Shown here piece by piece: positions 1 through 64,000 of a DNA stretch of 64,000 nt. Source of the DNA: Janthinobacterium sp. 64 (GTDB lineage Bacteria; Pseudomonadota; Gammaproteobacteria; Burkholderiales; Burkholderiaceae_D). The position numbers were made by a program, and so were the translations under genes. The notes beneath the pieces are model-generated. The model was not told the DNA's origin. It saw only the letters and a list, made by a program, of their open reading frames with translations, and ran no database searches. Location of the stretch: positions 434,001 through 498,000 of the forward strand of contig NZ_PHUG01000001.1 in assembly GCF_002813325.1 (NCBI RefSeq). Direction: 5' to 3'. Within the stretch, counting starts at the first letter, position 1. Each line of letters begins with the position of its first letter.

Positions 1-1
1 T

Positions 2-1321
2 GGCTTCAGTTTTTCCGGCGCGGGGCCGAATGCGGGCCTGGCGTTCACCATGCTGAAGGACTGGAAAGAGCGCAACGGCGCCACGGCGCAGGAAGAAGTG
101 GCGCTGGCGCAGGCCGCCATGTCGCAGGCGAAGGAGGGCGTGATCATGAGTTTGATGCCGCCCGCCATCGATGAACTGGGCAACTCGTCCGGCTTTTCCA
201 TGCGCTTGCAAGACCGCGCCAGCCAGGGCATCGCTGCCCTGCAGGCGGCGCAGAACCAGCTGCTGGGCCTGGCCGCGCAAAGCGGCAAGGTGGCCGGCGT
301 GTATCCGGACGGCTTGCCGCCGGGCGCCAGCGTGCGCCTCGATATCGACCGCACCAAGGCCGAAGCGCTGGGCGTGTCGTTTACGGCCATTGCCGACATG
401 CTGACGGCGGCCATGGGTTCGACCTATGTCAACGATTTCCCCAACGCTGGCCGCATGCAGCAGGTGATCATCCAGGCCGATGCGCCGTCGCGCATGCAGT
501 TGAACGACGTACTGGCCCTGCGCATCCGCAATAACGCGGGCGGCATGGTGGCGCTGGGTGAACTGGTGCGCCCCGTGTGGAGCGAGTCGCCGCTGCAGCT
601 GGTGCGCTACCAGGGTTACCCTGCGGCGCGCATTTCGGGCAGCGCGGCACCCGGTGTGTCGAGCGGCGACGCCATGCTGGAAATGGAGCGGCTCGTGAAG
701 CAATTGCCGCCCGGTTTCGCGCTGGCGTGGACGGGCCAGTCGCTGCAAGAGAAGGAATCGGCGTCGCAAGCACCGATGCTGATGGCGCTGTCGATGCTGG
801 TGGTCTTCCTCGTGCTGGCGGCCCTGTATGAAAGCTGGTCGATTCCCGTCTCCGTGATGCTGGTCGTGCCTTTGGGCTTGCTGGGCGCCGTGCTGGCCGT
901 GATGTTGCGCGGCATGCCGAACGACGTGTTCTTCAAGGTGGGCATGATCACGATCATCGGCCTGTCGGCGAAGAATGCGATTTTGATCGTCGAATATGCG
1001 CGCCAGCTGCAGGCGCAAGGGCGTGGCTTGGTCGAAGCGACGGTGGAAGCGGCTAGATTGCGCTTGCGCCCGATCTTGATGACGTCGCTGGCATTTGCGC
1101 TGGGCGTGGTGCCGCTGATGCTGGCCACGGGCGCCAGCGCCGAGACGCAGCACGCGATCGGCACGGGCGTGTTCGGCGGCATGATTACCGCCACCGTGCT
1201 GGCCGTGTTTTTCGTGCCCGTGTTTTTTGTCGTGGTGCTGGGCGCCGTCGACAAGATGGGCGCGTACTTCAAGAAACGCAATAATCACACTGCGCTTAAA
1301 GCGGTGGAAGGAGAGTTGTAA
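2..1321 (+). CDS. RND multidrug efflux permease, C-terminal part (HAE1/AcrB type)
   Basis: Inner-membrane proton-driven drug/solvent efflux pump of the AcrB/MexB (HAE1) class. The gene enters from outside the window; the reading frame is open from base 2, where GFSFSGAGPNAGLAF matches the conserved porter-domain stretch before the second-half helices, so 439 C-terminal residues are visible. From about nt 770 to 1250 there are several long hydrophobic segments. The stretch GLSAKNAILIVEYA (about nt 958-1000) is the hallmark of the last transmembrane block of this family. The stop codon overlaps the start of the outer-membrane channel gene by one base (TAATG), so the two are translationally coupled; the periplasmic adaptor presumably lies upstream. 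The family is certain; the substrate cannot be read from the sequence. Confidence 0.95.
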   Translation, partial: GFSFSGAGPNAGLAFTMLKDWKERNGATAQEEVALAQAAMSQAKEGVIMSLMPPAIDELGNSSGFSMRLQDRASQGIAALQAAQNQLLGLAAQSGKVAGVYPDGLPPGASVRLDIDRTKAEALGVSFTAIADMLTAAMGSTYVNDFPNAGRMQQVIIQADAPSRMQLNDVLALRIRNNAGGMVALGELVRPVWSESPLQLVRYQGYPAARISGSAAPGVSSGDAMLEMERLVKQLPPGFALAWTGQSLQEKESASQAPMLMALSMLVVFLVLAALYESWSIPVSVMLVVPLGLLGAVLAVMLRGMPNDVFFKVGMITIIGLSAKNAILIVEYARQLQAQGRGLVEATVEAARLRLRPILMTSLAFALGVVPLMLATGASAETQHAIGTGVFGGMITATVLAVFFVPVFFVVVLGAVDKMGAYFKKRNNHTALKAVEGEL

Positions 1322-2685
1322 TGCGTTTATTCTTTATCACGCCGCTGGCCGCGCTGGCCTTGTCGGCGTGTTCATTGACGCCGCCGCTGGTCAAGCCGGC
1401 GGCGCCTATCCCTGCCAGCTATGGCGAACTCGCTGCGCAGGGTAGCGCCGCGGACCTGGGCTGGCGCCAGATGCTGCTCGATGCGCGCCTGCAGCGCCTG
1501 GTCGGCATCGCGCTGGAAAACAACCGCGACTTGCGCGTGGCGTCCCTCAACGTGGAAGCCGTGCGGGCGCAGTACCAGATCCAGGATGCGGGCCGCACTC
1601 CCGCCATCGGCGCGAATGCGGGCGGCGTGCGCCAGCGCGGCGCCGACGCGGTAACGCAAAACCAGTTCACGGCCGGCATCGCCATGAGCGCGTTCGAGAT
1701 CGACCTGTTCGGCCGCCTGCGCTCGCTGTCGGACGCTGCGTTCGCGCGCTACCTGGCCACGCAGCAGGGCCAGCGCGCCGCGCACATGGCCCTGATCGGC
1801 GCCGTGGCCGACGCCTATCTGGAACAGCGGCTGGCCGAGGAGCAGCTGGCGCTGGCGCGGCAAACCCTGCTCGACTGGCGCCAGGCTTTAGTCCTGACGC
1901 AGCGCCTGCACGGCGCGCAGCAGGGCAGCGGCCTGGACGTGGCGCAGGCCGAAGGGCAGGCGGCGACGGCGGAAGCGGACGTGCAGGCGCGCGAGCGGGC
2001 CAGTCTACTTTCGCGCAACAACCTGGAATTGCTGCTCGGTGCGCCGTTGCCAACGGATTTGCCGGCTGGCCGGCCTCTCGATGGCCAGCCCGTGCTGACG
2101 CAGCTGCCTGCCGGCCTGCCGTCGGACTTGCTGGCGCGCCGCCCGGACATTCTGCAAGCGGAATACGCGCTGGTGGCGGCGAATGCGGAAATCGGCGCCG
2201 CGCGCGCTGCTTTCTTTCCGCGCCTGTCCTTGACGGCGTCGCTGGGCTTTGCCAGCCCGGAACTCGGTGACCTGTTCCGCGGCAGCGCGCGCAGCTGGTC
2301 GTTCGCGCCGCAAGTGACGCAGCCGCTGTTCCAGGGCGGCCAGCTGCGCGCGGAATTGCAGTTGTCGCGCTTGCGCAAGGACGTGGCCGTGCTGCAATAC
2401 GAACAGGCGATCCAGGCGGCGTTCCGCGACGTGCGCGACGGCCTGGCCGGCAGCGCCACGTATGCGCAGCAGATCGCTGCGCAAGAACGCGTGGTGGTCG
2501 CGGCGCGGCAGCGTCAGCGCCTGTCACAGCTGCGCTACGACGCGGGCCAGGACAGCCGCCTGGAACTGCTCGACGCGCAGCGCCAGTCGTACGCGGCGCA
2601 GCAAACCCTGCTCGACGCGCGGCGCGACCAGTTCAAGTCGGCCGTGGCCTTGTACAAGGCGCTGGGGGGAGGGCTGGAAGAGTAG
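1321..2685 (+). CDS. Outer-membrane efflux lipoprotein (OprM/NodT family)
   Basis: TolC-like outer-membrane channel partner of the RND pump just upstream. The 454-aa product starts with a lipoprotein signal peptide whose lipobox is LSAC (Cys at about residue 17), then SLTPPLVKP, typical of OprM-type channels. Two repeats of the outer-membrane efflux domain follow, with long heptad-rich alpha-helical stretches (for example around DVAQAEGQAATAEADVQARERA) and the conserved LLARRPDILQAEYALVAANAEIGAARAAFFP-type segment in the middle. The start overlaps the pump stop codon (TAATG). The length is normal for the family. The pair probably exports drugs or solvents; no regulator of it is visible in the window. 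Confidence 0.95.
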   Translation: MRLFFITPLAALALSACSLTPPLVKPAAPIPASYGELAAQGSAADLGWRQMLLDARLQRLVGIALENNRDLRVASLNVEAVRAQYQIQDAGRTPAIGANAGGVRQRGADAVTQNQFTAGIAMSAFEIDLFGRLRSLSDAAFARYLATQQGQRAAHMALIGAVADAYLEQRLAEEQLALARQTLLDWRQALVLTQRLHGAQQGSGLDVAQAEGQAATAEADVQARERASLLSRNNLELLLGAPLPTDLPAGRPLDGQPVLTQLPAGLPSDLLARRPDILQAEYALVAANAEIGAARAAFFPRLSLTASLGFASPELGDLFRGSARSWSFAPQVTQPLFQGGQLRAELQLSRLRKDVAVLQYEQAIQAAFRDVRDGLAGSATYAQQIAAQERVVVAARQRQRLSQLRYDAGQDSRLELLDAQRQSYAAQQTLLDARRDQFKSAVALYKALGGGLEE

Positions 2686-2730
2686 CAGCGCGGATCTGCT
2701 CCCCTGCAATGGCTTCATTCAGGAGAAATC

Positions 2731-2948
2731 ATGCGAGACAGCGATCTTTTAAGCAAGATCAACGACGGTGTATTTTTTGAAAGCATCTTCGGGCCGGAGC
2801 GCGATTGGATGCGGCGCTCGATGCCAGCGACGCCATCGCATTCGATAGCGCCTTTATCGACAGCTTGTGGGATTGCTACGCCCGCGGGGGAGTTTTCCGC
2901 ATAGCAGGCGCGCAGGGACGCGGCGGCATTGATACGGCATTGGTTTAA
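2731..2948 (+). pseudogene. Small hypothetical gene, apparently frameshifted
   Basis: A strong ribosome site (AGGAGAAATC then ATG at 2731) opens a frame reading MRDSDLLSKINDGVFFESIFGPERDW, which then turns into low-quality sequence and stops at 2904. From about 2779 a second frame (ending at TAA 2946-2948) reads naturally: DAALDASDAIAFDSAFIDSL, then WDCYARGGVFRIAGAQGRGG. Joined by a single frame change near 2779-2812, the two would give a soluble acidic protein of about 70 aa. Either the gene is broken by an indel or the assembly has an error. No known family was recognised. Confidence 0.45.
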
Positions 2949-2980
2949 TTCAATATTTCCAGTATTATGGAATAATTGAA
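2949..2980. promoter_or_regulatory. Inverted repeat before arsB (candidate ArsR-type operator)
   Basis: TTCAATATTTCC (2949-2960) and GGAATAATTGAA (2969-2980) are inverted copies matching at 10 of 12 positions around an 8-bp AT-rich centre, 26 bp before the arsB start. AT-rich imperfect dyads of this size are typical ArsR/SmtB-family operators. No arsR gene is in the window, so the assignment is inference from position and shape. Confidence 0.5.
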
Positions 2981-3006
2981 CACGCCAGTGACCCGGAACT
3001 TACGCC

Positions 3007-4287
3007 ATGCTCATCGCTTCCCTCATCTTCCTTGCCACATTAACCCTCGTCATCTGGCAGCCGCGCGGCCTGGGCATAGGCTGGAGCGCCGTCATCGGCG
3101 CTGGTGTCGCCTTGCTGGCCGGCGTCATCCATTGGGGCGACATCCCCGTCGTCTGGCATATCGTCTGGAACGCCACCGGCACGTTTGTTGCCGTGATCAT
3201 CATCAGTCTGCTGCTGGACGCGGCCGGCTTCTTTGAATGGGCCGCCTTGCACGTGGCCCGCTGGGGAGGGGGCAGCGGACGCAAACTGTTCTTGCTGCTG
3301 GTCTTGCTGGGCGCGCTGGTGTCCGCCGTGTTCGCCAATGACGGCGCCGCGCTGATCCTGACGCCCATCGTCATCGCCATGCTGCGCGCGCTGAAATTTT
3401 CCGCCAAAGCTACGTTGGCCTACGTGATGGCGGCCGGTTTTATTGCCGACACGGCCAGCCTGCCGCTGGTGGTGTCGAACCTGGTCAATATCGTCTCGGC
3501 CGATTTCTTCAAGATCGGCTTTGCCGAGTACGCTTCCGTGATGGTGCCCGTCAACGTCGTCGCCGTGGCCGCCACCTTGGGCGTCTTGCTGCTCTTTTTC
3601 CGCCAGGATATTCCCCGCGACTACGATGCCTCGCAACTGAAGCGCCCGCACGCCGCCATCCGCGACCTTGCTACCTTCCGCGCCGGCTGGCTGGTGCTGG
3701 CGCTGCTGCTGGTGGGATTTTTCTCGCAAGAAGCCTTGGGCGTGCCCATCAGCCTGATCGCCGCCGTGGGTGCCGCGCTGCTGCTGGGCGTGGCGGGCAA
3801 GGGCCAGGTGATTTCCACGCGCCACGTGATCCGTCATGCGCCGTGGCACATCGTCGTCTTTTCGCTGGGCATGTATTTGGTCGTGTACGGCTTGCGCAAT
3901 GCGGGCTTGACGGCGTACCTGACGGGCATGCTGAACCACTTCGCGCAGTACGGCGTGTGGGGCGCAGCCATGGGCACGGGCGTGCTGACGGCCTTATTGT
4001 CTTCGGTGATGAACAACCTGCCGACGGTGCTCGTGGGCGCGCTGGCCATCGACCCGACGACGGCGCAGGGAGCCGTGCGCGAAGCGATGATTTACGCCAA
4101 CGTCATCGGCAGCGACCTGGGACCGAAGATCACGCCCATCGGCAGCCTGGCTACCTTGCTATGGCTGCACGTGCTCGACAGCAAGAACATCCACATTTCC
4201 TGGGGCTACTATTTCCGCGTCGGCATCGTGCTGACCATGCCCGTGCTGCTCGTGACCCTGGCGGCGCTTGCGCTGCGCCTGGGGTGA
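3007..4287 (+). CDS. arsB: Arsenite/antimonite efflux membrane protein ArsB
   Basis: Inner-membrane arsenite (and antimonite) extruder. The 426-aa length and the sequence agree along the whole protein with enterobacterial Ars[13 protein letters not shown] at the start, [84 protein letters not shown] and [22 protein letters not shown] near the end. It is hydrophobic throughout, as expected for 11-12 helices. It stands alone: no arsR, arsC or arsA is adjacent, although an operator-like dyad lies just upstream. A regulator elsewhere in the genome may therefore control it. The ATG at 3007 gives the full-length family N-terminus. Confidence 0.95.
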
Positions 4288-4308
4288 TGGCGGAGCAGGC
4301 AATGGTTT

Positions 4309-4325
4309 ACTAGACGACCGGTCAG
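4309..4325. promoter_or_regulatory. NemR-type operator, copy 1 (upstream of nemR)
   Basis: ACTAGACGACCGGTCAG occurs here and again, identical over 17 bp, at 4951-4967. It contains the perfect 8-bp palindrome GACCGGTC and resembles the E. coli NemR box, which has TAGACC and GGTCTA half-sites. This copy ends 10 bp before the -10 hexamer of nemR, so bound repressor would block that promoter (autoregulation). Confidence 0.7.
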
Positions 4326-4335
4326 ATTTTTTTGC

Positions 4336-4341
4336 TATACT
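4336..4341 (+). promoter_or_regulatory. -10 element of nemR, possibly giving a leaderless transcript
   Basis: TATACT at 4336-4341 is a near-consensus -10 hexamer. Its expected transcription start is at or within a base or two of the nemR ATG (4348), and no Shine-Dalgarno sequence fits between them. The mRNA may therefore be leaderless. No good -35 hexamer is evident. Confidence 0.45.
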
Positions 4342-4347
4342 GGCCGC

Positions 4348-4932
4348 ATGAGCAAAAAATCTTCCGCTGACATGCGCCAGCACCTGATCGATATCGCCAA
4401 GGCCCTGATGGCCGAGAAGGGCTATACGGCCGTGGGCCTGGCCGAACTGGTGGCGGCGGCCGGCGTGCCGAAAGGCTCGTTCTACTATTACTTCAAGTCG
4501 AAGGAAGAGTTTGGCCAAGCCTTGCTCGACGATTATTTCACCACTTATCTGCAGACAGTCGACGCCTTGCTGGGTGGCGCGGGCACCGCCCGCGCGCGCC
4601 TGCTCGCGTATTTTGACTACTGGCGCGCGACGCAGGCCGGCAGCGCGCCGGAAGGCAAATGCCTGGTGGTCAAGCTGGGCGCCGAAGTGTGCGACCTGTC
4701 CGTGGACATGGGCGCCGTGCTGCAGCAGGGCACGGGCGCCATCCTGGACCGCCTGACGCAATGCATCGAAGCGGGCCACCTCGACGGTTCCGTGGCGTCG
4801 GCGACGCCCGCCCGCGTGCTGGCCGAATCGCTGTACCAGCTGTGGCTGGGCGCGTCTCTAATGGTCAAGGTGGCCAGGAACGGCGGACCGTTCGACGCGG
4901 CCATGTCCACCACGCAACGGCTGCTGTCCTAG
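4348..4932 (+). CDS. nemR: TetR-family repressor, NemR-like
   Basis: Electrophile/bleach-sensing repressor of the NemR type. In the 194 aa the N-terminal TetR helix-turn-helix is clear (GYTAVGLAELVAAAGVPKGSFYYYFKSKEEFGQALL, about residues 25-60). The ligand domain keeps NemR-like stretches: GKCLVVKLGAEVCDLSVDMGAVLQQGTGAI, including the Cys that corresponds to the redox-active cysteine region of E. coli NemR, and LYQLWLGASLMVKVAR. The ATG at 4348 fits the family N-terminus. Identical operator sequences lie before this gene and before the adjacent old-yellow-enzyme gene, so it probably represses both. An intrinsic terminator overlaps its stop codon and separates it from nemA. Confidence 0.9.
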   Translation: MSKKSSADMRQHLIDIAKALMAEKGYTAVGLAELVAAAGVPKGSFYYYFKSKEEFGQALLDDYFTTYLQTVDALLGGAGTARARLLAYFDYWRATQAGSAPEGKCLVVKLGAEVCDLSVDMGAVLQQGTGAILDRLTQCIEAGHLDGSVASATPARVLAESLYQLWLGASLMVKVARNGGPFDAAMSTTQRLLS

Positions 4933-4942
4933 CCGTTTTTTT
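4916..4942 (+). terminator. Rho-independent terminator at the end of nemR
   Basis: AACGGCT (4916-4922) pairs with AGCCGTT (4931-4937) around an 8-base loop, giving a 7-bp stem. The T tract continues to 4942. The stem includes the nemR stop codon TAG (4930-4932). It would uncouple nemR from nemA and leave nemA dependent on its own operator/promoter. Confidence 0.7.
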
Positions 4943-4950
4943 ACCTATTA

Positions 4951-4967
4951 ACTAGACGACCGGTCAG
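4951..4967. promoter_or_regulatory. NemR-type operator, copy 2 (upstream of nemA)
   Basis: Second identical copy of ACTAGACGACCGGTCAG, 36 bp before the nemA ATG. A -35-like TTGACC lies at 4973-4978, but no convincing -10 follows at normal spacing, so the exact promoter is unassigned. Shared identity with copy 1 implies co-regulation of nemA by NemR. Confidence 0.7.
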
Positions 4968-5003
4968 TTATATTGACCTCTCGCACAATATGAAAGCAGT
5001 ACG

Positions 5004-6104
5004 ATGACGGAACAGCATGAAAGCGATCTATTTTCTCCCGTCGACCTGGGCGCGCTGGCCCTGGCCAACCGCATCGTCATGGCGCCGCTCACGCGCAGCC
5101 GCATGGGCGACGATGGCGTGCCGAACGCCTTGCACGCCGAGTATTACGCCCAGCGCGCCAGCGCCGGCCTGATCATCAGCGAAGCGACGAATATCTCGCC
5201 CCAGGCGCGCGGCTATGCGATGACACCGGGCATCTGGACGGACGAGCAGGTGGCGGGCTGGAAGCTGGTGACGGACGCCGTGCATGCGGCCGGTGGCAAG
5301 ATCGTTTGCCAGCTGTGGCACGTGGGACGCTTTTCCCATACGAGTCTGCAGCCCGGCGGCGCCGCGCCCGTCGCGCCTTCCGCCATCCGGGCCGAGGGCA
5401 GCACCTACATGGCCAGCGGCATGCAGCCCGTGTCCATGCCGCGCGCGCTGGACACGCGGGAAATCGCCGGCATCGTTGCCCAGTACGCGCATGCGGCCGC
5501 ATGCGCGCTGCGCGCCGGTTTCGATGGCGTCGAGGTGCATTCGGCCAATAGCTACCTGCTCGACCAGTTCCTGCGCGATTCCACCAACCGGCGCACGGAC
5601 GCTTATGGCGGCAGCATCGACAACCGCGCGCGCCTGACCCTGGAAGTGACCGACGCCGTGGTGCAAGTGTGGGGCGCAGCAAGGGTAGGCATCCGTTTGT
5701 CGCCCGTCACGCCCGACGCGGGCAACACGCCCGTCGACAGCGACGTGATGGCCACCTATGGCTACCTGATCAAGCAACTGAACCGCCACGCTCTGGCGTA
5801 TCTGCACTTCGTCGAGGGCGCCACGGCCACCTCGCGCGACGTGCCCGATGGCGTCGATCTCGATGCGCTGCGCGCGCTGTTCACCGGCCCCTACATCGGC
5901 AACAACCATTACGACTTGCCGCTGGCGCAGGCGCGCCGCGCGCAAGGCAAGGTCGATGCGGTGGCGTTTGGCCGTCCCTTCATCGCCAACCCGGACCTCG
6001 TGGCGCGCCTGCGCCATGGCGTGCCGCTGACCGTGGCGCCGCGCGCGGCGTATTACGGCGGCGGCGCCGTCGGCTACACCGACTGGCCACCCAGCCAGTC
6101 CTGA
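5004..6104 (+). CDS. nemA: Old-yellow-enzyme family reductase (N-ethylmaleimide reductase, NemA-like)
   Basis: FMN-dependent, NADPH-using ene-reductase that detoxifies electrophiles (N-ethylmaleimide, methylglyoxal, nitro compounds). The 366-aa length and motifs fit the OYE TIM barrel: LANRIVMAPLTRSR near the N-terminus, CQLWHVGRFSH, GFDGVEVHSANSYLLDQFLRD followed by TNRRTDAYGGSIDNRARL, and the C-terminal AFGRPFIANPDLV and YYGGGAVGYTDWP. It follows nemR and has the same operator, so induction by electrophiles through NemR is expected. The two small genes after it (31-bp and 39-bp gaps, same strand) probably form one transcript with it. Confidence 0.93.
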   Translation: MTEQHESDLFSPVDLGALALANRIVMAPLTRSRMGDDGVPNALHAEYYAQRASAGLIISEATNISPQARGYAMTPGIWTDEQVAGWKLVTDAVHAAGGKIVCQLWHVGRFSHTSLQPGGAAPVAPSAIRAEGSTYMASGMQPVSMPRALDTREIAGIVAQYAHAAACALRAGFDGVEVHSANSYLLDQFLRDSTNRRTDAYGGSIDNRARLTLEVTDAVVQVWGAARVGIRLSPVTPDAGNTPVDSDVMATYGYLIKQLNRHALAYLHFVEGATATSRDVPDGVDLDALRALFTGPYIGNNHYDLPLAQARRAQGKVDAVAFGRPFIANPDLVARLRHGVPLTVAPRAAYYGGGAVGYTDWPPSQS

Positions 6105-6135
6105 TTTTTCTTTTCACCCACCCAAGGAGCGCAAC

Positions 6136-6519
6136 ATGAACACCACCACTTATGTGCAGGATTACCAGGCCATCGTCGCCGTGCTGAATCAATACAATGC
6201 GGGCGGCGCGCAGGCCGACAGCAGCATCATGCGCCCGGCCTTCAGCGGCGAGGCCACCATTTTCGGCGTCGACGGTGAAGACAAGCTGACGGGCGGACCC
6301 ATCGAAGGCCTGTTCGAAATCATCGACAGCGCCTTCCGTCCATCGCCGCAGGCAAGGGCGGCCATCGCGCGGATCGATATCGTGGGCACGGCGGCCAGCG
6401 CGCGCGTCGATACGGACGACATCTCGGGCTTCCGCTTCACCGACTTTTTCAATCTGCTCAAGGTGCAGGGCGAGTGGACCATTGTCAGCAAGATCTATCA
6501 CACGCACGCGGGCGCCTGA
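6136..6519 (+). CDS. NTF2-like protein (putative lumazine-binding, Lumazine_bd_2 type)
   Basis: A 127-aa soluble protein of the SnoaL/NTF2-like fold. The pattern YQAIVAVLNQYNAGGAQADSSIMRPAFSGEATIFG at the start, the middle ARIDIVGTAASARVDTDDI and the end FFNLLKVQGEWTIVSKIYHTH are the standard signature of small lumazine-binding-like proteins. The family's biochemical role is poorly known; members are often found beside reductases. It is preceded by a good ribosome site (AAGGAG) and lies 31 bp after nemA, so co-expression with the electrophile-response genes is likely. Confidence 0.8.
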   Translation: MNTTTYVQDYQAIVAVLNQYNAGGAQADSSIMRPAFSGEATIFGVDGEDKLTGGPIEGLFEIIDSAFRPSPQARAAIARIDIVGTAASARVDTDDISGFRFTDFFNLLKVQGEWTIVSKIYHTHAGA

Positions 6520-6558
6520 TACTGTATCGTGTGGCGTCCAGTGCATGCGGGAGAAGGA

Positions 6559-7188
6559 ATGAAACTGATACTGATAGGCGCCACGGGCCTGGTGGGCCGC
6601 GAAGTGCTGCGCCTGGCGCTGGCTGACGGTCGCGTCACGGCCATCGTCGCGCCCGTGCGCAAGGTCTTGCCAGCGCATGCCAAATTGGAAGCGCCGCGCG
6701 TCGACTTCGACCGCTTGCCGGCGGACGCGCCATGGTGGCAGGCGGACGCCGTCATCTGCACCCTGGGCACGACCATGAAGGTGGCGGGCACGCGGCAGGC
6801 GTTCTTGCGCGTGGACCACGACTATCCGCTGGCCGTGGCGCGCCTGGCGCTGGTGGCCGGCACGCGCACGTATGCGCTCAATTCGGCCGCCGGCGCCAAC
6901 GCCGCCTCACGCTTCTTCTACAACCGCGTCAAGGGAGACCTGGAACGCGACCTGGAGCAGCTGGGTTTTGCCTCGCTCACGCACGTGCGGCCGGGACTGA
7001 TCGGCGGCGAACGCGAGGAGGCGCGGGCGGGCGAGGGTGCCGCCTTGCGCCTGCTGCGCGTGCTGGGGCCCGTGCTGCCGGCGCGCTGGCGCATCAATCC
7101 CGCGCCGCGCATCGCCAGCGCCTTGCTGGAAGCGGCGCTGGCCGGCGCGCCGGGCGTGCACGTCGTCGGCCCGGAACAACTGGCTTGA
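6559..7188 (+). CDS. NAD(P)-binding Rossmann oxidoreductase (atypical SDR, HTATIP2-like)
   Basis: A 209-aa protein beginning MKLILIGATGLVGREVLRLAL, a textbook nucleotide-binding GxTGxxG fold. It then has the segment DAVICTLGTTMKVAGTRQAFLRVDHDYPLAVARLA and the active-site-like NSAAGANAASRFFYNRVKGDLE, in which the Tyr-x-x-x-Lys spacing (YNRVK) is retained. This is the atypical SDR type related to HTATIP2/TIP30 and YwnB. The start at 6559 is chosen over an upstream ATG at 6529 because the Rossmann strand begins immediately and GAGAAGGA lies just before it. The substrate is unknown; it is probably part of the nemA transcript. Confidence 0.85.
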   Translation: MKLILIGATGLVGREVLRLALADGRVTAIVAPVRKVLPAHAKLEAPRVDFDRLPADAPWWQADAVICTLGTTMKVAGTRQAFLRVDHDYPLAVARLALVAGTRTYALNSAAGANAASRFFYNRVKGDLERDLEQLGFASLTHVRPGLIGGEREEARAGEGAALRLLRVLGPVLPARWRINPAPRIASALLEAALAGAPGVHVVGPEQLA

Positions 7189-7200
7189 CCGCGCGCCGCT

Positions 7201-7206
7201 TATAAT
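7201..7206 (+). promoter_or_regulatory. TATAAT -10 hexamer before the GNAT/flavin reductase gene
   Basis: A perfect TATAAT lies 29 bp before the ATG at 7236. TTGACC at 7185-7190 is too close (10-bp spacer) to be a normal -35, so the -35 is unclear. Confidence 0.4.
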
Positions 7207-7235
7207 TGCCATTCATGTTTTTTTAAGTACAAAAA

Positions 7236-8258
7236 ATGCAAACAGTGCGTCCTTACCAGGCCGGCGACCGCGATGCCTGCCTGGCTCTTTTCGACGGCAA
7301 TACGCCGCGCTTTTTCGACCCGTCCGAGCGCGCGGACTTTGCCGCCTGGCTGGAAAATTCGACACATCCGTATCTGGTCATCGAACGCGACGGACGCATC
7401 GTCGCCTGCGGCGGCCATGCGCTGGAGGCGGGCGGCACGGTGGCCAGCCTGTGCTGGGGCATGGTGGCGCAGGACGTGCAGGGCCAGGGACTGGGCCGCG
7501 CGCTGACACAGGCGCGCCTGGACGCCATCCGCGCCGTGCCGGGCGTGGCCGAGGTGAGCATGAACACCAGCCAGCACACGCAGGCCTTTTATGCGCGTTT
7601 CGGCTTTGAACCAGTCAAGGTGACGCCAGACGGCTTTGGGCCCGGCATCGACCAGTGGGACATGCTGCTGTCGCTAAATGAACGGGACCACATCGCCGCC
7701 GTGCCGCTGGAAAAAGCCTACCGGCTGCTCAATCACGGCCCGTCCATTCTCGTTTCGGCGCGCCATGCGGGCGTCGACAACGTGATGGCCGCCGCCTGGG
7801 CTTGCGCCCTCGATTTCTCGCCGCCGAAACTGACCGTGGTGCTGGACAAGGCGACGCGCACGCGCGCGCTCGTCGAAGGCAGCGGCACGTTCGTCATCCA
7901 GGTGCCGACGGCGGCGCAGCTGCAGCTGACCCATGCCGTCGGCACGCACAGCCTCGATGCGCAGCCCGACAAACTGGCGCGCGCCGGCGTGCGGCTGTTG
8001 CACATGGACGGCTATGATTTGCCGTTCGTGGCCGGCTGTTCCGCCTGGCTGGCCTGCCGGTTGATCCCCGAGCCGCACAACCAGACCGCATATGACCTGT
8101 TCATCGGCGAAGTGGTGGGTGCCTGGGCCGACACGCGCGTGTTCCGCGACGGGCACTGGCATTTCGAAGACGCCGATCCAGCCTGGCGCAGCCTGCACTA
8201 TATCGCCGGTGGGCGCTTCTATGCGATCGGCGAGGCGCTCGATGCCGCCCCGGGCTGA
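7236..8258 (+). CDS. GNAT acetyltransferase fused to a flavin reductase-like domain
   Basis: One uninterrupted 340-aa frame with two domains. Residues 1 to about 145 form a GNAT N-acetyltransferase, with acetyl-CoA loop VAQDVQGQGLGRALTQARL and the usual end TQAFYARFGFEPV. From about residue 155 (EKAYRLLNHGPSILVSARHAGVDNVMAAAW) to the end it is a flavin reductase-like FMN-binding split barrel (SPPKLTVVLDKATRTRALVEGSGTFVIQVP; IGEVVGAW). The two are normally separate proteins. An in-frame ATG in the joint (MLLSLNERDHIAAVP) could also start the second domain alone. The joint lacks any stop, so either a true fusion or two genes merged by an indel is possible. Confidence 0.8.
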   Translation: MQTVRPYQAGDRDACLALFDGNTPRFFDPSERADFAAWLENSTHPYLVIERDGRIVACGGHALEAGGTVASLCWGMVAQDVQGQGLGRALTQARLDAIRAVPGVAEVSMNTSQHTQAFYARFGFEPVKVTPDGFGPGIDQWDMLLSLNERDHIAAVPLEKAYRLLNHGPSILVSARHAGVDNVMAAAWACALDFSPPKLTVVLDKATRTRALVEGSGTFVIQVPTAAQLQLTHAVGTHSLDAQPDKLARAGVRLLHMDGYDLPFVAGCSAWLACRLIPEPHNQTAYDLFIGEVVGAWADTRVFRDGHWHFEDADPAWRSLHYIAGGRFYAIGEALDAAPG

Positions 8259-9543
8259 CCCGCTGGCGGGCCAGGCCGCCGTCACGCCGCTCGTCATCGT
8301 TGCCAGCAGCGGCACGGGCGGCGACATGCAACCGTTTATCGCGCTGGCGCAAGCCTTGCAGCAACGGGGGCGGCGCGTGCTGCTGCTCGTGCCAGGCTGG
8401 CAGGAAGCGGCAGCGCAGGCGTCCAGGCTGCCGTATCGCACCTTCAGCAGTGCGGCAGAGGGCCAGGCCATGCTGGGCGATCCGGGCCTGTGGGATGAGC
8501 GCAAGGGCTGGGGCGTGGTGTGGCGGGGCCTCGTGCCGCACCTGGGCACCGTGCGCGACGTGGTGCAAGGCTTGCGGGACGGTGAAGATTGCGTGGTGCT
8601 GTGCCACCCCTTCCTCGTGCCGATGGCCGCGCTGGCACGCTCCGTGCGTCCTGACTTGCGCATCGTCGCGGCGTATCTGGCGCCATCGAACCTGTGCAGC
8701 AGCCATGATTTCCTGGCGGCCGGCTCGCTGCGCATTCCCGCCTGGGTGCCGCTGGCCTGGCGCCAGGCCCTGTGGCGGCTGATCCACCGCGGCATGGTCG
8801 ACCCGGTGCTGCTGCCTGGCCTGAACGGGGCGCGCGCGCAGCACGGGCTGCCGCCCGAAGCGCATTTTTTTGCGCACATGCTGGCCGCGCCGGATGCCTC
8901 GCTGGGGCTGTTTCCCGCCTGGTTCGCCGCCCCGCAGGCGGACTGGCCGCCGCATTTCGTGCAAACCGGTTTCCCCGGCGCGGCCCCGCATGGTGCTGCG
9001 GCGCTGCCACCGGAGCTGGAACGCTTTCTGGACGAGGGCGAGCCGCCCATCGTCTTCACGCCCGGTACCGGGCACCAGCACGCGCAGCGCTATTTCAGCA
9101 TCGCCCTGGAAGTGTTGCGGCGGCTGGGACGGCGCGGCCTGTTCCTCACGCCCCATGCGGCGCAAGTGCCGCAGCATTTGCCCGCCAGCGTGATGTGGCA
9201 GGCGCACGTGCCATTTGCGGCCCTGCTGCCGCGCGTGGCGGCCGTGGTGCACCACGGCGGCATCGGCACCAGCGCGGACGCTTTCCGCGCGGGCATTCCG
9301 CAACTGATCGTGCCGTTCGCGTACGACCAGTTCGACAACGGCTGGAGGATCAAGCGGCTAGGCGTGGGGGATGTCTTGCTGGCCAGGCGTCTGTCGGCGG
9401 GACGCATGCGGCGGCAGCTTGCGCGCCTGCTGGCCGCGCCCGAGGTCCAGCTGGCGTGCGTCGAAGTGGCCCGCCGGATGGGGCAGGGATTGGCGCCAGC
9501 ACAGTTGCTCGATCAGGTCGAAGCGGCGCTGGCCGCTGCTTAG
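8242..9543 (+). CDS. Glycosyltransferase of the GT1/MGT (YjiC-like) family
   Basis: A 433-aa cytoplasmic UDP-sugar-dependent glycosyltransferase of the GT-B fold. The N-terminal half begins PLVIVASSGTGGDMQPFIALAQALQQRGRRV, typical of macrolide/sterol/lipid glycosyltransferases. The C-terminal donor-binding signature is VVHHGGIGTSADAFRAGIPQLIVPFAYDQFDNGWRI, with HHGG and the D-Q/N residues that contact the nucleotide sugar. The start at 8242 is chosen because the domain begins about 15 residues later; this ATG overlaps the end of the preceding gene by 17 bp. The acceptor cannot be inferred. Confidence 0.88.
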   Translation: MPPRADPLAGQAAVTPLVIVASSGTGGDMQPFIALAQALQQRGRRVLLLVPGWQEAAAQASRLPYRTFSSAAEGQAMLGDPGLWDERKGWGVVWRGLVPHLGTVRDVVQGLRDGEDCVVLCHPFLVPMAALARSVRPDLRIVAAYLAPSNLCSSHDFLAAGSLRIPAWVPLAWRQALWRLIHRGMVDPVLLPGLNGARAQHGLPPEAHFFAHMLAAPDASLGLFPAWFAAPQADWPPHFVQTGFPGAAPHGAAALPPELERFLDEGEPPIVFTPGTGHQHAQRYFSIALEVLRRLGRRGLFLTPHAAQVPQHLPASVMWQAHVPFAALLPRVAAVVHHGGIGTSADAFRAGIPQLIVPFAYDQFDNGWRIKRLGVGDVLLARRLSAGRMRRQLARLLAAPEVQLACVEVARRMGQGLAPAQLLDQVEAALAAA

Positions 9544-9552
9544 GGACTGTCG

Positions 9553-10500
9553 TCAGGGAGTGTCGTGCTGCGTATCGTCGAGGGCGATGACCCGGTCGTT
9601 CGGGCCGGGCACGCAGCCGTCGGCGATCGCATCCCAGCCACGGTGCACCACCACCTGCTTGCCGTCGTGGCAGATTTCCACGCGCTCGCTGGCGGGCAGG
9701 CGCTGGCGCGCAAACGCTTCCAGGCTGGCCGGCAAGCTCACTTCCAGCTGCATCGTGCCGATGGCTTCCTGCGGGTGGTCGTCCATGTGCACGAGGGGCA
9801 CGAAGATCGATCCCAGCATCAGCCAGCGCGCACCCACATCGACGGGAGCGGGCTTGTAAGGCGCGGCGCGCAGCCAGTCCTGGGCGCGCGCGCGCAAGTC
9901 GCCGCCGGCCGCCAGTTCGCCCCAGGCGGCGGCCAGCATTTCCGCCACCCACTGATTGCAATTCTGGTATTTCAGGCTGTAGGCATAGGCATTGGCGCTG
10001 TAGCGGCCCGCCAGCAATTGCTGCACGCGCACGGGGTCGAGCAGGGCGCGGCGCAGGGGCGGCACGCTTTCGGCCGGCAGTTTCACGACAGAGATGTAGC
10101 CAAGAGATGGGTTTGCCGTGCCCATGGCGAAACCGGCCGTGCCCTGGTCGAAGATGCGCGGGCGGCCTTCGTCGCAGGCGTAGTACAGCTGGCGCGCGGA
10201 CCAGCCGCGGTCATTGTCGTGGCGCCAGGCCAGCGCCGCATGCGAATAGCGGATGCCGAAGCGCGCCAGGTCCAGGCCGGAGCGGCTGATCAGGGCCACG
10301 CTGCCTTCGCTGGCGGCCAGTTCCTCGCGCACGACGGCGGCAAAGCGCAACAGCCGGTCTTGTTCCGTGGCCGTGAGTTCCTGCGCGCGGTCGCAAAAGC
10401 GCGAGGAGGCGAGCGAGGTGCCCGCCTGCGCCGCGCCGGCGCCGACGATGGCGCAAACGCCCAGCAGCAGTGCCGGGAGTCTCGCGAGAAAACGGATCAA
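9553..10500 (-). CDS. DUF2145 family exported protein
   Basis: A 315-aa protein starting with an N-terminal hydrophobic signal (FLARLPALLLGVCAIVGAGAAQA, cleavage probable after AQA). The body matches DUF2145: RYSHAALAWR, QLYYACDEGRPRIFDQGTAGFAMG, and the conserved LKYQNCNQWVAEML with its Cys-Asn-Gln-Trp core, which looks like a NlpC/CHAP-like hydrolase site. The start is TTG at 10500, overlapping the stop of the upstream gene (TTGA). A long open frame continues upstream to 10896 but there it only shadows the other gene. Function is unknown; it is paired with the small secreted protein before it. Confidence 0.8.
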   Translation of the reverse strand: MIRFLARLPALLLGVCAIVGAGAAQAGTSLASSRFCDRAQELTATEQDRLLRFAAVVREELAASEGSVALISRSGLDLARFGIRYSHAALAWRHDNDRGWSARQLYYACDEGRPRIFDQGTAGFAMGTANPSLGYISVVKLPAESVPPLRRALLDPVRVQQLLAGRYSANAYAYSLKYQNCNQWVAEMLAAAWGELAAGGDLRARAQDWLRAAPYKPAPVDVGARWLMLGSIFVPLVHMDDHPQEAIGTMQLEVSLPASLEAFARQRLPASERVEICHDGKQVVVHRGWDAIADGCVPGPNDRVIALDDTQHDTP

Positions 10501-10964
10501 AGGCTGACGGGACGCGTGGCCATTTCGCCGTACCAGTCGTCGGCCAGCACGAGGAAGAAGGCGGCGCGCGTGTCGTTGCGCGAAAATTCGATGCCGTAGG
10601 CGCGGTTTTGCGCATGCACCACGTCGCCCTGCGCCAGCTGCTGCTTGTCGAGCGCCGCCTGCGGCAAGTCCAGCACCAGCGGCGTTGCCGTGGCGTCGGC
10701 CTGCATGGTCAGACGCGTCATGCCGTCGCGGCCCGGCAGGACGGCCACGTCGATGATGCGGTAGGGGCCATTGGCCACCTTGTTGTCGCGCGAGGAGCTG
10801 TTGCTCGAACCGTTGAGCGAATCGGAAATGCTGCCGCTCGACTGGGAGCCGGCGCTGGAGGCCGAGGAAACGAAGCTGTCGGCGTTGGCGTTGCACGCCA
10901 TGGTCAAAGCTGCGGCCAGGCCGAGCATGCGTAGGGAGGTAGTCAAGGCAGTTTTCCAGTGCAC
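10497..10964 (-). CDS. Small secreted protein encoded with DUF2145
   Basis: A 155-aa protein with a clear Sec signal peptide (MHWKTALTTSLRMLGLAAALTMACNANA, cut before DSF). A Ser/Gly/Asn-rich linker of about 35 residues follows, then a compact domain of about 90 residues (NGPYRIIDVAVLPGRDGMTRLTMQ to FFLVLADDWYGEMATRPVSL). No named family was recognised. It overlaps the DUF2145 gene by 4 bp, so both are coupled and probably function together in the periplasm or at the surface. Confidence 0.75.
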   Translation of the reverse strand: MHWKTALTTSLRMLGLAAALTMACNANADSFVSSASSAGSQSSGSISDSLNGSSNSSSRDNKVANGPYRIIDVAVLPGRDGMTRLTMQADATATPLVLDLPQAALDKQQLAQGDVVHAQNRAYGIEFSRNDTRAAFFLVLADDWYGEMATRPVSL

Positions 10965-11018
10965 GTCAATGAAAGCGCCGGGTCCATCCCGGCCTGCGCC
11001 ATGATAGCAGATCGGCCA

Positions 11019-11852
11019 TCAGCTGAGCAGTACCTCGATCAGGCCCTTCGCTTCGGCTGACGGCTGCGTGCGCAGCATCTGCAGCACGGGATCATTGTCC
11101 AGGTAGGCTTGCAGCGGCGCGCTGACGGTGATGCCGGCCTGCGGCAGCGGCGAGGGCACGGGTGCCAGCGCCTTGGCCAGCAGCAGGGTGTCGCGCAAGC
11201 CCTCGGGCGGCAGCATGATGGTCGAGCCGGGCAAGGTATTGACGGCATCGGCCACGGGCAGCGGCACGCCCAGCTGGCGCATCAGCGCGCGGCCGATCAC
11301 TTCCAGCGCGGACGCCATCTGCGTTTCCAGGTGGGCGTACAGGCCCGGGGTCTTGTCGGCCTGGGCCAGCAAATAAAAGCCGGCCACTTCATGCACGATG
11401 CCGGCGAACAGGGCCGTATCGGCATCCGTGTGCGTGACGGCGCCTGCCAGCGCATGCGCCAGCGCCGCCACGTGCACGGTGTGCGCCCACAGCTGGGTGG
11501 CGCGGGCGCGCAAGGCTTCGTCGCGGATGCCTGCGTTCAGCTGGCGGATGACGGCCGCCGTCGCCAGCGCATACAGGTTGCGGTGCCCCAGCCGCTCGAC
11601 GGCGGCGCGCACGCTGGTGATGGCGCTCGCCTGGCCGGGCGCGAACAGGGCCGAATTGGCCAGCGCCACGGCGCGCGCCGACAAGGTCGGTTCGCACAGC
11701 AGCAGGCGGCTGATGTCGGGCGAGTGGCAATCGGGGTTGGCCAGTTCCTTTTGCAGCAGCAGGGCCGTATTAATGCTGGTGGGAAAGGCCAGGGTTTCCG
11801 TTTCGGCGCTGGCCAGGAGTTGCGCCAGGCTGCTGAGCGTGTTGACGTGCAT
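11019..11852 (-). CDS. HDOD domain protein
   Basis: A 277-aa cytoplasmic protein of the HDOD (HD-related output domain) class, used as a signalling or regulatory module without a proven catalytic activity. Typical stretches are FPTSINTALLLQKELANPDCHSPDISRLLLCEPTLSARAVALANSALF, then SVRAAVERLGHRNLYALATAAVIRQL, and the HD-like ALFAGIVHEVAGFYLLAQAD. The start at 11852 (MHVNTLSSLAQLL) is preferred because the family alignment begins there; an ATG at 11885 in the same frame is the alternative, and neither has a strong ribosome site. It has no fused sensor or receiver domain. Confidence 0.82.
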   Translation of the reverse strand: MHVNTLSSLAQLLASAETETLAFPTSINTALLLQKELANPDCHSPDISRLLLCEPTLSARAVALANSALFAPGQASAITSVRAAVERLGHRNLYALATAAVIRQLNAGIRDEALRARATQLWAHTVHVAALAHALAGAVTHTDADTALFAGIVHEVAGFYLLAQADKTPGLYAHLETQMASALEVIGRALMRQLGVPLPVADAVNTLPGSTIMLPPEGLRDTLLLAKALAPVPSPLPQAGITVSAPLQAYLDNDPVLQMLRTQPSAEAKGLIEVLLS

Positions 11853-11941
11853 GGGTAGGGGAGCGGGAAGTAGCAATGCTCCCATAGTATCAGGCAATCC
11901 GGCCTGCATGGCGCCCGGCAGCCTTTTCAGCCATGCGCCTG

Positions 11942-13057
11942 TCAGGGCAGCAGCAATGCATGCTGGCTGGCCGTGTGAAAATCGCGCCAGACGCGGTTGA
12001 TGGTGCTGTCTTCGCGGGCCGCGTACAGGCCGCAATACGGATACAGGCCATCGACGGCCGCGCGGCAGGCGGCGACCAGGTCCAGTGAACTCGTCTGTAC
12101 GGCCCGCATGGCGTCCGCCTCGAGCGCCACGCCGCCCGCTACCTGGGCCCAGCTGGCATCCAGCACGGCATAAAAGCGGACGCGGGCGGCGATAAATGCG
12201 TCTTTCTTGCCTTGCAGCATGGCGGCCACTTCCGGCACGTCGAGCAACGGCAAGCCGGCGCGCGCATGGCGGCGGTGGCGCATGCACTCTTCGGCCAGTT
12301 GCATGAAATGCGCTGCCATGCCGGCCACGTTGGCGGCCAGGGTCACGTAGGCGAGTGAATAGAAAGGGTAGCGGTACAGGGGACCGCCGGCCGTCGCGGC
12401 GCTGGCGTCGATGGTGAAACCATGTTCCTTGGCAAGCCACTGGCCGTCGATCCGGTAGCTGTGCGAGGCGCTGGCGCGCATGCCGAGGCTGTTCCACGAA
12501 GGCAGCAGCTGCACCAGCGCGGCGGGCACGAGGAAGGCGCGGATGCGCGGATTGCCTTCGTCATCGAGCAGGGGCTGGCCATCGCGCCGCAGCCGGGCGT
12601 TCAGGGTGAAGTGCGTGGCCATCGGCGCGCCGCTGGCGTAGTCCCAGCTGCCCGTGATGCGGTAGCCGCCGCCTTCTTCCTCGGCATCACCGGTGGCCGC
12701 GCCGCTGCCGCCCAGGCAGACGCGCGGCGTGCCGATGATGGCCTGCGCCATGCCGGGTGCCAAAAACCCCGCAAACCAGCCTGCGCCCGCGCACAGGGTC
12801 AGCACCCAGCCCATGCTGCCATCGACGGCGGCCACGGCTTCTTCCAGGCGCACCACTTGCGGCAGGGGCAGCTCGGCGCCGCCCGCGCTGCGCGGCGCCA
12901 GCATCGTCAGCCAGCCGCGCCGGTGCAGCAAGGCTTGCTGCACCGGATGCAGGAAGCGGGCCGCATCGGCTGCCTGGGCGTGGCGCGCGATGCGGCGCGT
13001 GTCGCGCTCGGAAAGGGTAGCAATGGTAGCGAGGGCAGCGTGCGGCATGGGTAACAT
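11942..13057 (-). CDS. Acyl-CoA dehydrogenase-like flavoprotein
   Basis: A 371-aa protein with the acyl-CoA dehydrogenase/HpaB-C-like fold: an N-terminal helical part (GWLTMLAPRSAGGAELPLPQVVRLEEAVAAVDGSMGWVLTLCAG), a middle beta domain (YRITGSWDYASGAPMATHFTLNARLR; SWNSLGMRASASHSYRIDGQW) and a C-terminal helical domain. The short length and the G-S-M-G-W pattern resemble flavin-dependent monooxygenases and sulfur- or indole-hydroxylating members (DszC/HsaA-like) rather than true fatty-acid dehydrogenases. It lies near an FAD monooxygenase and a GST on the same strand. An alternative start is the in-frame ATG at 13048. Confidence 0.75.
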   Translation of the reverse strand: MLPMPHAALATIATLSERDTRRIARHAQAADAARFLHPVQQALLHRRGWLTMLAPRSAGGAELPLPQVVRLEEAVAAVDGSMGWVLTLCAGAGWFAGFLAPGMAQAIIGTPRVCLGGSGAATGDAEEEGGGYRITGSWDYASGAPMATHFTLNARLRRDGQPLLDDEGNPRIRAFLVPAALVQLLPSWNSLGMRASASHSYRIDGQWLAKEHGFTIDASAATAGGPLYRYPFYSLAYVTLAANVAGMAAHFMQLAEECMRHRRHARAGLPLLDVPEVAAMLQGKKDAFIAARVRFYAVLDASWAQVAGGVALEADAMRAVQTSSLDLVAACRAAVDGLYPYCGLYAAREDSTINRVWRDFHTASQHALLLP

Positions 13058-13109
13058 CCGTCTATGGCAGAGGCGGGCATTTTCGCACAGCGCGGCGCCG
13101 CCGTTGCCG

Positions 13110-14666
13110 TCAGCCGTGCGGCAAGGCGATTTTTTCCATCACGGCGTGCAGCAGCGTGGCATCCGGCATGTCGGCCGGGGCCGAGCGCCAGGCGATGATG
13201 CCGTCGGGCCGGACGATCACGGCGCCGTCATCGCCTGTGCCGAAAGTGTCGCCGAAGCCCTGCTCGGAGGGGAAGAGCACGTCGGCGCCGGCCAGCAAGG
13301 TCTTCAACGATAGGTGCGCGGCGGCGGCGGACCAGCGGGGATCGGCCGTCAGCAGCACGAAATCCTCGGTCAACAGGTCGATGCTGGAGATGCTGTTGCC
13401 CCGATGCCGGACCCATACGTGGGGCGCGCGCGTGCCTGGCTGGCCGGCCCAGTCGCGCGGATGGGCGGCCGGTGGCAGCGCCGCGCCAGCGCCAAGGATG
13501 GCGCCAGATCGCGTCAACTGGCCCAGTTCCATCGCCAGGTTGCCATACAAGGGTTCGTTCTGGTAGCCGTCGCCGACCCATTTCGCGTAGTCCGGCCGGG
13601 CGAAGGTTTGCTGGTGCCGCAGCCAGGCGATGGGCCGGCGCTCATCCGTATAGGTGTCGAGCAGGGCGGGGCGCGATTGCTGCCGCACGACCCTTTGCAG
13701 CTTCCATGCCAGGTTGTAGACGTCGTCGATGCCCGTGTTGGCGCCGTAGCCACCGCGCGTGGGCGGCAATTGATGGGCCGCATCGCCGGCCAGGAAAATG
13801 CGCCCCTCGCTGAACCTGTCCGCGATCAGGCCGGCCAGCTCCCAGCGCCCGGTGGTGATGAGTTCGAACGCCATGTCCTTGCCCAAGGCCTGGCGGACCA
13901 GCGCCCGCAATTGTTCGTCGGTGCTCTCGCTTTGCTCTTCAAACATGAGGAACCAGCGCCCATCGGAATATGTGCCCAGGAAACCCTGAAAGCCTGGCTG
14001 GTCGATGTCGAACTGACGGATGCCCCGTTCCAGAAAGGCGTCCGCCTCCGCGCAGCGGAACAGCACGCTGCGCAGCACGCGCAGGGGACCGGCCCCCTGG
14101 CGCGCGATGCCCAGCTGTTCGCGGATGGGGCTGGCCGCGCCATCGGCGGCGATCAGGTAATCGGCCGTGACGGCATAGCATGCGCCCGTGTCGCGCTGGC
14201 GCAGCTGCGCCGTGACGCGCTGCGCATCCTGCTGCACGGCCAGCAGTTCCACGCCCGTGCGCAGGTCGGCGCCGCGTGCGCGGGCAGCTTCGCGCAGTAT
14301 CGGTTCCAGCAAGTCCTGGGCGATGGCGGCGCCGGTCGTGGGCGAAGCCTTGCCGTCGCGCTCTTCCGGCTGGCCTGGCGTCCATGGCAATTCTTCGAAG
14401 TGCTGACCCGCCAGGCTTGCCACGCGGGCGCGGCGCACGGTGGCGCCGTGCGGCACCTGGGGAATGCGTTCGGCGATGCCGGCGGCGCGGAAAAATTCCA
14501 GCGTGTGTTCCGTAAAGCCCGTGGCGCGGGGGTGGGCGGCGCTGCCGTGGTGTTTTTCAACGAGAATATGCGGCACGCCCCGCCATGCGAGGAAGAGCGA
14601 GGCTGAAAGTCCGACGAGACTGCCGCCGATGATGAGTACAGGGGTGTGGATTGAAGCTGGGTTCAT
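13110..14666 (-). CDS. FAD-dependent aromatic hydroxylase (PheA/TfdB family monooxygenase)
   Basis: A 518-aa class A flavoprotein monooxygenase using NAD(P)H and oxygen. The FAD-binding beta-alpha-beta is at the very start (PVLIIGGSLVGLSASLFLAWRGV then VEKHHGSAAHPRATGF). The second FAD motif is FLAGDAAHQLPPTRGGYGANTGIDDVYNLAWKL at about residues 275-310. A thioredoxin-like C-terminal domain (about 390-518) ends the protein, as in phenol hydroxylase and rifampicin/polyketide hydroxylases. The start at 14666 is chosen over an upstream ATG at 14735 because AGGACGACATC precedes it and the Rossmann strand begins 10 residues later. The substrate is unknown. Confidence 0.87.
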   Translation of the reverse strand: MNPASIHTPVLIIGGSLVGLSASLFLAWRGVPHILVEKHHGSAAHPRATGFTEHTLEFFRAAGIAERIPQVPHGATVRRARVASLAGQHFEELPWTPGQPEERDGKASPTTGAAIAQDLLEPILREAARARGADLRTGVELLAVQQDAQRVTAQLRQRDTGACYAVTADYLIAADGAASPIREQLGIARQGAGPLRVLRSVLFRCAEADAFLERGIRQFDIDQPGFQGFLGTYSDGRWFLMFEEQSESTDEQLRALVRQALGKDMAFELITTGRWELAGLIADRFSEGRIFLAGDAAHQLPPTRGGYGANTGIDDVYNLAWKLQRVVRQQSRPALLDTYTDERRPIAWLRHQQTFARPDYAKWVGDGYQNEPLYGNLAMELGQLTRSGAILGAGAALPPAAHPRDWAGQPGTRAPHVWVRHRGNSISSIDLLTEDFVLLTADPRWSAAAAHLSLKTLLAGADVLFPSEQGFGDTFGTGDDGAVIVRPDGIIAWRSAPADMPDATLLHAVMEKIALPHG

Positions 14667-14769
14667 GATGTCGTCCTGGATGTTGTGCAGAGCACACTCG
14701 GTCAAGGACGTGGTGAATTTTCGCGGCAGGCGCAACGCCGTTCAGGCTGCAGGGTGACGGAACGCACGC

Positions 14770-14851
14770 CGACGAAAAAACGGCGCACGTCCGCTTTTCG
14801 TCGTGGTCCGCGGCCCCCAGGGCTGGAATATGACCGTCCGCAGGCGGACGG
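14770..14851. repeat. Two inverted repeats between gstA and the monooxygenase gene
   Basis: CGACGAAAA (14770-14778) pairs with TTTTCGTCG (14795-14803), and CCGTCCGC (14834-14841) pairs with GCGGACGG (14844-14851). Both are perfect dyads in the 274-bp gap after gstA and before the monooxygenase. Neither is followed by a T tract on the minus strand, so a classical terminator is not supported; an operator or RNA structure is possible. Apart from these, nothing else is seen in the gap. Confidence 0.35.
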
Positions 14852-14940
14852 CTGACCGGGGCTCACCACGCCGGTCCACCTTTTTCGACGCCACGATCTT
14901 AGCACGGGAGCCAGCCCAGGGAAACCCCGTGCAACGGCGT

Positions 14941-15555
14941 TCAGACGGCCTTGGCCAGTCCTTCCGCTTCCCAGGCAGCCTTGACGCTGTCGCGCTGGGC
15001 GACTCTTGCCAGGAAGGCTTGCACATTCGCCAGCGCGGACAAATCCACGCCCAGGCCCGGCGCCCAGCCCGTGATGACGAACAGGTAGGCGTCGGCCACC
15101 GTGAACGTGTCGCCCGTCAGGTAGTCCTGGCCTTCCAGGCGGCTATCCACCCATTTGTATTTCTTGCCCAGTTGCTCAATGAATAAGGCCTTGGTGGCCG
15201 TGTCGATGCGGGAATCGAACAGGGGGCTGAACGATTTATGCAGCTCGGACGTGATGTAGTTCTGCCACTCCAGCACCTTGTAGCGGGCCAAGCTGCCCAC
15301 GGGCGGCAATAGATCCTGCTTGCCGGCCCGTTCGGCGATGTACTGGGCGATGACGGGGCCTTCGCTCAAGGTCGTTCCATCGTCGAGTGCCAGCAGCGGC
15401 ACTTGTCCCTTCGGGTTGAGTTCATAGTAATTGCCGCCTTCCTGCGTGCGGTGCTGTCCCAGGTCGACCTTGACCAAGGTGAATGGCGTGCCCGTTTCGC
15501 GCAGGATGATGTGCGGCGCCTGCGAGCAGGCGCCCGGCGAGTAAAAGAGTTTCAT
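14941..15555 (-). CDS. gstA: Glutathione S-transferase, beta class (GstA)
   Basis: A 204-aa cytosolic glutathione transferase. It follows E. coli GstA closely: MKLFYSPGACSQAPHIILRE with the catalytic Cys10 of the beta class, ELNPKGQVPLLALDDGTTLSEGPVIAQYIAE forming the glutathione site, ELHKSFSPLFD in the helical domain, and DYLTGDTFTVADAYLFVITGWA, the conserved N-capping/hydrophobic staple region. It conjugates glutathione to electrophiles and could support the nearby oxygenases and the nemA detoxification genes. It has its own leader and is divergent from the next gene. Confidence 0.93.
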   Translation of the reverse strand: MKLFYSPGACSQAPHIILRETGTPFTLVKVDLGQHRTQEGGNYYELNPKGQVPLLALDDGTTLSEGPVIAQYIAERAGKQDLLPPVGSLARYKVLEWQNYITSELHKSFSPLFDSRIDTATKALFIEQLGKKYKWVDSRLEGQDYLTGDTFTVADAYLFVITGWAPGLGVDLSALANVQAFLARVAQRDSVKAAWEAEGLAKAV

Positions 15556-15735
15556 GGCGATCCTGTCCTTGAAAAGGTGGGGAAGATGCCACTATAGACC
15601 TGCGCCGTCGCACGGTAAACGCATGTTCGCGTGGCGACTATTTCTGCCCGGTGCACGATTGCGCTGGCTCAAACGGCCATCGGCCGCGCCGGCGGAACGT
15701 CATCGCATCAGGGAACTTCTTTGGGCAGGGGAGGC

Positions 15736-15741
15736 TATAAT
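15736..15741 (+). promoter_or_regulatory. TATAAT -10 hexamer and a short dyad before the primase-like gene
   Basis: TATAAT at 15736-15741 lies 47 bp before the ATG at 15788. CGTTGA (15749-15754) and TCAACG (15765-15770) form a perfect inverted repeat just downstream, which could bind a regulator. No clear -35 was found. Confidence 0.4.
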
Positions 15742-15787
15742 CCGGGCACGTTGACAAGTGTTGCTCAACGTCATTACGAGGCCGCCC

Positions 15788-16582
15788 ATGCATAAACTGA
15801 TTTCCGAACTCACCCGACTGTACCTGTTCGAGGAACAGCAGCACTACGTCGATGCGCAGGGCGGCGCGCAGCCGTTGACGCCGGCCGTGCTGGCGCGCCA
15901 TCTGTCGGGCGAACAGACGGTGGCCGTACAACTCGTGACCGAAAGCGGCCTGACGCGCGCGCTGGTGCTGGAGTTTGGCGGCAAGGGCGGCGGCGAAGCG
16001 CACTGGAGCGCGCTGTGCACGATTGCCAATGCCGTGCAGCATGAGCTGGACTTGCCGGCGCCCGCCGTCAGCATCTCGGGCACGGCGTTCCAGCTGTGGC
16101 TGTCGCTGGCCACGCCCGTGCCCGTCGCCCAGGCGCGCCAGTTCGCGCAGCTGCTGCGCTCGACCTTTTTACCTGCCTCGACCGACATCCTCGCCACCGC
16201 GCCGCCAGACTACGTGGAGCAGGTGGCGCTGCCGCCATGTTTGCAGCCGTCGGGCAAGTGGGCCGCCTTCATCCACCCCAGCATGGGCGCCGCCTTCGTC
16301 GACGAACCTGGCCTGGACATGCCGCCGCCGCCATCCGCCCAGCTGGGCTTCCTGGAAAGCTTGCGCAGCATCAACCCCGCCCAGTTCGCGCAGGCGCTGG
16401 CGAAATTGCAGGGACATGCGGGGCTGGCTGTCGCCGTGCCCGCTCCCGTCGCCGCCGTATTGCCAGTGATAACGTCCGCCACTGCGCCGGGCTTGCTGCT
16501 GCAGGACGCCACGCTGGAAGACATCGTGCGCTGGCTGCATGCGCGCAATATCGAGCCGACGTTCCGGCACAGCTTGCCGTAA
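15788..16582 (+). CDS. Stand-alone, probably inactive AEP primase-like protein (TOTE-type)
   Basis: A 264-aa protein with no clear enzyme annotation. The order of its segments recalls the archaeo-eukaryotic primase domain of TOTE conflict systems: ARHLSGEQTVAVQLV (residues 37-50; compare HLxGxxTxGxYPL), then ALVLEFGGKGGG (59-69) where active enzymes have a DFD metal motif, SISGTAFQLWLSLATPVPVAQARQFAQLL (95-123; compare the G-HxW-xF-x-PV-A region), PPCLQPSGKWAAF and GAAFVDEPGLDMPPPPSAQLGFLESLRSI. The catalytic aspartates appear to be missing. Starts from an ATG at 15758 would add ten unlike residues, so 15788 is used. The family assignment is from remembered motifs and is only moderately secure. 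Confidence 0.45.
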   Translation: MHKLISELTRLYLFEEQQHYVDAQGGAQPLTPAVLARHLSGEQTVAVQLVTESGLTRALVLEFGGKGGGEAHWSALCTIANAVQHELDLPAPAVSISGTAFQLWLSLATPVPVAQARQFAQLLRSTFLPASTDILATAPPDYVEQVALPPCLQPSGKWAAFIHPSMGAAFVDEPGLDMPPPPSAQLGFLESLRSINPAQFAQALAKLQGHAGLAVAVPAPVAAVLPVITSATAPGLLLQDATLEDIVRWLHARNIEPTFRHSLP

Positions 16583-16755
16583 CGGGGCGATTGCGGATGT
16601 TGGCGGCAGGCGGCCAGCAGCGGACATCTGACGGATGTGACAATGTATGTATTTTTCTTACCCGCAATTTGCTATTCTCTACGGCCGCGCTGGCCCATGT
16701 CGGCAATGCAAAGTCAGGCCGAGCAGCGTCCTATATTAATTCCAGGAAACCATCA

Positions 16756-17268
16756 ATGCACTTGCCCGCCGAGAAAAACGCCCCCCTAGATTTTGATTTC
16801 ATCATCGGCGATTGGCTGGTGAAACATCGCCGGCTCAATTCCAGATTCACCAATTGCAAGGAATGGACGGAGTTTGACGGGCTCTCTTCGACCGTCAAGA
16901 CACTGGGTGGCTTTGGAAACCTGGAGGACAACGTTCTCTATTTCCCGGAAGGTAGCTTCCGGGCCCTTGCCCTGCGCTCGTTTTGTGTGAAATCCGACGC
17001 CTGGTCGATCTGGTGGCTCGATGCACGCAAGCCGACGACGCTCGATGTCCCTGTCGTTGGAAAGTTTTCCAATCACATCGGCGTATTTTTTGCAGATGAC
17101 CTACTCGATGGCCAGGCAATAAAAGTACGCTTTACCTGGACTGCCACCCCTGGGGAAAATCCCCGTTGGGATCAGGCTTTTTCCAAGGACCAAGGAAGAA
17201 CATGGGAAACGAACTGGACTATGGACTTCGTGCGCGCCACACAGGAAATGGCAGCCATTCAGCCTTGA
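16756..17268 (+). CDS. Conserved DUF1579-like (calycin-type) protein
   Basis: A 170-aa cytoplasmic protein of unknown function. FDFIIGDWLVKHRRL, followed by CKEWTEFDG, TLGGFGNLEDN, SFCVKSDAWSIWWLDARKPTTLDVPVVGKF, and the C-terminal WDQAFSKDQGRTWETNWTMDF are the recurring pattern of proteins usually labelled DUF1579 or hypothetical, probably a small beta barrel. A ribosome site (CCAGGAAACC) precedes the ATG at 16756, where homology also starts; the longer upstream frame is only a shadow of the previous gene. Its base composition is more AT-rich than the genes to the left. Confidence 0.75.
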   Translation: MHLPAEKNAPLDFDFIIGDWLVKHRRLNSRFTNCKEWTEFDGLSSTVKTLGGFGNLEDNVLYFPEGSFRALALRSFCVKSDAWSIWWLDARKPTTLDVPVVGKFSNHIGVFFADDLLDGQAIKVRFTWTATPGENPRWDQAFSKDQGRTWETNWTMDFVRATQEMAAIQP

Positions 17269-17377
17269 AGGCTGAGACTGCCAACGGCGGCAAGCGTCCA
17301 GAAGAGGCCGGTCGCGCTTTTAGCTCTTCCTTCAGCCGAGCTTAGCTGCGCCGCTGATCATTTACATTAGGCTGCTC

Positions 17378-17635
17378 GTGAGAACAAATTTTCATTGCAC
17401 CTCGATCGAAGATTATGGCAACGGCCGGTTGGCAATTGTTCGTGGCTCATTATCGTCGGGAACTGTATCCACTGAGATGTCACTTCATATTGGATTGAGT
17501 GGCACATTCGGCATGACGATTCCAATCACTGACATACTCGATTCCGGCGAGCTATTGATTGACTGCGACGATCAAGAAGGCGTGGAGATGCTTCTTGCAT
17601 TTGAGGTGGTGCACGAAGATCTCGATCTTGGGTAG
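17378..17635 (+). CDS. Small hypothetical protein
   Basis: An 85-aa protein starting from GTG at 17378 (MRTNFHCTSIEDYGNGRLAI). It is acidic towards its end (DSGELLIDCDDQEGVEMLLAFEVVHEDLDLG) and predicted soluble, with alternating hydrophobic strands. No family was recognised. It sits in an AT-richer patch with broken genes on the same strand. Good amino-acid composition supports it being real, but the start is uncertain because no clear ribosome site precedes the GTG. Confidence 0.5.
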   Translation: MRTNFHCTSIEDYGNGRLAIVRGSLSSGTVSTEMSLHIGLSGTFGMTIPITDILDSGELLIDCDDQEGVEMLLAFEVVHEDLDLG

Positions 17636-17751
17636 AACTCAATATCATCATGCCTACGCTCAAGTGTCCGTTTTGGGGCTGAAGCCGGCAGCGACGGCAA
17701 CCGGCCAAGAGCGGACGTAACGTTTCCTTCTACAAACCACATTCCTAACGT

Positions 17752-18080
17752 ATGAGTTATTCAATTCAAGCCATTATCGCCAAGCAAGGAATTTTTGCTA
17801 AGGGGCTCTACAGAATATATGTTCCACGCTTGGCGCTCACGGGCCAGTTGCATATATCGAAGCAGAGTTCTTCGGTGGAAGTGGCATGCAAGCTCACGTA
17901 TTGATTCCAGGGCAAGGCGCCGATACGCTCGTTGTCGTTTCAGACGACGCCATCAATCTGGCGCTTGGTTGGCTTGGTTGGCTTGGTGTGCAGCCTCTCG
18001 ACAACGAAGATCAGTTTGATACAGTTGGGCTTAACAAGCATCGAGAAACCGATTCGTGGATTGTCGGCAGTCATCCTTAA
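17752..18080 (+). pseudogene. Broken small gene (frameshift/internal deletion)
   Basis: The frame from ATG 17752 reads MSYSIQAIIAKQGIFAKGL and then degenerates to a stop at about 17904. A second frame, open across 17836-18080, reads GPVAYIEAEFFGGSGMQAHV, LIPGQGADTLVVVSDDAINL and, at its end, DQFDTVGLNKHRETDSWIVG. These two pieces look like the start and end of one conserved family that begins MSYS..A and carries a G-VAY-EAE-FGG motif. The middle has been lost with a change of frame. A 9-bp tandem duplication (LGWLGWLG, near 17967) may mark further slippage. Confidence 0.6.
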
Positions 18081-18155
18081 GGTATGCAACGGGGTGGAAC
18101 CTGGCCACTACGGCAACCGGCCAGTATCAGCGGTTTCGAACAGAAGGATTGAGAC

Positions 18156-18449
18156 ATGGACCCGATTCTACTTTTTATAGTCGAGGATGCTTTTCAAATT
18201 ACCGGTCGTGGATGCGTTCTTGCCCCTGGGCCCTCGGCAGAGCAAGGTAGCCAACGAGTTCGAATCGGGGATGGTCTGCGCTTGCGCAAGCCAGATGGGC
18301 ATAGCTTTGACACTGTGATTCAAGGCGTGGAAATGATAGGGCGCCGTCCCAGACCAAAGGTCATCACAGCGCCAATCCTTTTGCCAAGAAACGTTAAGAA
18401 AGGTGATATTCCAATAGGAACTGAAGTGTGGCTTCTTCCTTCAACCTGA
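18156..18449 (+). CDS. Small hypothetical protein (EF-Tu-barrel-like)
   Basis: A 97-aa protein with AGAAGGATTGAGAC before its ATG, so a real translation start. The sequence FIVEDAFQITGRGCVLAPGP, GLRLRKPDGHSFDTVIQGVEMI and KKGDIPIGTEVWLLPST has the pattern of a small translation-factor-like beta barrel, found in stand-alone proteins of unknown function. It may be an orphan member of a small-gene array; the upstream neighbour is broken. Confidence 0.6.
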   Translation: MDPILLFIVEDAFQITGRGCVLAPGPSAEQGSQRVRIGDGLRLRKPDGHSFDTVIQGVEMIGRRPRPKVITAPILLPRNVKKGDIPIGTEVWLLPST

Positions 18450-18686
18450 TGTCAATGTACTCAACGCAGTTCAACGCCTGAAATAGGCATTGCGCTCATC
18501 TGCATAGTCCTGTGTCCGCTTTGGGACTATTGTGTTGAAAAACGCGGGTACGTTGACGATTACATAGAAATCCTGCCAGCCTGGACTGGCCAGAACCACC
18601 GCTATTGAACGATCACCGACTGCTTGGAGGTCCGAGGCATCCCGGAATGGTTGCCGCTCGACAATGTCAAGACAATAGGCCAGAAG
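18450..18686 (+). other. Gap with decayed coding sequence
   Basis: No intact gene. A frame open from 18450 to a stop at 18606-18608, without a usual start codon, reads like the end of a protein (EIGIALICIVLCPLWDYCVE then YVDDYIEILPAWTGQN). In another frame about 18620-18685 reads DCLEVRGIPEWLPLDNVKTI. The two read like parts of one decayed gene running into the microsatellite. A 14-bp direct repeat, ACGGCAACCGGCCA, occurs at 17694-17707 and 18110-18123 nearby. Confidence 0.3.
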
Positions 18687-18734
18687 CAGTCAGTCAGTCA
18701 GTCAGTCAGTCAGTCAGTCAGTCAGTCAGTCAGT
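18687..18734. repeat. Microsatellite (CAGT)12
   Basis: Twelve perfect tandem copies of the tetranucleotide CAGT (48 bp). Tetranucleotide tracts of this length slip easily during replication. It ends directly at a -35-like TTGACT (18735-18740) and lies 66 bp before the GTG start of the following hydrolase gene. The hydrolase frame has an in-frame TGA at 18792-18794, so the tract cannot be read into that protein; any effect would be on transcription. Confidence 0.95.
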
Positions 18735-18800
18735 TTGACTGGCTTACCCTGATTTCGGCATCAAATTTTTGTCGGCTCACCATGTCTGGAATGAAATCCT

Positions 18801-19748
18801 GTGAAATATCTTTTCAGTATTATCGCGGTGTTTGCTTGTACGAATGTGCATGCTGCTGCATGGCAGCCTGCCAGCGGATACCAGCAATTGCCGATCTGGC
18901 CAGGAGTGATACCTGACGCGAAATCAGCCGCCGGGCCGGAAGACGAGGTGACGTTACGGGAAGATCGGCTCATCGCAGGAAGGCCCTGGCTGGAACTGGA
19001 TAACGTCACGCGGCCGACGATGACAATTTACTCGCCAAAGGGAAGAAACACGGGCGCTGCCGTTATCGTTTTTCCCGGCGGAGGCTATTGGGGGCTGGCC
19101 ATCGACCTGGAAGGAACGGAAGTTTGTGACTGGCTGACATCGACTGGTATTACGTGCGTGCTGTTGAAATATCGTGTCCCCGGATCAGGTCCCCACTGGG
19201 ACCAAATCCGTAATGTCCGTGTCATTCCAAGGACGCATACGGCGTTGCAAGATGCACAGAGAACGTTGGGCCTCGTTCGCCATCATGCCGTTGACTGGAA
19301 AATTGACCCGAACAAGATCGGGGTGCTGGGGTTTTCTGCCGGCGGTCACCTGGTCGCGTCTATCAGTACGCATCATCAGCGGATATATGCGCCTGTCGAC
19401 AAGGCAGACGAGGAAAGCTGTCGTCCCGATTTTGCGGTGTCTCTTTATCCTGGCCATATGTCGGTCAACTATAGAGACGACCTTTCAAGGCTGAACCCAA
19501 GCATTGAAGTCACCAGTCAAACACCTCCGACCTTCCTGCTGCATGCGCAAGACGATCCGGTAGACCCGGTAGAGTTTTCTCTTCTTTATTATGCGGCCCT
19601 GAAGAATGCGAATGTACCCGTTGAGATGCATTTGTTCGCCGAGGGAGGGCACGCGTTCGGGCTCCGTCCTACGCAGTTTCCAATCACGAAGTGGCCCACC
19701 TTGGTTGAAACGTGGCTGGGTACGATGGGAATGATACCGAAGAAATAA
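18801..19748 (+). CDS. Exported alpha/beta hydrolase (esterase, BD-FAE/acetylxylan-esterase-like)
   Basis: A 315-aa secreted or periplasmic carboxylester hydrolase. The N-terminus is a Sec signal (MKYLFSIIAVFACTNVHAAA, cut after HAA). The oxyanion segment is VIVFPGGGYWGLAIDLEG. The nucleophile elbow GFSAGG, in IGVLGFSAGGHLVAS, supplies Ser. PPTFLLHAQDDPVDP carries the Asp, and AEGGHAFGLRP the His. The family deacetylates sugars or plant polymers. The GTG at 18801 is chosen because it starts the signal peptide; a weak GGA lies about 10 bp before it. The upstream CAGT tract could influence its transcription. Confidence 0.85.
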   Translation: MKYLFSIIAVFACTNVHAAAWQPASGYQQLPIWPGVIPDAKSAAGPEDEVTLREDRLIAGRPWLELDNVTRPTMTIYSPKGRNTGAAVIVFPGGGYWGLAIDLEGTEVCDWLTSTGITCVLLKYRVPGSGPHWDQIRNVRVIPRTHTALQDAQRTLGLVRHHAVDWKIDPNKIGVLGFSAGGHLVASISTHHQRIYAPVDKADEESCRPDFAVSLYPGHMSVNYRDDLSRLNPSIEVTSQTPPTFLLHAQDDPVDPVEFSLLYYAALKNANVPVEMHLFAEGGHAFGLRPTQFPITKWPTLVETWLGTMGMIPKK

Positions 19749-19750
19749 TA

Positions 19751-19975
19751 ATGCATGCAATCTGGCCTATGAATATCAACTACACATCCGATCAGCCATG
19801 CGCCGAGGCGTTCAAGGCACTGTACGACAGTTCCATTCTTGACGATTGTCGCGACGCCGGCATTGCGGATGTCCAGCTTTTCAGCGCCAAAGGCAAGTCG
19901 CTATTCTACGAAAAACTGGAATTTTCCTCGCGACCGGAAGATGCGCCCGGCATGCAATTCAGGACCGCCACCTGA
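19751..19975 (+). pseudogene. C-terminal remnant of a GNAT acetyltransferase
   Basis: From ATG 19751 the frame starts with unrelated residues and then reads ILDDCRDAGIADVQLFSAKG, followed by KSLFYEKLEFSSRPEDAPGM and QFRT. This is the typical last helix and strand of GNAT enzymes (IADVQLFSAKGKxxFYEKxGFxxRPxDAPGMQF). The acetyl-CoA-binding part is missing, so this is a truncated fragment rather than a working enzyme. It starts two bases after the stop of the hydrolase gene. Confidence 0.65.
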
Positions 19976-20027
19976 GTACTGCGGCCGCAGCCTCGCGCCA
20001 GATATCTCTCTGGCCGGCATGCTGACT

Positions 20028-21089
20028 TCAAGCCGCCATTTCCCTGGCCAAGGTCAACACCAGTTCCGCCGCCCCCATTTCCCGCGCCAGCGGGGCGCCC
20101 TGGCCGGCCCACTGTGCGGCAAATTCGCTGTTGCCGTGCTGGCTGGCCAGCGCGTTCAATTGTTTGGCGGCATCGTAGGCGACGGGGTAGTCGGCTGGCG
20201 GCGGGCTGCCTGGCGCCTCGCCATACTCGATCAAGCGGTTCACCATGCCGCGCGCCAGGCGGCCCGAGAGCACGCTGGTCAGGCGCGTGGCCGATGCCCG
20301 CGCGCTTTTCAGGTTGGCCCGATAGCCGGCATTGGCCGACGATTCCGGGCACAGCACGAACGCCGTGCCCAGCTGGGCGGCTGCGGCGCCCAGGTCCAGC
20401 GCGGCGCGGATACCTTGTCCATCCATGATGCCGCCGGCGGCGATCAGGGGTAGCGTGGTGTGGCCCGCCAGCAGGCGCAGCAGCACACTGGTGCTGTGGT
20501 GCTCGTCCGGCGCTTGCGGGTCGAAAACCCCGCGATGTCCACCCGCTTCCACGCCTTGCGCCACGATGGCGTCGACTCCCGCCTGTTCGATCAGGGTCGC
20601 TTCGCGCAGATTCGTGGCCGTGGCCATGGTGTAGATGCCGGCCTGGCGCAGGGCGGCAATCTGCTGCTGCGTCGGCACGCCGAAATGAAAGCTGACGACG
20701 GCGGGGCGCTGTTCCAGCAACAGGGCGAATGCCGCCTCATTGCCGATGAACGTTTCGTAGATTTCGTCGAGCGCCACGGGCGCGGCCGCGCCCAGCTCGG
20801 CAAACAGGGGCGCCAGATGGGCCAGCCAGGCCGCTTCGCGCTGCGCATCGCGCACGGCCGGCGCATGGCAAAACACATTCACATTGAAGGGGCGGTCCGT
20901 CAGCGCGCGCGTGTCGACGATCATCTGGCGCGCCTGCGCCACCGTGCCCGCGCCGATGGCGAGCGAGCCGAGACCGCCCGCGTTCGAGACGGCGGCGGCC
21001 ATCCGGGGCGTGGAGATTGCGGCCATCGGCGCCTGGATGATGGGAAATTGCAAGCCGAGACGGTCGAGGAAGGGCTGGATTGAAGTCAT
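20028..21089 (-). CDS. Nitronate monooxygenase (2-nitropropane dioxygenase type)
   Basis: A 353-aa FMN-dependent TIM-barrel enzyme that oxidises nitronates such as propionate 3-nitronate. Motifs: [32 protein letters not shown] at the N-terminus, [24 protein letters not shown] (phosphate/flavin site with the catalytic His of class I enzymes), and [33 protein letters not shown]. The start at 21089 follows GAAGGAAAC and matches the family start; the ATG at 21122 is rejected. It is divergent from a LysR gene, the usual arrangement for control of an enzyme by its neighbour. Confidence 0.93.
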
Positions 21090-21133
21090 GATGTTTCCTT
21101 CATGAAGTTGAGGATGCTGCATTCAATTCGTAT

Positions 21134-21165
21134 TTTGAGAATATAATAGCAAAATCATTTTCAAA
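21134..21165. promoter_or_regulatory. Dyad and -10 hexamer between the nitronate monooxygenase and lysR genes
   Basis: TTTGAGAAT (21134-21142) and ATTTTCAAA (21157-21165) are inverted copies matching at 8 of 9 positions. TATAAT (21142-21147) lies inside, facing the lysR-type gene. This is a plausible LysR operator overlapping the regulator's own promoter. Inference from position and symmetry. Confidence 0.45.
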
Positions 21166-21176
21166 GGGGGAATACG

Positions 21177-22052
21177 ATGGAGTCCGAATCATTGCGGATT
21201 TTTTGCTCTGTCGCCAGTGAACTGAGCGTCACCCAGGCCGCAGCCCGGCTGGGCCGGGCGCCGTCCAGCGTCACCACGCGCATCCAGCAGCTCGAAGCCG
21301 ATATCGGCGCGCAATTGTTTGTGCGCGCGAATAAACGCATGGCCCTGACGGCGGCGGGCGAGCGCTTTCTCGATTACGCGCAGCGTTTGCTGGCGCTGGC
21401 GGAAGAAGCGCGGCACGTCGTCACGGGCGGGCGCGAGGGCGGCACCTTGCGCGTGGGCAGCATGGAAAGCACGGCGGCCAGCCGCCTGCCGGCGCTGCTG
21501 GCCGCGTATCACGCCCGCCATCCGGCGACGCGTTTGGCGCTGAGCACGGGGCCGTCGCGCCCCCTGATCGAGCAAGTGCGCACGGGTTTGCTCGACTGCG
21601 CCTTCGTCGCCTTGCCGCCCGCCTTCGGCGGCGCCGTCGCGCTGGAGGAACTTGGCCTGGCATCAACGGCCGTGTGGCGCGAAGAACTGTGTTTGCTGCT
21701 GCCGGCCAGCGAAGGGCCGCTGCGCCGCGCCGTGGACGTGCGCACGCGCTCGCTGGCGGCCTTTCCGCAGGGCTGTACCTACCGTGGCATCGCCGAAGAG
21801 CTGCTGGGCGTGGCCGGCAGCACGCAGTGGCAGGTGCAGGAAATGAGCTCGTATCACACCATGATCGCCTGCGTGGCGGCCGGCGCCTGCGTGACCGTGT
21901 TGCCGGCCAGCGTGCTGGCGCTGTCGGATGCGCCTGCCACCCTGAAAACACTGTCGGTTGGGCACGCCGACACCATGCTCGTGTGGCGCGCCGGGTTCGA
22001 CGTGCCCGCCTTCCAGCAGTTGCTGGCGCAAGTGGACCAGGCGTCCCCATGA
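21177..22052 (+). CDS. LysR-family transcriptional regulator
   Basis: A 291-aa regulator. The winged helix-turn-helix is at residues 1-60 (LRIFCSVASELSVTQAAARLGRAPSSVTTRIQQLEADIGAQLFVRANKRMALTAAGERFLDYAQRLL). The rest is a periplasmic-binding-protein-like effector domain (GTLRVGSMESTAASRLPALLAAYHARHPATRLALSTGPS). It is similar in layout to PtrR/GltC-type activators. Its stop overlaps the MFS gene start (ATGA), and it is divergent from the nitronate monooxygenase gene, so it probably controls both. AAGGGGG before the ATG supports the start. Confidence 0.93.
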   Translation: MESESLRIFCSVASELSVTQAAARLGRAPSSVTTRIQQLEADIGAQLFVRANKRMALTAAGERFLDYAQRLLALAEEARHVVTGGREGGTLRVGSMESTAASRLPALLAAYHARHPATRLALSTGPSRPLIEQVRTGLLDCAFVALPPAFGGAVALEELGLASTAVWREELCLLLPASEGPLRRAVDVRTRSLAAFPQGCTYRGIAEELLGVAGSTQWQVQEMSSYHTMIACVAAGACVTVLPASVLALSDAPATLKTLSVGHADTMLVWRAGFDVPAFQQLLAQVDQASP

Positions 22053-23179
22053 GCGCGGGCGCCAGGCTGCGCGCGGCCATCGCGGCGGCCGTCATTCTCG
22101 CCATCGGCATGGGCTTTGGCCGTTTCGCCTTTACGGCCATCTACCCGCACATGGTGGCGGAAGGCATCTTGAGCTTGCGCGACGGCAGCCTGGCCGCCTC
22201 GGCCAACTATGCCGGTTATTTGCTGGGCGCCATCCTGGCCATGCGCGCGCGGGCCCACAATGCGCACCAGCTGTGCCTGTGGTCGGTGGCTGGCACGGCG
22301 CTGTGCCTGGGCGTGCTGGCCTTGACTATGCCCGTCTGGCTCATCGTGACGGTACGGGGCGTGGCGGGTGTCTTCAGCGCCCTGGCCATGGTGGCCGCCT
22401 CGCTATGGCTGCTAGTGCAGCGCGGACATGGTCGCGGCACGCCGCTGCTGTATGCGGGCGTGGGCGCGGGCATCGCCGTGTCGGCCGAATTGCTGGTGCT
22501 GGCTTCGCAACTGGGCTGGCACAGCGCCGGCATGTGGCTGCTGCTGGCCGGCGTCACCGCGCTGCTGGGGCTGGCGGCCGCGCCCGCCATTGCCGCCAGC
22601 GGCCAGGCGACGCTGGACGTGCCGGCGCAAGTTGGCGCAATTGCGCTGGCGCCCGTGGCGCCGTGGCCGCTGGTGCTGATCTACGGACTGGCTGGGCTCG
22701 GTTACATCGTCACGGCCACGTATTTGCCCGTGCTGGTCGGCACGGCCTTGCCCGGACTCAATTCAGCCCACGTGTGGGCCGTGTTCGGCCTGGGTGCGGC
22801 GCCCTCGTGTTTCCTGTGGCACCGCCTGCACGAGCGATTTGGCACGCGCCAGGTGCTCAGGCTCAATTTGCTGCTGCAGGCGCTGGGCGTGGCCTTGCCC
22901 GTGCTGGCGCCCTCGGCCGCCGGTTACTTGCTCAGCGCCATCCTCGTCGGCGGCACGTTCGTCGGCACGGTGACCGTCGCCATGCCGGCCGCGCAACGGG
23001 CCGCCGTCAAGGCAGGGACCAGCATGATGGCCGTCATGACGGTGGTGTATGGCGTGGGCCAGATCGTCGGCCCCGTGCTGGCCGGCAGCCTGTATGCGCA
23101 GTCGCACAGTTTTAATAGCGCGCTGCTGGCGGCGGCCGGCGCGCTGCTGCTGGCCATAGTCGTGAGCTTGCGGCTGTAA
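22049..23179 (+). CDS. MFS transporter of the YbfB/YjiJ family
   Basis: A 376-aa polytopic inner-membrane protein, hydrophobic throughout with about 12 predicted helices. It starts AAAVILAIGMGFGRFAFTAIYPHMV, the hallmark of YbfB/YjiJ proteins, and contains the second-half repeat YGLAGLGYIVTATYLPVLVG and WAVFGLGAAPSCFLWHRLHERFG (loop motif). The ATG at 22049 overlaps the lysR stop by 4 bp (ATGA), so they form one operon. An upstream in-frame extension is a lysR shadow. The transported compound is unknown. Confidence 0.88.
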   Translation: MSAGARLRAAIAAAVILAIGMGFGRFAFTAIYPHMVAEGILSLRDGSLAASANYAGYLLGAILAMRARAHNAHQLCLWSVAGTALCLGVLALTMPVWLIVTVRGVAGVFSALAMVAASLWLLVQRGHGRGTPLLYAGVGAGIAVSAELLVLASQLGWHSAGMWLLLAGVTALLGLAAAPAIAASGQATLDVPAQVGAIALAPVAPWPLVLIYGLAGLGYIVTATYLPVLVGTALPGLNSAHVWAVFGLGAAPSCFLWHRLHERFGTRQVLRLNLLLQALGVALPVLAPSAAGYLLSAILVGGTFVGTVTVAMPAAQRAAVKAGTSMMAVMTVVYGVGQIVGPVLAGSLYAQSHSFNSALLAAAGALLLAIVVSLRL

Positions 23180-23182
23180 GAC

Positions 23183-24220
23183 TCAGAGACCGAAGGCGCA
23201 GCGCATGAAGTCGCCCCGGATGTCGTTGATCCTGTCGAACGCGCGCGTGTAATACAGCTTGTTCGTCAGCAGCACTGCATAGCGGCCGCGCCGGGGGCTG
23301 AGCCACATGGCCGTGCCCGTGAAGCCCAGGTGGCACCAGACGTCGTCTTGCGGCCCGGTGCCTGCCGCCGGGTGCCAGAACAGGCCACGCGATGGAGTCA
23401 AGGACCCCGTCCGCACCGTCAGCGATTCCCTCACCCAATCGGCGTCGAACACCGCGCCATGCGGAATCAGCATTGCCCGCAGGAAGCGCTGCAGGTCCGG
23501 CACGTTGGAAAACAGGCCCGAAATGCCGCACACGCCGCCCAGCAGCCGGGTTGAAAAGTCATGCACCGTGCCGGCAAGATGGGCGCCTGCTTCGTCGCAG
23601 TACTCGGTCGGCGCGACCAGCTGGCCTTGCCGTGGCGCCACAGGACCATAGCCCGTGGCGGCCATGCCCAGAGGCTGCAGCACATGCTCGGCCAGCGCCA
23701 GGTCCAGCGGCATGCCCAGCAGCCTCTCGATGACCAGGCCGAGGATCAGGGCTGCACGGTCCGTGTATTCCACGGCTACGCCCGGCGTGCCTTCCAGCGG
23801 CTCGCGCAGCACGCCGCGCACGATATCGTCGTACACGTCGCCATAGCTGGCGCGCAGGCGGGCGCGCAGCGGCAAGCCGGCCGTGTGCGTCAGCAGCTGG
23901 AAAACCGTGATGGGCGCCAGTGCATAGCCTGCCGTGCCGGGCAGCAGGTCGGCCAGCCGGCTGTCCAGGGCCAGGCGTTTCTGGCCAATCAGCCTGCCGA
24001 TCAGCGACCAGACGCTGATGATCTTGGTCAGCGAGGCGATGTCGAACAAGGTGTCGACCTGCATCGCGGCGCTGGCGGGCTCGGGCGTGAGCCGCCCGGC
24101 CGCGCCCATGATGTGGTGGTCGACGCTGCCCACGGCCCAGGCCGCGCCCGGAAAAACGTGTTCGCGTACGCCGGCTTGCGCCAGCGCCGTCAGTTTGTCT
24201 GCCAGGTGTGCTATTGGCAT
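23183..24220 (-). CDS. Serine beta-lactamase-like hydrolase (class C/esterase family)
   Basis: A 345-aa protein of the beta-lactamase/penicillin-binding-protein-like serine hydrolases. The SxxK motif is SLTK (residues 63-66, in DIASLTKIISVWSL). The second motif is YTD in VEYTDRAALILGLV, where classical enzymes have YxN, and HLGFTGT replaces KTG near the C-terminus. This pattern fits esterases and peptidases rather than antibiotic resistance. There is no signal peptide, so it is probably cytoplasmic. It overlaps the upstream hydrolase gene by 10 bp and is the third gene of a minus-strand operon. Confidence 0.87.
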   Translation of the reverse strand: MPIAHLADKLTALAQAGVREHVFPGAAWAVGSVDHHIMGAAGRLTPEPASAAMQVDTLFDIASLTKIISVWSLIGRLIGQKRLALDSRLADLLPGTAGYALAPITVFQLLTHTAGLPLRARLRASYGDVYDDIVRGVLREPLEGTPGVAVEYTDRAALILGLVIERLLGMPLDLALAEHVLQPLGMAATGYGPVAPRQGQLVAPTEYCDEAGAHLAGTVHDFSTRLLGGVCGISGLFSNVPDLQRFLRAMLIPHGAVFDADWVRESLTVRTGSLTPSRGLFWHPAAGTGPQDDVWCHLGFTGTAMWLSPRRGRYAVLLTNKLYYTRAFDRINDIRGDFMRCAFGL

Positions 24221-25017
24221 ATTGATTGTGTCGTGGATATCTTGCGATGCTCTGCCGCTGCGCCCCCTAGCCAGCGCGCCACCGACTGCGCCACCCATTC
24301 CCCCTCGTCCAAGGGCAAGTCGTGGCCCGCGGCGCCGTGGATCAAACAATCGGCTTGCCAGGCGCGCGCCAGTTGCTGCGAGCAGCGGTGGTCGACCAGC
24401 CGGTCTTGCGCGCCGGCCATCACCAGCACGGGCATGGTGGGGCGGCTTGCGGGTGCGCGGTAGCGGGCGGCCGACAGCAGCTGGCGCAGCGCGTTGCGCC
24501 GGCTGACCGGGTATTCTTGCTGAAAACTGAGCCAGTCGGCCAGCAGCGCGGGATTGCCGCCAGCATGCCGCTGGCTGGTCAGGCGCAGGATCAGACTTTC
24601 CTGGCTACTTTTGTCGCCCAGCAGCAGCTGGCGCAGCAGCGCGCCATAGTTCTGCCAGCGCAGGCGCCGGTAAAACGGACTATACGGCCGCATGCTGGTG
24701 TTGATCAGTACGCAGCGGGCGATTTCCTGCGGGTAGCGGCTAGCCCATTCCACGGCCACCATGCCGCCCAGCGACAGGGCCAGCAAGTGGTACGGCGCGG
24801 CGACGCCGCGGGCCAGCAAGTCTGCGCGACAGTCTTCCACCATGGCGGCCACGCGGGTGGCGCTGTCCTGCGCGTGGTGCGTGCCGTTGCCGGGCAAATC
24901 GGGCGTGACGATGTGGGCGCCGCGCAAGGCGCGCGCGAGGGTGGCGGGAAAGCTGCCCCAATGGCGCTGTTCGCGCATCAGGCCGCGCAATAAAACCCAG
25001 GTGTGCGCTCCGTTCAT
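24211..25017 (-). CDS. Alpha/beta hydrolase
   Basis: A 268-aa cytoplasmic alpha/beta-fold hydrolase. It begins TWVLLRGLMREQRHWGSFP, has a nucleophile elbow LALSLGGMVAVEWAS with Ser as nucleophile, MPVLVMAGAQDRLVDHRCS carrying the acid, and HGAAGHDLPLDEGEWV carrying His. The start at 25017 makes a 4-bp ATGA overlap with the M14 peptidase gene; the ATG at 25125 lies inside the previous gene and is rejected. The substrate is unknown. Confidence 0.87.
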   Translation of the reverse strand: MNGAHTWVLLRGLMREQRHWGSFPATLARALRGAHIVTPDLPGNGTHHAQDSATRVAAMVEDCRADLLARGVAAPYHLLALSLGGMVAVEWASRYPQEIARCVLINTSMRPYSPFYRRLRWQNYGALLRQLLLGDKSSQESLILRLTSQRHAGGNPALLADWLSFQQEYPVSRRNALRQLLSAARYRAPASRPTMPVLVMAGAQDRLVDHRCSQQLARAWQADCLIHGAAGHDLPLDEGEWVAQSVARWLGGAAAEHRKISTTQSICQ

Positions 25018-26030
25018 GATTCGTACCATTGCGCCAGCGCGCGCCGGCGCTGGGCCTTGCGCAGCAAGCCTTCCGGCATCCAGCGGCCGTGGCTGCTGGC
25101 GGCGCGCATGAGGAAATCGAACCACACGAGGTGCCGGCGCAGCACGCGCTGCAGCCGGTGCGCGGCCGTGGGATTAAAGATGCTGACCCGGTTGAACAGC
25201 TGGCGCGGGTTTTTCTTGACCCATAGCCACGATCCCATTTCCAGCGTCAGCGGCAGGAACACGCGCCCGCTGTAGCTGGTGCCGTTCAGGTACAGATAGT
25301 CCCACAGGTCGCCATGCGTGCGGTATTGCCGGCTTTGCGGCTCGAATACATAGTTGTGGTTGGGGTAGCTCTGGCTGAACAGCTCTTCCAGTGCGCCGAT
25401 CTCGGCCAGGTGTTCGATGGGCACCTTGGTGTGCGCATGGGGAAACCAGATGCGGTCGCGCAAGCCGAAGCCGGAATGGCAATCGAGGGCGATGCTGAAC
25501 TGGCGCGACAGCAGTTCGCGCTCGACGAGGTCGCACACGGCCTGGCTTTCCGCTTCCATCGGTCCCTCCGCCGCGCCGCGGTACCAGGGCAGGCGCGCGC
25601 TGTAGCGCTGGCCACCGAGCATGAACGGCACTTTTTCGCGCGCGCTCAATGGCGCATTGCGCATCAGGTCCACGCCTTGCGGATTGCAGCGCGTGGCTTG
25701 CCACATGCCGCCCGGATTGACCAGCGGCATGAACACGAGGCGCATGCTTTCCAGCTGCTGGTGCAAGGTGGCGTCCCAGCGCAGGCGCGCGATCAGGCTT
25801 TCCAAAAAGGAGAGCAGCACTTGCGTGCCGATGCGTTCGAGGCCGTGGATGCCGCCAAAAAAGCCCAGCACGGGCACGTCGGGGCTGGGATTGCCCATGG
25901 CGATCGAGTACACGGGAAACTCGCGCCCATCCATGGCGATGCTGCAGGGCGCGGCCACTTCCAGGTGGCTGCCGCCCTCGTCGATGAGGCGTTTCAGCAT
26001 GACCAGCTCGGGCAGATTCTTTTCGATCAT
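25014..26030 (-). CDS. M14-family zinc carboxypeptidase
   Basis: A 338-aa metallopeptidase. The zinc ligands are visible: GGIHGLERIG (HxxE) about 60 residues in, and LDCHSGFGLRDRIWFPHAH with the third His ligand. The catalytic Glu is probably in LTLEMGSWLW. FMPLVNPGGMWQATRCNPQGVDLMRN carries the substrate-binding Asn/Arg. There is no signal peptide, so it acts in the cytoplasm, as muropeptide or glutamylated-peptide amidases often do. It is the first of three coupled minus-strand genes with two hydrolases, suggesting joint processing of a peptide or ester compound. Confidence 0.87.
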   Translation of the reverse strand: MIEKNLPELVMLKRLIDEGGSHLEVAAPCSIAMDGREFPVYSIAMGNPSPDVPVLGFFGGIHGLERIGTQVLLSFLESLIARLRWDATLHQQLESMRLVFMPLVNPGGMWQATRCNPQGVDLMRNAPLSAREKVPFMLGGQRYSARLPWYRGAAEGPMEAESQAVCDLVERELLSRQFSIALDCHSGFGLRDRIWFPHAHTKVPIEHLAEIGALEELFSQSYPNHNYVFEPQSRQYRTHGDLWDYLYLNGTSYSGRVFLPLTLEMGSWLWVKKNPRQLFNRVSIFNPTAAHRLQRVLRRHLVWFDFLMRAASSHGRWMPEGLLRKAQRRRALAQWYES

Positions 26031-26121
26031 CAGGCGTCTGAAAGGGAGAGTAGCAGCCAGTGTAGCCGAAATCGCCGCCGCGCCCGACGTCCCGCATGGC
26101 GAAATTTGCGCACGCTGCTGA

Positions 26122-26151
26122 TGTCACGAAGCCGTCATGTTTGCTGTGTAG
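26122..26151 (+). promoter_or_regulatory. Promoter-like element A (TGTCAC-N17-TGTGTAG)
   Basis: TGTCAC (26122-26127), 17-bp spacer, TGTGTAG (26145-26151), 88 bp before the STN gene. The same element with the same spacing and a similar spacer (GTCACGA, 4 bases, GTCA, then TTTGC) occurs before the paralogous cassette at 53593-53622. It is unlike a sigma-70 promoter and suits an ECF sigma factor, perhaps those encoded here. Confidence 0.55.
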
Positions 26152-26239
26152 GCTATTGCAGTTGACGCAAGAATTATTACTTGGCAATACCCCATTTCCA
26201 CGCAGTTCCACCCTCACACGATAGCGACACGATAGCGAT

Positions 26240-26962
26240 ATGACAGGCAGCCCGGCATCCGTGCATGTGCTAGCGCTGGCGGGATACCTGGTACTGCTGG
26301 GTTTCCTGACCGCGGTGGGACCGGTGCGGGCGCAACCGGCCGATGGTCCCGTGCTGCAGTTCGATATCGCCGCGCAAAACCTCGGCGATGCGCTCGACCT
26401 GTACAGCCGCCGCACGGGCATTGCCGTGCTGATGGACCAGCGCTACGCGCAGCGCCAGTCGGCCGCCGTGCGCGGCCCCCATGCGGCGGACGCGGCCCTG
26501 CAAGTTTTGCTGGAAGGCACGGGCCTGCTATCGCGTCTGTCCGATGCGCAAGCCGTCATCGTGTATGCGCCGGCCGCAGCTGAATTGCCGCAAGTCAGCG
26601 TCGTGGCCGCCGCCGATATTCCCGGCGCCACGCAGGGCGGCGGCGACCATGCGGCCTATGTCAGCCGCTTGCAGCACGTGCTGCTGGGACTGCTGTGCCG
26701 CGCGGCGCAGACGCGTCCCGGCGGCTACCGGCTGGCGCTGCAACTGTATCTGAACCGCGCCGGCGTGGTGGACCGCGTGCACCTGCTCGACAGCACGGGT
26801 TTGCGCGCGCGCGACACGGCCATCGCGCGCGTGGTGCTGGGCATGCGCGTGGGCGCCGCGCCGCTGCCCACGATGCCGCAGCCCGTCTCCATCCTGCTGC
26901 TGCCGCAAGGGCCGGGCAGCGAAGTCGATTGCGCCGGTGTGCCGGGTAGAAACGCGCCATGA
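26240..26962 (+). CDS. Periplasmic STN / TonB_C-like signalling protein (VreA-like), cassette 1
   Basis: A 240-aa exported protein with an unusual two-part layout. A signal segment is followed by a secretin/TonB short N-terminal (STN) domain at about residues 38-110 (LQFDIAAQNLGDALDLYSRRTGIAVLMDQRY ... LLEGTGLLSRLSDAQAVIVY). Residues 137-222 have the shape of a TonB C-terminal domain (YVSRLQHVLLGLLCRAAQTRPGGYRLALQLYLNRAGVVDRVHLLDSTG ... PLPTMPQPVSILLLP). There is no plug or barrel. The STN domain of surface-signalling receptors contacts FecR, so this protein probably carries the signal to the FecR next door, as VreA does in the P. aeruginosa PUMA3 system. It overlaps the sigma gene (ATGA). 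Confidence 0.8.
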   Translation: MTGSPASVHVLALAGYLVLLGFLTAVGPVRAQPADGPVLQFDIAAQNLGDALDLYSRRTGIAVLMDQRYAQRQSAAVRGPHAADAALQVLLEGTGLLSRLSDAQAVIVYAPAAAELPQVSVVAAADIPGATQGGGDHAAYVSRLQHVLLGLLCRAAQTRPGGYRLALQLYLNRAGVVDRVHLLDSTGLRARDTAIARVVLGMRVGAAPLPTMPQPVSILLLPQGPGSEVDCAGVPGRNAP

Positions 26963-27534
26963 GCCTGCCCGACCTGCGCACCAAGCTCAAACGCCACCTC
27001 AGTTCGCGCTACGCCGTGCTGCGCTGGCGCCTTGAAAGGGTGGTCGGCTGCAAGCACCATGCGGCCGATGCGCTGCAGGAAACCTGGCTGCGCCTCGAAG
27101 CGATGGTGGCGCCGGGGCCGGCCGCCGCGCCCGTCCACAATCCCGACGCCTATCTGCTGCGCATGGCGGCCAATATCGCCACCGATGCCTACCGCCGCGA
27201 CCGCATCATCGTCACCGAGCGCGAACGCGAAGAGCTGATGCACATGGCCGATGAGGCCGGCGACGACATCAGCGACCCGGCGCGCATCGTCTCGGCGCGG
27301 CTCGACGTGCAGGCGCTCGACTCTGCGCTGGCGGGCCTGTCGCCGCGCCGCCGCGCCATTTTGACCGGCGCCAGGGTCGATGGCTTGCTCAATGAAGAAA
27401 TTGCCGAGCGTTTCGGTATTTCCGTGGCGATGGTGAAGAAAGAATTGCAGGCCGCCATGCAACACTGTAAAACGTGCATGGCCGACGCCGAGGCCGTCCA
27501 GCGCAGCGATGTGTCGGGCCGCCGTAAATATTGA
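26959..27534 (+). CDS. FecI-type ECF sigma factor, cassette 1 (VreI-like)
   Basis: A 191-aa extracytoplasmic-function sigma factor. Region 2 is visible as CKHHAADALQETWLRLE with NPDAYLLRMAANIATDAYRRDR. Region 4 is LDSALAGLSPRRRAILTGARVDGLLNEEIAERFGISVAMVKKELQAAMQHC, whose helix-turn-helix reads the -35 element. It is expected to be held inactive by the FecR protein encoded next. The gene overlaps the STN gene (ATGA) and its TGA overlaps the ATG of fecR. It is a clear paralogue of the sigma at 54407-54949. Confidence 0.93.
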   Translation: MSLPDLRTKLKRHLSSRYAVLRWRLERVVGCKHHAADALQETWLRLEAMVAPGPAAAPVHNPDAYLLRMAANIATDAYRRDRIIVTEREREELMHMADEAGDDISDPARIVSARLDVQALDSALAGLSPRRRAILTGARVDGLLNEEIAERFGISVAMVKKELQAAMQHCKTCMADAEAVQRSDVSGRRKY

Positions 27535-28514
27535 TGAAACTGATGACTGCACCTGACCGCGATCCACGCGACCCTCTAGAACATAGCGACACTGCCATCG
27601 GCCAGCAAGCCGCCGCCTGGTGGGCGCGCCTGCGTTCCGACGATTTCACGCAGGCCGATGCCAAGGCCTTGCGCGCCTGGTGCGCGCGCAGCCCCGAGCA
27701 TGCGCGCGCCTGGCGCGAACTGCAACACCTGTGGCAGGCGCTCGATCCTGCCTTGACCCGCGCCGCCGCGCCACAGCGGGCGAACGTGCTGGCGTTTCCC
27801 CTCCGGCCGGGACGGCGTGCCTTCCTCGGCGGCGCGCTGGCCGCCGGCGTGGCCGTGCTGGCCCTGCGTCCGCCGCTGGGTGCCTGGCCTTCGCTGCAAG
27901 AGTTCGCCGCCGACTACCGCACTGGCACGGGCGAGCAGCGGCAAGTGGCCCTGTCGCAGCAGATGTCAGTGCAGATGAATACGCAGACGCGCATCGATGT
28001 GCGCGCGCCGGAAGCGATCGAACTGCTGGGCGGCGAAGCGGAAATCCTCGCCAGCGGCGCGCGCCAGCCCGTGACGGTGCTGGCGGGGGCGGGGCGCATG
28101 CTGGCGCAGTCGGCCCGCTTCAATGTGCGCCACACGGACGCCGCCGTCTGCGTCACCTGCCTGGCGGGCGCCGTGGAAGTCGTCTGGCAACAGCGGCGCC
28201 AGACTCTCGATGCGGGGCAGCAACTGGTGTACGACGAACGGGGCGTGCAGGCGGCCACGGCCGCACCAAAGGGCGAGGCCAGCGCCTGGCGCACGGGTGC
28301 GCTGTCGTTTGTCGGCAAGCCGCTGGCCGACGTGGTCGATGAAATCAACCGCTACCGGCCCGGCCGCGTGCTGCTGCGCAATGCCGAGCTGGGCCGGCGC
28401 CTGGTGCGCATGCGTTTTTCCATCGGGCAAACCGATGGCGCGCTGGCGATGATACGCGACCTGTACGGCGCGCAAATGACCAGCCTGCCAGGCGGCATCG
28501 TGCTGCTCAGCTGA
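27534..28514 (+). CDS. FecR-type anti-sigma/sigma regulator, cassette 1 (VreR-like)
   Basis: A 326-aa membrane regulator. The N-terminal cytoplasmic sigma-binding region is AAAWWARLRSDDFTQADAKALRAWCARSPEHARAW. A membrane segment follows at about residues 94-112, beginning with the twin-arginine motif RRAFLGG, as in Tat-exported FecR proteins. The periplasmic FecR domain then has TGTGEQRQVALSQQMSVQMNTQTRID, and an STN-like tail starts at PLADVVDEINRYRPGRVLL. The start ATG at 27534 is chosen over TTG 27531; it makes a TGATG overlap with the sigma gene. It probably releases the sigma factor when the STN protein signals. Confidence 0.93.
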   Translation: MKLMTAPDRDPRDPLEHSDTAIGQQAAAWWARLRSDDFTQADAKALRAWCARSPEHARAWRELQHLWQALDPALTRAAAPQRANVLAFPLRPGRRAFLGGALAAGVAVLALRPPLGAWPSLQEFAADYRTGTGEQRQVALSQQMSVQMNTQTRIDVRAPEAIELLGGEAEILASGARQPVTVLAGAGRMLAQSARFNVRHTDAAVCVTCLAGAVEVVWQQRRQTLDAGQQLVYDERGVQAATAAPKGEASAWRTGALSFVGKPLADVVDEINRYRPGRVLLRNAELGRRLVRMRFSIGQTDGALAMIRDLYGAQMTSLPGGIVLLS

Positions 28515-28550
28515 TCCCGTGTTTCCCTTTGGCAGGTTGATTTAAGAATA

Positions 28551-28579
28551 TTTGAAAATATTTTTCAAAAATCATTATC
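28551..28579. promoter_or_regulatory. AT-rich palindrome and Fur-like half-site before the exoprotein gene
   Basis: TTTGAAAA (28551-28558) and TTTTCAAA (28562-28569) form a perfect dyad with a 3-bp centre. They are followed at once by AATCATTATC (28570-28579), which equals one half of the Fur-box consensus; the other half is poor. No T tract follows, so it is not a terminator. It is the only AT-rich stretch of the cassette and lies 91 bp before the exoprotein ATG, so regulation there is plausible. Confidence 0.4.
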
Positions 28580-28669
28580 CCTTCCGCCATCGAGCTACGT
28601 CATGGAGGCATGGACGCCTGCGCCACCGCCAGGCTCCGTTCCCTACTCTCTAGCCAGGAAACCATTGCC

Positions 28670-31600
28670 ATGACCAAGTTTTACACTGCCCAGCGCCCAG
28701 TCCCGAACGTCGACACGGGCGCGCAGCGATCCTCCACGCTGGGCAGCCGCTTGCGGCTCACGCCGCTCGCTTACGCACTGACCACCATGCTGATGGCGGG
28801 CGCCTTCACCACGCCGGCGCGCGCGCAGCAGGCGTTCAGCGGCGGCTGGTTCGCGGCCAAGGGCGCGGCGCAAAACACGGCTTCGACGTCGGGACGCCTG
28901 CCGAATGGCCAGCCGCTGCCGCTGGGCAGCCGTCCCGACGGCCAGCAACAGCAGGCGAACCAGCAGTTGCAGCGTTCGCTCAACAACCTGAACCTGGCCG
29001 CGCGCGCCATCGCCGCGCAGCAAGCATCCCAGGCGCAGGCGCGCCAGGCGGCAGCCGGCGGCGCCAGTGTGCCAAATGGCCTGGCGCAGGGCGGCTTGCA
29101 GGTCGACACCAACAGCCTGACGGCCGGCTGGCTCAATGCCCAGGGTCCCGTGCAGACGGTGGCGAACGGCAAGACGGCCGTGGTGGTGCAGCAGACGGCG
29201 GACAAGGCCATCCTGAACTGGGAAACTTTCAACGTGGGCAAGGACACGACCTTGACCTTCCAGCAGCAAAAGGATTGGGCCGTGCTGAACCGGGTCAACG
29301 ATCCGCTGGCGCGTCCCAGCCAGATCCAGGGCCAGATCAAGGCCGACGGCACGGTGATGCTGGTCAACCGCAACGGTATCGTGTTCAATGGCACGAGCCA
29401 GGTCGACACGCGCAGCCTGGTGGCGGCAGCGGCCCGCATCAGCGATGCGCAATTCCAGAAAAACGGCATCTACAGCCCCGGCACGGCCGGCGCCGCAACG
29501 TTCACCGATGCGGACGGCAAGGTACAGGTGCAGGCGGGTGCGCGCCTGGCCAGCAACGCTCCCAAGGGCAGCACGGAAGGCGGCGGTTACGTGATGCTGC
29601 TGGGTAAAGAGGTGCACAACGGGGGCGAGATCAATACGCCCAAGGGCCAGGCCCTGCTGGCCGCCGGCGACAGTTTTACGATTAAAAAAGGCGTGGGCAC
29701 GGATGGCAATCCGCTGTCGAGCACGCGCGGCAGCGAAGTCACGCCGCAGTTCGCGGCCGGCGGCACGGCGGGCAAGGTTGTCAACACGGGCCTGATACAG
29801 GCGCGTGAAGGCGACATTACCCTGGCGGGCCGCGACGTGCGTCAGGAAGGTGTCGTTCTCGCCACTACCACGGCCGCCACGCGCGGCACCGTGCACCTGA
29901 ACGCCCTGGGCAGCGACGCTGCCGTCACCGTGGGACGCGGCGCCACCACGGCCATCCTCGTCGAAGACGATGGCAAGACGACGGCGCTCGACAGCCAGCG
30001 CGACGCCATGCGCGGCCCGGCCGTGTCGGCGGAGCAGAATATCTCGCTCGTCAACGACCGCCGCGACCAGTCGCGCATCGAGATCGGCAGCGCCGGCACG
30101 GTGGAATTCATCGGTGACTCGCTGACCCTGGCCACGGGCGGCCAGATCGCCGTCAATGCGGCCAGCCGCAGCCTCGTGCGCGATGGCGCCCAGCTTGACG
30201 TGTCCGGCGCCGTGGGCGTCAAGGTGGCCATGGCGGCCAACAATATCGAAATCAATGTGCAGGGCAACGAGCAGCGCGATGCGCCCGTCAACCGCGACGG
30301 CAAGGCCCTGATCAACAACAGCATCTGGGTCGACCGCCGCAAACTCGTGTTCGTACCGAAGGGCACGAACGGCTACGACAGCGACCGCTGGTACACGGCC
30401 GGCGGCTTGCTGGAAGTGGCCGGTTATCTGGGCACGCAGGGTCACTCCGTCAGCGAATGGATGGCGCAGGGCGGCACGGTCAGCTTCGGCGGCAAGGATG
30501 TCGTCACGCAGGCCGGCTCCGGCATCAATCTGTCGGGCGGCACCCTCGACGTGCAGACGGGCGCGCTGCGCCAGACCTGGCTGAAAGGCGCGGACGGCAA
30601 GCTGTACGAAGCGGGCAGCGCGCCGGCCGACCTGGCCTATCTTGGCGTGTACAAGGGTTACGAGGAAGAACACGCGCGCTGGGGCAAGGATGCCAGCGCG
30701 TTTTACGCCAGTCCCTTGATCGCCGCGCAAAAACGCCTGGAAAACGGCTACACGGTGGGCCGCGACGCGGGCAAGCTGGTCATCGCCACGGGGTCGGCCG
30801 TGCTGGAAGGGGCGATTGCTGGCGAGGTCTTCCAGGGCGAGCGCCAGACGCAGACACCGCAAGCGCTGCTCGACGGCTACCAGCAGTCGCAGCTGGCGGC
30901 CGCGCAGCGGGGTCAATTGATCGTCGGCCAGTACCAGCCGATGTTCGACAAGCGCACGGGCGTGCTGCAGCATGCGCTGTCGGCCGTCATGGACGAGGTG
31001 CGCCTGACGCGCGTGCAGGACGGCATCGCCGCCGGCCTCGGCGTGACTGGCGCGCTGGACGCTGAACGCGAGGGCAGGCTGCTGCTCGACACCAATTTAC
31101 TGAACAGCCAGCAACTGGGCGCCATCCGCCTCGCCGCCAAGGGCGCGATCACCGTCGACAGCGCGCTGCAAGTGGCCGACGGCGGCAACATCACCCTGTT
31201 CGGCAATGACGTGGCCATCAACAGCAGCTTGCGCAGCCATGGCGGCAGCATCCTGGCCGGCAATGTGCTGAACCAGATCGGCGCGCTGGGCATGTTGGAC
31301 ACCGTCGTCAACCCGGGCGGGCCTGCGGGCAAGCTGCTGCTGGCCGATGGCGTGACCCTCGATACCAGCGGTCTGCTCAGCAGCGTGCTGCGCGACCCGC
31401 TGGCCGCCGCCGGCCTGCCGTACCTGAACGGCGGCACGGTATCGTTGCGCGCGTTTGGCGACGTGCGCATCGGCAATGGCAGCCTGATCGACGTGACCTC
31501 GGGCGCGGCCATCCTGTCGCAGGCGAAACAGCAGGGCGGCAAGGGCGGCAACGTGGCCCTGGCCAGCTATGGGCCGGAAGCCGACCTGGTGCTGGGCGAG

Positions 31601-34600
31601 GGCGCACAAGTGCGCGGCCACGGCGTGGCCGGTGGCGGCAAGCTGGAATTGCAGGCGAACCAGATCGTGATCGGCCACATGGAAAAACCCGGGGCAGGCA
31701 CCCTGCAGCTGGGCGGCGACTTCTTCGACAAGGGTTTTTCCAGCTACAGCCTGCTCGGCAAGCAGGGCGTGACGGTGGCGGACGGCACGCAGGTCGACGT
31801 GCGCATGCCCGTGCTGCGCGTGGTGGACAATGAAAAACTGGCGCTGTGGACGCCGGAACAGTTTACGGAAAACGCGCTCAAGGGCACCTTGACTCAGCGC
31901 AAGGGCGCCAGCCTGGCCCTGCAGGTGGGCGACGTGCAGTCCGATGCGGCCGACATGGCCAGCGCCGAGCTGCTGGTCGGCAAGGGCGCCGTGGTGAATG
32001 TCGATGCGGGCCAGTCCATCAAACTGGCCAGCGTGGGCCAGCTGACGGTGGAAGGGCGGCTGAACGCCTGGGGCGGCAAGATCAGCCTCGGCGGCGTGGG
32101 CGTTGCCGTGAATGTGTCCGAAGCGGTGGAAGCGGCCGGCCATGGCCGTTCCCTGTGGATAGGCGAAACCGCCGTGCTCGACGTGGCCTCGCGCGCCGTC
32201 ACGGCCACGGACGTGCAGGGCCGGCGCTACGGCAAGGTGATCGATGGCGGCAGCATCGTCATCGGCGGCGAGATCGACCATGCGCAGGGCAGCACGTCGG
32301 CGGCCAGCCTGTTCGTCGTCGTGCGCGACGGCGCCGTGCTCGACGCTTCCGGCGCGCACGCGGTGCTCGATGTGAACGGCGCGGCCATCGACGTGGCCAG
32401 CGCGGGCGGCAGCATCGCGCTGGCGTCGAACAATGGCTTGTACCTGGACGGCCAGCTGCTGGCCCGGGCGGGCGGCGCGGGCGCGGCGGGCGGCAGCCTG
32501 TCCGTGGCCACGGGCACCCCCGTCTACCTGAAAGTGCTGGCCACGGACAAGGTGCTGCAGGGACGCCAGCTGGCGCTGACGCAGCGCCAGGGCGCCAGCG
32601 ACCTGGCTGAACACGTGAGCGCACGGGACGCGGCGGCAACGCTGCAGTACGGCCACGGGCGTTTTTCCGTCGAGCAAGTGGAAGCGGGCGGCTTCGGCAG
32701 CCTGGCCCTGCTGGGCGCCGCCTCCTTCGATGGCGACGTGTCGCTGCATCTGCAGCAAAGCTTCCAGCTGTACGGCGCGCCCGTGCTGACACCAGGCAGC
32801 AAGCCCGGCGCGAAGGTCAGCGTTACGGCGCCGTACGTGCGCCTGGCCAGCATCAAGCCGGCCGGCAAGGATTTCTATGTCACGCCAGGCACGGCCGGGG
32901 AGTCGCCGATGGCTGGCCAGGTCAGCATCGCGGGCGACCTGATCGACGTGCGTGGCCTCGTCAATATCGTTGCCGACGACGTGCGCCTGAGCAGCCGCGG
33001 CGACTTGCGTTTCCTGCTGTCCCCGCTGGGCTGGGGCGGCGCGGAGGCGACGACGGTGCTGTCCTCGCCGGGCGACATGACCCTTGCTGCGGCCCAGCTG
33101 TACCCGGACACGGGCGCCGGCGCCGCCGTACGCGTCGGTTATGGCCGCACGGATGGAAAGTTCGGCTACGATCCGGCGCGCAGCCTGCGCATCGCCCGCA
33201 CGACGGATAGCCTGCCGGCCATGCCGTATTCCGCCTTCGGCTCGCTGGAACTGGAGGCCGCGCATATCGAGCAGGGCGGCGTGGTGCGCGCACCGCTGGG
33301 GCGCCTGGCCATCGGCGCGGCCCGCTATGAAAATGACAAGAGCCTGAGCGTCAATCTGCTGGCCAACAGCATCAGCTCCGTCAGCGGCGCCGGCCTGGTC
33401 ATGCCGTATGGCGGCACCGTCGATGGCCAGAGCTGGAACGTGGACGGCAAGCTGGCCACCTTCATGGGCGTGGGCGGCTTCAATGCGCAGGGCGGCTTGC
33501 GCGTCGGCGTGGAAATGGCCGGCGTGGCCGTGCAGGTGCAGCCGGGCGCACTGCTCGACCTGTCGGGCGGCGGCGAACTGACGGGCGCCGGCTTCATCGC
33601 GGGCCGCGGCGGTTCCACCGATGCGCGCTATCATCCGCTGGCGCAAGTGAATGCGAACGGCGGTTTCATCCTGCCGGGCCTGGCGACGAATCCCGTGTAC
33701 GCCATCGTGCCCGGTGTGCAGGCGCCGCAAGCGCCTTCGGGCGCCGCCGATGCGGCCATCGGCCGGCAGGTGACGATAGGCAACGGCGTGCCTGGCCTGG
33801 CGGCCGGCACCTATACCCTGATGCCGTCGACCTACGCCCTGCTGCCGGGCGCCTTCCGCGTGGAACTGAACGGCCTGGCGGGGCAGGGCAGCGCCGGTAC
33901 GCTGGCGCAGCCGCTGCGCAACGGTTCCTGGGCCGCGCCCGGCACCTTGTCGATCGCCGGCACGGACATCCGCGCGCCGCTGGCCAGCCAGCTGATCATC
34001 ACGCCGGCCAAGGTCGTGCGCACGTATTCCCAGTACAACGAAATGGGTTATGCCGCGTTTGCCCTGGCCGATGCGCAAACGCGGGGCATTCCCCGCGCGA
34101 TGCTGCCGGCCGATGCGAAAACGCTCAAGCTGAACCTGGCGCCCGGCGGCGGCCTGGAGACGTTCCAGTTCCACGGCACGGGCAAGTTCGGCGCGGCCGA
34201 GGGCGGCTATGGCGGCACCGTGGTGCTGATGTCGAGCAATACCTCCGCTGGCGAGATCGAGCTCCTCGCCGATGGCGCGCCGGCCAGCGGTGACGCGAAA
34301 CAGGTCAGCATACGCGCTTCCAGCCTGAACAATATCGGCGCGGCCCGCATCGTGGTGGGCAATGCGCCCACGGTGGAATATGGCCAGGGCGGCAATTACG
34401 TGAACTTCGGCGTCCAGTCGGCGCGCGCCATCTACCTGCGCGCCGGCGCCGTCCTGTCGGCGCCCGAAGTATTCCTCGTCGCCCAGGATCCGGGCAATTC
34501 TGAACTGGGCGACGGCGTGATCGATATCGCGCCCGGCGCCGGCATCAACACCCTGGGACGCGGCAAGGCCGCGTACGACGCCAATGATGGCTTTATCTAC

Positions 34601-37600
34601 CAGAGCCGTCCGGACGTGCACGTGCTGGCCGCGTCGAACGGCTTGCTCAATGTGGCGCCCGTCAGCGGCGCGACGCGCGGCGGCATCCGCATCGGCATGT
34701 GCGCCGCCGCTTGCGCCGGCACGGCCAGCCTGTATTCGGAAGGCACCTTGCTGCTGGCGACCAGCGGCAGCTTCCAGCTCGACGACACGGCCCGCTACGG
34801 CACGCGCAACCTGAGCCTGGCTGTGGGCGCCATCAATATCGGCTCGAACGAGGCGCTGGCGGCGGCCCAGGCCGGCGGCACGCGTCCCGCCGGTCTGACC
34901 CTGAACCAGGGTCTGCTGGACCGTTTGCTGCGCGGCGACACCAGCACGGGCGCGCCAGCGCTGCAGGCGCTGATGCTGAACGCGGCCGACAGCGTCAATT
35001 TTTATGGCGACGTGGTGCTCGACACCTACGACAAAGTCAGCGGAAAATCGAACCTGGAGCGCCTGGTGCTGACCACGCCGGCCATGTATGGCCAGGGCGG
35101 TGCCGGCACGGTGGCGACCATCCGCACGGCCAACCTGATCTGGGGCGGCGCCCTGTCGGCGCCCGGCAATGTGATCGCGCGCGGCGCCGGCACGGGCAGC
35201 GGCACCCTGAACCTGGAGGCCGAACGCATCGATTTCGGCTTCGGCCCCTTCACGCAGCCGGCCGGCGTCGCCACCTTCGACCGCATGGCGCTGGGTTTTG
35301 GCACCGTCAACCTGAAAGCGTCGGGCCAGGTCACGGCCAACCACAAGGGCAGCCTGTCCGTCTACGAGGCGCAGGGCGCGTATGAAACGGGCAAGGGCTT
35401 CCGGTACAGCGGCGGCAACCTGAACATCAGCACGCCGCTGCTGACGGGCGAGGCCGGTTCGTCGCACAGCTACACGGCGGGCGGCGCGCTGGCCGTGACG
35501 GCGCCGGCCGGCGCGCCAACCCCTTTCGCCAAAACTAACGCCGCGCTGGGCGCCCAGCTGGCCTTGAACGGCGACAGCGTGACGGTGGCGACAGCCGTGG
35601 TGTTGCCAAGCGGCAAGCTGACGATCAGCGCGCAGCACGACATCACTGTGGCCGACGCCGCGCGCATCGACATGGCGGGCCGCAAGAGCACTTTCTTCGA
35701 CGTGGATAAATACAGCTGGGGCGGTGACGTGACCCTGGACAGCCGCGTCGGCGATATCCGCGCAGCGAACGGCAGCGTGATCGACCTGTCGGCCGAGAAC
35801 AACCGCGCCGGCAGCCTGAAGGCCGTGGCCCTCGATGGCGCGGCCGGCATGGTGGAGCTGCAAGGCAAGATACTCGGTGGTGCCAGCGGCAGCTACGACG
35901 CGGGCGGCACCGTGGTGCCGTACAAGCTGGGCAGCGTGGACGTGCGTGCGCAAACCCTGGGCCCAAGTGGCACCCTGGACAGCCAGTTCGCGTCGCTGAA
36001 CAAGCGCCTGAGCGAAGGCGGCGTGACGGGCGGGCGCAGCTTCCAGCTGAAGCAGGGCGACCTGACCATCGGCAATGAACTCAAGGCAGGCGAAGTGCAG
36101 GTATCGCTCGACAACGGCCGCCTGACGGTGGCCGGCGTGATCGACGCCAGCGGCGAGCGCGTGGGCAGCATCCGCCTGGCCGGCAAGCATGGCGTCACTC
36201 TGGCCAACAACGCCGTGCTCGACGCGCATGGCACCGTCTTGCGCGTCGACAGCTATGGCAAGATCATCGATAGCCCGAACCGCGCCACGGTGGAACTGAA
36301 CGCGGGCGAGGGCGTGCTGGACCTGGCCGGCGGCGCGCAGATCGACGTGCGCCACGGCACGGCGGCCGTGCTTGGGAAGGGCAAGGGTGAATACGACGGC
36401 GCCGCGCGCGGCACGGTGGAATTGACGGCGCCGCGCCTGGGCAGCGGCGGTTCCCGCACGGACGCAGACGCGGCCACCTTCGGCGACGTCGCCATCGCCA
36501 GCGGCAGCGGTTTTACCATCCGCGGCGCGAAATCCATCGCCATCAATGCCATGCAGCGCTACGACGATGCGGCTTATGCCACGGACCTGTCGGCCAGTGG
36601 CCGCCCGTATCAGGTGGTCAACCAGGCATACCTCGACAGCAAGCATGCGGACAGCACGGCGTTTATCAATGCGGCGCTGGCCAACACGAACTTGCGCAAC
36701 AGCAAGCTGGCGGGCTTGAACACGGCCGCGTATGCCGAGGCGCTGCACTTGCGTCCCGGCGTCGATATCGTCAGCAAGACGCCAGACGGCGACCTGGTGG
36801 TGCAGGGCGACCTGGATTTGTCGGGCATGCGTTACGCCAGCCTGAACCCGCGTTTTCAAGTAACGAATGCGCGCGGCTCTGGCGAGGTGGGCAGCCTGCT
36901 GCTGCGCGCCGGCGGCGATTTGAATATCTATGGCAGCATCAATGACGGCTTCGCGCCGCCGCCGTCCACGCAGGACGACAAGGGCTGGTTGCTGTTGCCG
37001 GGGCGAGACATCAACGGCAGCGACGTCATCGTGCCGGGCACGGGCGTGACCATGGCCGACGGCACCATCTTCCCGGGCGGCGTCACACTCAATTACGACG
37101 TGCCCGTCAAGGCGCTGAGTTTCCGCGCCAACACGCGCCTGCCCGTGGATGTGGTCCTGAACCAGGTGCTCACCTTGCCGGCCGGCACGGTCCTGGCGGC
37201 CGCCGTGCGCGACAGCGCCGGCAATATCGTCCACGCGGCGGGTACCTTGCTGGCCACGGAACAGACCTTTACTGCCGGCATGCGGCTCGACGCGGGCAGC
37301 GTGGTCGCGCAAATGGTCAAGGTGCGCGCCATGACCTGGCCGAAAGGCGTTGCCTTGCCGGGCTTGCTGGGTGAGCGCAACGTGGTCACCCTCAGTGGCA
37401 AAGTGGAGCTGCCCGTCGGCGCGCTGATCCCGAACGGCACGGACGTCAAGCTGTTGCCCGGCGTGGATGCCATCGAACTGCGTCCGGAAGAGGCGGGCCG
37501 TCAGGGCAAGCTGTGGGCCATCGCACCGATGCTGGCCGAAGGTTCGCAATCGTGGGGCATGCGCCTGGCGGCCGGCGCCGACCTGGACGCTGCCGACACG

Positions 37601-40600
37601 CGCAGCGTGCAGGCGCACCCGTCGCACGGCACCTTGCGCCTGGCCGACAGCCATTACGGCATGTATGGCATCATGATCCCGCCGAAAGGGGTGCAGTACT
37701 GGACGCAGGCGGCGCAGGAGCTGGGCGAGCGCGAAGGCATCGTCGGCATCGTGGCGGGCGAACCGATCACCGAGGAATTCATCAGCCAGTTCGGCCAGAC
37801 CGTGGCGGAATTTTGCGCTGGCGACGCCAGCATGTGCGTGCTGAAGCTGGCCTATGTGTGGACCAAGGCCGGCGCCGAAGAATTCGCCGACCCGAGCGTG
37901 AAGGCGGGCGACGTGGTCGACCTGGCCGGCCTGGGCTGGCCCACCATGTGCGAGGAAAACCCCACCTGGTGCGGCACATCCAACCCCACGTATGACAACA
38001 AGGCGTCCAGCCTGCGCTACAGCGTGCTGCGCACGGGCACGGGCGACCTGGATCTCGTCAGCGGCGGCGACTTGCGCATGGACAGCCTGTACGGCGTGTA
38101 CACGGCCGGCATGTCGTCGGTGGCGACGGCGGCCGGCGACCCGTACAACCTGCCGCGCGCGCGCAATCTGGACGGCACGGTGCTGTCCAACCCCGATGGC
38201 GCGCATGAGCGTCTGGTCGATGGCGGCGCAGACAGTCTCTACCGCGCCTGGTATCCGGACCAGGGTGGCAATCTGCTGCTGCGGGTGGCCGGCGACCTGA
38301 GCGGCTCGCTGGTCGGCGCGTCCGCCGCCACCAACGGGCGCCCCGTCAGCAAGGATGGTCCCGGCGATTCGGTGGCGGTGGGCAACTGGCTGTGGCGCCA
38401 GGGCAGCGGTGGCGTGGACACGGGCGGTCCGGCCCAGCCGACGGCGTGGTGGATCAATTTCGGCAGCTATGTGGGCCGCGATACCCTGGCCGATACCGTG
38501 CTGGGCTTTACGGGCTTCGGCACCTTGGGCGGCGGCAATGTGCGCGCCGAGGTGGCGGGCGACGCGGGCGTGCTGGCACCGAAGGTTGCCACCGTGTATG
38601 ACATCAGCATCAATCCGCGTTCGCAGGGCTTGCTGCTGGCCGTGGGCAGCACGGGCCGCGTGCTGGCCGACGGCAGCCTGCAACTGACGGGCGGCGGCGA
38701 CCTGGACCTGCGCGTGGGTGGCGGCCTCAATCCGGCCAGGCAGTCCGGCGGCGGCCACTTGAATGGCGCGCTGGCCGACTTGCGCGGTCACGTGGAGGTG
38801 GCCGCTGCCCAGCTGGGCAAGGTCGCGCTGCAGTACGGCACGCGCTCGACCGACCATGTGCCGCTGGAAACGCGCGCCTTCGACGCCTTCCGCGCCACCC
38901 GCGCCACGCCGCAGGGCGGCATGACCCTGGTGCCCGGCGACGCCACTTTCAATGTGGCCACCCTGGGCGACCAGGTGCTGCAGGATGTGGCCGACCCCGG
39001 CCGCGTACCGATGTTCAACGCCGCGTCGTATACGAGCGCAGCGGGCGAAGCGGGCGCCGGCTACAGCTGGTTCAGCCTGTGGACGCCGCGCACGGCGCTC
39101 GACCTGTTCTCCGCCGGAGGCAACATGACGCCGCTGACCGCGCCGATCGGCACGGCCACCGACCTGGCCGTCGTCTATCCCTCCATCGTGCGGGCCGCGG
39201 CCGCGAATGGCAGCTTGTACTATGGCAAGACCATCACGGACTGGGGTGGCGCAACCGCGTATGCCGATCCTTTGCTGCTGGCGCCGTCGCCAAACGCCCA
39301 GCTGGAATGGCTGGCCGGCGATTCCATTTATGCGGGCGGCTACGCCGTCAGCCAGTCCGGCGCGGCCGCCGACAGCATGGCGACGCCGTTCAAGCCAGCC
39401 TTCGCGGCCTGGAACCTCAGGCCCGGCAGCCAGACTGCCCTGGGCGGCAATGTTTCGAGCACGGGCGTGCCGTCGTCGCAGTGGAACGCTCCGCTGTTCG
39501 CCTTCGGCCCCGATTCCGCCGCCGGTCCGGCCAACAGCGGCACGCAAGCGGCGCGCATCTACGCCGTGAAGGGCGATCTGATCGGCGTCAATAGCGGCCG
39601 CATGGTCGCGTTCTACGATGCCAAACACGCAGGCGTCACCTGGTACGAGGGGGCGCAACCGGTGTGGATGAAGGCGGGCCGCGATATCGTCGGCAGCGGC
39701 ACGGCGCTGCTGGAAGCCATCGACGGCACGGGCGGTGGCGACATGATGTTCAGCAATTACAGCAACCTGTTCGTGCACAACAACGCGTTCGACGTGTCGG
39801 TGGTCTCGGCCGGGCGCGATATCCTGAACAGCTCCTTCAACGTGGCCGGCCCCGGCACGCTCGACATCAGCGCCGGACGCAACATATTGATGCAGGACAA
39901 GGGCAGCGTCGTCAGCCTCGGTCCCGTCGTCGCGGGAGACAAGCGCCCGGGCGCCGGCATCGCCATGCAGGCCGGCGTGGGCGCGGCCGGTCTCGACTAC
40001 CTGCGCTTCGTCAAGCCCTATCTTGACCCGGCGAACGTGGCGCAGTCGGGCGTGCCGCTGGCCGAGCAGGCCGGCAAGGTGGTGAAATCGTACGGCGGCG
40101 AACTGGCCACCTGGCTCGGTGAACGCTACGGCTTCAAGGGCACGGCCGCCGAGGCGCAGGCCTTTTATCTCGCCTTGCCCGAGCCGCAGCAGCGCGTGTT
40201 CGCCCGCGACGTGTATTTCGCGGAACTGAAGGCGGGCGGGCGCGAGTTCAACGATGCGGACAGCGCACGCTATGGCAGCTTCCTGCGCAGCCGCAACGCC
40301 ATCGCGGCCCTGGCGCCGGCCACGGACGCGAACGGCAAGGCGATTGCCTATGCGGGCGACATCATCATGTACCGCGGCCTGTATTCCAAGTGGAACGACG
40401 GCGAGCAGCGCAGGGATTACTTCCCCCGCAGCGGCTACGTGCACACCAACTTCGGCGGCGGCATCCAGATGCTGACACCGGGCGGCAAGCAGGTACTGGG
40501 CATCGAAGGCGAGGCGCCGCCGTCGACCTCGGGCGTCATCACCAAGGGCGGCGGCAACATCGACCTGTTCTCGCACGGTAGTATTTTGCTGGGCCAGAGC

Positions 40601-41269
40601 CGCATCATGACGACGTTTGGCGGCGATATCCTCGGCTGGTCGTCGGCGGGCGACATCAACGCAGGCCGTGGTTCGAAGTCGACCATCGTCTACACGCCGC
40701 CCAAGCGTGTGTATGACAACTGGGGCAACGTGACCCTGTCGTCCGACGTGCCGAGCACGGGCGCCGGCATCGCCACGCTGGCGCCGATTGCCGAAGTGCC
40801 GGCCGGCGACGTGGACTTGCTGGCCCCGCTGGGTACCATCGATGCGGGCGAGGCGGGCATCCGCGTGTCGGGCAGCGTCAACCTGGCCGCGCTGACCGTG
40901 ATGAACGCGGCGAATATCCAGGTCAAGGGCGAATCCAAGGGCATGCCGACGGTGGCGTCCGTCAACGTGGCCGCCATGACGAACGCCAGCGCGGCTGCCA
41001 CGCAGGCGACGGCGGCGGCGCAGGACGTGGTGCAGCGCGAGCGCGCCGCCACCCGTTCCGCGCAGCCATCGGTGTTTACGGTACGCGTGCTGGGCTTTGG
41101 CAGCGACGCGCAGCCCGACAGCGCGCAAGCGGCGCCGCAGGACGGCGCGCGCACCGAGGCGGCCGACTACAACCCGCGCAGCGCCGTGCGCGTGCTGGGC
41201 CTGGGCCCGCTGCCGGAATCGGCCACGCGCCAGCTGACGGCGCAAGAGCGCAGCAGGTTGTCGCCATGA
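28670..41269 (+). CDS. Giant filamentous haemagglutinin-family exoprotein, DUF3739 type (4199 aa), cassette 1
   Basis: A 4199-aa surface or secreted beta-helix protein. A Sec signal lies at about residues 30-52 (TPLAYALTTMLMAGAFTTPARA). A two-partner-secretion haemagglutination domain follows, with ILNWETFNVGKDTTLTFQQ, NDPLARPSQIQGQIKADGTV and MLVNRNGIVFNGTSQVDTRS. Long beta-repeat arrays rich in Gly/Ala/Val/Asp fill the middle. The end (GDVDLLAPLGTIDAGEAGIR) is typical of the DUF3739 module. The start at 28670 is chosen because CCAGGAAACC precedes it and the same MT-F-TA start occurs in the paralogue. It is probably an adhesin or biofilm protein secreted through a TpsB transporter not found in the window. 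Its stop overlaps a second sigma gene. Confidence 0.93.
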   Translation: MTKFYTAQRPVPNVDTGAQRSSTLGSRLRLTPLAYALTTMLMAGAFTTPARAQQAFSGGWFAAKGAAQNTASTSGRLPNGQPLPLGSRPDGQQQQANQQLQRSLNNLNLAARAIAAQQASQAQARQAAAGGASVPNGLAQGGLQVDTNSLTAGWLNAQGPVQTVANGKTAVVVQQTADKAILNWETFNVGKDTTLTFQQQKDWAVLNRVNDPLARPSQIQGQIKADGTVMLVNRNGIVFNGTSQVDTRSLVAAAARISDAQFQKNGIYSPGTAGAATFTDADGKVQVQAGARLASNAPKGSTEGGGYVMLLGKEVHNGGEINTPKGQALLAAGDSFTIKKGVGTDGNPLSSTRGSEVTPQFAAGGTAGKVVNTGLIQAREGDITLAGRDVRQEGVVLATTTAATRGTVHLNALGSDAAVTVGRGATTAILVEDDGKTTALDSQRDAMRGPAVSAEQNISLVNDRRDQSRIEIGSAGTVEFIGDSLTLATGGQIAVNAASRSLVRDGAQLDVSGAVGVKVAMAANNIEINVQGNEQRDAPVNRDGKALINNSIWVDRRKLVFVPKGTNGYDSDRWYTAGGLLEVAGYLGTQGHSVSEWMAQGGTVSFGGKDVVTQAGSGINLSGGTLDVQTGALRQTWLKGADGKLYEAGSAPADLAYLGVYKGYEEEHARWGKDASAFYASPLIAAQKRLENGYTVGRDAGKLVIATGSAVLEGAIAGEVFQGERQTQTPQALLDGYQQSQLAAAQRGQLIVGQYQPMFDKRTGVLQHALSAVMDEVRLTRVQDGIAAGLGVTGALDAEREGRLLLDTNLLNSQQLGAIRLAAKGAITVDSALQVADGGNITLFGNDVAINSSLRSHGGSILAGNVLNQIGALGMLDTVVNPGGPAGKLLLADGVTLDTSGLLSSVLRDPLAAAGLPYLNGGTVSLRAFGDVRIGNGSLIDVTSGAAILSQAKQQGGKGGNVALASYGPEADLVLGEGAQVRGHGVAGGGKLELQANQIVIGHMEKPGAGTLQLGGDFFDKGFSSYSLLGKQGVTVADGTQVDVRMPVLRVVDNEKLALWTPEQFTENALKGTLTQRKGASLALQVGDVQSDAADMASAELLVGKGAVVNVDAGQSIKLASVGQLTVEGRLNAWGGKISLGGVGVAVNVSEAVEAAGHGRSLWIGETAVLDVASRAVTATDVQGRRYGKVIDGGSIVIGGEIDHAQGSTSAASLFVVVRDGAVLDASGAHAVLDVNGAAIDVASAGGSIALASNNGLYLDGQLLARAGGAGAAGGSLSVATGTPVYLKVLATDKVLQGRQLALTQRQGASDLAEHVSARDAAATLQYGHGRFSVEQVEAGGFGSLALLGAASFDGDVSLHLQQSFQLYGAPVLTPGSKPGAKVSVTAPYVRLASIKPAGKDFYVTPGTAGESPMAGQVSIAGDLIDVRGLVNIVADDVRLSSRGDLRFLLSPLGWGGAEATTVLSSPGDMTLAAAQLYPDTGAGAAVRVGYGRTDGKFGYDPARSLRIARTTDSLPAMPYSAFGSLELEAAHIEQGGVVRAPLGRLAIGAARYENDKSLSVNLLANSISSVSGAGLVMPYGGTVDGQSWNVDGKLATFMGVGGFNAQGGLRVGVEMAGVAVQVQPGALLDLSGGGELTGAGFIAGRGGSTDARYHPLAQVNANGGFILPGLATNPVYAIVPGVQAPQAPSGAADAAIGRQVTIGNGVPGLAAGTYTLMPSTYALLPGAFRVELNGLAGQGSAGTLAQPLRNGSWAAPGTLSIAGTDIRAPLASQLIITPAKVVRTYSQYNEMGYAAFALADAQTRGIPRAMLPADAKTLKLNLAPGGGLETFQFHGTGKFGAAEGGYGGTVVLMSSNTSAGEIELLADGAPASGDAKQVSIRASSLNNIGAARIVVGNAPTVEYGQGGNYVNFGVQSARAIYLRAGAVLSAPEVFLVAQDPGNSELGDGVIDIAPGAGINTLGRGKAAYDANDGFIYQSRPDVHVLAASNGLLNVAPVSGATRGGIRIGMCAAACAGTASLYSEGTLLLATSGSFQLDDTARYGTRNLSLAVGAINIGSNEALAAAQAGGTRPAGLTLNQGLLDRLLRGDTSTGAPALQALMLNAADSVNFYGDVVLDTYDKVSGKSNLERLVLTTPAMYGQGGAGTVATIRTANLIWGGALSAPGNVIARGAGTGSGTLNLEAERIDFGFGPFTQPAGVATFDRMALGFGTVNLKASGQVTANHKGSLSVYEAQGAYETGKGFRYSGGNLNISTPLLTGEAGSSHSYTAGGALAVTAPAGAPTPFAKTNAALGAQLALNGDSVTVATAVVLPSGKLTISAQHDITVADAARIDMAGRKSTFFDVDKYSWGGDVTLDSRVGDIRAANGSVIDLSAENNRAGSLKAVALDGAAGMVELQGKILGGASGSYDAGGTVVPYKLGSVDVRAQTLGPSGTLDSQFASLNKRLSEGGVTGGRSFQLKQGDLTIGNELKAGEVQVSLDNGRLTVAGVIDASGERVGSIRLAGKHGVTLANNAVLDAHGTVLRVDSYGKIIDSPNRATVELNAGEGVLDLAGGAQIDVRHGTAAVLGKGKGEYDGAARGTVELTAPRLGSGGSRTDADAATFGDVAIASGSGFTIRGAKSIAINAMQRYDDAAYATDLSASGRPYQVVNQAYLDSKHADSTAFINAALANTNLRNSKLAGLNTAAYAEALHLRPGVDIVSKTPDGDLVVQGDLDLSGMRYASLNPRFQVTNARGSGEVGSLLLRAGGDLNIYGSINDGFAPPPSTQDDKGWLLLPGRDINGSDVIVPGTGVTMADGTIFPGGVTLNYDVPVKALSFRANTRLPVDVVLNQVLTLPAGTVLAAAVRDSAGNIVHAAGTLLATEQTFTAGMRLDAGSVVAQMVKVRAMTWPKGVALPGLLGERNVVTLSGKVELPVGALIPNGTDVKLLPGVDAIELRPEEAGRQGKLWAIAPMLAEGSQSWGMRLAAGADLDAADTRSVQAHPSHGTLRLADSHYGMYGIMIPPKGVQYWTQAAQELGEREGIVGIVAGEPITEEFISQFGQTVAEFCAGDASMCVLKLAYVWTKAGAEEFADPSVKAGDVVDLAGLGWPTMCEENPTWCGTSNPTYDNKASSLRYSVLRTGTGDLDLVSGGDLRMDSLYGVYTAGMSSVATAAGDPYNLPRARNLDGTVLSNPDGAHERLVDGGADSLYRAWYPDQGGNLLLRVAGDLSGSLVGASAATNGRPVSKDGPGDSVAVGNWLWRQGSGGVDTGGPAQPTAWWINFGSYVGRDTLADTVLGFTGFGTLGGGNVRAEVAGDAGVLAPKVATVYDISINPRSQGLLLAVGSTGRVLADGSLQLTGGGDLDLRVGGGLNPARQSGGGHLNGALADLRGHVEVAAAQLGKVALQYGTRSTDHVPLETRAFDAFRATRATPQGGMTLVPGDATFNVATLGDQVLQDVADPGRVPMFNAASYTSAAGEAGAGYSWFSLWTPRTALDLFSAGGNMTPLTAPIGTATDLAVVYPSIVRAAAANGSLYYGKTITDWGGATAYADPLLLAPSPNAQLEWLAGDSIYAGGYAVSQSGAAADSMATPFKPAFAAWNLRPGSQTALGGNVSSTGVPSSQWNAPLFAFGPDSAAGPANSGTQAARIYAVKGDLIGVNSGRMVAFYDAKHAGVTWYEGAQPVWMKAGRDIVGSGTALLEAIDGTGGGDMMFSNYSNLFVHNNAFDVSVVSAGRDILNSSFNVAGPGTLDISAGRNILMQDKGSVVSLGPVVAGDKRPGAGIAMQAGVGAAGLDYLRFVKPYLDPANVAQSGVPLAEQAGKVVKSYGGELATWLGERYGFKGTAAEAQAFYLALPEPQQRVFARDVYFAELKAGGREFNDADSARYGSFLRSRNAIAALAPATDANGKAIAYAGDIIMYRGLYSKWNDGEQRRDYFPRSGYVHTNFGGGIQMLTPGGKQVLGIEGEAPPSTSGVITKGGGNIDLFSHGSILLGQSRIMTTFGGDILGWSSAGDINAGRGSKSTIVYTPPKRVYDNWGNVTLSSDVPSTGAGIATLAPIAEVPAGDVDLLAPLGTIDAGEAGIRVSGSVNLAALTVMNAANIQVKGESKGMPTVASVNVAAMTNASAAATQATAAAQDVVQRERAATRSAQPSVFTVRVLGFGSDAQPDSAQAAPQDGARTEAADYNPRSAVRVLGLGPLPESATRQLTAQERSRLSP

Positions 41270-41979
41270 TGGCCCGTCTGGCGAGTACGGTTGATCCCTT
41301 GCGCATGGTGGGCATGCAGTGGTACCGGCCCGCCATCCGGCCCCGCTTGCAGGCGGCCAACGACGTGGCGGCGCCAGGGCAGGGCGCCCAGCTGCAAGCG
41401 GTGCTGGAAAGCAATTATGCAGGCTTGCACCGGCGCCTGACGCGCCACCTGGGTTGCGCCGAACTGGCCAGCGACAGCCTGCATGACGCCTGGCTGCGCC
41501 TGGGCGCGTGGACGGCATGGGACGGCGCGGCGCTGGCGCACAGCCCCGTCGCCTATGTGTTCCGCGTGGCCTGCAATGCGGCCATGGACAGCCTGCGCCG
41601 CAACCGCGCCTGGCTGTATGCGGACGAAGGCGATGGCGGTGGAGCTGGCGCTGGCGCTGCCGGCCTCGTCGATTTCCTGGCCGATACGGCGGCAGGGCCG
41701 GAACGCCTGGCCGAGCTGCAGGCGGACGTGCGCCGGCTGGCGCAGGCCGTCGCGCTACTGCCGCGGCGCCACCAGCAAGTGCTCGAAGCGCTGCGCGTGG
41801 ACGAGCTGACCCGGCAGGAGGTGGCCGAGCGGCATGACATGTCGCTGCGCAATGTCGATACGGCCTTGCGCCAGGCGCTCGACCACTGTGCGCGCCACAC
41901 GGGCCATGCGGCGCTGGGCGGCGCCGGCACGCCCCGGCGCAGTCTGAGGCTGAAGGTACGTTCGCGTACAGACGCGTAG
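41266..41979 (+). CDS. Second ECF sigma factor, coupled to the exoprotein gene
   Basis: A 237-aa sigma-70 family ECF protein. The first 45 residues are extra; then LQAVLESNYAGLHRRLTRHLGCAELASDSLHDAWLRLGAW matches region 2, PVAYVFRVACNAAMDSLRRNR the DNA-melting helix, and LAQAVALLPRRHQQVLEALRVDELTRQEVAERHDMSLRNVDTALRQAL region 4. It starts inside the exoprotein stop codon (ATGATGG, ATG at 41266 or 41269), so its translation depends on ribosomes finishing the 12.6-kb exoprotein gene. No FecR partner is beside it. The gene may be a feed-forward regulator. Confidence 0.85.
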   Translation: MMARLASTVDPLRMVGMQWYRPAIRPRLQAANDVAAPGQGAQLQAVLESNYAGLHRRLTRHLGCAELASDSLHDAWLRLGAWTAWDGAALAHSPVAYVFRVACNAAMDSLRRNRAWLYADEGDGGGAGAGAAGLVDFLADTAAGPERLAELQADVRRLAQAVALLPRRHQQVLEALRVDELTRQEVAERHDMSLRNVDTALRQALDHCARHTGHAALGGAGTPRRSLRLKVRSRTDA

Positions 41980-42055
41980 CACTCCTGTCGCCAGACTGGT
42001 GCTTCGGGCCTGCATGCGCCCACCCAGCCAGTCCATAGCCAGGAGGAAGCGCGAG

Positions 42056-42715
42056 ATGACAGAGTGTAATCACATCAATGCCGGCCGGCGCGGCGTGCTG
42101 ATCGCCGGCGCGCTGTCGGCCACGGCCGTGGCCGTGCCCAGTGTGGCGGGAGCGGCGGGAGCGGTGAATACGGCGACCCAGGCCGGTGTTTCTCCCCCGC
42201 CCGTGCTGATGCAAGTCAGCTTCGACGTCAACGGCCGGCGCCACAGCCTGGAACTCGACACGCGCACCAGCTTGCTCGACGCCTTGCGCGAACATTTACA
42301 GCTGACGGGCACCAAAAAGGGCTGCGACCACGGCCAGTGCGGCGCCTGCACCGTCATGCTTGACGGCCAGCGCATCAATGCCTGCCTGACCCTGGCCGTG
42401 ATGCATGACGGCGCCAGGGTCACCACCATCGAGGGACTGGGCACGCCGGACAAGCTGCACCCGATGCAAGCCGCCTTCATCGCGCATGACGGCTTTCAAT
42501 GCGGCTACTGCACCCCGGGGCAGATCTGCTCGGCCGTCGCCGCGCTGGCAGAACTCCGCCAGGGCATCCCCAGCCACGTCAGCACCGACTTGAACGCGGC
42601 CCCGCAGGCGACACCCGAGGAATTGCGCGAACGCATGAGCGGCAACATCTGCCGCTGCGGCGCCTACTCCAACATCATCGAAGCGATCACCGAGGTGGCG
42701 GGGAGGCCGGCATGA
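42056..42715 (+). CDS. paoA: Periplasmic aldehyde oxidoreductase, 2Fe-2S subunit PaoA
   Basis: Small iron-sulfur subunit of the molybdenum-cytosine-dinucleotide aldehyde oxidoreductase (PaoABC, xanthine oxidase family). It has 219 aa with a Tat signal ([22 protein letters not shown], twin arginine at about residue 10). The plant-ferredoxin 2Fe-2S cluster is [19 protein letters not shown] and the second cluster [10 protein letters not shown] with [16 protein letters not shown] just before the ATG at 42056 fixes the start. It overlaps the flavin subunit gene (ATGA). It oxidises aromatic aldehydes in the periplasm, probably as a detoxification enzyme. Confidence 0.95.
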
Positions 42716-43671
42716 GAGTGTTCAGCTACCAGAAGGCTGCCACGCCGGCCGAAGCGGCGGCCGCCGCCGTGAACACGCCGGGCGCTCGCTTCATCGCGGG
42801 CGGCACGAATCTGCTCGACCTGATGAAGCTGGAAATCGAAACGCCCGCGCATCTGATCGACGTCAATGGCCTCGCGCTGGACAAGGTGGAGGCGACGAAG
42901 GACGGCGGCTTGCGCATCGGCGCCCTGGTGCGCAACACGGCGCTGGCAGCCCACGCCACGGTGCGCCGCGACTATGCCGTGCTGTCGCGCGCCTTGCTGG
43001 CCGGCGCCTCGGCGCAATTGCGCAACAAGGCGACGACGGCGGGCAACCTGCTGCAGCGCACGCGCTGCCCTTACTTTTATGACACGAACCAGGCCTGCAA
43101 CAAGCGCATGCCGGGCAGCGGCTGCCCGGCCATCGCCGGTTTCAGCCGGCCGCTGGCCATTCTGGGCGGCAGCGAGGCCTGCATCGCCACGCACCCGAGC
43201 GACATGGCCGTGGCCATGCGCGTGCTCGACGCCGGCATCGACACGGTGCGGGCCGACGGCAGCACGCGCACGATCCCGATTGCCGACTTTTACCGCTTGC
43301 CGGGCAATATGCCGCACGTGGAAACCGTGCTGCAGCCGGGTGAGCTGATCACCAGCGTGACCTTGCCCCCGCCCGTCGCCGGCACGCACGTCTACCGCAA
43401 GGTGCGCGACCGCGCCTCGTACGCGTTTGCGCTGGTGTCCGTGGCGGCCATCATCTTGCCCAACGGCACTGGCAAGCTGGCCCTGGGCGGCGTCGCGCCG
43501 CAGCCTTGGAGAAACACTGCCGCCGAGCAGGCCATGCCCGAGGGCGCGGCCGCCGTGAGCGAACGGCTGCTGGCCGGTGCCCATCCCACCGCCGACAACG
43601 GCTTCAAGCTGATCCTGGCGCAGCGCACGATAGCGGCCGTGCTGGCGCAAGCACCCGACCAGAAAGGATAG
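42712..43671 (+). CDS. paoB: Periplasmic aldehyde oxidoreductase, FAD subunit PaoB
   Basis: A 319-aa FAD-binding subunit of PaoABC. The FAD-site signature is [29 protein letters not shown], followed by [29 protein letters not shown]. The extra cysteines ([20 protein letters not shown]) supply the 4Fe-4S cluster that distinguishes PaoB from other family members. The C-terminal CO-dehydrogenase-flavoprotein domain follows. The start at 42712 makes an ATGA overlap with paoA. It passes electrons between the cofactors of the PaoA and PaoC subunits. Confidence 0.95.
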
Positions 43672-43675
43672 CGCC

Positions 43676-45874
43676 ATGAAATTTACGACACCGGCGACCA
43701 CCAATCCCATCGACCAGCTGAAAGTCGTGGGCCGCCCCACGGACCGCATCGACGGCCCCCTGAAAACCACGGGCACGGCGCCGTATGCGTATGAACAGAA
43801 CAAGGCCGCGCCGCACGCCGCCTACGGTTACGTCGTCGGCGCGGCGATTGCCAAGGGGCGCATCGCCTCGTTTGACACCAGCGCGGCGCGCCGGGCGCCC
43901 GGCGTGCTGGCCGTGGTCACGGCGGAATCGGCTGGGAAATTGGGCAAAGGCAAGATGAACACGGCCAAGCTGCTGGGCGGCCCGGAGATCGAGCACTACC
44001 ACCAGGCCATCGCGCTGGTGGTGGCGGAAACCTTCGAACAGGCGCGCTCGGCCGCGCAGTTGCTCGACGTCAAGTATGTCGAGCAGCCGGGCGTTTTCGA
44101 CCTGGCCAAGGCAAAGCATACGGCCACCAAGCCGAAGGATGGCAAGCCCGACAGCAAGACGGGCAATTTCGCCAGCGCCTATGCGAATGCCCCCGTGCGC
44201 CTGGACGCCAGCTACACGACGCCTGACCAGTCGCACGCCATGATGGAGCCGCACGCTTCGATTGCCGCCTGGGAAGGCGATACATTGACGCTGTGGACGG
44301 CGAACCAGATGGTGGACTGGGGCCGTGGCGACCTGGCCCGGACGCTGGGCATACCAAAAGACAAGGTGCGCATCGTCTCGCCGTATGTCGGCGGCGGCTT
44401 CGGCGGCAAGCTGTTCGTGCGCGCGGAAGCCTTGCTGGCGGCCCTCGGTGCGCGCGCGGCGCAGCGTCCCGTCAAGGTGGCCCTGACGCGGCCTTTGATG
44501 TTCAACAACACCACGCACCGGCCCGCCACCATTCAGCGCCTGCGCATCGGGGCCACGCGCGACGGCAAGATCACGGCCATCGGCCATGAATCGTGGTCGG
44601 GCGATTTGCAAGGCGGGCAGCCGGAAACGGCCGTGATGCAGACGCGCCTGCTGTACGCGGGGCCGCACCGCATGACGGCCATGCGCCTGGCCGTGCTCGA
44701 TTTGCCGGAAGGCAACGCCATGCGCGCGCCGGGCGAGGCACCGGGCCTGATGGCGCTGGAAATCGCCATGGACGAGCTGGCGGACAAGCTGAACATGGAC
44801 CCCATCGTCTTGCGCATCCTGAACGACACGAAAGTGGACCCGGAAAAACCGGGCAGGCCGTTTTCCCAGCGCCGTTTGATCGACTGCCTGCGCACGGGCG
44901 CCGTGGAATTTGGCTGGAAAGAGCGGCAAAGCCGGCCCGGCACGCGACGCGACGGCCGCTGGCTCGTCGGCATGGGCGTGGCGGCCGCTTTCCGCAACAA
45001 CCTCGTCATGCAGTCCGGCGCCAGGATGCGCCTCGATGGCAATGGCGTGATCACGGTGGAAACGGACATGACGGATATCGGCACGGGCAGCTATACCATC
45101 ATCGCGCAGACGGCGGCGGAAATGCTGGGCGTGACCTTGAACAAGGTGGTCGTGCGCCTGGGCGATTCGGATTTTCCCGTCTCGGCCGGTTCGGGCGGGC
45201 AGTGGGGCGGCAACAGTTCCACGGCCGGCGTGTACGCGGCCTGCGTGCGCCTGCGCCAGGCCATCGCCGGCAAGCTGGGCTTCGATGAGAAAGAGGCGCG
45301 CTTTTCCGACGGCCAGGTGAGCCAGGGCGAGCGCAGCGTGCCGTTGGCGCTCGCGGCGGCGAACGGCGACATCGTCGCCGAAGACCACATGGAATACGGC
45401 GACCTCGATAAAAAATTCCAGCAATCGACGTTCGGCGCGCATTTCGTCGAAGTGGGCGTGGACGGCGACACGGGCGAAGTGCGCGTGCGCCGCATGCTGG
45501 CCGTCTGCGCGGCAGGCCGCATCCTGAACCCGAAAGCGGCGCGCAGCCAGGTGATCGGCGCCATGACCATGGGCGTGGGCGCGGCCCTGATGGAAGCACT
45601 GGTGGTCGACCGGCGCCGCGGCTTTTTCGTCAACCACGACCTGGCCGGCTACGAAGTGCCCGTGCACGCCGACATTGCGCACCAAGACGTCATTTTTCTG
45701 GACGAAACGGATCCCATGTCCTCGCCCATGAAAGCCAAGGGCGTGGGCGAACTGGGCATCTGCGGCGTGGCGGCGGCGATCGCCAATGCCGTCTACAACG
45801 CCACGGGCGTGCGCGTGCGCGACTATCCGCTCACCTTGGACAAGCTGCTGCGGGGACTGCCCGAGCTTACTTAG
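43676..45874 (+). CDS. paoC: Periplasmic aldehyde oxidoreductase, molybdenum subunit PaoC
   Basis: The 732-aa catalytic molybdopterin subunit of PaoABC. It begins KVVGRPTDRIDGPLKTTGTAPYAYE, a typical large-subunit start, and has the molybdenum-site loops SPYVGGGFGGK and SAGSGGQWGGNSSTAG. The catalytic Glu is in KAKGVGELGICGVAAAIANAVYNATG near the end. It follows paoB by 4 bp in one operon. Oxidised aldehydes become carboxylates. The XdhC-like insertion chaperone (paoD in E. coli), which loads the sulfurated MCD cofactor, is not next to it, so it must be encoded elsewhere. Confidence 0.95.
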   Translation: MKFTTPATTNPIDQLKVVGRPTDRIDGPLKTTGTAPYAYEQNKAAPHAAYGYVVGAAIAKGRIASFDTSAARRAPGVLAVVTAESAGKLGKGKMNTAKLLGGPEIEHYHQAIALVVAETFEQARSAAQLLDVKYVEQPGVFDLAKAKHTATKPKDGKPDSKTGNFASAYANAPVRLDASYTTPDQSHAMMEPHASIAAWEGDTLTLWTANQMVDWGRGDLARTLGIPKDKVRIVSPYVGGGFGGKLFVRAEALLAALGARAAQRPVKVALTRPLMFNNTTHRPATIQRLRIGATRDGKITAIGHESWSGDLQGGQPETAVMQTRLLYAGPHRMTAMRLAVLDLPEGNAMRAPGEAPGLMALEIAMDELADKLNMDPIVLRILNDTKVDPEKPGRPFSQRRLIDCLRTGAVEFGWKERQSRPGTRRDGRWLVGMGVAAAFRNNLVMQSGARMRLDGNGVITVETDMTDIGTGSYTIIAQTAAEMLGVTLNKVVVRLGDSDFPVSAGSGGQWGGNSSTAGVYAACVRLRQAIAGKLGFDEKEARFSDGQVSQGERSVPLALAAANGDIVAEDHMEYGDLDKKFQQSTFGAHFVEVGVDGDTGEVRVRRMLAVCAAGRILNPKAARSQVIGAMTMGVGAALMEALVVDRRRGFFVNHDLAGYEVPVHADIAHQDVIFLDETDPMSSPMKAKGVGELGICGVAAAIANAVYNATGVRVRDYPLTLDKLLRGLPELT

Positions 45875-45999
45875 CCCCTTGCGCCACCGTGCGCGTGACA
45901 ATTCGTGTATTTTTGGCAATTCGCAAGTGTTATGCTCGAAACGCATCTTGCAGGCCTGCCTCCGCTCCGCGAGGCGCAGGTGGGGCGCCAGGAGAATGC

Positions 46000-47633
<1,634 letters not shown>

Positions 47634-47637
<4 letters not shown>

Positions 47638-48662
47638 ACGGCGCCGCGCCGGTGCGGCTGGCGGCCTGGCTGGCGGCCATCGCGCTGTTGCTGGCGCTGG
47701 CCGCCGCGGCCATCTGGCGCCTCTATGCCCGTCCCGCTGCGCCGCCCGGCCCGGTGGAAGTGCTGCGCCTGGCCGTGAATGCGGAATACGTGGGCAGCTG
47801 CCCCGTACTGGCCGCGCACGCACACGGCTATTTCGCGCGCGAGGGCATCGACGCGCGGCTGCAGGCGTATTCGTCGGGCAAGGCGTCGCTGGAAGCCGTG
47901 CTGCAGGGCAGGGCCGACCTGGGCACCGTGTCCGATATTCCCGTGGTGCTGGCCAGCCTCCAAAACCAGTCCGTCGTCATCATCGCCAGCATCTTCGAGG
48001 CCGAGCGCGACCACGGCATCGTGGGGCGCCTGGACCGCGGCGTGTCCACGCCCGCCAGCCTGAAGGGCAAACGCATCGGCGTCACCCTGGGCACCTCGGG
48101 CCAGTTCACGCTGGACGCTTTCCTGAACCGCCAGAAGCTGCTGCCCTTTGAGGTCACCGTGCGCAACTACGCGCCCGAGCAGCTGGCCGGGGCGTTGGCG
48201 CGCGGCGAGGTCGACGCGGCGGCCGGCTGGGAACCGTTCCTGACGGGCATGACGCAGGCCACTGCGGGCAAGGCGGCCATCTTCTATGGCGAGGACGTGT
48301 ATGCGGGCCTGTTCAACCTGGCCGGCACGGGCGACTTTGTGCGCAGCCACCCGGCGACGATGCGCAAGGTGCTGCGCGCGCTGATCGCCGGCGCGCGTTT
48401 TTGCCAGGACCAGCCCGATGCCGCGCGCGCCCTGTTTCGCACGGCGTCGGCCGGCGAGACGGCGCGCCTGCGGGCGGCCTGGCACGGCTACCGCTTCGGC
48501 GTCGTGCTCGACCAGGGCTTGCTGCTGGCGCTGGAAGACGAGGCGCGCTGGGCCATCAAGAGCCGGCTGGCCGAACGCGGCGACATGCCGAACTTCCTCG
48601 ATGCCGTCTACCTGGACGGCCTGGAAGCCGTGGCGCCATCGGCCGTCACGGTCATTCATTGA
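47634..48662 (+). CDS. SsuA/THI5-like substrate-binding protein, membrane-anchored
   Basis: A 342-aa periplasmic binding protein of the NMT1/SsuA class. An N-terminal hydrophobic segment (residues 7-29, LAAWLAAIALLLALAAAAIWRL) anchors or exports it. The fold is LRLAVNAEYVGSCPVLAAHAHGYFAREGIDARLQAYSSGKASLEAVLQGRADLGTVSDIPVVLA, then LKGKRIGVTLGTSGQFTLDAFLNRQ and a GEVDAAAGWEPF hinge. Such proteins usually feed an ABC importer, but no permease or ATPase gene is present. It lies between two sensor kinases, overlapping the first and 10 bp before the second, so a role as ligand sensor for the kinases is likely (inference). Confidence 0.88.
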
Positions 48663-48672
48663 AAAGGCCACC

Positions 48673-51186
48673 GTGAAAATCGTCACGCGCTTCAAGCTGG
48701 CCGAACTGTTTTGCGTGGCGCTCGTGGCCATCATCGTCGCCGTGCTGTTTTCCACCAGCATGGCGATGCAGCGCGAACTGGCGAAGAACAAGGCGGCGGC
48801 CGATATCCTGCAAGCCGTCACGTCGCTGCGCTACCTGTCGATCGAATATGCGCTGCACCATGGCGCGCGCACGCGCGCCCAATGGCAGCTGCGCAGCGCA
48901 TCGCTGGCCACGGGCTTGCTCGCCACGCCCGCCTTCAGCGCCGGCGAGGAGCGCGCGCTGCTGCGCGAATTGCAGGGCGACCTGGCCCGCGTGGGCGGCC
49001 TGTTCGAGCTGTTCGTGGCGAATCACCGCGAGCTGGGGCAGGACCCGCAGCGGCGCGAGGTGCTGGGCGAGCTGGAGTCGCGCCTGTCGGGCCAGATCAT
49101 GGGCAAGGTGCAGGGCATGATTTCGGATGCGATGCGGCTGTCGGAATTGAGCCGGCAAGGCGTGCTCGATACGCAGCAGCGGGCCAACGTCGCCGTGATG
49201 CTGTTTGGCGGCATGATCATCGCGCTGGTGGCCGGCTTGATCTATTTCACCATGACCAGCGTCACGGGGCCGCTCGAAAAGCTGCGCCAGGGGACCCTGA
49301 TCGTCGGCGCCGGCAAGCTCGATTTTGCGCTCGGCGTGCACACGAAGAATGAAATCGGCGACCTGGCGCGCGCCTTCGACGGCATGACGGAAAAGCTGCG
49401 CCGCACCACCGTCTCGCGCGACGAGCTGGCGCGCACGAATGCCGCCCTGGAAACGCAGATCGCCGAGCGCCAGCTGGCCGAGCGCAAAGTGCATGAGCAG
49501 CTCGAGCGCCTGAACCTGCTGCAGCAGATCACGCGCTCGATCGGCGAGCGGCAGGACTTGCGCAGCATCTTCCAGGTGGTGGTGCGCAGCCTGGAAGACC
49601 AGCTGCCCGTCGATTTCAGCTGCATCTGCCTGTACGAACCGTCGCCGCACGCGCTGCAGGTGACGTGCGTGGGCGTGCGCAGCGAGGCGCTGGCGCAATC
49701 GTTCATGATGGGCGAGCAGGCGCACATCCCCATCGACGAGAATGGCCTGTCGCGCTGCGTGCGCGGCAAGCTCGTATATGAAGCCGACATCGCCGAAGTG
49801 GCGTTTCCGTTTCCGCAGCGGCTGGCGCAAGGGGGGCTGCGCGCCCTCGTCATGGCGCCGCTGCTGGCCGAAAACACGGTGTTCGGCATCCTGATCGTGG
49901 CGCGCCGCGCCGCGCACAGCTTTACCAGCGGCGAATGCGAATTCCTCAGCCAGCTGAGCGAGCATGTGGCGCTGGCCGCCAAGCAGGCGCAGCTCTACGG
50001 CGCGCTGCAGTGCGCGTACGACGATTTGCGCCAGACGCAGCAGTCGGTAATGCAGCAAGAGCGCCTGCGCGCACTGGGGCAGATGGCCAGCGGCATCGCG
50101 CACGACATCAACAACGCCATTTCGCCCGTGGCCCTGTACACCGAGTCCTTGCTGGAGACGGAAACCAATCTCAGTCCGCAGGGCCGGCATTGCCTGGAAG
50201 TCATCGAGCGCGCCATCGACGACGTGGCCGCCACCGTGGCGCGCATGCGCGAATTCTACCGCCAGCGCGAACCGCAACTGGTGCTGTCGCCCATCGACGC
50301 CAACCTGGTGGCGCAGCAGGTGCTGGACCTGACGCGCGCGCGCTGGAGCGACATGCCGCAGCAGCGCGGCATCGTCATCGCCCTGCGCACGCAGCTGGCG
50401 GACGCGCTGCCCATGCTGCCCGGCAGCGCGGGCGAACTGCGCGAAGCGCTGACGAACCTGGTCTTCAACGCCGTCGACGCCATGCCGGACGGCGGCACAT
50501 TGAGCGTGCGCACCAGCTGCAGCGGCGCTGCGGGAGAGGCGCGGCGGGTGCGCATCGAGGTGGCCGACACGGGCATCGGCATGGACGAGAATACGCGCCG
50601 CCGCTGCCTGGAACCGTTTTTCACCACCAAGGGCGAGCGGGGCACGGGCCTGGGCCTGGCGATGGTGTACGGCATGATGGAGCGCCATGGCGCCAGCATC
50701 GACATCGTCACGGCGCCGGGGCAGGGCACGGCGGTGCGCCTGGATTTCCCCGCCTGCGCCGCAAACGAAAGGGAGGATGCGCCCGACACGGCCCACCTTG
50801 TGCCGCCGCGCCTGCGCATCCTGGTGGTGGACGACGACCCGATGGTGCTCAAGGCGCTGCGCGACATCCTGGAAATCGATGGCCACGAAGTGGTGTCCGC
50901 CGATGGCGGCCAGGCCGGCATCGACTGCTTCCTGGCCGCGCGCGACAGGGGCGAGCATTTTGCCGTGGTCATCACGGACCTGGGCATGCCCCACGTGGAC
51001 GGGCGCAAGGTGGCCAGCGCCGTGCGCCAGTGCTCGCCGGCCACGCCCATCATCATGCTCACGGGCTGGGGCCAGCGCCTGGCGGCCGACAGCGACTATC
51101 CCGAACACGTCGACTGCGTGCTGGGCAAGCCGCCCCGGCTGAAGGAGTTGCGGCGCGCGCTGAATGCGGTCATCTCGACGGTATAG
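48673..51186 (+). CDS. Membrane hybrid histidine kinase (TM-HAMP-GAF-HisKA-HATPase-REC)
   Basis: An 837-aa sensor. It starts at GTG 48673 (AAGG about 9 bp before) with KIVTRFKLAELFCVALVAIIVAVLFS as TM1. A periplasmic helical domain of about 145 residues follows, then TM2 (VAVMLFGGMIIALVAGLIYF), HAMP (TGPLEKLRQGTLIVGAGKLDF), a coiled coil, and a GAF domain at about residues 270-430. The HisKA H-box is MASGIAHDINNAISPVALY, and the ATPase has LTNLVFNAVDAMPDGG, DTGIGM and GTGLGLAMVYG. A C-terminal receiver (RILVVDDDPMVLKALRD ... VITDLGMPHVDG) completes it. No DNA-binding output is present in this operon, so it must signal to a separate regulator. Confidence 0.9.
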   Translation: MKIVTRFKLAELFCVALVAIIVAVLFSTSMAMQRELAKNKAAADILQAVTSLRYLSIEYALHHGARTRAQWQLRSASLATGLLATPAFSAGEERALLRELQGDLARVGGLFELFVANHRELGQDPQRREVLGELESRLSGQIMGKVQGMISDAMRLSELSRQGVLDTQQRANVAVMLFGGMIIALVAGLIYFTMTSVTGPLEKLRQGTLIVGAGKLDFALGVHTKNEIGDLARAFDGMTEKLRRTTVSRDELARTNAALETQIAERQLAERKVHEQLERLNLLQQITRSIGERQDLRSIFQVVVRSLEDQLPVDFSCICLYEPSPHALQVTCVGVRSEALAQSFMMGEQAHIPIDENGLSRCVRGKLVYEADIAEVAFPFPQRLAQGGLRALVMAPLLAENTVFGILIVARRAAHSFTSGECEFLSQLSEHVALAAKQAQLYGALQCAYDDLRQTQQSVMQQERLRALGQMASGIAHDINNAISPVALYTESLLETETNLSPQGRHCLEVIERAIDDVAATVARMREFYRQREPQLVLSPIDANLVAQQVLDLTRARWSDMPQQRGIVIALRTQLADALPMLPGSAGELREALTNLVFNAVDAMPDGGTLSVRTSCSGAAGEARRVRIEVADTGIGMDENTRRRCLEPFFTTKGERGTGLGLAMVYGMMERHGASIDIVTAPGQGTAVRLDFPACAANEREDAPDTAHLVPPRLRILVVDDDPMVLKALRDILEIDGHEVVSADGGQAGIDCFLAARDRGEHFAVVITDLGMPHVDGRKVASAVRQCSPATPIIMLTGWGQRLAADSDYPEHVDCVLGKPPRLKELRRALNAVISTV

Positions 51187-51265
51187 GCCGCCGAGGTCGT
51201 TCACTCCCGATTATCCTTTTCAAATTTTTGTGTTGGCGTATCCGCATGTCAATGCGCCCGCTCAG

Positions 51266-51296
51266 TTGGCATGGTTATCCTGGTCTCCGCTATACT
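51266..51296 (+). promoter_or_regulatory. Possible sigma-70 promoter for corA
   Basis: TTGGCA (51266-51271), a 19-bp spacer and TATACT (51291-51296), 37 bp before the corA ATG. The -10 is good and the spacing slightly long. No terminator was seen after the kinase gene. Confidence 0.4.
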
Positions 51297-51333
51297 GGCC
51301 CCCCGATATTGCCGCCCTTAGCCGAAAACCATC

Positions 51334-52320
51334 ATGGACCTGAGTACCCACGCCGCCGTCGTCAATTGCGAAGCGTATCGCGATGGCAGGAAGATCGCCC
51401 ATTTCGACATCGACAAGGTGGGCGACTTCCTCGGCGATCCCGATTGTTTCGTGTGGATTGGCATGGCCGGCCCCGACGCCACGGCCATGCAGGCGCTGCA
51501 ATCGGCGTTTGGCTTGCACGAACTGGCCGTCGAGGATGCGCAGGGGGCGCACGAGCGGCCCAAGCTGGAAGAGTACGGCGACACCCTGTTCATGGTGATG
51601 CACACGGCCACCCTGGACGGCGAGGCCATCGTCTACGGCGAAACCCACGTCTTTCTCGGTCCCCGCTTCATCATCACGGTGCGCCACGGCCCCTCGGCCG
51701 GTTATGCGAAGTTGCGCGAACGCAAGGAAAGCGTGCCCGAGAAACTCGCCAGTGGCCCTGGCTACGTGCTCTATTCCATCATCGACTTCATCGTCGACCA
51801 GTACCAGCCCTGCATCGACCATTTGCAGTCGCGCTTCCAGCACTACGAGCTGCAACTGTTCCAGCCCAGTCTCTCCGAAGACAAGCTGCAGGATTTCTAC
51901 CAGCTCAAGACGGAACTGCTCAAGCTCGACGCGGCCGTCAATCCCCTGCATGACATCTGCACCCAGCTGATCCGTTTCCATGGCGACATCGTGCCCAAGG
52001 AAAACCGCATCTATTACCGCGACATTCTCGACCACGTCAAGCGCGTCACGCACACGGCGGGGCAGATGCGCGAACTGGTCAATTCGGCCATGCAGGTGGC
52101 GCTGGGGCAAATCTCGATCCGCCAGAACGAGGTGGTCAAGCGCCTGGCCGCCTGGGCGGCCATTCTGGCCGTGCCCACCATGGTCTTCAGCCTGTACGGC
52201 ATGAACTTCGAATTCATGCCGGAACTGAAGTGGCGCGGCAGCTATCCGGCCGTGATCGTCGTCATCATCGGCGGCTGCTACTGGCTGCACCGGCGCCTGA
52301 AGCGCGAAGGCTGGCTGTAG
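51334..52320 (+). CDS. CorA-family magnesium/divalent metal transporter
   Basis: A 328-aa CorA-like metal ion channel. A long cytoplasmic N-terminal alpha/beta domain is followed by a coiled stalk. Near the C-terminus, AILAVPTMVFSLYGMNFEFMPEL is TM1 with the pore signature GMN. A second helix (YPAVIVVIIGGCYWLHRRL) and a basic tail come last. The segment FVWIGMAGPDATAMQALQSAFGLHELAVEDAQGAHERPKLEEYGDTLFMVMHTA is typical of bacterial CorA/ZntB. Mg2+ or Co2+/Ni2+ uptake is the usual role; whether this member exports or imports cannot be told. Confidence 0.9.
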   Translation: MDLSTHAAVVNCEAYRDGRKIAHFDIDKVGDFLGDPDCFVWIGMAGPDATAMQALQSAFGLHELAVEDAQGAHERPKLEEYGDTLFMVMHTATLDGEAIVYGETHVFLGPRFIITVRHGPSAGYAKLRERKESVPEKLASGPGYVLYSIIDFIVDQYQPCIDHLQSRFQHYELQLFQPSLSEDKLQDFYQLKTELLKLDAAVNPLHDICTQLIRFHGDIVPKENRIYYRDILDHVKRVTHTAGQMRELVNSAMQVALGQISIRQNEVVKRLAAWAAILAVPTMVFSLYGMNFEFMPELKWRGSYPAVIVVIIGGCYWLHRRLKREGWL

Positions 52321-52461
52321 CGCTCAAAGCAAGGGCGAGTACATTTATTGCAAGAAAAATTGCCACGAATAGTATGAAATAAATAAATATTGCTTTTCTC
52401 TTTCTAAAAATTCTCATAGGAAATAAAATGCTGCGTTAGTTAAAATGCAAAGGATACTGTC
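52321..52461. other. AT-rich gap before the WYL regulator
   Basis: 141 bp with no gene and visibly more AT than the surroundings. A small dyad (TTGCAAGAAAAATTGC-like, about 52348-52363) and a TAAAAT near 52441 are the only signals. This may hold the promoter of the WYL gene. Confidence 0.4.
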
Positions 52462-53469
52462 GTGGCAACGAATCAGCAGTCCCTACTGCGCCAGTGGCAC
52501 ATGCTGCAGGACATCCCGCGTGCGCCGAGCAAGGTGTCGGTAGAGAATATTTGTGTGCGCTTGAAGGCGCTCGGCTATGTGGTGACGGCGCGCACTGTCC
52601 AGCGAGACTTGCAGGCCTTGCGCGACGTGTTTGCGCTGGAAGTGGACGCGCGGGAAAAGCCATTTGGCTGGAGCTGGCGCCGTGATGCGCCGCCTTTCAG
52701 TATTCCAGGCGTGACCATTCCCGAAGCCTTGACGCTCAAACTGGTGGAGCAGCATCTGCATCACCAGCTGCCTCCGCATACGGCACAGGCCTTGCGCCCC
52801 CATTTTGCGGCAGCGGAGCGCACGCTGGCCACCCTCGATAGCTCGGAGCCTTCGAATGCGTGGCTGGACAAGATACGCCATATCCCCTCGATGCTGCCGC
52901 TGTTGCCTCCGGTGCAGGACGAGGCGGTGCGCAACAGTGTCTATGAGGCCCTGATGCAGGATTGCCAGCTCGGGCTGAGTTACCGCCGGCGCGACGCGGC
53001 AGCGGCCACGGACTATCCCGTTGTGCATCCGCTGGCCATCGCCCAGCGTGCCGGTGTGGTCTATTTGATCTGCATGTTTGCCGACTATACCGATATCCGC
53101 ATGCTGGCGCTGCACCGCATCGAACATGCGCAGCGGCGCTATGAGCCGGCGCGCAAATGCCCGGACTTCAATCTCGATGCCTACATCGCCGCCGGCCATC
53201 TCGGTATTGTCAGTGGCGCGCCCCTGGCGCTGCGCGCCACGTTTTCCAGCGCGGCAGGCGCCCACCTCTACGAAACGCGGCTGCACGCCGAACAGACGCT
53301 GGAGCGGGCGGCCGATGGTTCGCTGACCTTGTGCGCCACCGTACCCAATACGCAGGCGCTGCGCTGGTGGTTGCTGGGCTTTGGCGCGGGCGTCAGCGTG
53401 CTGGAGCCGGCAGCGCTGCGCAGCGAAATGGCCGCCATCGCGCAGCAGATGGCTGCGTCCTACGCGTAG
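52462..53469 (+). CDS. WYL-domain transcriptional regulator
   Basis: A 335-aa DNA-binding regulator. Residues 5-60 (SLLRQWHMLQDIPRAPSKVSVENICVRLKALGYVVTARTVQRDLQALRDVF) are a winged helix-turn-helix, and the middle (SYRRRDAAAATDYPVVHPLAIAQRAGVVYLICMFADYTDIRMLALHRI) is the WYL ligand-sensing domain. A WCX-like C-terminal part follows. The start is GTG at 52462. Relatives regulate DNA damage, phage defence or CRISPR loci. Here it is the nearest upstream gene to cassette 2, on the same strand, with a 216-bp gap; a link is possible but unproven. Confidence 0.85.
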   Translation: MATNQQSLLRQWHMLQDIPRAPSKVSVENICVRLKALGYVVTARTVQRDLQALRDVFALEVDAREKPFGWSWRRDAPPFSIPGVTIPEALTLKLVEQHLHHQLPPHTAQALRPHFAAAERTLATLDSSEPSNAWLDKIRHIPSMLPLLPPVQDEAVRNSVYEALMQDCQLGLSYRRRDAAAATDYPVVHPLAIAQRAGVVYLICMFADYTDIRMLALHRIEHAQRRYEPARKCPDFNLDAYIAAGHLGIVSGAPLALRATFSSAAGAHLYETRLHAEQTLERAADGSLTLCATVPNTQALRWWLLGFGAGVSVLEPAALRSEMAAIAQQMAASYA

Positions 53470-53592
53470 ATCCCCCCCAAACTGTAGAGCAGCGGGCGCC
53501 GGCGGACGTGGAAAGGCGAGGCCTTGTCTGTGCCGGCCATGCTGTCTTCCTCCTCGGGTGAAAGGCATGGGTGAAGGCGGCTGGTCACGGCG

Positions 53593-53622
53593 TGTCACGA
53601 TGGTGTCACTTTTGCCGTGTAG
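53593..53622 (+). promoter_or_regulatory. Promoter-like element B (TGTCAC-N17-CGTGTAG)
   Basis: TGTCAC (53593-53598), 17-bp spacer, CGTGTAG (53616-53622), 63 bp before the second STN gene. It matches element A at 26122-26151 in both boxes, spacing and part of the spacer, and downstream bases (GCCT / GGCT, then GC-GT-GA) are also similar. Two paralogous operons keeping the same element argues that it is functional. Confidence 0.55.
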
Positions 53623-53685
53623 CCTGCTGCTGTCGATGGAGCATCCGTCGGCAACGGCCCATTTCGAGAACAGGACGATAGCGTG

Positions 53686-54417
53686 ATGACAGCAAGCCCG
53701 GCGTCGCTCAGTGTGCTGGCGCTGGCCGGATGCCTGCTGCTGGCCGGCTTCGCCGCGACAGGAACGGCGCACGCCGCGCCGCCGCTGTATGCGTTCCAGA
53801 TTCCTGCCCAGCCGCTCGCCGACGCGCTCAGGGCGTATGGCCTGATCACGGGGATTTCCGTGCTGGCGCCCAGTGGCGTCCTGCGCCAGCGCTACAGCAG
53901 TGCCGTGGAAGGCAGCTTTGCGGCGCCGGAGGCGCTGCAGCGCATGCTGTCGGGCACCGGCCTGCAGGCCCATTTTCCAGCGGCGAATGCCGCCATCATC
54001 CAGCTGCCTGCCGGCGAGCCCCCGGCTGCGCCGCCGCTGCCGCCGGAAAGCGGCGCCATCGCCCTGGACGCCATCGATGCTGTACATGCGGACGGTGCTG
54101 ATTATGGCGCTTATGTCAGCGGCGTGCAGGCGCAATTGCTGCGCGTCCTGTGCCGCTCGTCCCTGACGCGCCCCGGCAGCTACCGTCTGGCGCTGCGCTT
54201 GCGCATCGCCGCGTCGGGCAGCGTGGCGACGCTGAAACAGGCGGGCAGCACGGGACGCCCGCTGCGCGATGCCGTGATCTCGCGCAGCTTGCGTGCACAG
54301 GTATTCGAGCCGCCACCACCGGCCATGCCGCAGCCGATCACCATTCTGCTGCGCCAGGATGACGCTGGCAGTGCCTGCCAGCCGGCCCCCTCGAAGGACC
54401 AGGCTGATGCCCGATAG
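53686..54417 (+). CDS. Periplasmic STN / TonB_C-like signalling protein (VreA-like), cassette 2
   Basis: A 243-aa paralogue of the product at 26240-26962. It starts the same way (MTASPASLSVLALAGCLLLAGFAA versus MTGSPASVHVLALAGYLVLL), which fixes the ATG at 53686 rather than the GTG at 53683. A signal peptide ends at AHA. The STN domain is YAFQIPAQPLADALRAYGLITGISVLAPSGVLRQ ... LQAHFPAANAAIIQLP, and a Pro-rich linker (PPAAPPLPPES) precedes the TonB_C-like domain YGAYVSGVQAQLLRVLCRSSLTRPGSYRLALRLRIAASGSVATLKQAGSTG ... PPPAMPQPITILL. It probably relays an external signal to the cassette 2 FecR. The gene overlaps the sigma gene by 11 bp. Confidence 0.8.
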   Translation: MTASPASLSVLALAGCLLLAGFAATGTAHAAPPLYAFQIPAQPLADALRAYGLITGISVLAPSGVLRQRYSSAVEGSFAAPEALQRMLSGTGLQAHFPAANAAIIQLPAGEPPAAPPLPPESGAIALDAIDAVHADGADYGAYVSGVQAQLLRVLCRSSLTRPGSYRLALRLRIAASGSVATLKQAGSTGRPLRDAVISRSLRAQVFEPPPPAMPQPITILLRQDDAGSACQPAPSKDQADAR

Positions 54418-54949
54418 CTTGCGCGCGCGCCTGCGCGGCGTGCTGGTGACGCGCTATGGCCAGCTGCGCCGCAAGCTTGAATACATCGTCGGCACCGGGG
54501 AGCGCGCGGCCGATGCCTTGCAGGAGACCTGGCTGCGCCTGGAGTCGATGCCCGGCAATACCGCCGTGCGCAATCCCGACGCCTACCTGCTGCAGATGGC
54601 GGTCAACGTCGCCACCGACCAGTACCGCCGCGAACACCGGAAATTGAACGATGCCGATATCGACGCCCTGTTCGACGTGGAAGACGAACTGGCCGATCCC
54701 GAACGCATCGTCGCGGCGCGCAGCGAGATCATCGCCCTGGAAGCGGCGCTGCGCCAGCTTACGCCGCGCCAGCGCGAGATTCTGCTGGCGGCGCATATCG
54801 ATGGCCAGCTCAACCGCGAGATCGCCGCGCGCCTGGATATTTCGCTGAGCCTGGTGGAAAAAGAGTTGCGGCACGCCCTGCGACATTGCCAGCAATACGT
54901 GGGCGCCCCGGCCGACATGGCCGCCCGTGGCGGCCCACGCCGTTTCTGA
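54407..54949 (+). CDS. FecI-type ECF sigma factor, cassette 2 (VreI-like)
   Basis: A 180-aa sigma factor, paralogous to the one at 26959-27534. Region 2: TGERAADALQETWLRLESM with NPDAYLLQMAVNVATDQYRREH. Region 4: LEAALRQLTPRQREILLAAHIDGQLNREIAARLDISLSLVEKELRHALRHC. The ATG at 54407 is chosen by comparison with cassette 1 (short N-terminus, then RLRGVLVTRYGQLRRKLEYIVG). It overlaps the STN gene by 11 bp, so the two are co-translated. Confidence 0.92.
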   Translation: MPDSLRARLRGVLVTRYGQLRRKLEYIVGTGERAADALQETWLRLESMPGNTAVRNPDAYLLQMAVNVATDQYRREHRKLNDADIDALFDVEDELADPERIVAARSEIIALEAALRQLTPRQREILLAAHIDGQLNREIAARLDISLSLVEKELRHALRHCQQYVGAPADMAARGGPRRF

Positions 54950-54963
54950 TACGATTCTTCATC

Positions 54964-55911
54964 ATGACCCAACACAGCAACGACAGCTACGGCGATATCG
55001 AGGAACAGGCGAGGCAATGGCTGGTGCGCCTGCGCTCGGGCCGGGCGAGCCAGGCCGATGCGCAGGCGTTCGCCCGCTGGCGCGCGCAAAGTCCCCGCCA
55101 CGCCCGGGCGGCGCGGGAACTGGGACAGCTGTGGCGCGGCCTGCGCATGGCGGCGCCCGCGGTGGCGCGCGAGCAGGCCATGCGCGCACCGTCGCGCGGC
55201 CGGCGCGCCTTCCTGGGCGGCGCGCTGGCCGCGGGCGTGGCGCTGCTGGCCTTGCGTCCGCCGCTGGCCCTGTGGCCGTCCGTGGGCGAACTGGCCGCCG
55301 ACTATCGCACGGGCACGGGCGAGCAGCGCCAACTGGCGCTGGCCGGCGGCGCACAAGTGCGCATGAATACGCAGACACGCCTGAACCTGCGCGGCGCGGA
55401 TGACGCCGCGTTCATCGAATTGCTGGCTGGTGAAGCGCAGATCGTCACGGGTGGCCGGGACGCGTGTACCGTGCTGACTGGCGGCGCGCGGCTGCAGGCG
55501 CGCGCCGCCAGTTTCAATGTGCGCTGCCTTCCGGATGGTGACGTGGAATTGAGCTGCCTTGAAGGCCGGGTCGAAGTCGACCACCCGCAGCGGCGCACCA
55601 CCTTGTCCGCGTCGCAGCAGTTGCGCTACGGCCCGGCCGCGCTGCGCCTGGCAGCGCCGGCCGATTCGAATGCCGTGCTGGCCTGGCGCCGCGGCCTGCT
55701 GCTGTTCAATGACACGCCGCTGGCGCAGGTGGTCGAGGAACTCAACCGATACCGGCCCGGCAGGATCTTCCTGCAAAGCGAAGAGCTGGGCATGCGCCGT
55801 GTCCAGGCGCAGTTTTCCATCGAGAAGCTCGATGTCGCCCTGGCGCTGATCCGCGACCTGTACGGCGCCCGGCTCACCTACTTGCCTGGCAATCTGGTCC
55901 TGCTCAGCTAG
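54964..55911 (+). CDS. FecR-type anti-sigma/sigma regulator, cassette 2 (VreR-like)
   Basis: A 315-aa membrane regulator, paralogous to that at 27534-28514. The N-terminus is EEQARQWLVRLRSGRASQADAQAFARWRAQSPRHARAAREL. The membrane segment starts with twin arginines in GRRAFLGGALAAGVALLALRPPL. The periplasmic domain has ADYRTGTGEQRQLALAGGAQVRMNTQTRLN, ELLAGEAQIVTGGRDACTVLTGG, and the STN-like tail PLAQVVEELNRYRPGRIFL. It starts 14 bp after the sigma gene. Regulation as in cassette 1; whether the two FecR proteins cross-talk is unknown. Confidence 0.92.
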   Translation: MTQHSNDSYGDIEEQARQWLVRLRSGRASQADAQAFARWRAQSPRHARAARELGQLWRGLRMAAPAVAREQAMRAPSRGRRAFLGGALAAGVALLALRPPLALWPSVGELAADYRTGTGEQRQLALAGGAQVRMNTQTRLNLRGADDAAFIELLAGEAQIVTGGRDACTVLTGGARLQARAASFNVRCLPDGDVELSCLEGRVEVDHPQRRTTLSASQQLRYGPAALRLAAPADSNAVLAWRRGLLLFNDTPLAQVVEELNRYRPGRIFLQSEELGMRRVQAQFSIEKLDVALALIRDLYGARLTYLPGNLVLLS

Positions 55912-55975
55912 GCCTTGTCACGCGCGCGCGCATCAAGCCGGGCGTGGACCGCAGTATCGCACCTTCCACTACGGG

Positions 55976-55990
55976 AACGCTCCCAGCGTT
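55976..55990. repeat. Short dyad before the second exoprotein gene
   Basis: AACGCT-CCC-AGCGTT, a perfect 6-bp-arm inverted repeat in the 211-bp gap between fecR and the exoprotein gene. No T tract follows. The rest of the gap carries only the ribosome site CCAGGAAATC just before the ATG, which is nearly identical to that of cassette 1. TGTCAC also occurs at 55916, but no matching second box follows. Confidence 0.35.
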
Positions 55991-56122
55991 GCCTTCGATA
56001 GTGTTTCTGGAAAAAATAAATGCGGGTTAGGCGGACAGCATGCGTCCCAGTCATGAGCAGCGCATTTTCAGCGCGCCTTCCCTGACCAACCAGCACGTTC
56101 ATTTTTCCAGGAAATCATTGCC

Positions 56123-59100
56123 ATGACCATGTTTCACACTGCCCCGCGCAAGACCATGACACAGACGCTGCGCGTGCGCGTGCCCGTGCCGCAAGCGGCC
56201 ATGCGCCTTACGCCCCTCGCGTATGCCGTGGCCGTGCTGCTGGCGGCGGGCGGCACGGTGCAGCAGGCGCAGGCGCAGCAGGCGTTCAGCGGCGCCTGGT
56301 TTGCCGGCAAGGGTGCAACGCAGGCGACAGCGGTGCAGACGGGGCGGCAGCCCGGCGGCGTGCCGCTGGCCGGCCGGCCGGCGGCGCCCGGCCCGCAGAC
56401 TGGCGAGCAGTTGCAGCGTTCGCTCAACAACCTGAATCTGGCCGCGCGCGCCATCGCTGCGCAGCAGGCGGCGCAGGCACAGGCGCGCCAGGCGGCGGCC
56501 ACTGCGCCCGGCGTGCCCGACGGCCTGGTGAATGGCGGCCTGAAGATCGATGCCAACAGCCTGACGGCTGGCTGGCTCAACGCCCAGGCTCCCGTGCAGA
56601 CGGTGCAGGCAGGCAAGACGACGGTGCTGGTGCGGCAGACGGCCGACAAGGCCATCCTGAACTGGGAAACGTTGAATGTCGGCAAGGATACGACCTTGTC
56701 CTTCCAGCAGCAGAAGGACTGGGCCGTACTGAACCGGGTCAATGATCCGCTGGCCCGTCCCAGCCAGATCCAGGGCCGCATCGAGGGCGATGGCACGGTG
56801 CTGCTGGTCAACCGCAACGGCATCGTCTTCCATGGCGCCAGCCAGGTCGATACGCGCAACCTGGTGGCTGCCGCCGCCGGCATGGGCGACGCGCAGTTCC
56901 GCGAGCGCGGCATTTACAGCAATGGCAGCGTGCCATCGATCAGTGATGCACTGGGCAAGGTCGATGTGCTGCGCGGCGCGCGCCTCGCCACGCGCGCGCC
57001 CGCCAATTCCACCGAGGGCGGCGGCTATGTGCTGCTGGCTGGCGCCGAGGTGCATAACGGCGGCGAGATCCTGGCGCCGAAGGGACAGGCGCTGCTGGCC
57101 GCTGGCGACAGCTTCGTCATCCGCAAGGGCGTGGGCACGGATGGCAATGCGCTGTCCACCACGCGTGGCAATGAGGTCGTGCCGCGCTTCGGCGCGGCGG
57201 GGGCGACAGGCAAGGTCGCCAATTCGGGGCTGATCCAGGTGCGCGAAGGCGATGCGACCCTGGCCGGGCGCGAGGTGCGCCAGGATGGCGTGCTGCTGGC
57301 CAGCACCAGCGTCAATGCGCGCGGCACGCTGCACCTGCAGGCGCTGGGCGAGCAGGCCGCCGTGGTGCTGGGGCAGGGCGCCACGACAGCCGTCCTGATC
57401 GAGGAAGCGGCGGGCAATACGGCGCTCGACAGCCAGCGCGACGGCTTGCGCGCCCCGGCCGTGGCCGGCGCCGGGTCCATGCTGCCGCTGGCGGACCGGC
57501 GCGACCAGTCGCGCATCGCCATCGACAGCGCCGGCATGGTGGATTTCCAGGGAGCGTCGCTGACGCTGGCCACGGGCGGGCAGATCAGCGTCAATGCGGC
57601 CGGCCGCAGCCTGGTGCGCGATGGCGCACAGATCGACGTGGCGGGCGCGGCGGGTGTGCGGCTGGCCATGGAAAGCAACAACGTCAAGGTCAACGTGCAG
57701 GGCAACGAACAGCGCGACGCACCCGGCAACCGTGATGGCAAGGGGCTCAATAGCAGCGATATCTGGCTGGACAGGCGCAGCCTGGTGTTTGTTCCCAAGG
57801 GAACGAACGGCTATGACAGCGACCGCTGGTACACGGCGGGCGGCTTGCTGGAGGTAGGCGGCTACCTGGGCATGCAGGGACACACGGTGGGAGAATGGAT
57901 GGCGCAGGGCGGCACGCTCAGTTTTGACGGCAAGGACGTCGTCACGCAGGCCGGTTCCAGCATCAACCTGTCGGGCGGCACCTTGCGGGTGGAGGGCGGC
58001 TCGATCCGCCAGACCTGGGTGAATGGGGCCGACGGCCGCCAGTACGAAGCATCGCGCGCCCCCGGCGATTTGCTATACACGGGCCTGTACCGGGGCTTTG
58101 AAGAGCTGCACGCGCGCTGGGGCGAGTCCGCCACGGCTTCCTACCGCAGTCCGCTGATCGCGCCGCTGCAGCGGCTGGAAAACGGGTATACGGTGGGGCG
58201 CGATGCCGGCAAGCTGGTGATCGGCACGCAGGCGGCCGTGCTGGAAGGGGTGATCGACGCCAGCGCCGTCCAGGGGCCGGGCCAGCAGCAGGCGGCGCAG
58301 GCCGGTGTCGATGGCTATCATCAGTCGCACAAGGCCGCCGCCACGCGCGGCCAGCTGATCGTCGGGCGCTCCGTGCCCATGTTCGAAAAGAGCACGGGCC
58401 TGACGCACGACAGCCTGGGCGCCGTCATGCGCGACGTGCAACTGGCCGGCGGCGCGGACGATATCGCCGCAGGCCTGGACCTGGGCACGCTGCTGCCGAC
58501 CTCGCGCCAGGGGCGCCTGGTGCTCGATACGGCACGCCTGAACGGCTTCGAACTGGGCGCCATCCGCATTGCCGCCACGGATACGATCGCCGTCAATGGC
58601 GCCGTGCGCGTGGCCGACGGCGGCAACGTGACCCTGTACGGCAGCGACGTGGCAGTCAATGCCGACGTGACGGCGCACGCGGGCGGCATCCAGATCGGCA
58701 ATATCCTGCGGCAGGCCGTCAACGGCCGTATCGAGGACAGCGTGCTGAAGGCGCCCACCGGCGGCAAGGCCGGCGTGCAGGTGGCCGGCGGCGTGACGTT
58801 CGATGCGAGCGGCTTGTGGAGCCAGTCCCTGCAGGATGAGGAATCATTGCCTGGCGCCAGGCTGGCATACCGGCATGGCGGCAGTGTTTCCCTGCGCAGC
58901 AGCGGCGACGTGCTGCTGCGCCAGGACAGTCGCATCGACGTGCGCTCGGGTGCGGCGCAGCTGGCCGGTGGTACGCTACGCGGCGGCAAGGGCGGCAACG
59001 TGACGCTGGAAACGCGCATGCAGGGCAGCGAGCGCGCGGCCAGCCTGGGTTTCGACGGCGCGCTGCTGGGCCAGGGCATGGAGGGCGGCGGCACGCTGCA

Positions 59101-62100
59101 GGTGCGCGCGGCGAAGGTGCTGATCGGCGGAACGGCGCGGGCGGCGGCCGACACGCTGCAGCTCGACAGCGGCTTTTTTGACAAAGGGTTTTCCCGCTAC
59201 GATATCGGCGGCAATGGCGGCTTGACGGTGGCCGACGGCGCGCAGGTGGCGGTGACGATGCCGCTGCTGCGCCTGGCCGGGCAGGAGGTGGAAGCGTGGC
59301 TGTCGCCCGTATACCGCGAAGACGCGAGGAAGGGCGTGCTGACGCAGCGCCTCGGCGCCAGCTTGCGGCTGCAGGCCGGCGTGGCGGACGTCTCCGGCGG
59401 CGCGGATATGGCCAGCGTCCAGGCGCGCATCGGCCACGGCGCCGTGCTGGAAGTCGATCCCGGCCAGTCGATCACGCTGGCCAGTGTCGGCCAGCTGACG
59501 CTCGATGGCCGCCTGAATGCCTGGGGCGGCAAGATCGTGCTGGAAGGCATGGCGGGCGATGTGCAGGCGGCCGAGACGGCCAACGGCGCCGGGCATGGCC
59601 GCTCGATCTGGATCGGCGACGGGGCCGTGCTGGACGCGGCGGCGCGCGCCGCCACGGCCGTCGATGCGCGCGGCCAGCGCTATGGCCTGGTGCGCGACGG
59701 CGGCAGCATCGTGGTGGGCGGCACGCTCGACCAGGCCACGGGCAAGGCAGATGCGGCGCACCTGTTCGTGGCCGTGCGCGAAGGCGCGCTGCTCGACGCT
59801 TCCGGCACGCAGGCGCAGCTCGACGTGGCGGGCCTGGGCGCCACGCAAGTGGCCAGCCGTGGCGGCAGCATCGCGCTGGCGTCGAACAACGGCCTGTATC
59901 TTGACGGCCAGATGAAGGCCGGGGCGGGCGGCGCCGGCGCGGCCGGCGGCACGCTCGCCCTCGCGCTGGAAACGCCGCAGTACCGCGATACCGCGGGCGC
60001 GCGCGTGCGCCAGGCGCGCGAGTTCATGCTGCGCCAGCAGCCGGCCGGCGGCACGCTGGCTGCCACCCAGCCGGAACAGGCGGCCGCGCAGTTCGCGTAT
60101 GGCCACGCGGCGCTGGCCGCCTCGCAGGTGGCCGCCGGCGGCTTCGGCAATCTGTCCATCCTCAGCAACGGCATGCTCGGCTTCGATGGCGACCTGTCCC
60201 TGTCGCTGGGCCAGAGCCTGCATCTGTACGCGCCCACCCTGGTACTGGCCGACGGCGCGGCAGCAGCCACGCGCGTGCTGCTGGCGGCGCCGTACATGCG
60301 CCTGGCCGGCATCGGCGCCGTTGGCGCGGGCGATGGCCAGATACGTCCCACTGTGACGGGCGGCGTATCGACGCAGCCGGCCGCAGGCACCTTGCGCCTG
60401 GAAGCCACGCAGCTGCTCGACGTGCGCGACGTACTGACGACGGGTGCGCATGGGGGTAAGGAGCGTGCGCAAGGACTGCCGATGGTGCTCGACCGGCGTG
60501 CCTTCGACAGCGTGGAACTGGCCAGCCAGGGCGACTTGCGCTTCCTGGGCGCTACCGTCAGCGGCCAGAATACCGTTCTCAACACGCCGGCCGACCTGGC
60601 GCTGACGGCGGCGCGCATTTATCCGGCAACGGGGGCCAACGCCATCGTGCGGGCCGGCTACCTGGGCGGGGGCAGCGATTATGCGCAGCAGCGCCTGCTG
60701 CGCATAGGCCGCGCCGGCACGGATGGCGCAGCGCTGCCGCCATCTTCCGCCTTTGGAAAGCTGACCCTGGGCGCCGCCGCGATCGAGCAGGGCGGAGTGT
60801 TGCTGGCCCCGCTGGGCGGCCTCGTGCTGGGCGCCAGTACGGGCGCCAGCATGTCGGATACGCGTTCCCTGCGCTTCCTGCCGGGCAGCGTGACGTCGGT
60901 CAGCGGCGCCGGCCTGATGCTGCCATATGGCGGCACGGCCGATGGCGTCAGCTGGAGCTACGATGGCCAGGATGTCAGCTTGCTGGGCGCGGGCGGCACC
61001 TATGGCACGACGGCCAATCTGAAAGTGGGACTGGCGATGAAGAGCCGCGCGGTCGACGTGCAGCCGGGCGCCGTGCTCGATCTGTCGGGTGGCGGCCAGT
61101 TGCTGGGCGCCGCCTTCGTGGCCGGCCGTGGCGGCTCCACTGATGCGCGCTACCATCCGCTGGTGCAGACGCGGGCCAACGGCGGCTTCATCCTGCCTGA
61201 ACTGGCCAGCAATCCCGTGTACGCGATCGTGCCGGGCGCGCAGGCGCCGGTGGCGCCCGCCGATGGCGAGCGCGGCGCCAGTGTGCCCGTGCCGGGCCAG
61301 CAGGTGACGATAGGCGCCGGCGTGCCCGGTTTGCCGGCCGGCAGCTACACCTTGCTGCCGTCGACCTACGCCTTGCTGCCGGGCGCCTTCCGCGTCGAGT
61401 TCAATGGCCAGGCCGGCATCGCGCCGGCCGCGCCGAATGCCATGCGCAACGGTTCCTGGGCCGCCAGCGGCCGCCTGTCCGTGGCAGGCACGGACATCGG
61501 CGACGCCCTGTCGCGACAGCTGATCGTGACGCCGGCCAGCGTGTTGCGCAGTTATTCGCAGTACCGGGAAACCAGCTATGCCGATTTTGTGCGCGCCGAC
61601 GCGGCCAGGCTGGATGTGCCGCGCGCCATGCTGGAAGCGGATGCGAGGACCATGGTGGTCCAGTTGATGCCAGGCAATGGCGACGCCATCGATTTCCATT
61701 TCCAGGGCCAGGCCCGCTTTCAGCCCGCCGACAAGGGACATGGCGGCACGCTGGCCTTCCCGATGGACGGCGGGCATCTGGAAGTGCTGGCGGCCGCTGG
61801 CCAGGCCGGCGCCGACATGGGCAGCGTATCGCTGCGCGCCGTTGACGTCAACGCCGTGGGCGCGGCGCGCCTGTCGCTGGGCAGCTTGCCCGTGGTGCGC
61901 TACGGCCAGGGCGGCAACTTGCTCGACTTCGCCACTGGCGGGGCAGCCGGCGCCATCACCGTGCGTGACGGGGCGTCGCTGTCGGCCGCCGAAGTATTGC
62001 TCATCGCCAACTCAACAGTGGCAAACCAGGGCGCCGGCATCAAGGTCGAGCAGGGGGCGGCCATCAGCACGCTGGGGCGCGGCAGGTCCGCCTTCGATGC

Positions 62101-64000
62101 CGACGACGGTTTCGTCTACCAGCCCGGCTACCGTGGCGTGCTGGCCGTTTCCAATGGGCGCCTGCAGATGCTGGCGCCGGAATACGATAGCGTGGGCACG
62201 CCGGCCAGCATCCGCATCGGCACTTGTGCGCAGGTAGCTTGTGCGGCAACCACCTCGCTGTATTCGGAAGGCTCGATCGCCTTTGCCACCAGCAGCGCCT
62301 TCGAGCTCGGCGACGCCGTGCGCTACGGCACGCGTCACCTGACCCTGGCGGTCGGCGGCATCAACGTGGGCAGTGCGCAGACGCTCGATGCGACCGCCGC
62401 GCGCGGTGCCCTGCCGCCGGGGCTGAGCTTGAACCAGGAGGTCCTGGACCGCCTGCTGCGCGGCGATGCCGGCACGGGCGCGCCGGCCTTGCAGACCTTG
62501 TCGCTGACGGCGGCCCAGTCGCTCAATTTTTACGGCGACACGACCCTGAGCACCATGGATGCCAGCGGAAAGTCGCTGCTGGACAAGTTGTCGCTGACGA
62601 CGCCGGCCATGTATGGCGGCGGCAAGGCGGGCGAGGCGGCGCGCATCGTCACCGACACCCTCGTCTGGAATGGCGGCACGGCCGGCCCGGCAGCGCTGCC
62701 CGGCGCCGTGCTGGCCGGCGGCGCCGGCACGGGCAGCGGCACGCTCGACGTGCGTGCGCGGCGCATCGAGTTCGGCTATGGCCCCGACACGCGCCCGGAC
62801 ACGCTGGCCGACGCGCAGCGCCTGATCCTGGGCTTTGCCGACGTCAGGCTCAATGCCAGCGAGCGCATCACGGCCAACCACAAGGGCAGCCTGGCCGTGC
62901 ACCAGTCGCAGGGCGCGTATGCGACGGGCAAGGGCTACGCCTACGCCGGCGGCGACCTGTACCTGAACACGCCGCTGCTGACGGGACAAGCCGGTTCCGT
63001 CAACCGCATCACGGCAGGCGGGGCGCTCAATATCGCGGGAGCGGGCTCTGGCGGGCCGGCGGCGCTTGCCGGCAGCGACGCGCTGGGCGCGGAACTGCTG
63101 TTGGCGGGCAATAGCGTGACGCTCGATACGGCCGTGGTGTTGCCTAGCGGCAAACTGACCCTGGCCGCCACGGGCGACGTGCGCCTGCTGGACGGCGCGC
63201 AGCTGGACCTGGCAGGGCGCAAGGTCAGCATCCACGATGCGGACAAATACAGCTGGGGCGGCGAAGTCATACTGACCAGCCGCAGCGGCAATATCGCGCA
63301 GGCGGCCGCCGCCGGCATCGATGTGTCGGCCCGCAACAACCAGGGCGGCAAGGTGCAAGCCATCGCCCTCGATGCGGCCGCAGGCAAGGTCGACTTGCAG
63401 GGCCGGCTGCTGGGCGGCGCCAGCGGCCGCTATGACGCCGGTGGCACCGTCTTGCCCTACAAGGGCGGCGCCGTGGATATCCGCGCGCAGGACGTGGGCG
63501 ATTTCGCGGCCCTGAACCGGCGCCTGAACGACGGCAAGGTGGACGGCGAACGCAGTTTCCAGATCAAGCAGGGCGATCTGACCATCGGTGACGAGATCAG
63601 GGCGGGCAGCGTCAATGTTTCGCTCGATAATGGCCGCCTGACGGTGGCGGGCGCCATCGACGCCAGCGGCGAGCGCGTGGGCGCCATCCGCCTGGCGGGC
63701 AAGCATGGCGTGACGCTGGCCGGCACGGCCGTGCTCGACGCGCATGGCAGCGTGCTGCGCGTCGACAGCTATGGCAAGATCATCGATGCGCCGAACCGGG
63801 CGATGATCGAAATCAATGCGGGCGATGGCGTGCTGGCCCTGGACGGCGGTGCGCGGCTCGATGTGCGCCACGGCACGGCGGCCGGCAGCGGCGCGGGCAA
63901 GGGCCGGCATGACGACCAGGCGCGCGGCACCCTGGACTTGCACGCGGCGCGCCTGGGCAGCGCCGGTGGCGCCAGCGACGCCGACGCGGCCACGCACGGC
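56123..64000 (+). CDS. Giant filamentous haemagglutinin-family exoprotein, DUF3739 type, cassette 2 (partial)
   Basis: Paralogue of the 28670-41269 product; 2626 codons are visible and the gene runs off the window end without a stop. The N-terminus has a Sec signal (LTPLAYAVAVLLAAGGTVQQAQA) and then QAFSGAWFAGKGATQ, LQRSLNNLNLAARAIAAQQA, ILNWETLNVGKDTTLSFQQQ, ARPSQIQGRIEGDGTV and LLVNRNGIVFHGASQVDTRN, the two-partner-secretion haemagglutination domain. Beta-repeat segments then run parallel to cassette 1 up to about its residue 2600. CCAGGAAATC precedes ATG 56123. It is probably a second adhesin under its own sigma/anti-sigma pair. A transporter (TpsB) could lie beyond the window. Confidence 0.92.
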   Translation, partial: MTMFHTAPRKTMTQTLRVRVPVPQAAMRLTPLAYAVAVLLAAGGTVQQAQAQQAFSGAWFAGKGATQATAVQTGRQPGGVPLAGRPAAPGPQTGEQLQRSLNNLNLAARAIAAQQAAQAQARQAAATAPGVPDGLVNGGLKIDANSLTAGWLNAQAPVQTVQAGKTTVLVRQTADKAILNWETLNVGKDTTLSFQQQKDWAVLNRVNDPLARPSQIQGRIEGDGTVLLVNRNGIVFHGASQVDTRNLVAAAAGMGDAQFRERGIYSNGSVPSISDALGKVDVLRGARLATRAPANSTEGGGYVLLAGAEVHNGGEILAPKGQALLAAGDSFVIRKGVGTDGNALSTTRGNEVVPRFGAAGATGKVANSGLIQVREGDATLAGREVRQDGVLLASTSVNARGTLHLQALGEQAAVVLGQGATTAVLIEEAAGNTALDSQRDGLRAPAVAGAGSMLPLADRRDQSRIAIDSAGMVDFQGASLTLATGGQISVNAAGRSLVRDGAQIDVAGAAGVRLAMESNNVKVNVQGNEQRDAPGNRDGKGLNSSDIWLDRRSLVFVPKGTNGYDSDRWYTAGGLLEVGGYLGMQGHTVGEWMAQGGTLSFDGKDVVTQAGSSINLSGGTLRVEGGSIRQTWVNGADGRQYEASRAPGDLLYTGLYRGFEELHARWGESATASYRSPLIAPLQRLENGYTVGRDAGKLVIGTQAAVLEGVIDASAVQGPGQQQAAQAGVDGYHQSHKAAATRGQLIVGRSVPMFEKSTGLTHDSLGAVMRDVQLAGGADDIAAGLDLGTLLPTSRQGRLVLDTARLNGFELGAIRIAATDTIAVNGAVRVADGGNVTLYGSDVAVNADVTAHAGGIQIGNILRQAVNGRIEDSVLKAPTGGKAGVQVAGGVTFDASGLWSQSLQDEESLPGARLAYRHGGSVSLRSSGDVLLRQDSRIDVRSGAAQLAGGTLRGGKGGNVTLETRMQGSERAASLGFDGALLGQGMEGGGTLQVRAAKVLIGGTARAAADTLQLDSGFFDKGFSRYDIGGNGGLTVADGAQVAVTMPLLRLAGQEVEAWLSPVYREDARKGVLTQRLGASLRLQAGVADVSGGADMASVQARIGHGAVLEVDPGQSITLASVGQLTLDGRLNAWGGKIVLEGMAGDVQAAETANGAGHGRSIWIGDGAVLDAAARAATAVDARGQRYGLVRDGGSIVVGGTLDQATGKADAAHLFVAVREGALLDASGTQAQLDVAGLGATQVASRGGSIALASNNGLYLDGQMKAGAGGAGAAGGTLALALETPQYRDTAGARVRQAREFMLRQQPAGGTLAATQPEQAAAQFAYGHAALAASQVAAGGFGNLSILSNGMLGFDGDLSLSLGQSLHLYAPTLVLADGAAAATRVLLAAPYMRLAGIGAVGAGDGQIRPTVTGGVSTQPAAGTLRLEATQLLDVRDVLTTGAHGGKERAQGLPMVLDRRAFDSVELASQGDLRFLGATVSGQNTVLNTPADLALTAARIYPATGANAIVRAGYLGGGSDYAQQRLLRIGRAGTDGAALPPSSAFGKLTLGAAAIEQGGVLLAPLGGLVLGASTGASMSDTRSLRFLPGSVTSVSGAGLMLPYGGTADGVSWSYDGQDVSLLGAGGTYGTTANLKVGLAMKSRAVDVQPGAVLDLSGGGQLLGAAFVAGRGGSTDARYHPLVQTRANGGFILPELASNPVYAIVPGAQAPVAPADGERGASVPVPGQQVTIGAGVPGLPAGSYTLLPSTYALLPGAFRVEFNGQAGIAPAAPNAMRNGSWAASGRLSVAGTDIGDALSRQLIVTPASVLRSYSQYRETSYADFVRADAARLDVPRAMLEADARTMVVQLMPGNGDAIDFHFQGQARFQPADKGHGGTLAFPMDGGHLEVLAAAGQAGADMGSVSLRAVDVNAVGAARLSLGSLPVVRYGQGGNLLDFATGGAAGAITVRDGASLSAAEVLLIANSTVANQGAGIKVEQGAAISTLGRGRSAFDADDGFVYQPGYRGVLAVSNGRLQMLAPEYDSVGTPASIRIGTCAQVACAATTSLYSEGSIAFATSSAFELGDAVRYGTRHLTLAVGGINVGSAQTLDATAARGALPPGLSLNQEVLDRLLRGDAGTGAPALQTLSLTAAQSLNFYGDTTLSTMDASGKSLLDKLSLTTPAMYGGGKAGEAARIVTDTLVWNGGTAGPAALPGAVLAGGAGTGSGTLDVRARRIEFGYGPDTRPDTLADAQRLILGFADVRLNASERITANHKGSLAVHQSQGAYATGKGYAYAGGDLYLNTPLLTGQAGSVNRITAGGALNIAGAGSGGPAALAGSDALGAELLLAGNSVTLDTAVVLPSGKLTLAATGDVRLLDGAQLDLAGRKVSIHDADKYSWGGEVILTSRSGNIAQAAAAGIDVSARNNQGGKVQAIALDAAAGKVDLQGRLLGGASGRYDAGGTVLPYKGGAVDIRAQDVGDFAALNRRLNDGKVDGERSFQIKQGDLTIGDEIRAGSVNVSLDNGRLTVAGAIDASGERVGAIRLAGKHGVTLAGTAVLDAHGSVLRVDSYGKIIDAPNRAMIEINAGDGVLALDGGARLDVRHGTAAGSGAGKGRHDDQARGTLDLHAARLGSAGGASDADAATHG

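Follow-up and report, generated by a model that had tools for sequence, protein, structure and literature searches.

PUMA3-like cassettes of a Janthinobacterium genome with Pho-box-type promoters and a second ECF sigma factor gene behind the exoprotein gene

Surface-signalling systems are described with one sigma factor and one anti-sigma factor. In the PUMA3 (VreAIR) system, VreA is described as an STN plus TolA/TonB-like protein, and the available text of Llamas 2009 places PUMA3 clusters four times in a Janthinobacterium, three of them followed by tpsA (both PMC2729926). The core reading of the locus considered here, i.e. repeated PUMA3–tpsA clusters in Janthinobacterium, has thus been in print since 2009. 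New relative to published work are a second sigma factor gene after the exoprotein gene (sigma-b), the Pho-box pattern in all four copies, the promoter-bearing gaps and the TpsB-less nature of cassettes 1 and 2. No second sigma factor behind a TpsA-type gene was found in searches of the open-licence PMC literature, term searches of PMC9249621 included, and a Pho box combined with sigma −35/−10 elements at an exoprotein promoter is, within the published passages available, in print for pdtA and phdA only.

The order STN protein, FecI-type sigma factor (sigma-a), FecR and DUF3739/TPS exoprotein is present twice in the window (the whole 64,000-nucleotide stretch that was analysed), on the + strand throughout. 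Coordinates and Pfam matches bear out the repeat given in a preliminary description of the sequence, the actual distance between the two runs being 11.7 kb rather than about 11 kb. In both cassettes, sigma-a and FecR directly follow the vreA-like gene; the sigma-a proteins are FecI-type ECF sigma factors (sigma-a 1, 26959–27534, by Pfam, NCBIfam and tree; sigma-a 2, 54407–54949, by Pfam and tree) and the FecR proteins are FecR-type anti-sigma factors (FecR 1, 27534–28514, with DUF4880 and FecR domains; FecR 2, 54964–55911; both by Pfam). The FecR 1 start is an ATG at 27534, with a TTG 3 bp earlier. The preliminary description had two copies, which holds within the window; the whole genome has four DUF3739 genes, each preceded by STN–sigma–FecR. 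Its four listed genes are likewise all present, but a fifth, sigma-b after each exoprotein, was overlooked, and the 'tiny gaps' it placed before the exoprotein genes measure 155 bp (cassette 1) and 211 bp (cassette 2) and contain a conserved, predicted ECF-type promoter.

That description also suggested a duplication. As a recent event, this does not agree with the paralogue phylogeny, in which cassette 1 groups with a Variovorax cassette and cassette 2 falls outside that group (sigma-a and FecR trees), nor with the paralogue identity between the cassettes (42–58%); a recent tandem copy is rejected on these grounds, and cassettes 1 and 2 are, by sequence comparison, old paralogues. The original picture, read as two plain VreAIR cassettes of recent common origin with a single sigma factor each, draws on the identical gene order occurring twice, but given the same identities and tree positions, and the second sigma factor in each cassette, it is scarcely credible.

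Kinship with PUMA3/VreAIR, as first proposed, is supported by fold, gene order, the Pho box and exoprotein similarity to P. aeruginosa PA7. STN 1 (26240–26962) was assigned no Pfam family at an E-value of 0.01, and STN 2 (53686–54417; 42% identity to STN 1) gave an STN match below the cut-off. The AlphaFold2 model of STN 1 (pLDDT 83.7) has two lobes which, by comparison with the PDB, resemble a signalling lobe of the FpvA/PupA/FecA type and the TolA C terminus, with no barrel; both proteins were assigned as VreA-like, STN 1 as a periplasmic protein of STN plus TolA/TonB-C-like type. P. aeruginosa PA7 has one DUF3739 exoprotein, here regarded as PdtA; the first 500 residues of exo1 match it at 53% over 453 residues. 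The reported lack of a TonB-dependent receptor was confirmed among the window proteins scanned (a subset of the ORFs); it is, however, a property of PUMA3 itself, rather than a departure from it as had been supposed.

A Pho-box pattern (TGTCAC-N5-CGTCAT) lies upstream of STN 1 (26122–26138; genome pattern search and promoter alignment) and another upstream of STN 2 (53593–53609; alignment and genome pattern search). Genome-wide, the pattern gave 24 matches at 22 places, compared with one for the reversed control, and all four cassettes of the genome are among the 22. For 17 other places the next gene was scanned, and in 7 of these it is of phosphate type. The Pho box is kept in 20/20 aligned cassette-1 type promoters; that of cassette 2, taken alone, is weak (score 10 of 14, reached in 16/100 shuffles). 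The regulator trio of each cassette is thus predicted to answer phosphate starvation, via a putative Pho box. The exo1 and exo2 gaps contain no Pho-like repeat; one is present, reversed, at the exo3 promoter.

It may be that both sigma factors are secondary and that the exoprotein is made mostly by read-through from the STN Pho-box promoter, as one long phosphate-starvation operon. The genes do all run in the same direction and overlap up to fecR; this proposal is nonetheless very unlikely, considering the conserved promoter-like block in the 155 and 211 bp gaps and the account in the relevant part of PMC4971064 that pdtA of P. aeruginosa requires its own sigma factor and Pho box. For exo1, an ECF-type promoter is predicted at 28567–28601 (A-tract, TTATCCC, CGTC) from gap alignment and from geometry common to other cassettes; it is conserved in an alignment of 22 cassette-1 type fecR–exo gaps; that of exo2 (A-tract, TGCGGG, CGTC; 56011–56046) was assigned by comparing promoter geometry. 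The A-tract plus [CT]GTC geometry occurs in 15 of 22 A-tract gaps (shuffled mean 4.7, maximum 13, in 2000 shuffles). Sigma-a is accordingly only predicted to drive the exoprotein gene, promoter conservation being the basis of the prediction. Genome searches did not reveal further exo1-like promoters (6 matches, 9 for the reversed control) or exo2-like promoters (12 matches, 25 for the reversed control). A Gibbs two-block promoter search locked onto A-tracts (514.9 bits for the real gaps, 439–462 for six shuffles) and was set aside.

Sigma-b 1 (41266–41979), an ECF sigma factor by Pfam, overlaps the exo1 stop codon with its start (ATGA) and belongs to a clade of its own; sigma-b 2 (L005:8930-9535; Pfam) lies just outside the window. 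Both copies have sigma regions r2 and r4_2 above the Pfam cut-off, TIGR02937 is also above its cut-off, and sigma-b matches solved ECF sigma factors, regions 2 and 4 both being kept in alignment A2. Overlap of the exoprotein stop with the sigma-b start was found at 21/21 cassette-1 type loci and 4/4 of the second type; at seven A-prime type loci sigma-b follows the exoprotein gene with no overlap. A search of 40 genomes of the genus gave 33 matches at 252–300 bits, all others being at or below 155 bits, and 32 of the 33 lie immediately after a DUF3739 gene, the 33rd being at a contig end. In the sigma factor tree, 24 labelled sigma-b rows are set apart by a branch with 100/100 support; an AU test of these 24 against 55 others gave p 0.33. 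The clade includes an unlabelled Pandoraea sigma factor (L192), which is placed among the sigma-b rows, while an Azoarcus row (L177), labelled by position, is doubtful as sigma-b because of its long branch and a score of only 143 bits. No match at the sigma-b level was found in P. aeruginosa PA7. Frames open in 32/32 loci and a median dN/dS of 0.255 (20 sequences, minus L016, the aligned stretch of which passed a stop codon) dispose of sigma-b as a dead gene; as judged from these comparisons, it is under purifying selection. The next gene encodes a 2Fe-2S subunit in cassette 1, with efflux genes on the other strand in cassette 2. Such 2Fe-2S/molybdo-enzyme genes follow sigma-b at 19/20 further cassette-1 type loci and 0/11 other sigma-b loci and, being so confined, are regarded as a neighbour, not part of the cassette.

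We favour, tentatively and with somewhat less than even confidence, a PUMA3-like unit with a Pho-box-type promoter, in which sigma-a reads the exoprotein gene and sigma-b acts as a feed-forward latch. On phosphate starvation, PhoB and the main sigma factor would make the STN protein, sigma-a and FecR, PhoB binding being suggested by the observed motif. By analogy with PUMA3, a surface signal, perhaps relayed by the periplasmic STN/TolA-like protein, would release sigma-a from FecR; the relay is disfavoured by the available description of VreA as seemingly dispensable for sigma factor activation in P. aeruginosa (PMC7035377). Polymerase carrying sigma-a would then read the exoprotein gene, as its conserved promoter suggests, and sigma-b may be made by coupled translation where the 12.6-kb message ends, given the observed overlap. 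Lastly, and this is the weakest step, sigma-b, which has no FecR gene of its own, might keep the exoprotein promoter firing. Against the latch, 7 of the 15 A-tract promoter matches are in cassettes with no sigma-b after the exoprotein, and no sigma-b-specific promoter was found by genome searches with the exo1-like and exo2-like patterns. The lack of a Pho box at the exo1 and exo2 promoters, the seven A-prime type loci with no overlap, several cassettes outside the genus that have neither TpsB nor sigma-b, and the possibility that FecR binds sigma-b too likewise count against it.

The same null result is consistent with sigma-b transcribing nothing of note and instead titrating FecR, such that exoprotein production frees more sigma-a. 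No cognate anti-sigma gene adjoins sigma-b in either cassette, and sigma-a and sigma-b are related (35–36% identity); the retention of regions 2 and 4, matching solved ECF sigma factors, however, makes titration distinctly unlikely.

Export raises a further alternative. Exo1 (28670–41269; 4199 residues) has an N-terminal TPS domain (PF05860, residues 159–385, 89.9 bits) and DUF3739 at residues 3984–4094 (Pfam); exo2 (4269 residues), which runs from 56123 out of the window at 64000 and ends at L005:8933, has its TPS domain (76.9 bits) and DUF3739 on two overlapping pieces. No TpsB gene was found behind either. Seven ShlB-family genes lie elsewhere in the genome, the nearest PdtB-type copies adjoining cassettes 3 and 4, and under the latch proposal the exoprotein would exit via such a PdtB-type TpsB, as co-occurrence suggests. 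Sigma-b might alternatively transcribe other genes, e.g. a TpsB–ExbB–TonB–porin export module or surface genes, so that a finished exoprotein message raises export capacity. Cassettes of the genus with sigma-b do lack their own TpsB (sigma-b lies behind 0/26 TpsB-linked exoproteins), and a TpsB-linked cassette is present in every one of the 23 genomes of the genus in which sigma-b occurs. We consider this proposal unlikely, since three genomes carry TpsB but no sigma-b, and TpsB has a promoter similar to that of exo3 in the same cassette, with a reversed Pho-like repeat, GCAGTC and CTGTC.

Through these Pho boxes, phosphate-starvation control of PdtA-type exoproteins, known from Pseudomonas, would reach a genome that has four paralogues and allows direct tests of what PhoB, sigma-a, sigma-b and a shared TpsB each do. 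Sigma-b, which has evolved separately, holds a constant place after the output gene in Janthinobacterium, Cupriavidus, Variovorax and, less securely, Azoarcus. If the latch proposal is correct, very long adhesin-type genes bring along a regulator that sustains their expression. A broader reading, rather doubtful at present, is that sigma-b founds an output-coupled class of sigma factors, whose translation begins at the stop codon of the giant gene they serve, so that commitment to, and timing of, exoprotein production follow the full 12.6-kb message; a passing phosphate and surface signal would then become a sustained state.

Compared with known systems, the cassettes share exoproteins with a TPS domain with two-partner secretion (TpsA/TpsB, FhaB/FhaC), but TpsB lies outside cassettes 1 and 2. 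With FecIRA-type iron signalling they have in common the FecI-type sigma factor, FecR and a signalling lobe of the FecA/FpvA fold; by contrast, the STN protein lacks the outer-membrane receptor barrel, a Pho box takes the place of the iron signal, and the output is an exoprotein. The closest likeness is to PUMA3/VreAIR and PdtA–PdtB of P. aeruginosa which, as far as the available portions of the reports go, share the STN plus TolA-like protein, FecI-type sigma factor and FecR (PMC2729926; PMC4971064; PMC7035377), together with an upstream Pho box and a DUF3739/TPS exoprotein as output. Cassettes 1 and 2 differ from PUMA3 in having no TpsB and an exoprotein gene immediately after fecR, in exo1 and exo2 promoters that, unlike the pdtA promoter as published, show no Pho box, and in a second sigma factor gene that begins on the exoprotein stop codon.

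The window (C1:434001-498000, C1 being a contig of the 6.30 Mb genome) holds two cassettes in which a VreA-like STN protein, a FecI-type ECF sigma factor (sigma-a), FecR and a DUF3739/TPS exoprotein are followed by a second ECF sigma factor (sigma-b). Cassette 1 occupies 26240-41979. Its order of STN protein, sigma-a, FecR and exoprotein genes is, as the preliminary description had it, seen again in cassette 2, which starts at 53686; there the exoprotein (exo2) crosses the window end and sigma-b lies outside the window (L005:8930-9535, a stretch of the same genome). The gaps between fecR and the exoprotein gene, previously called tiny, measure 155 bp (cassette 1) and 211 bp (cassette 2). Molybdo-enzyme subunits (2Fe-2S, FAD, Mo-binding), then a pair of hybrid histidine kinases flanking an NMT1-type binding protein, are encoded at 42056-51186; of 20 further cassette-1 type loci, 19 also have the 2Fe-2S gene after sigma-b. 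At 15758-20000, where the ORFs include one weak TOTE-primase-type match and one alpha/beta hydrolase, G+C drops to 0.53-0.57; this DNA was possibly acquired.

Two further cassettes, 3 and 4, are distant from the window. Downstream of the cassette 3 exoprotein are TpsB, an ExbB fusion, a TonB-like protein and a porin, and a near-identical export module is present upstream of cassette 4. The two 7.1 kb copies (L006:11326-18407, C1 near 3.60 Mb, and L009:8669-15752, C1 near 1.71 Mb), one 3' of exoprotein 3 and the other upstream of cassette 4, share 99.5% DNA identity, which points to a recent copy or gene conversion.

Cassettes 1 and 2 are either old paralogues or separate gains. Identities are 42% (STN), 48% (sigma-a), 54% (FecR), 58% (sigma-b) and 52-58% (exoprotein pieces), and in the sigma-a tree and a quick FecR tree, a cassette from Variovorax (L187) and one from genome G003 (L066) join cassette 1 and leave cassette 2 outside the group. 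The identities and this grouping argue against a recent tandem copy (tandem duplication was one of the two origins raised earlier), although the sigma-b genes of the two cassettes cluster as a pair (98/96). Only 4 of the 40 genomes of the genus have a cassette 2; in all four it shares the strand of cassette 1, and 23-33 kb separate the two DUF3739 domains.

Sigma-b is encoded 3' of both exo1 and exo2, with no adjoining FecR gene. Its start overlaps the exoprotein stop by 4 bp in all 21 cassette-1 type and all four cassette-2 type loci; in seven more loci it follows the exoprotein without this overlap. A sigma-b profile gave 33 matches at 252-300 bits in the 40 genus genomes, cleanly split from the rest (at most 155), and in a 79-row tree a 100/100 branch parts 24 sigma-b rows from 54 sigma-a rows, one unlabelled Pandoraea row falling on the sigma-b side. 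Among cassette-1 orthologues, sigma-b has a median dN/dS of 0.255 (19 sequences), compared with 0.117 for sigma-a, 0.219 for FecR, 0.177 for STN and 0.202 for the exoprotein C terminus (20 each); sigma-b is thus constrained, yet less so than sigma-a. Past region 4, the sigma-b C termini carry HCA..TG....GG...PRR, conserved across genera (alignment A2).

Among the same 40 genomes, 62 DUF3739 matches exceeded the cut-off (two more fell below it), and sigma-b lies directly behind 32. The 30 others comprise 26 of a TpsB-linked type (TpsB seen in 25, a contig end in one), three also lacking TpsB, and one cut at a contig end, in whose genome the 33rd sigma-b sits 58 bp from the end of a different contig. 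Short exoprotein frames (G008, 1272 and 2242 aa; G020 contig C44, 1725; G039 contig C83, 2338) are put down to contig ends or breaks. All 23 sigma-b genomes also have a TpsB-linked cassette, three genomes have only the latter, and 14 of the 40 have neither a DUF3739 match over the cut-off nor sigma-b. Exo1 and exo2 would be exported by TpsB in trans. Of 12 further genomes, picked for holding DUF3739 and so not a survey, seven gave sigma-b-level matches at 227-305 bits (G191, of the same family; Cupriavidus, with seven matches; three Variovorax; Azoarcus; Pandoraea), and five, including P. aeruginosa PA7, gave none. Several TpsB-less cassettes outside the genus also lack sigma-b, so the link between TpsB absence and sigma-b presence is observed within Janthinobacterium only. 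In Pandoraea iniqua (L192) the cassette begins at its 5' end with the sigma-b-clade gene (227 bits), which precedes the STN gene instead of following the exoprotein.

Sigma-a is predicted to read the exoprotein promoter. Across 22 aligned gaps of the cassette-1 type, the portion adjoining the fecR stop is variable, and conservation extends from the A-tract, by way of CTACGTCAT, as far as the start codon; an A-tract then [CT]GTC, often with TGCGG between, is common to exo2 and cassettes of other genera. The A-tract is present in 22 of 35 gaps, with [CT]GTC 22-38 bp 3' of it in 15 (at 26-28 bp in 11), compared with a mean of 4.7 and a maximum of 13 in 2000 base shuffles, for a motif defined post hoc from the inspected sequences. 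Several TpsB-linked exoproteins, as well as the TpsB genes, are instead preceded by a Pho-like repeat in reversed orientation, together with (T)GCAGTC. A genome search with exo1-kind and exo2-kind promoters found no additional site that stands out. Gene order, overlap, conservation and motif statistics, all directly observed, agree with a feed-forward latch, whereby sigma-b would keep the exoprotein promoter firing once sigma-a has started it. This role is the most conjectural of the steps, and sigma-b might instead act on a different target or compete for FecR. The A-tract promoter type is no mark of sigma-b, since it occurs in 8 of the 14 gaps from cassettes with sigma-b and also in 7 of the 21 others.

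Upstream of the STN genes, two repeats of the TGTCA type, spaced with a period of 11 bp, lie within conserved blocks (promoter alignment of 20 cassette-1, 4 cassette-2 and 20 cassette-3 type sequences). Of 85 STN promoters compared across genera, 57 reach at least 11/14 against a Pho box. The cassette 1 promoter scores 11, equalled in 2 of 100 shuffles; that of cassette 2, scoring 10 (16 of 100), is weak taken alone. A genome-wide search for TGTCAYN5YGTCAY gave 24 matches, spread over 22 places that include all four cassettes; the reversed pattern gave one. Scanning the longest ORF nearby behind 17 of the remaining 18 revealed seven phosphate-type genes (PBP_like_2, taken to be PstS; polyphosphate kinase; Ppx-GppA; PhoX; Phosphodiest; Metallophos; Phytase-like), two TonB-receptor plugs, five other families and three ORFs without a family. 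Genes preceded by the pattern include two TonB-dependent-receptor genes (L217, L222) and a GGDEF gene (L216). As motifs, these are good evidence for a Pho box, and PhoB would control the cassettes.

With regard to PUMA3 (VreA/VreI/VreR) of P. aeruginosa, the signal would be relayed via the STN protein, the fold of which is predicted; in P. aeruginosa, VreA is seemingly not required for sigma activation (PMC7035377). The PA7 exoprotein, its single DUF3739 exoprotein and taken as PdtA, has upstream a reversed repeat similar to that of the TpsB-linked exoproteins. Phosphate-depleted P. fluorescens SBW25 is described as secreting a large exoprotein that contains an adhesion-type domain (PMC5082522).
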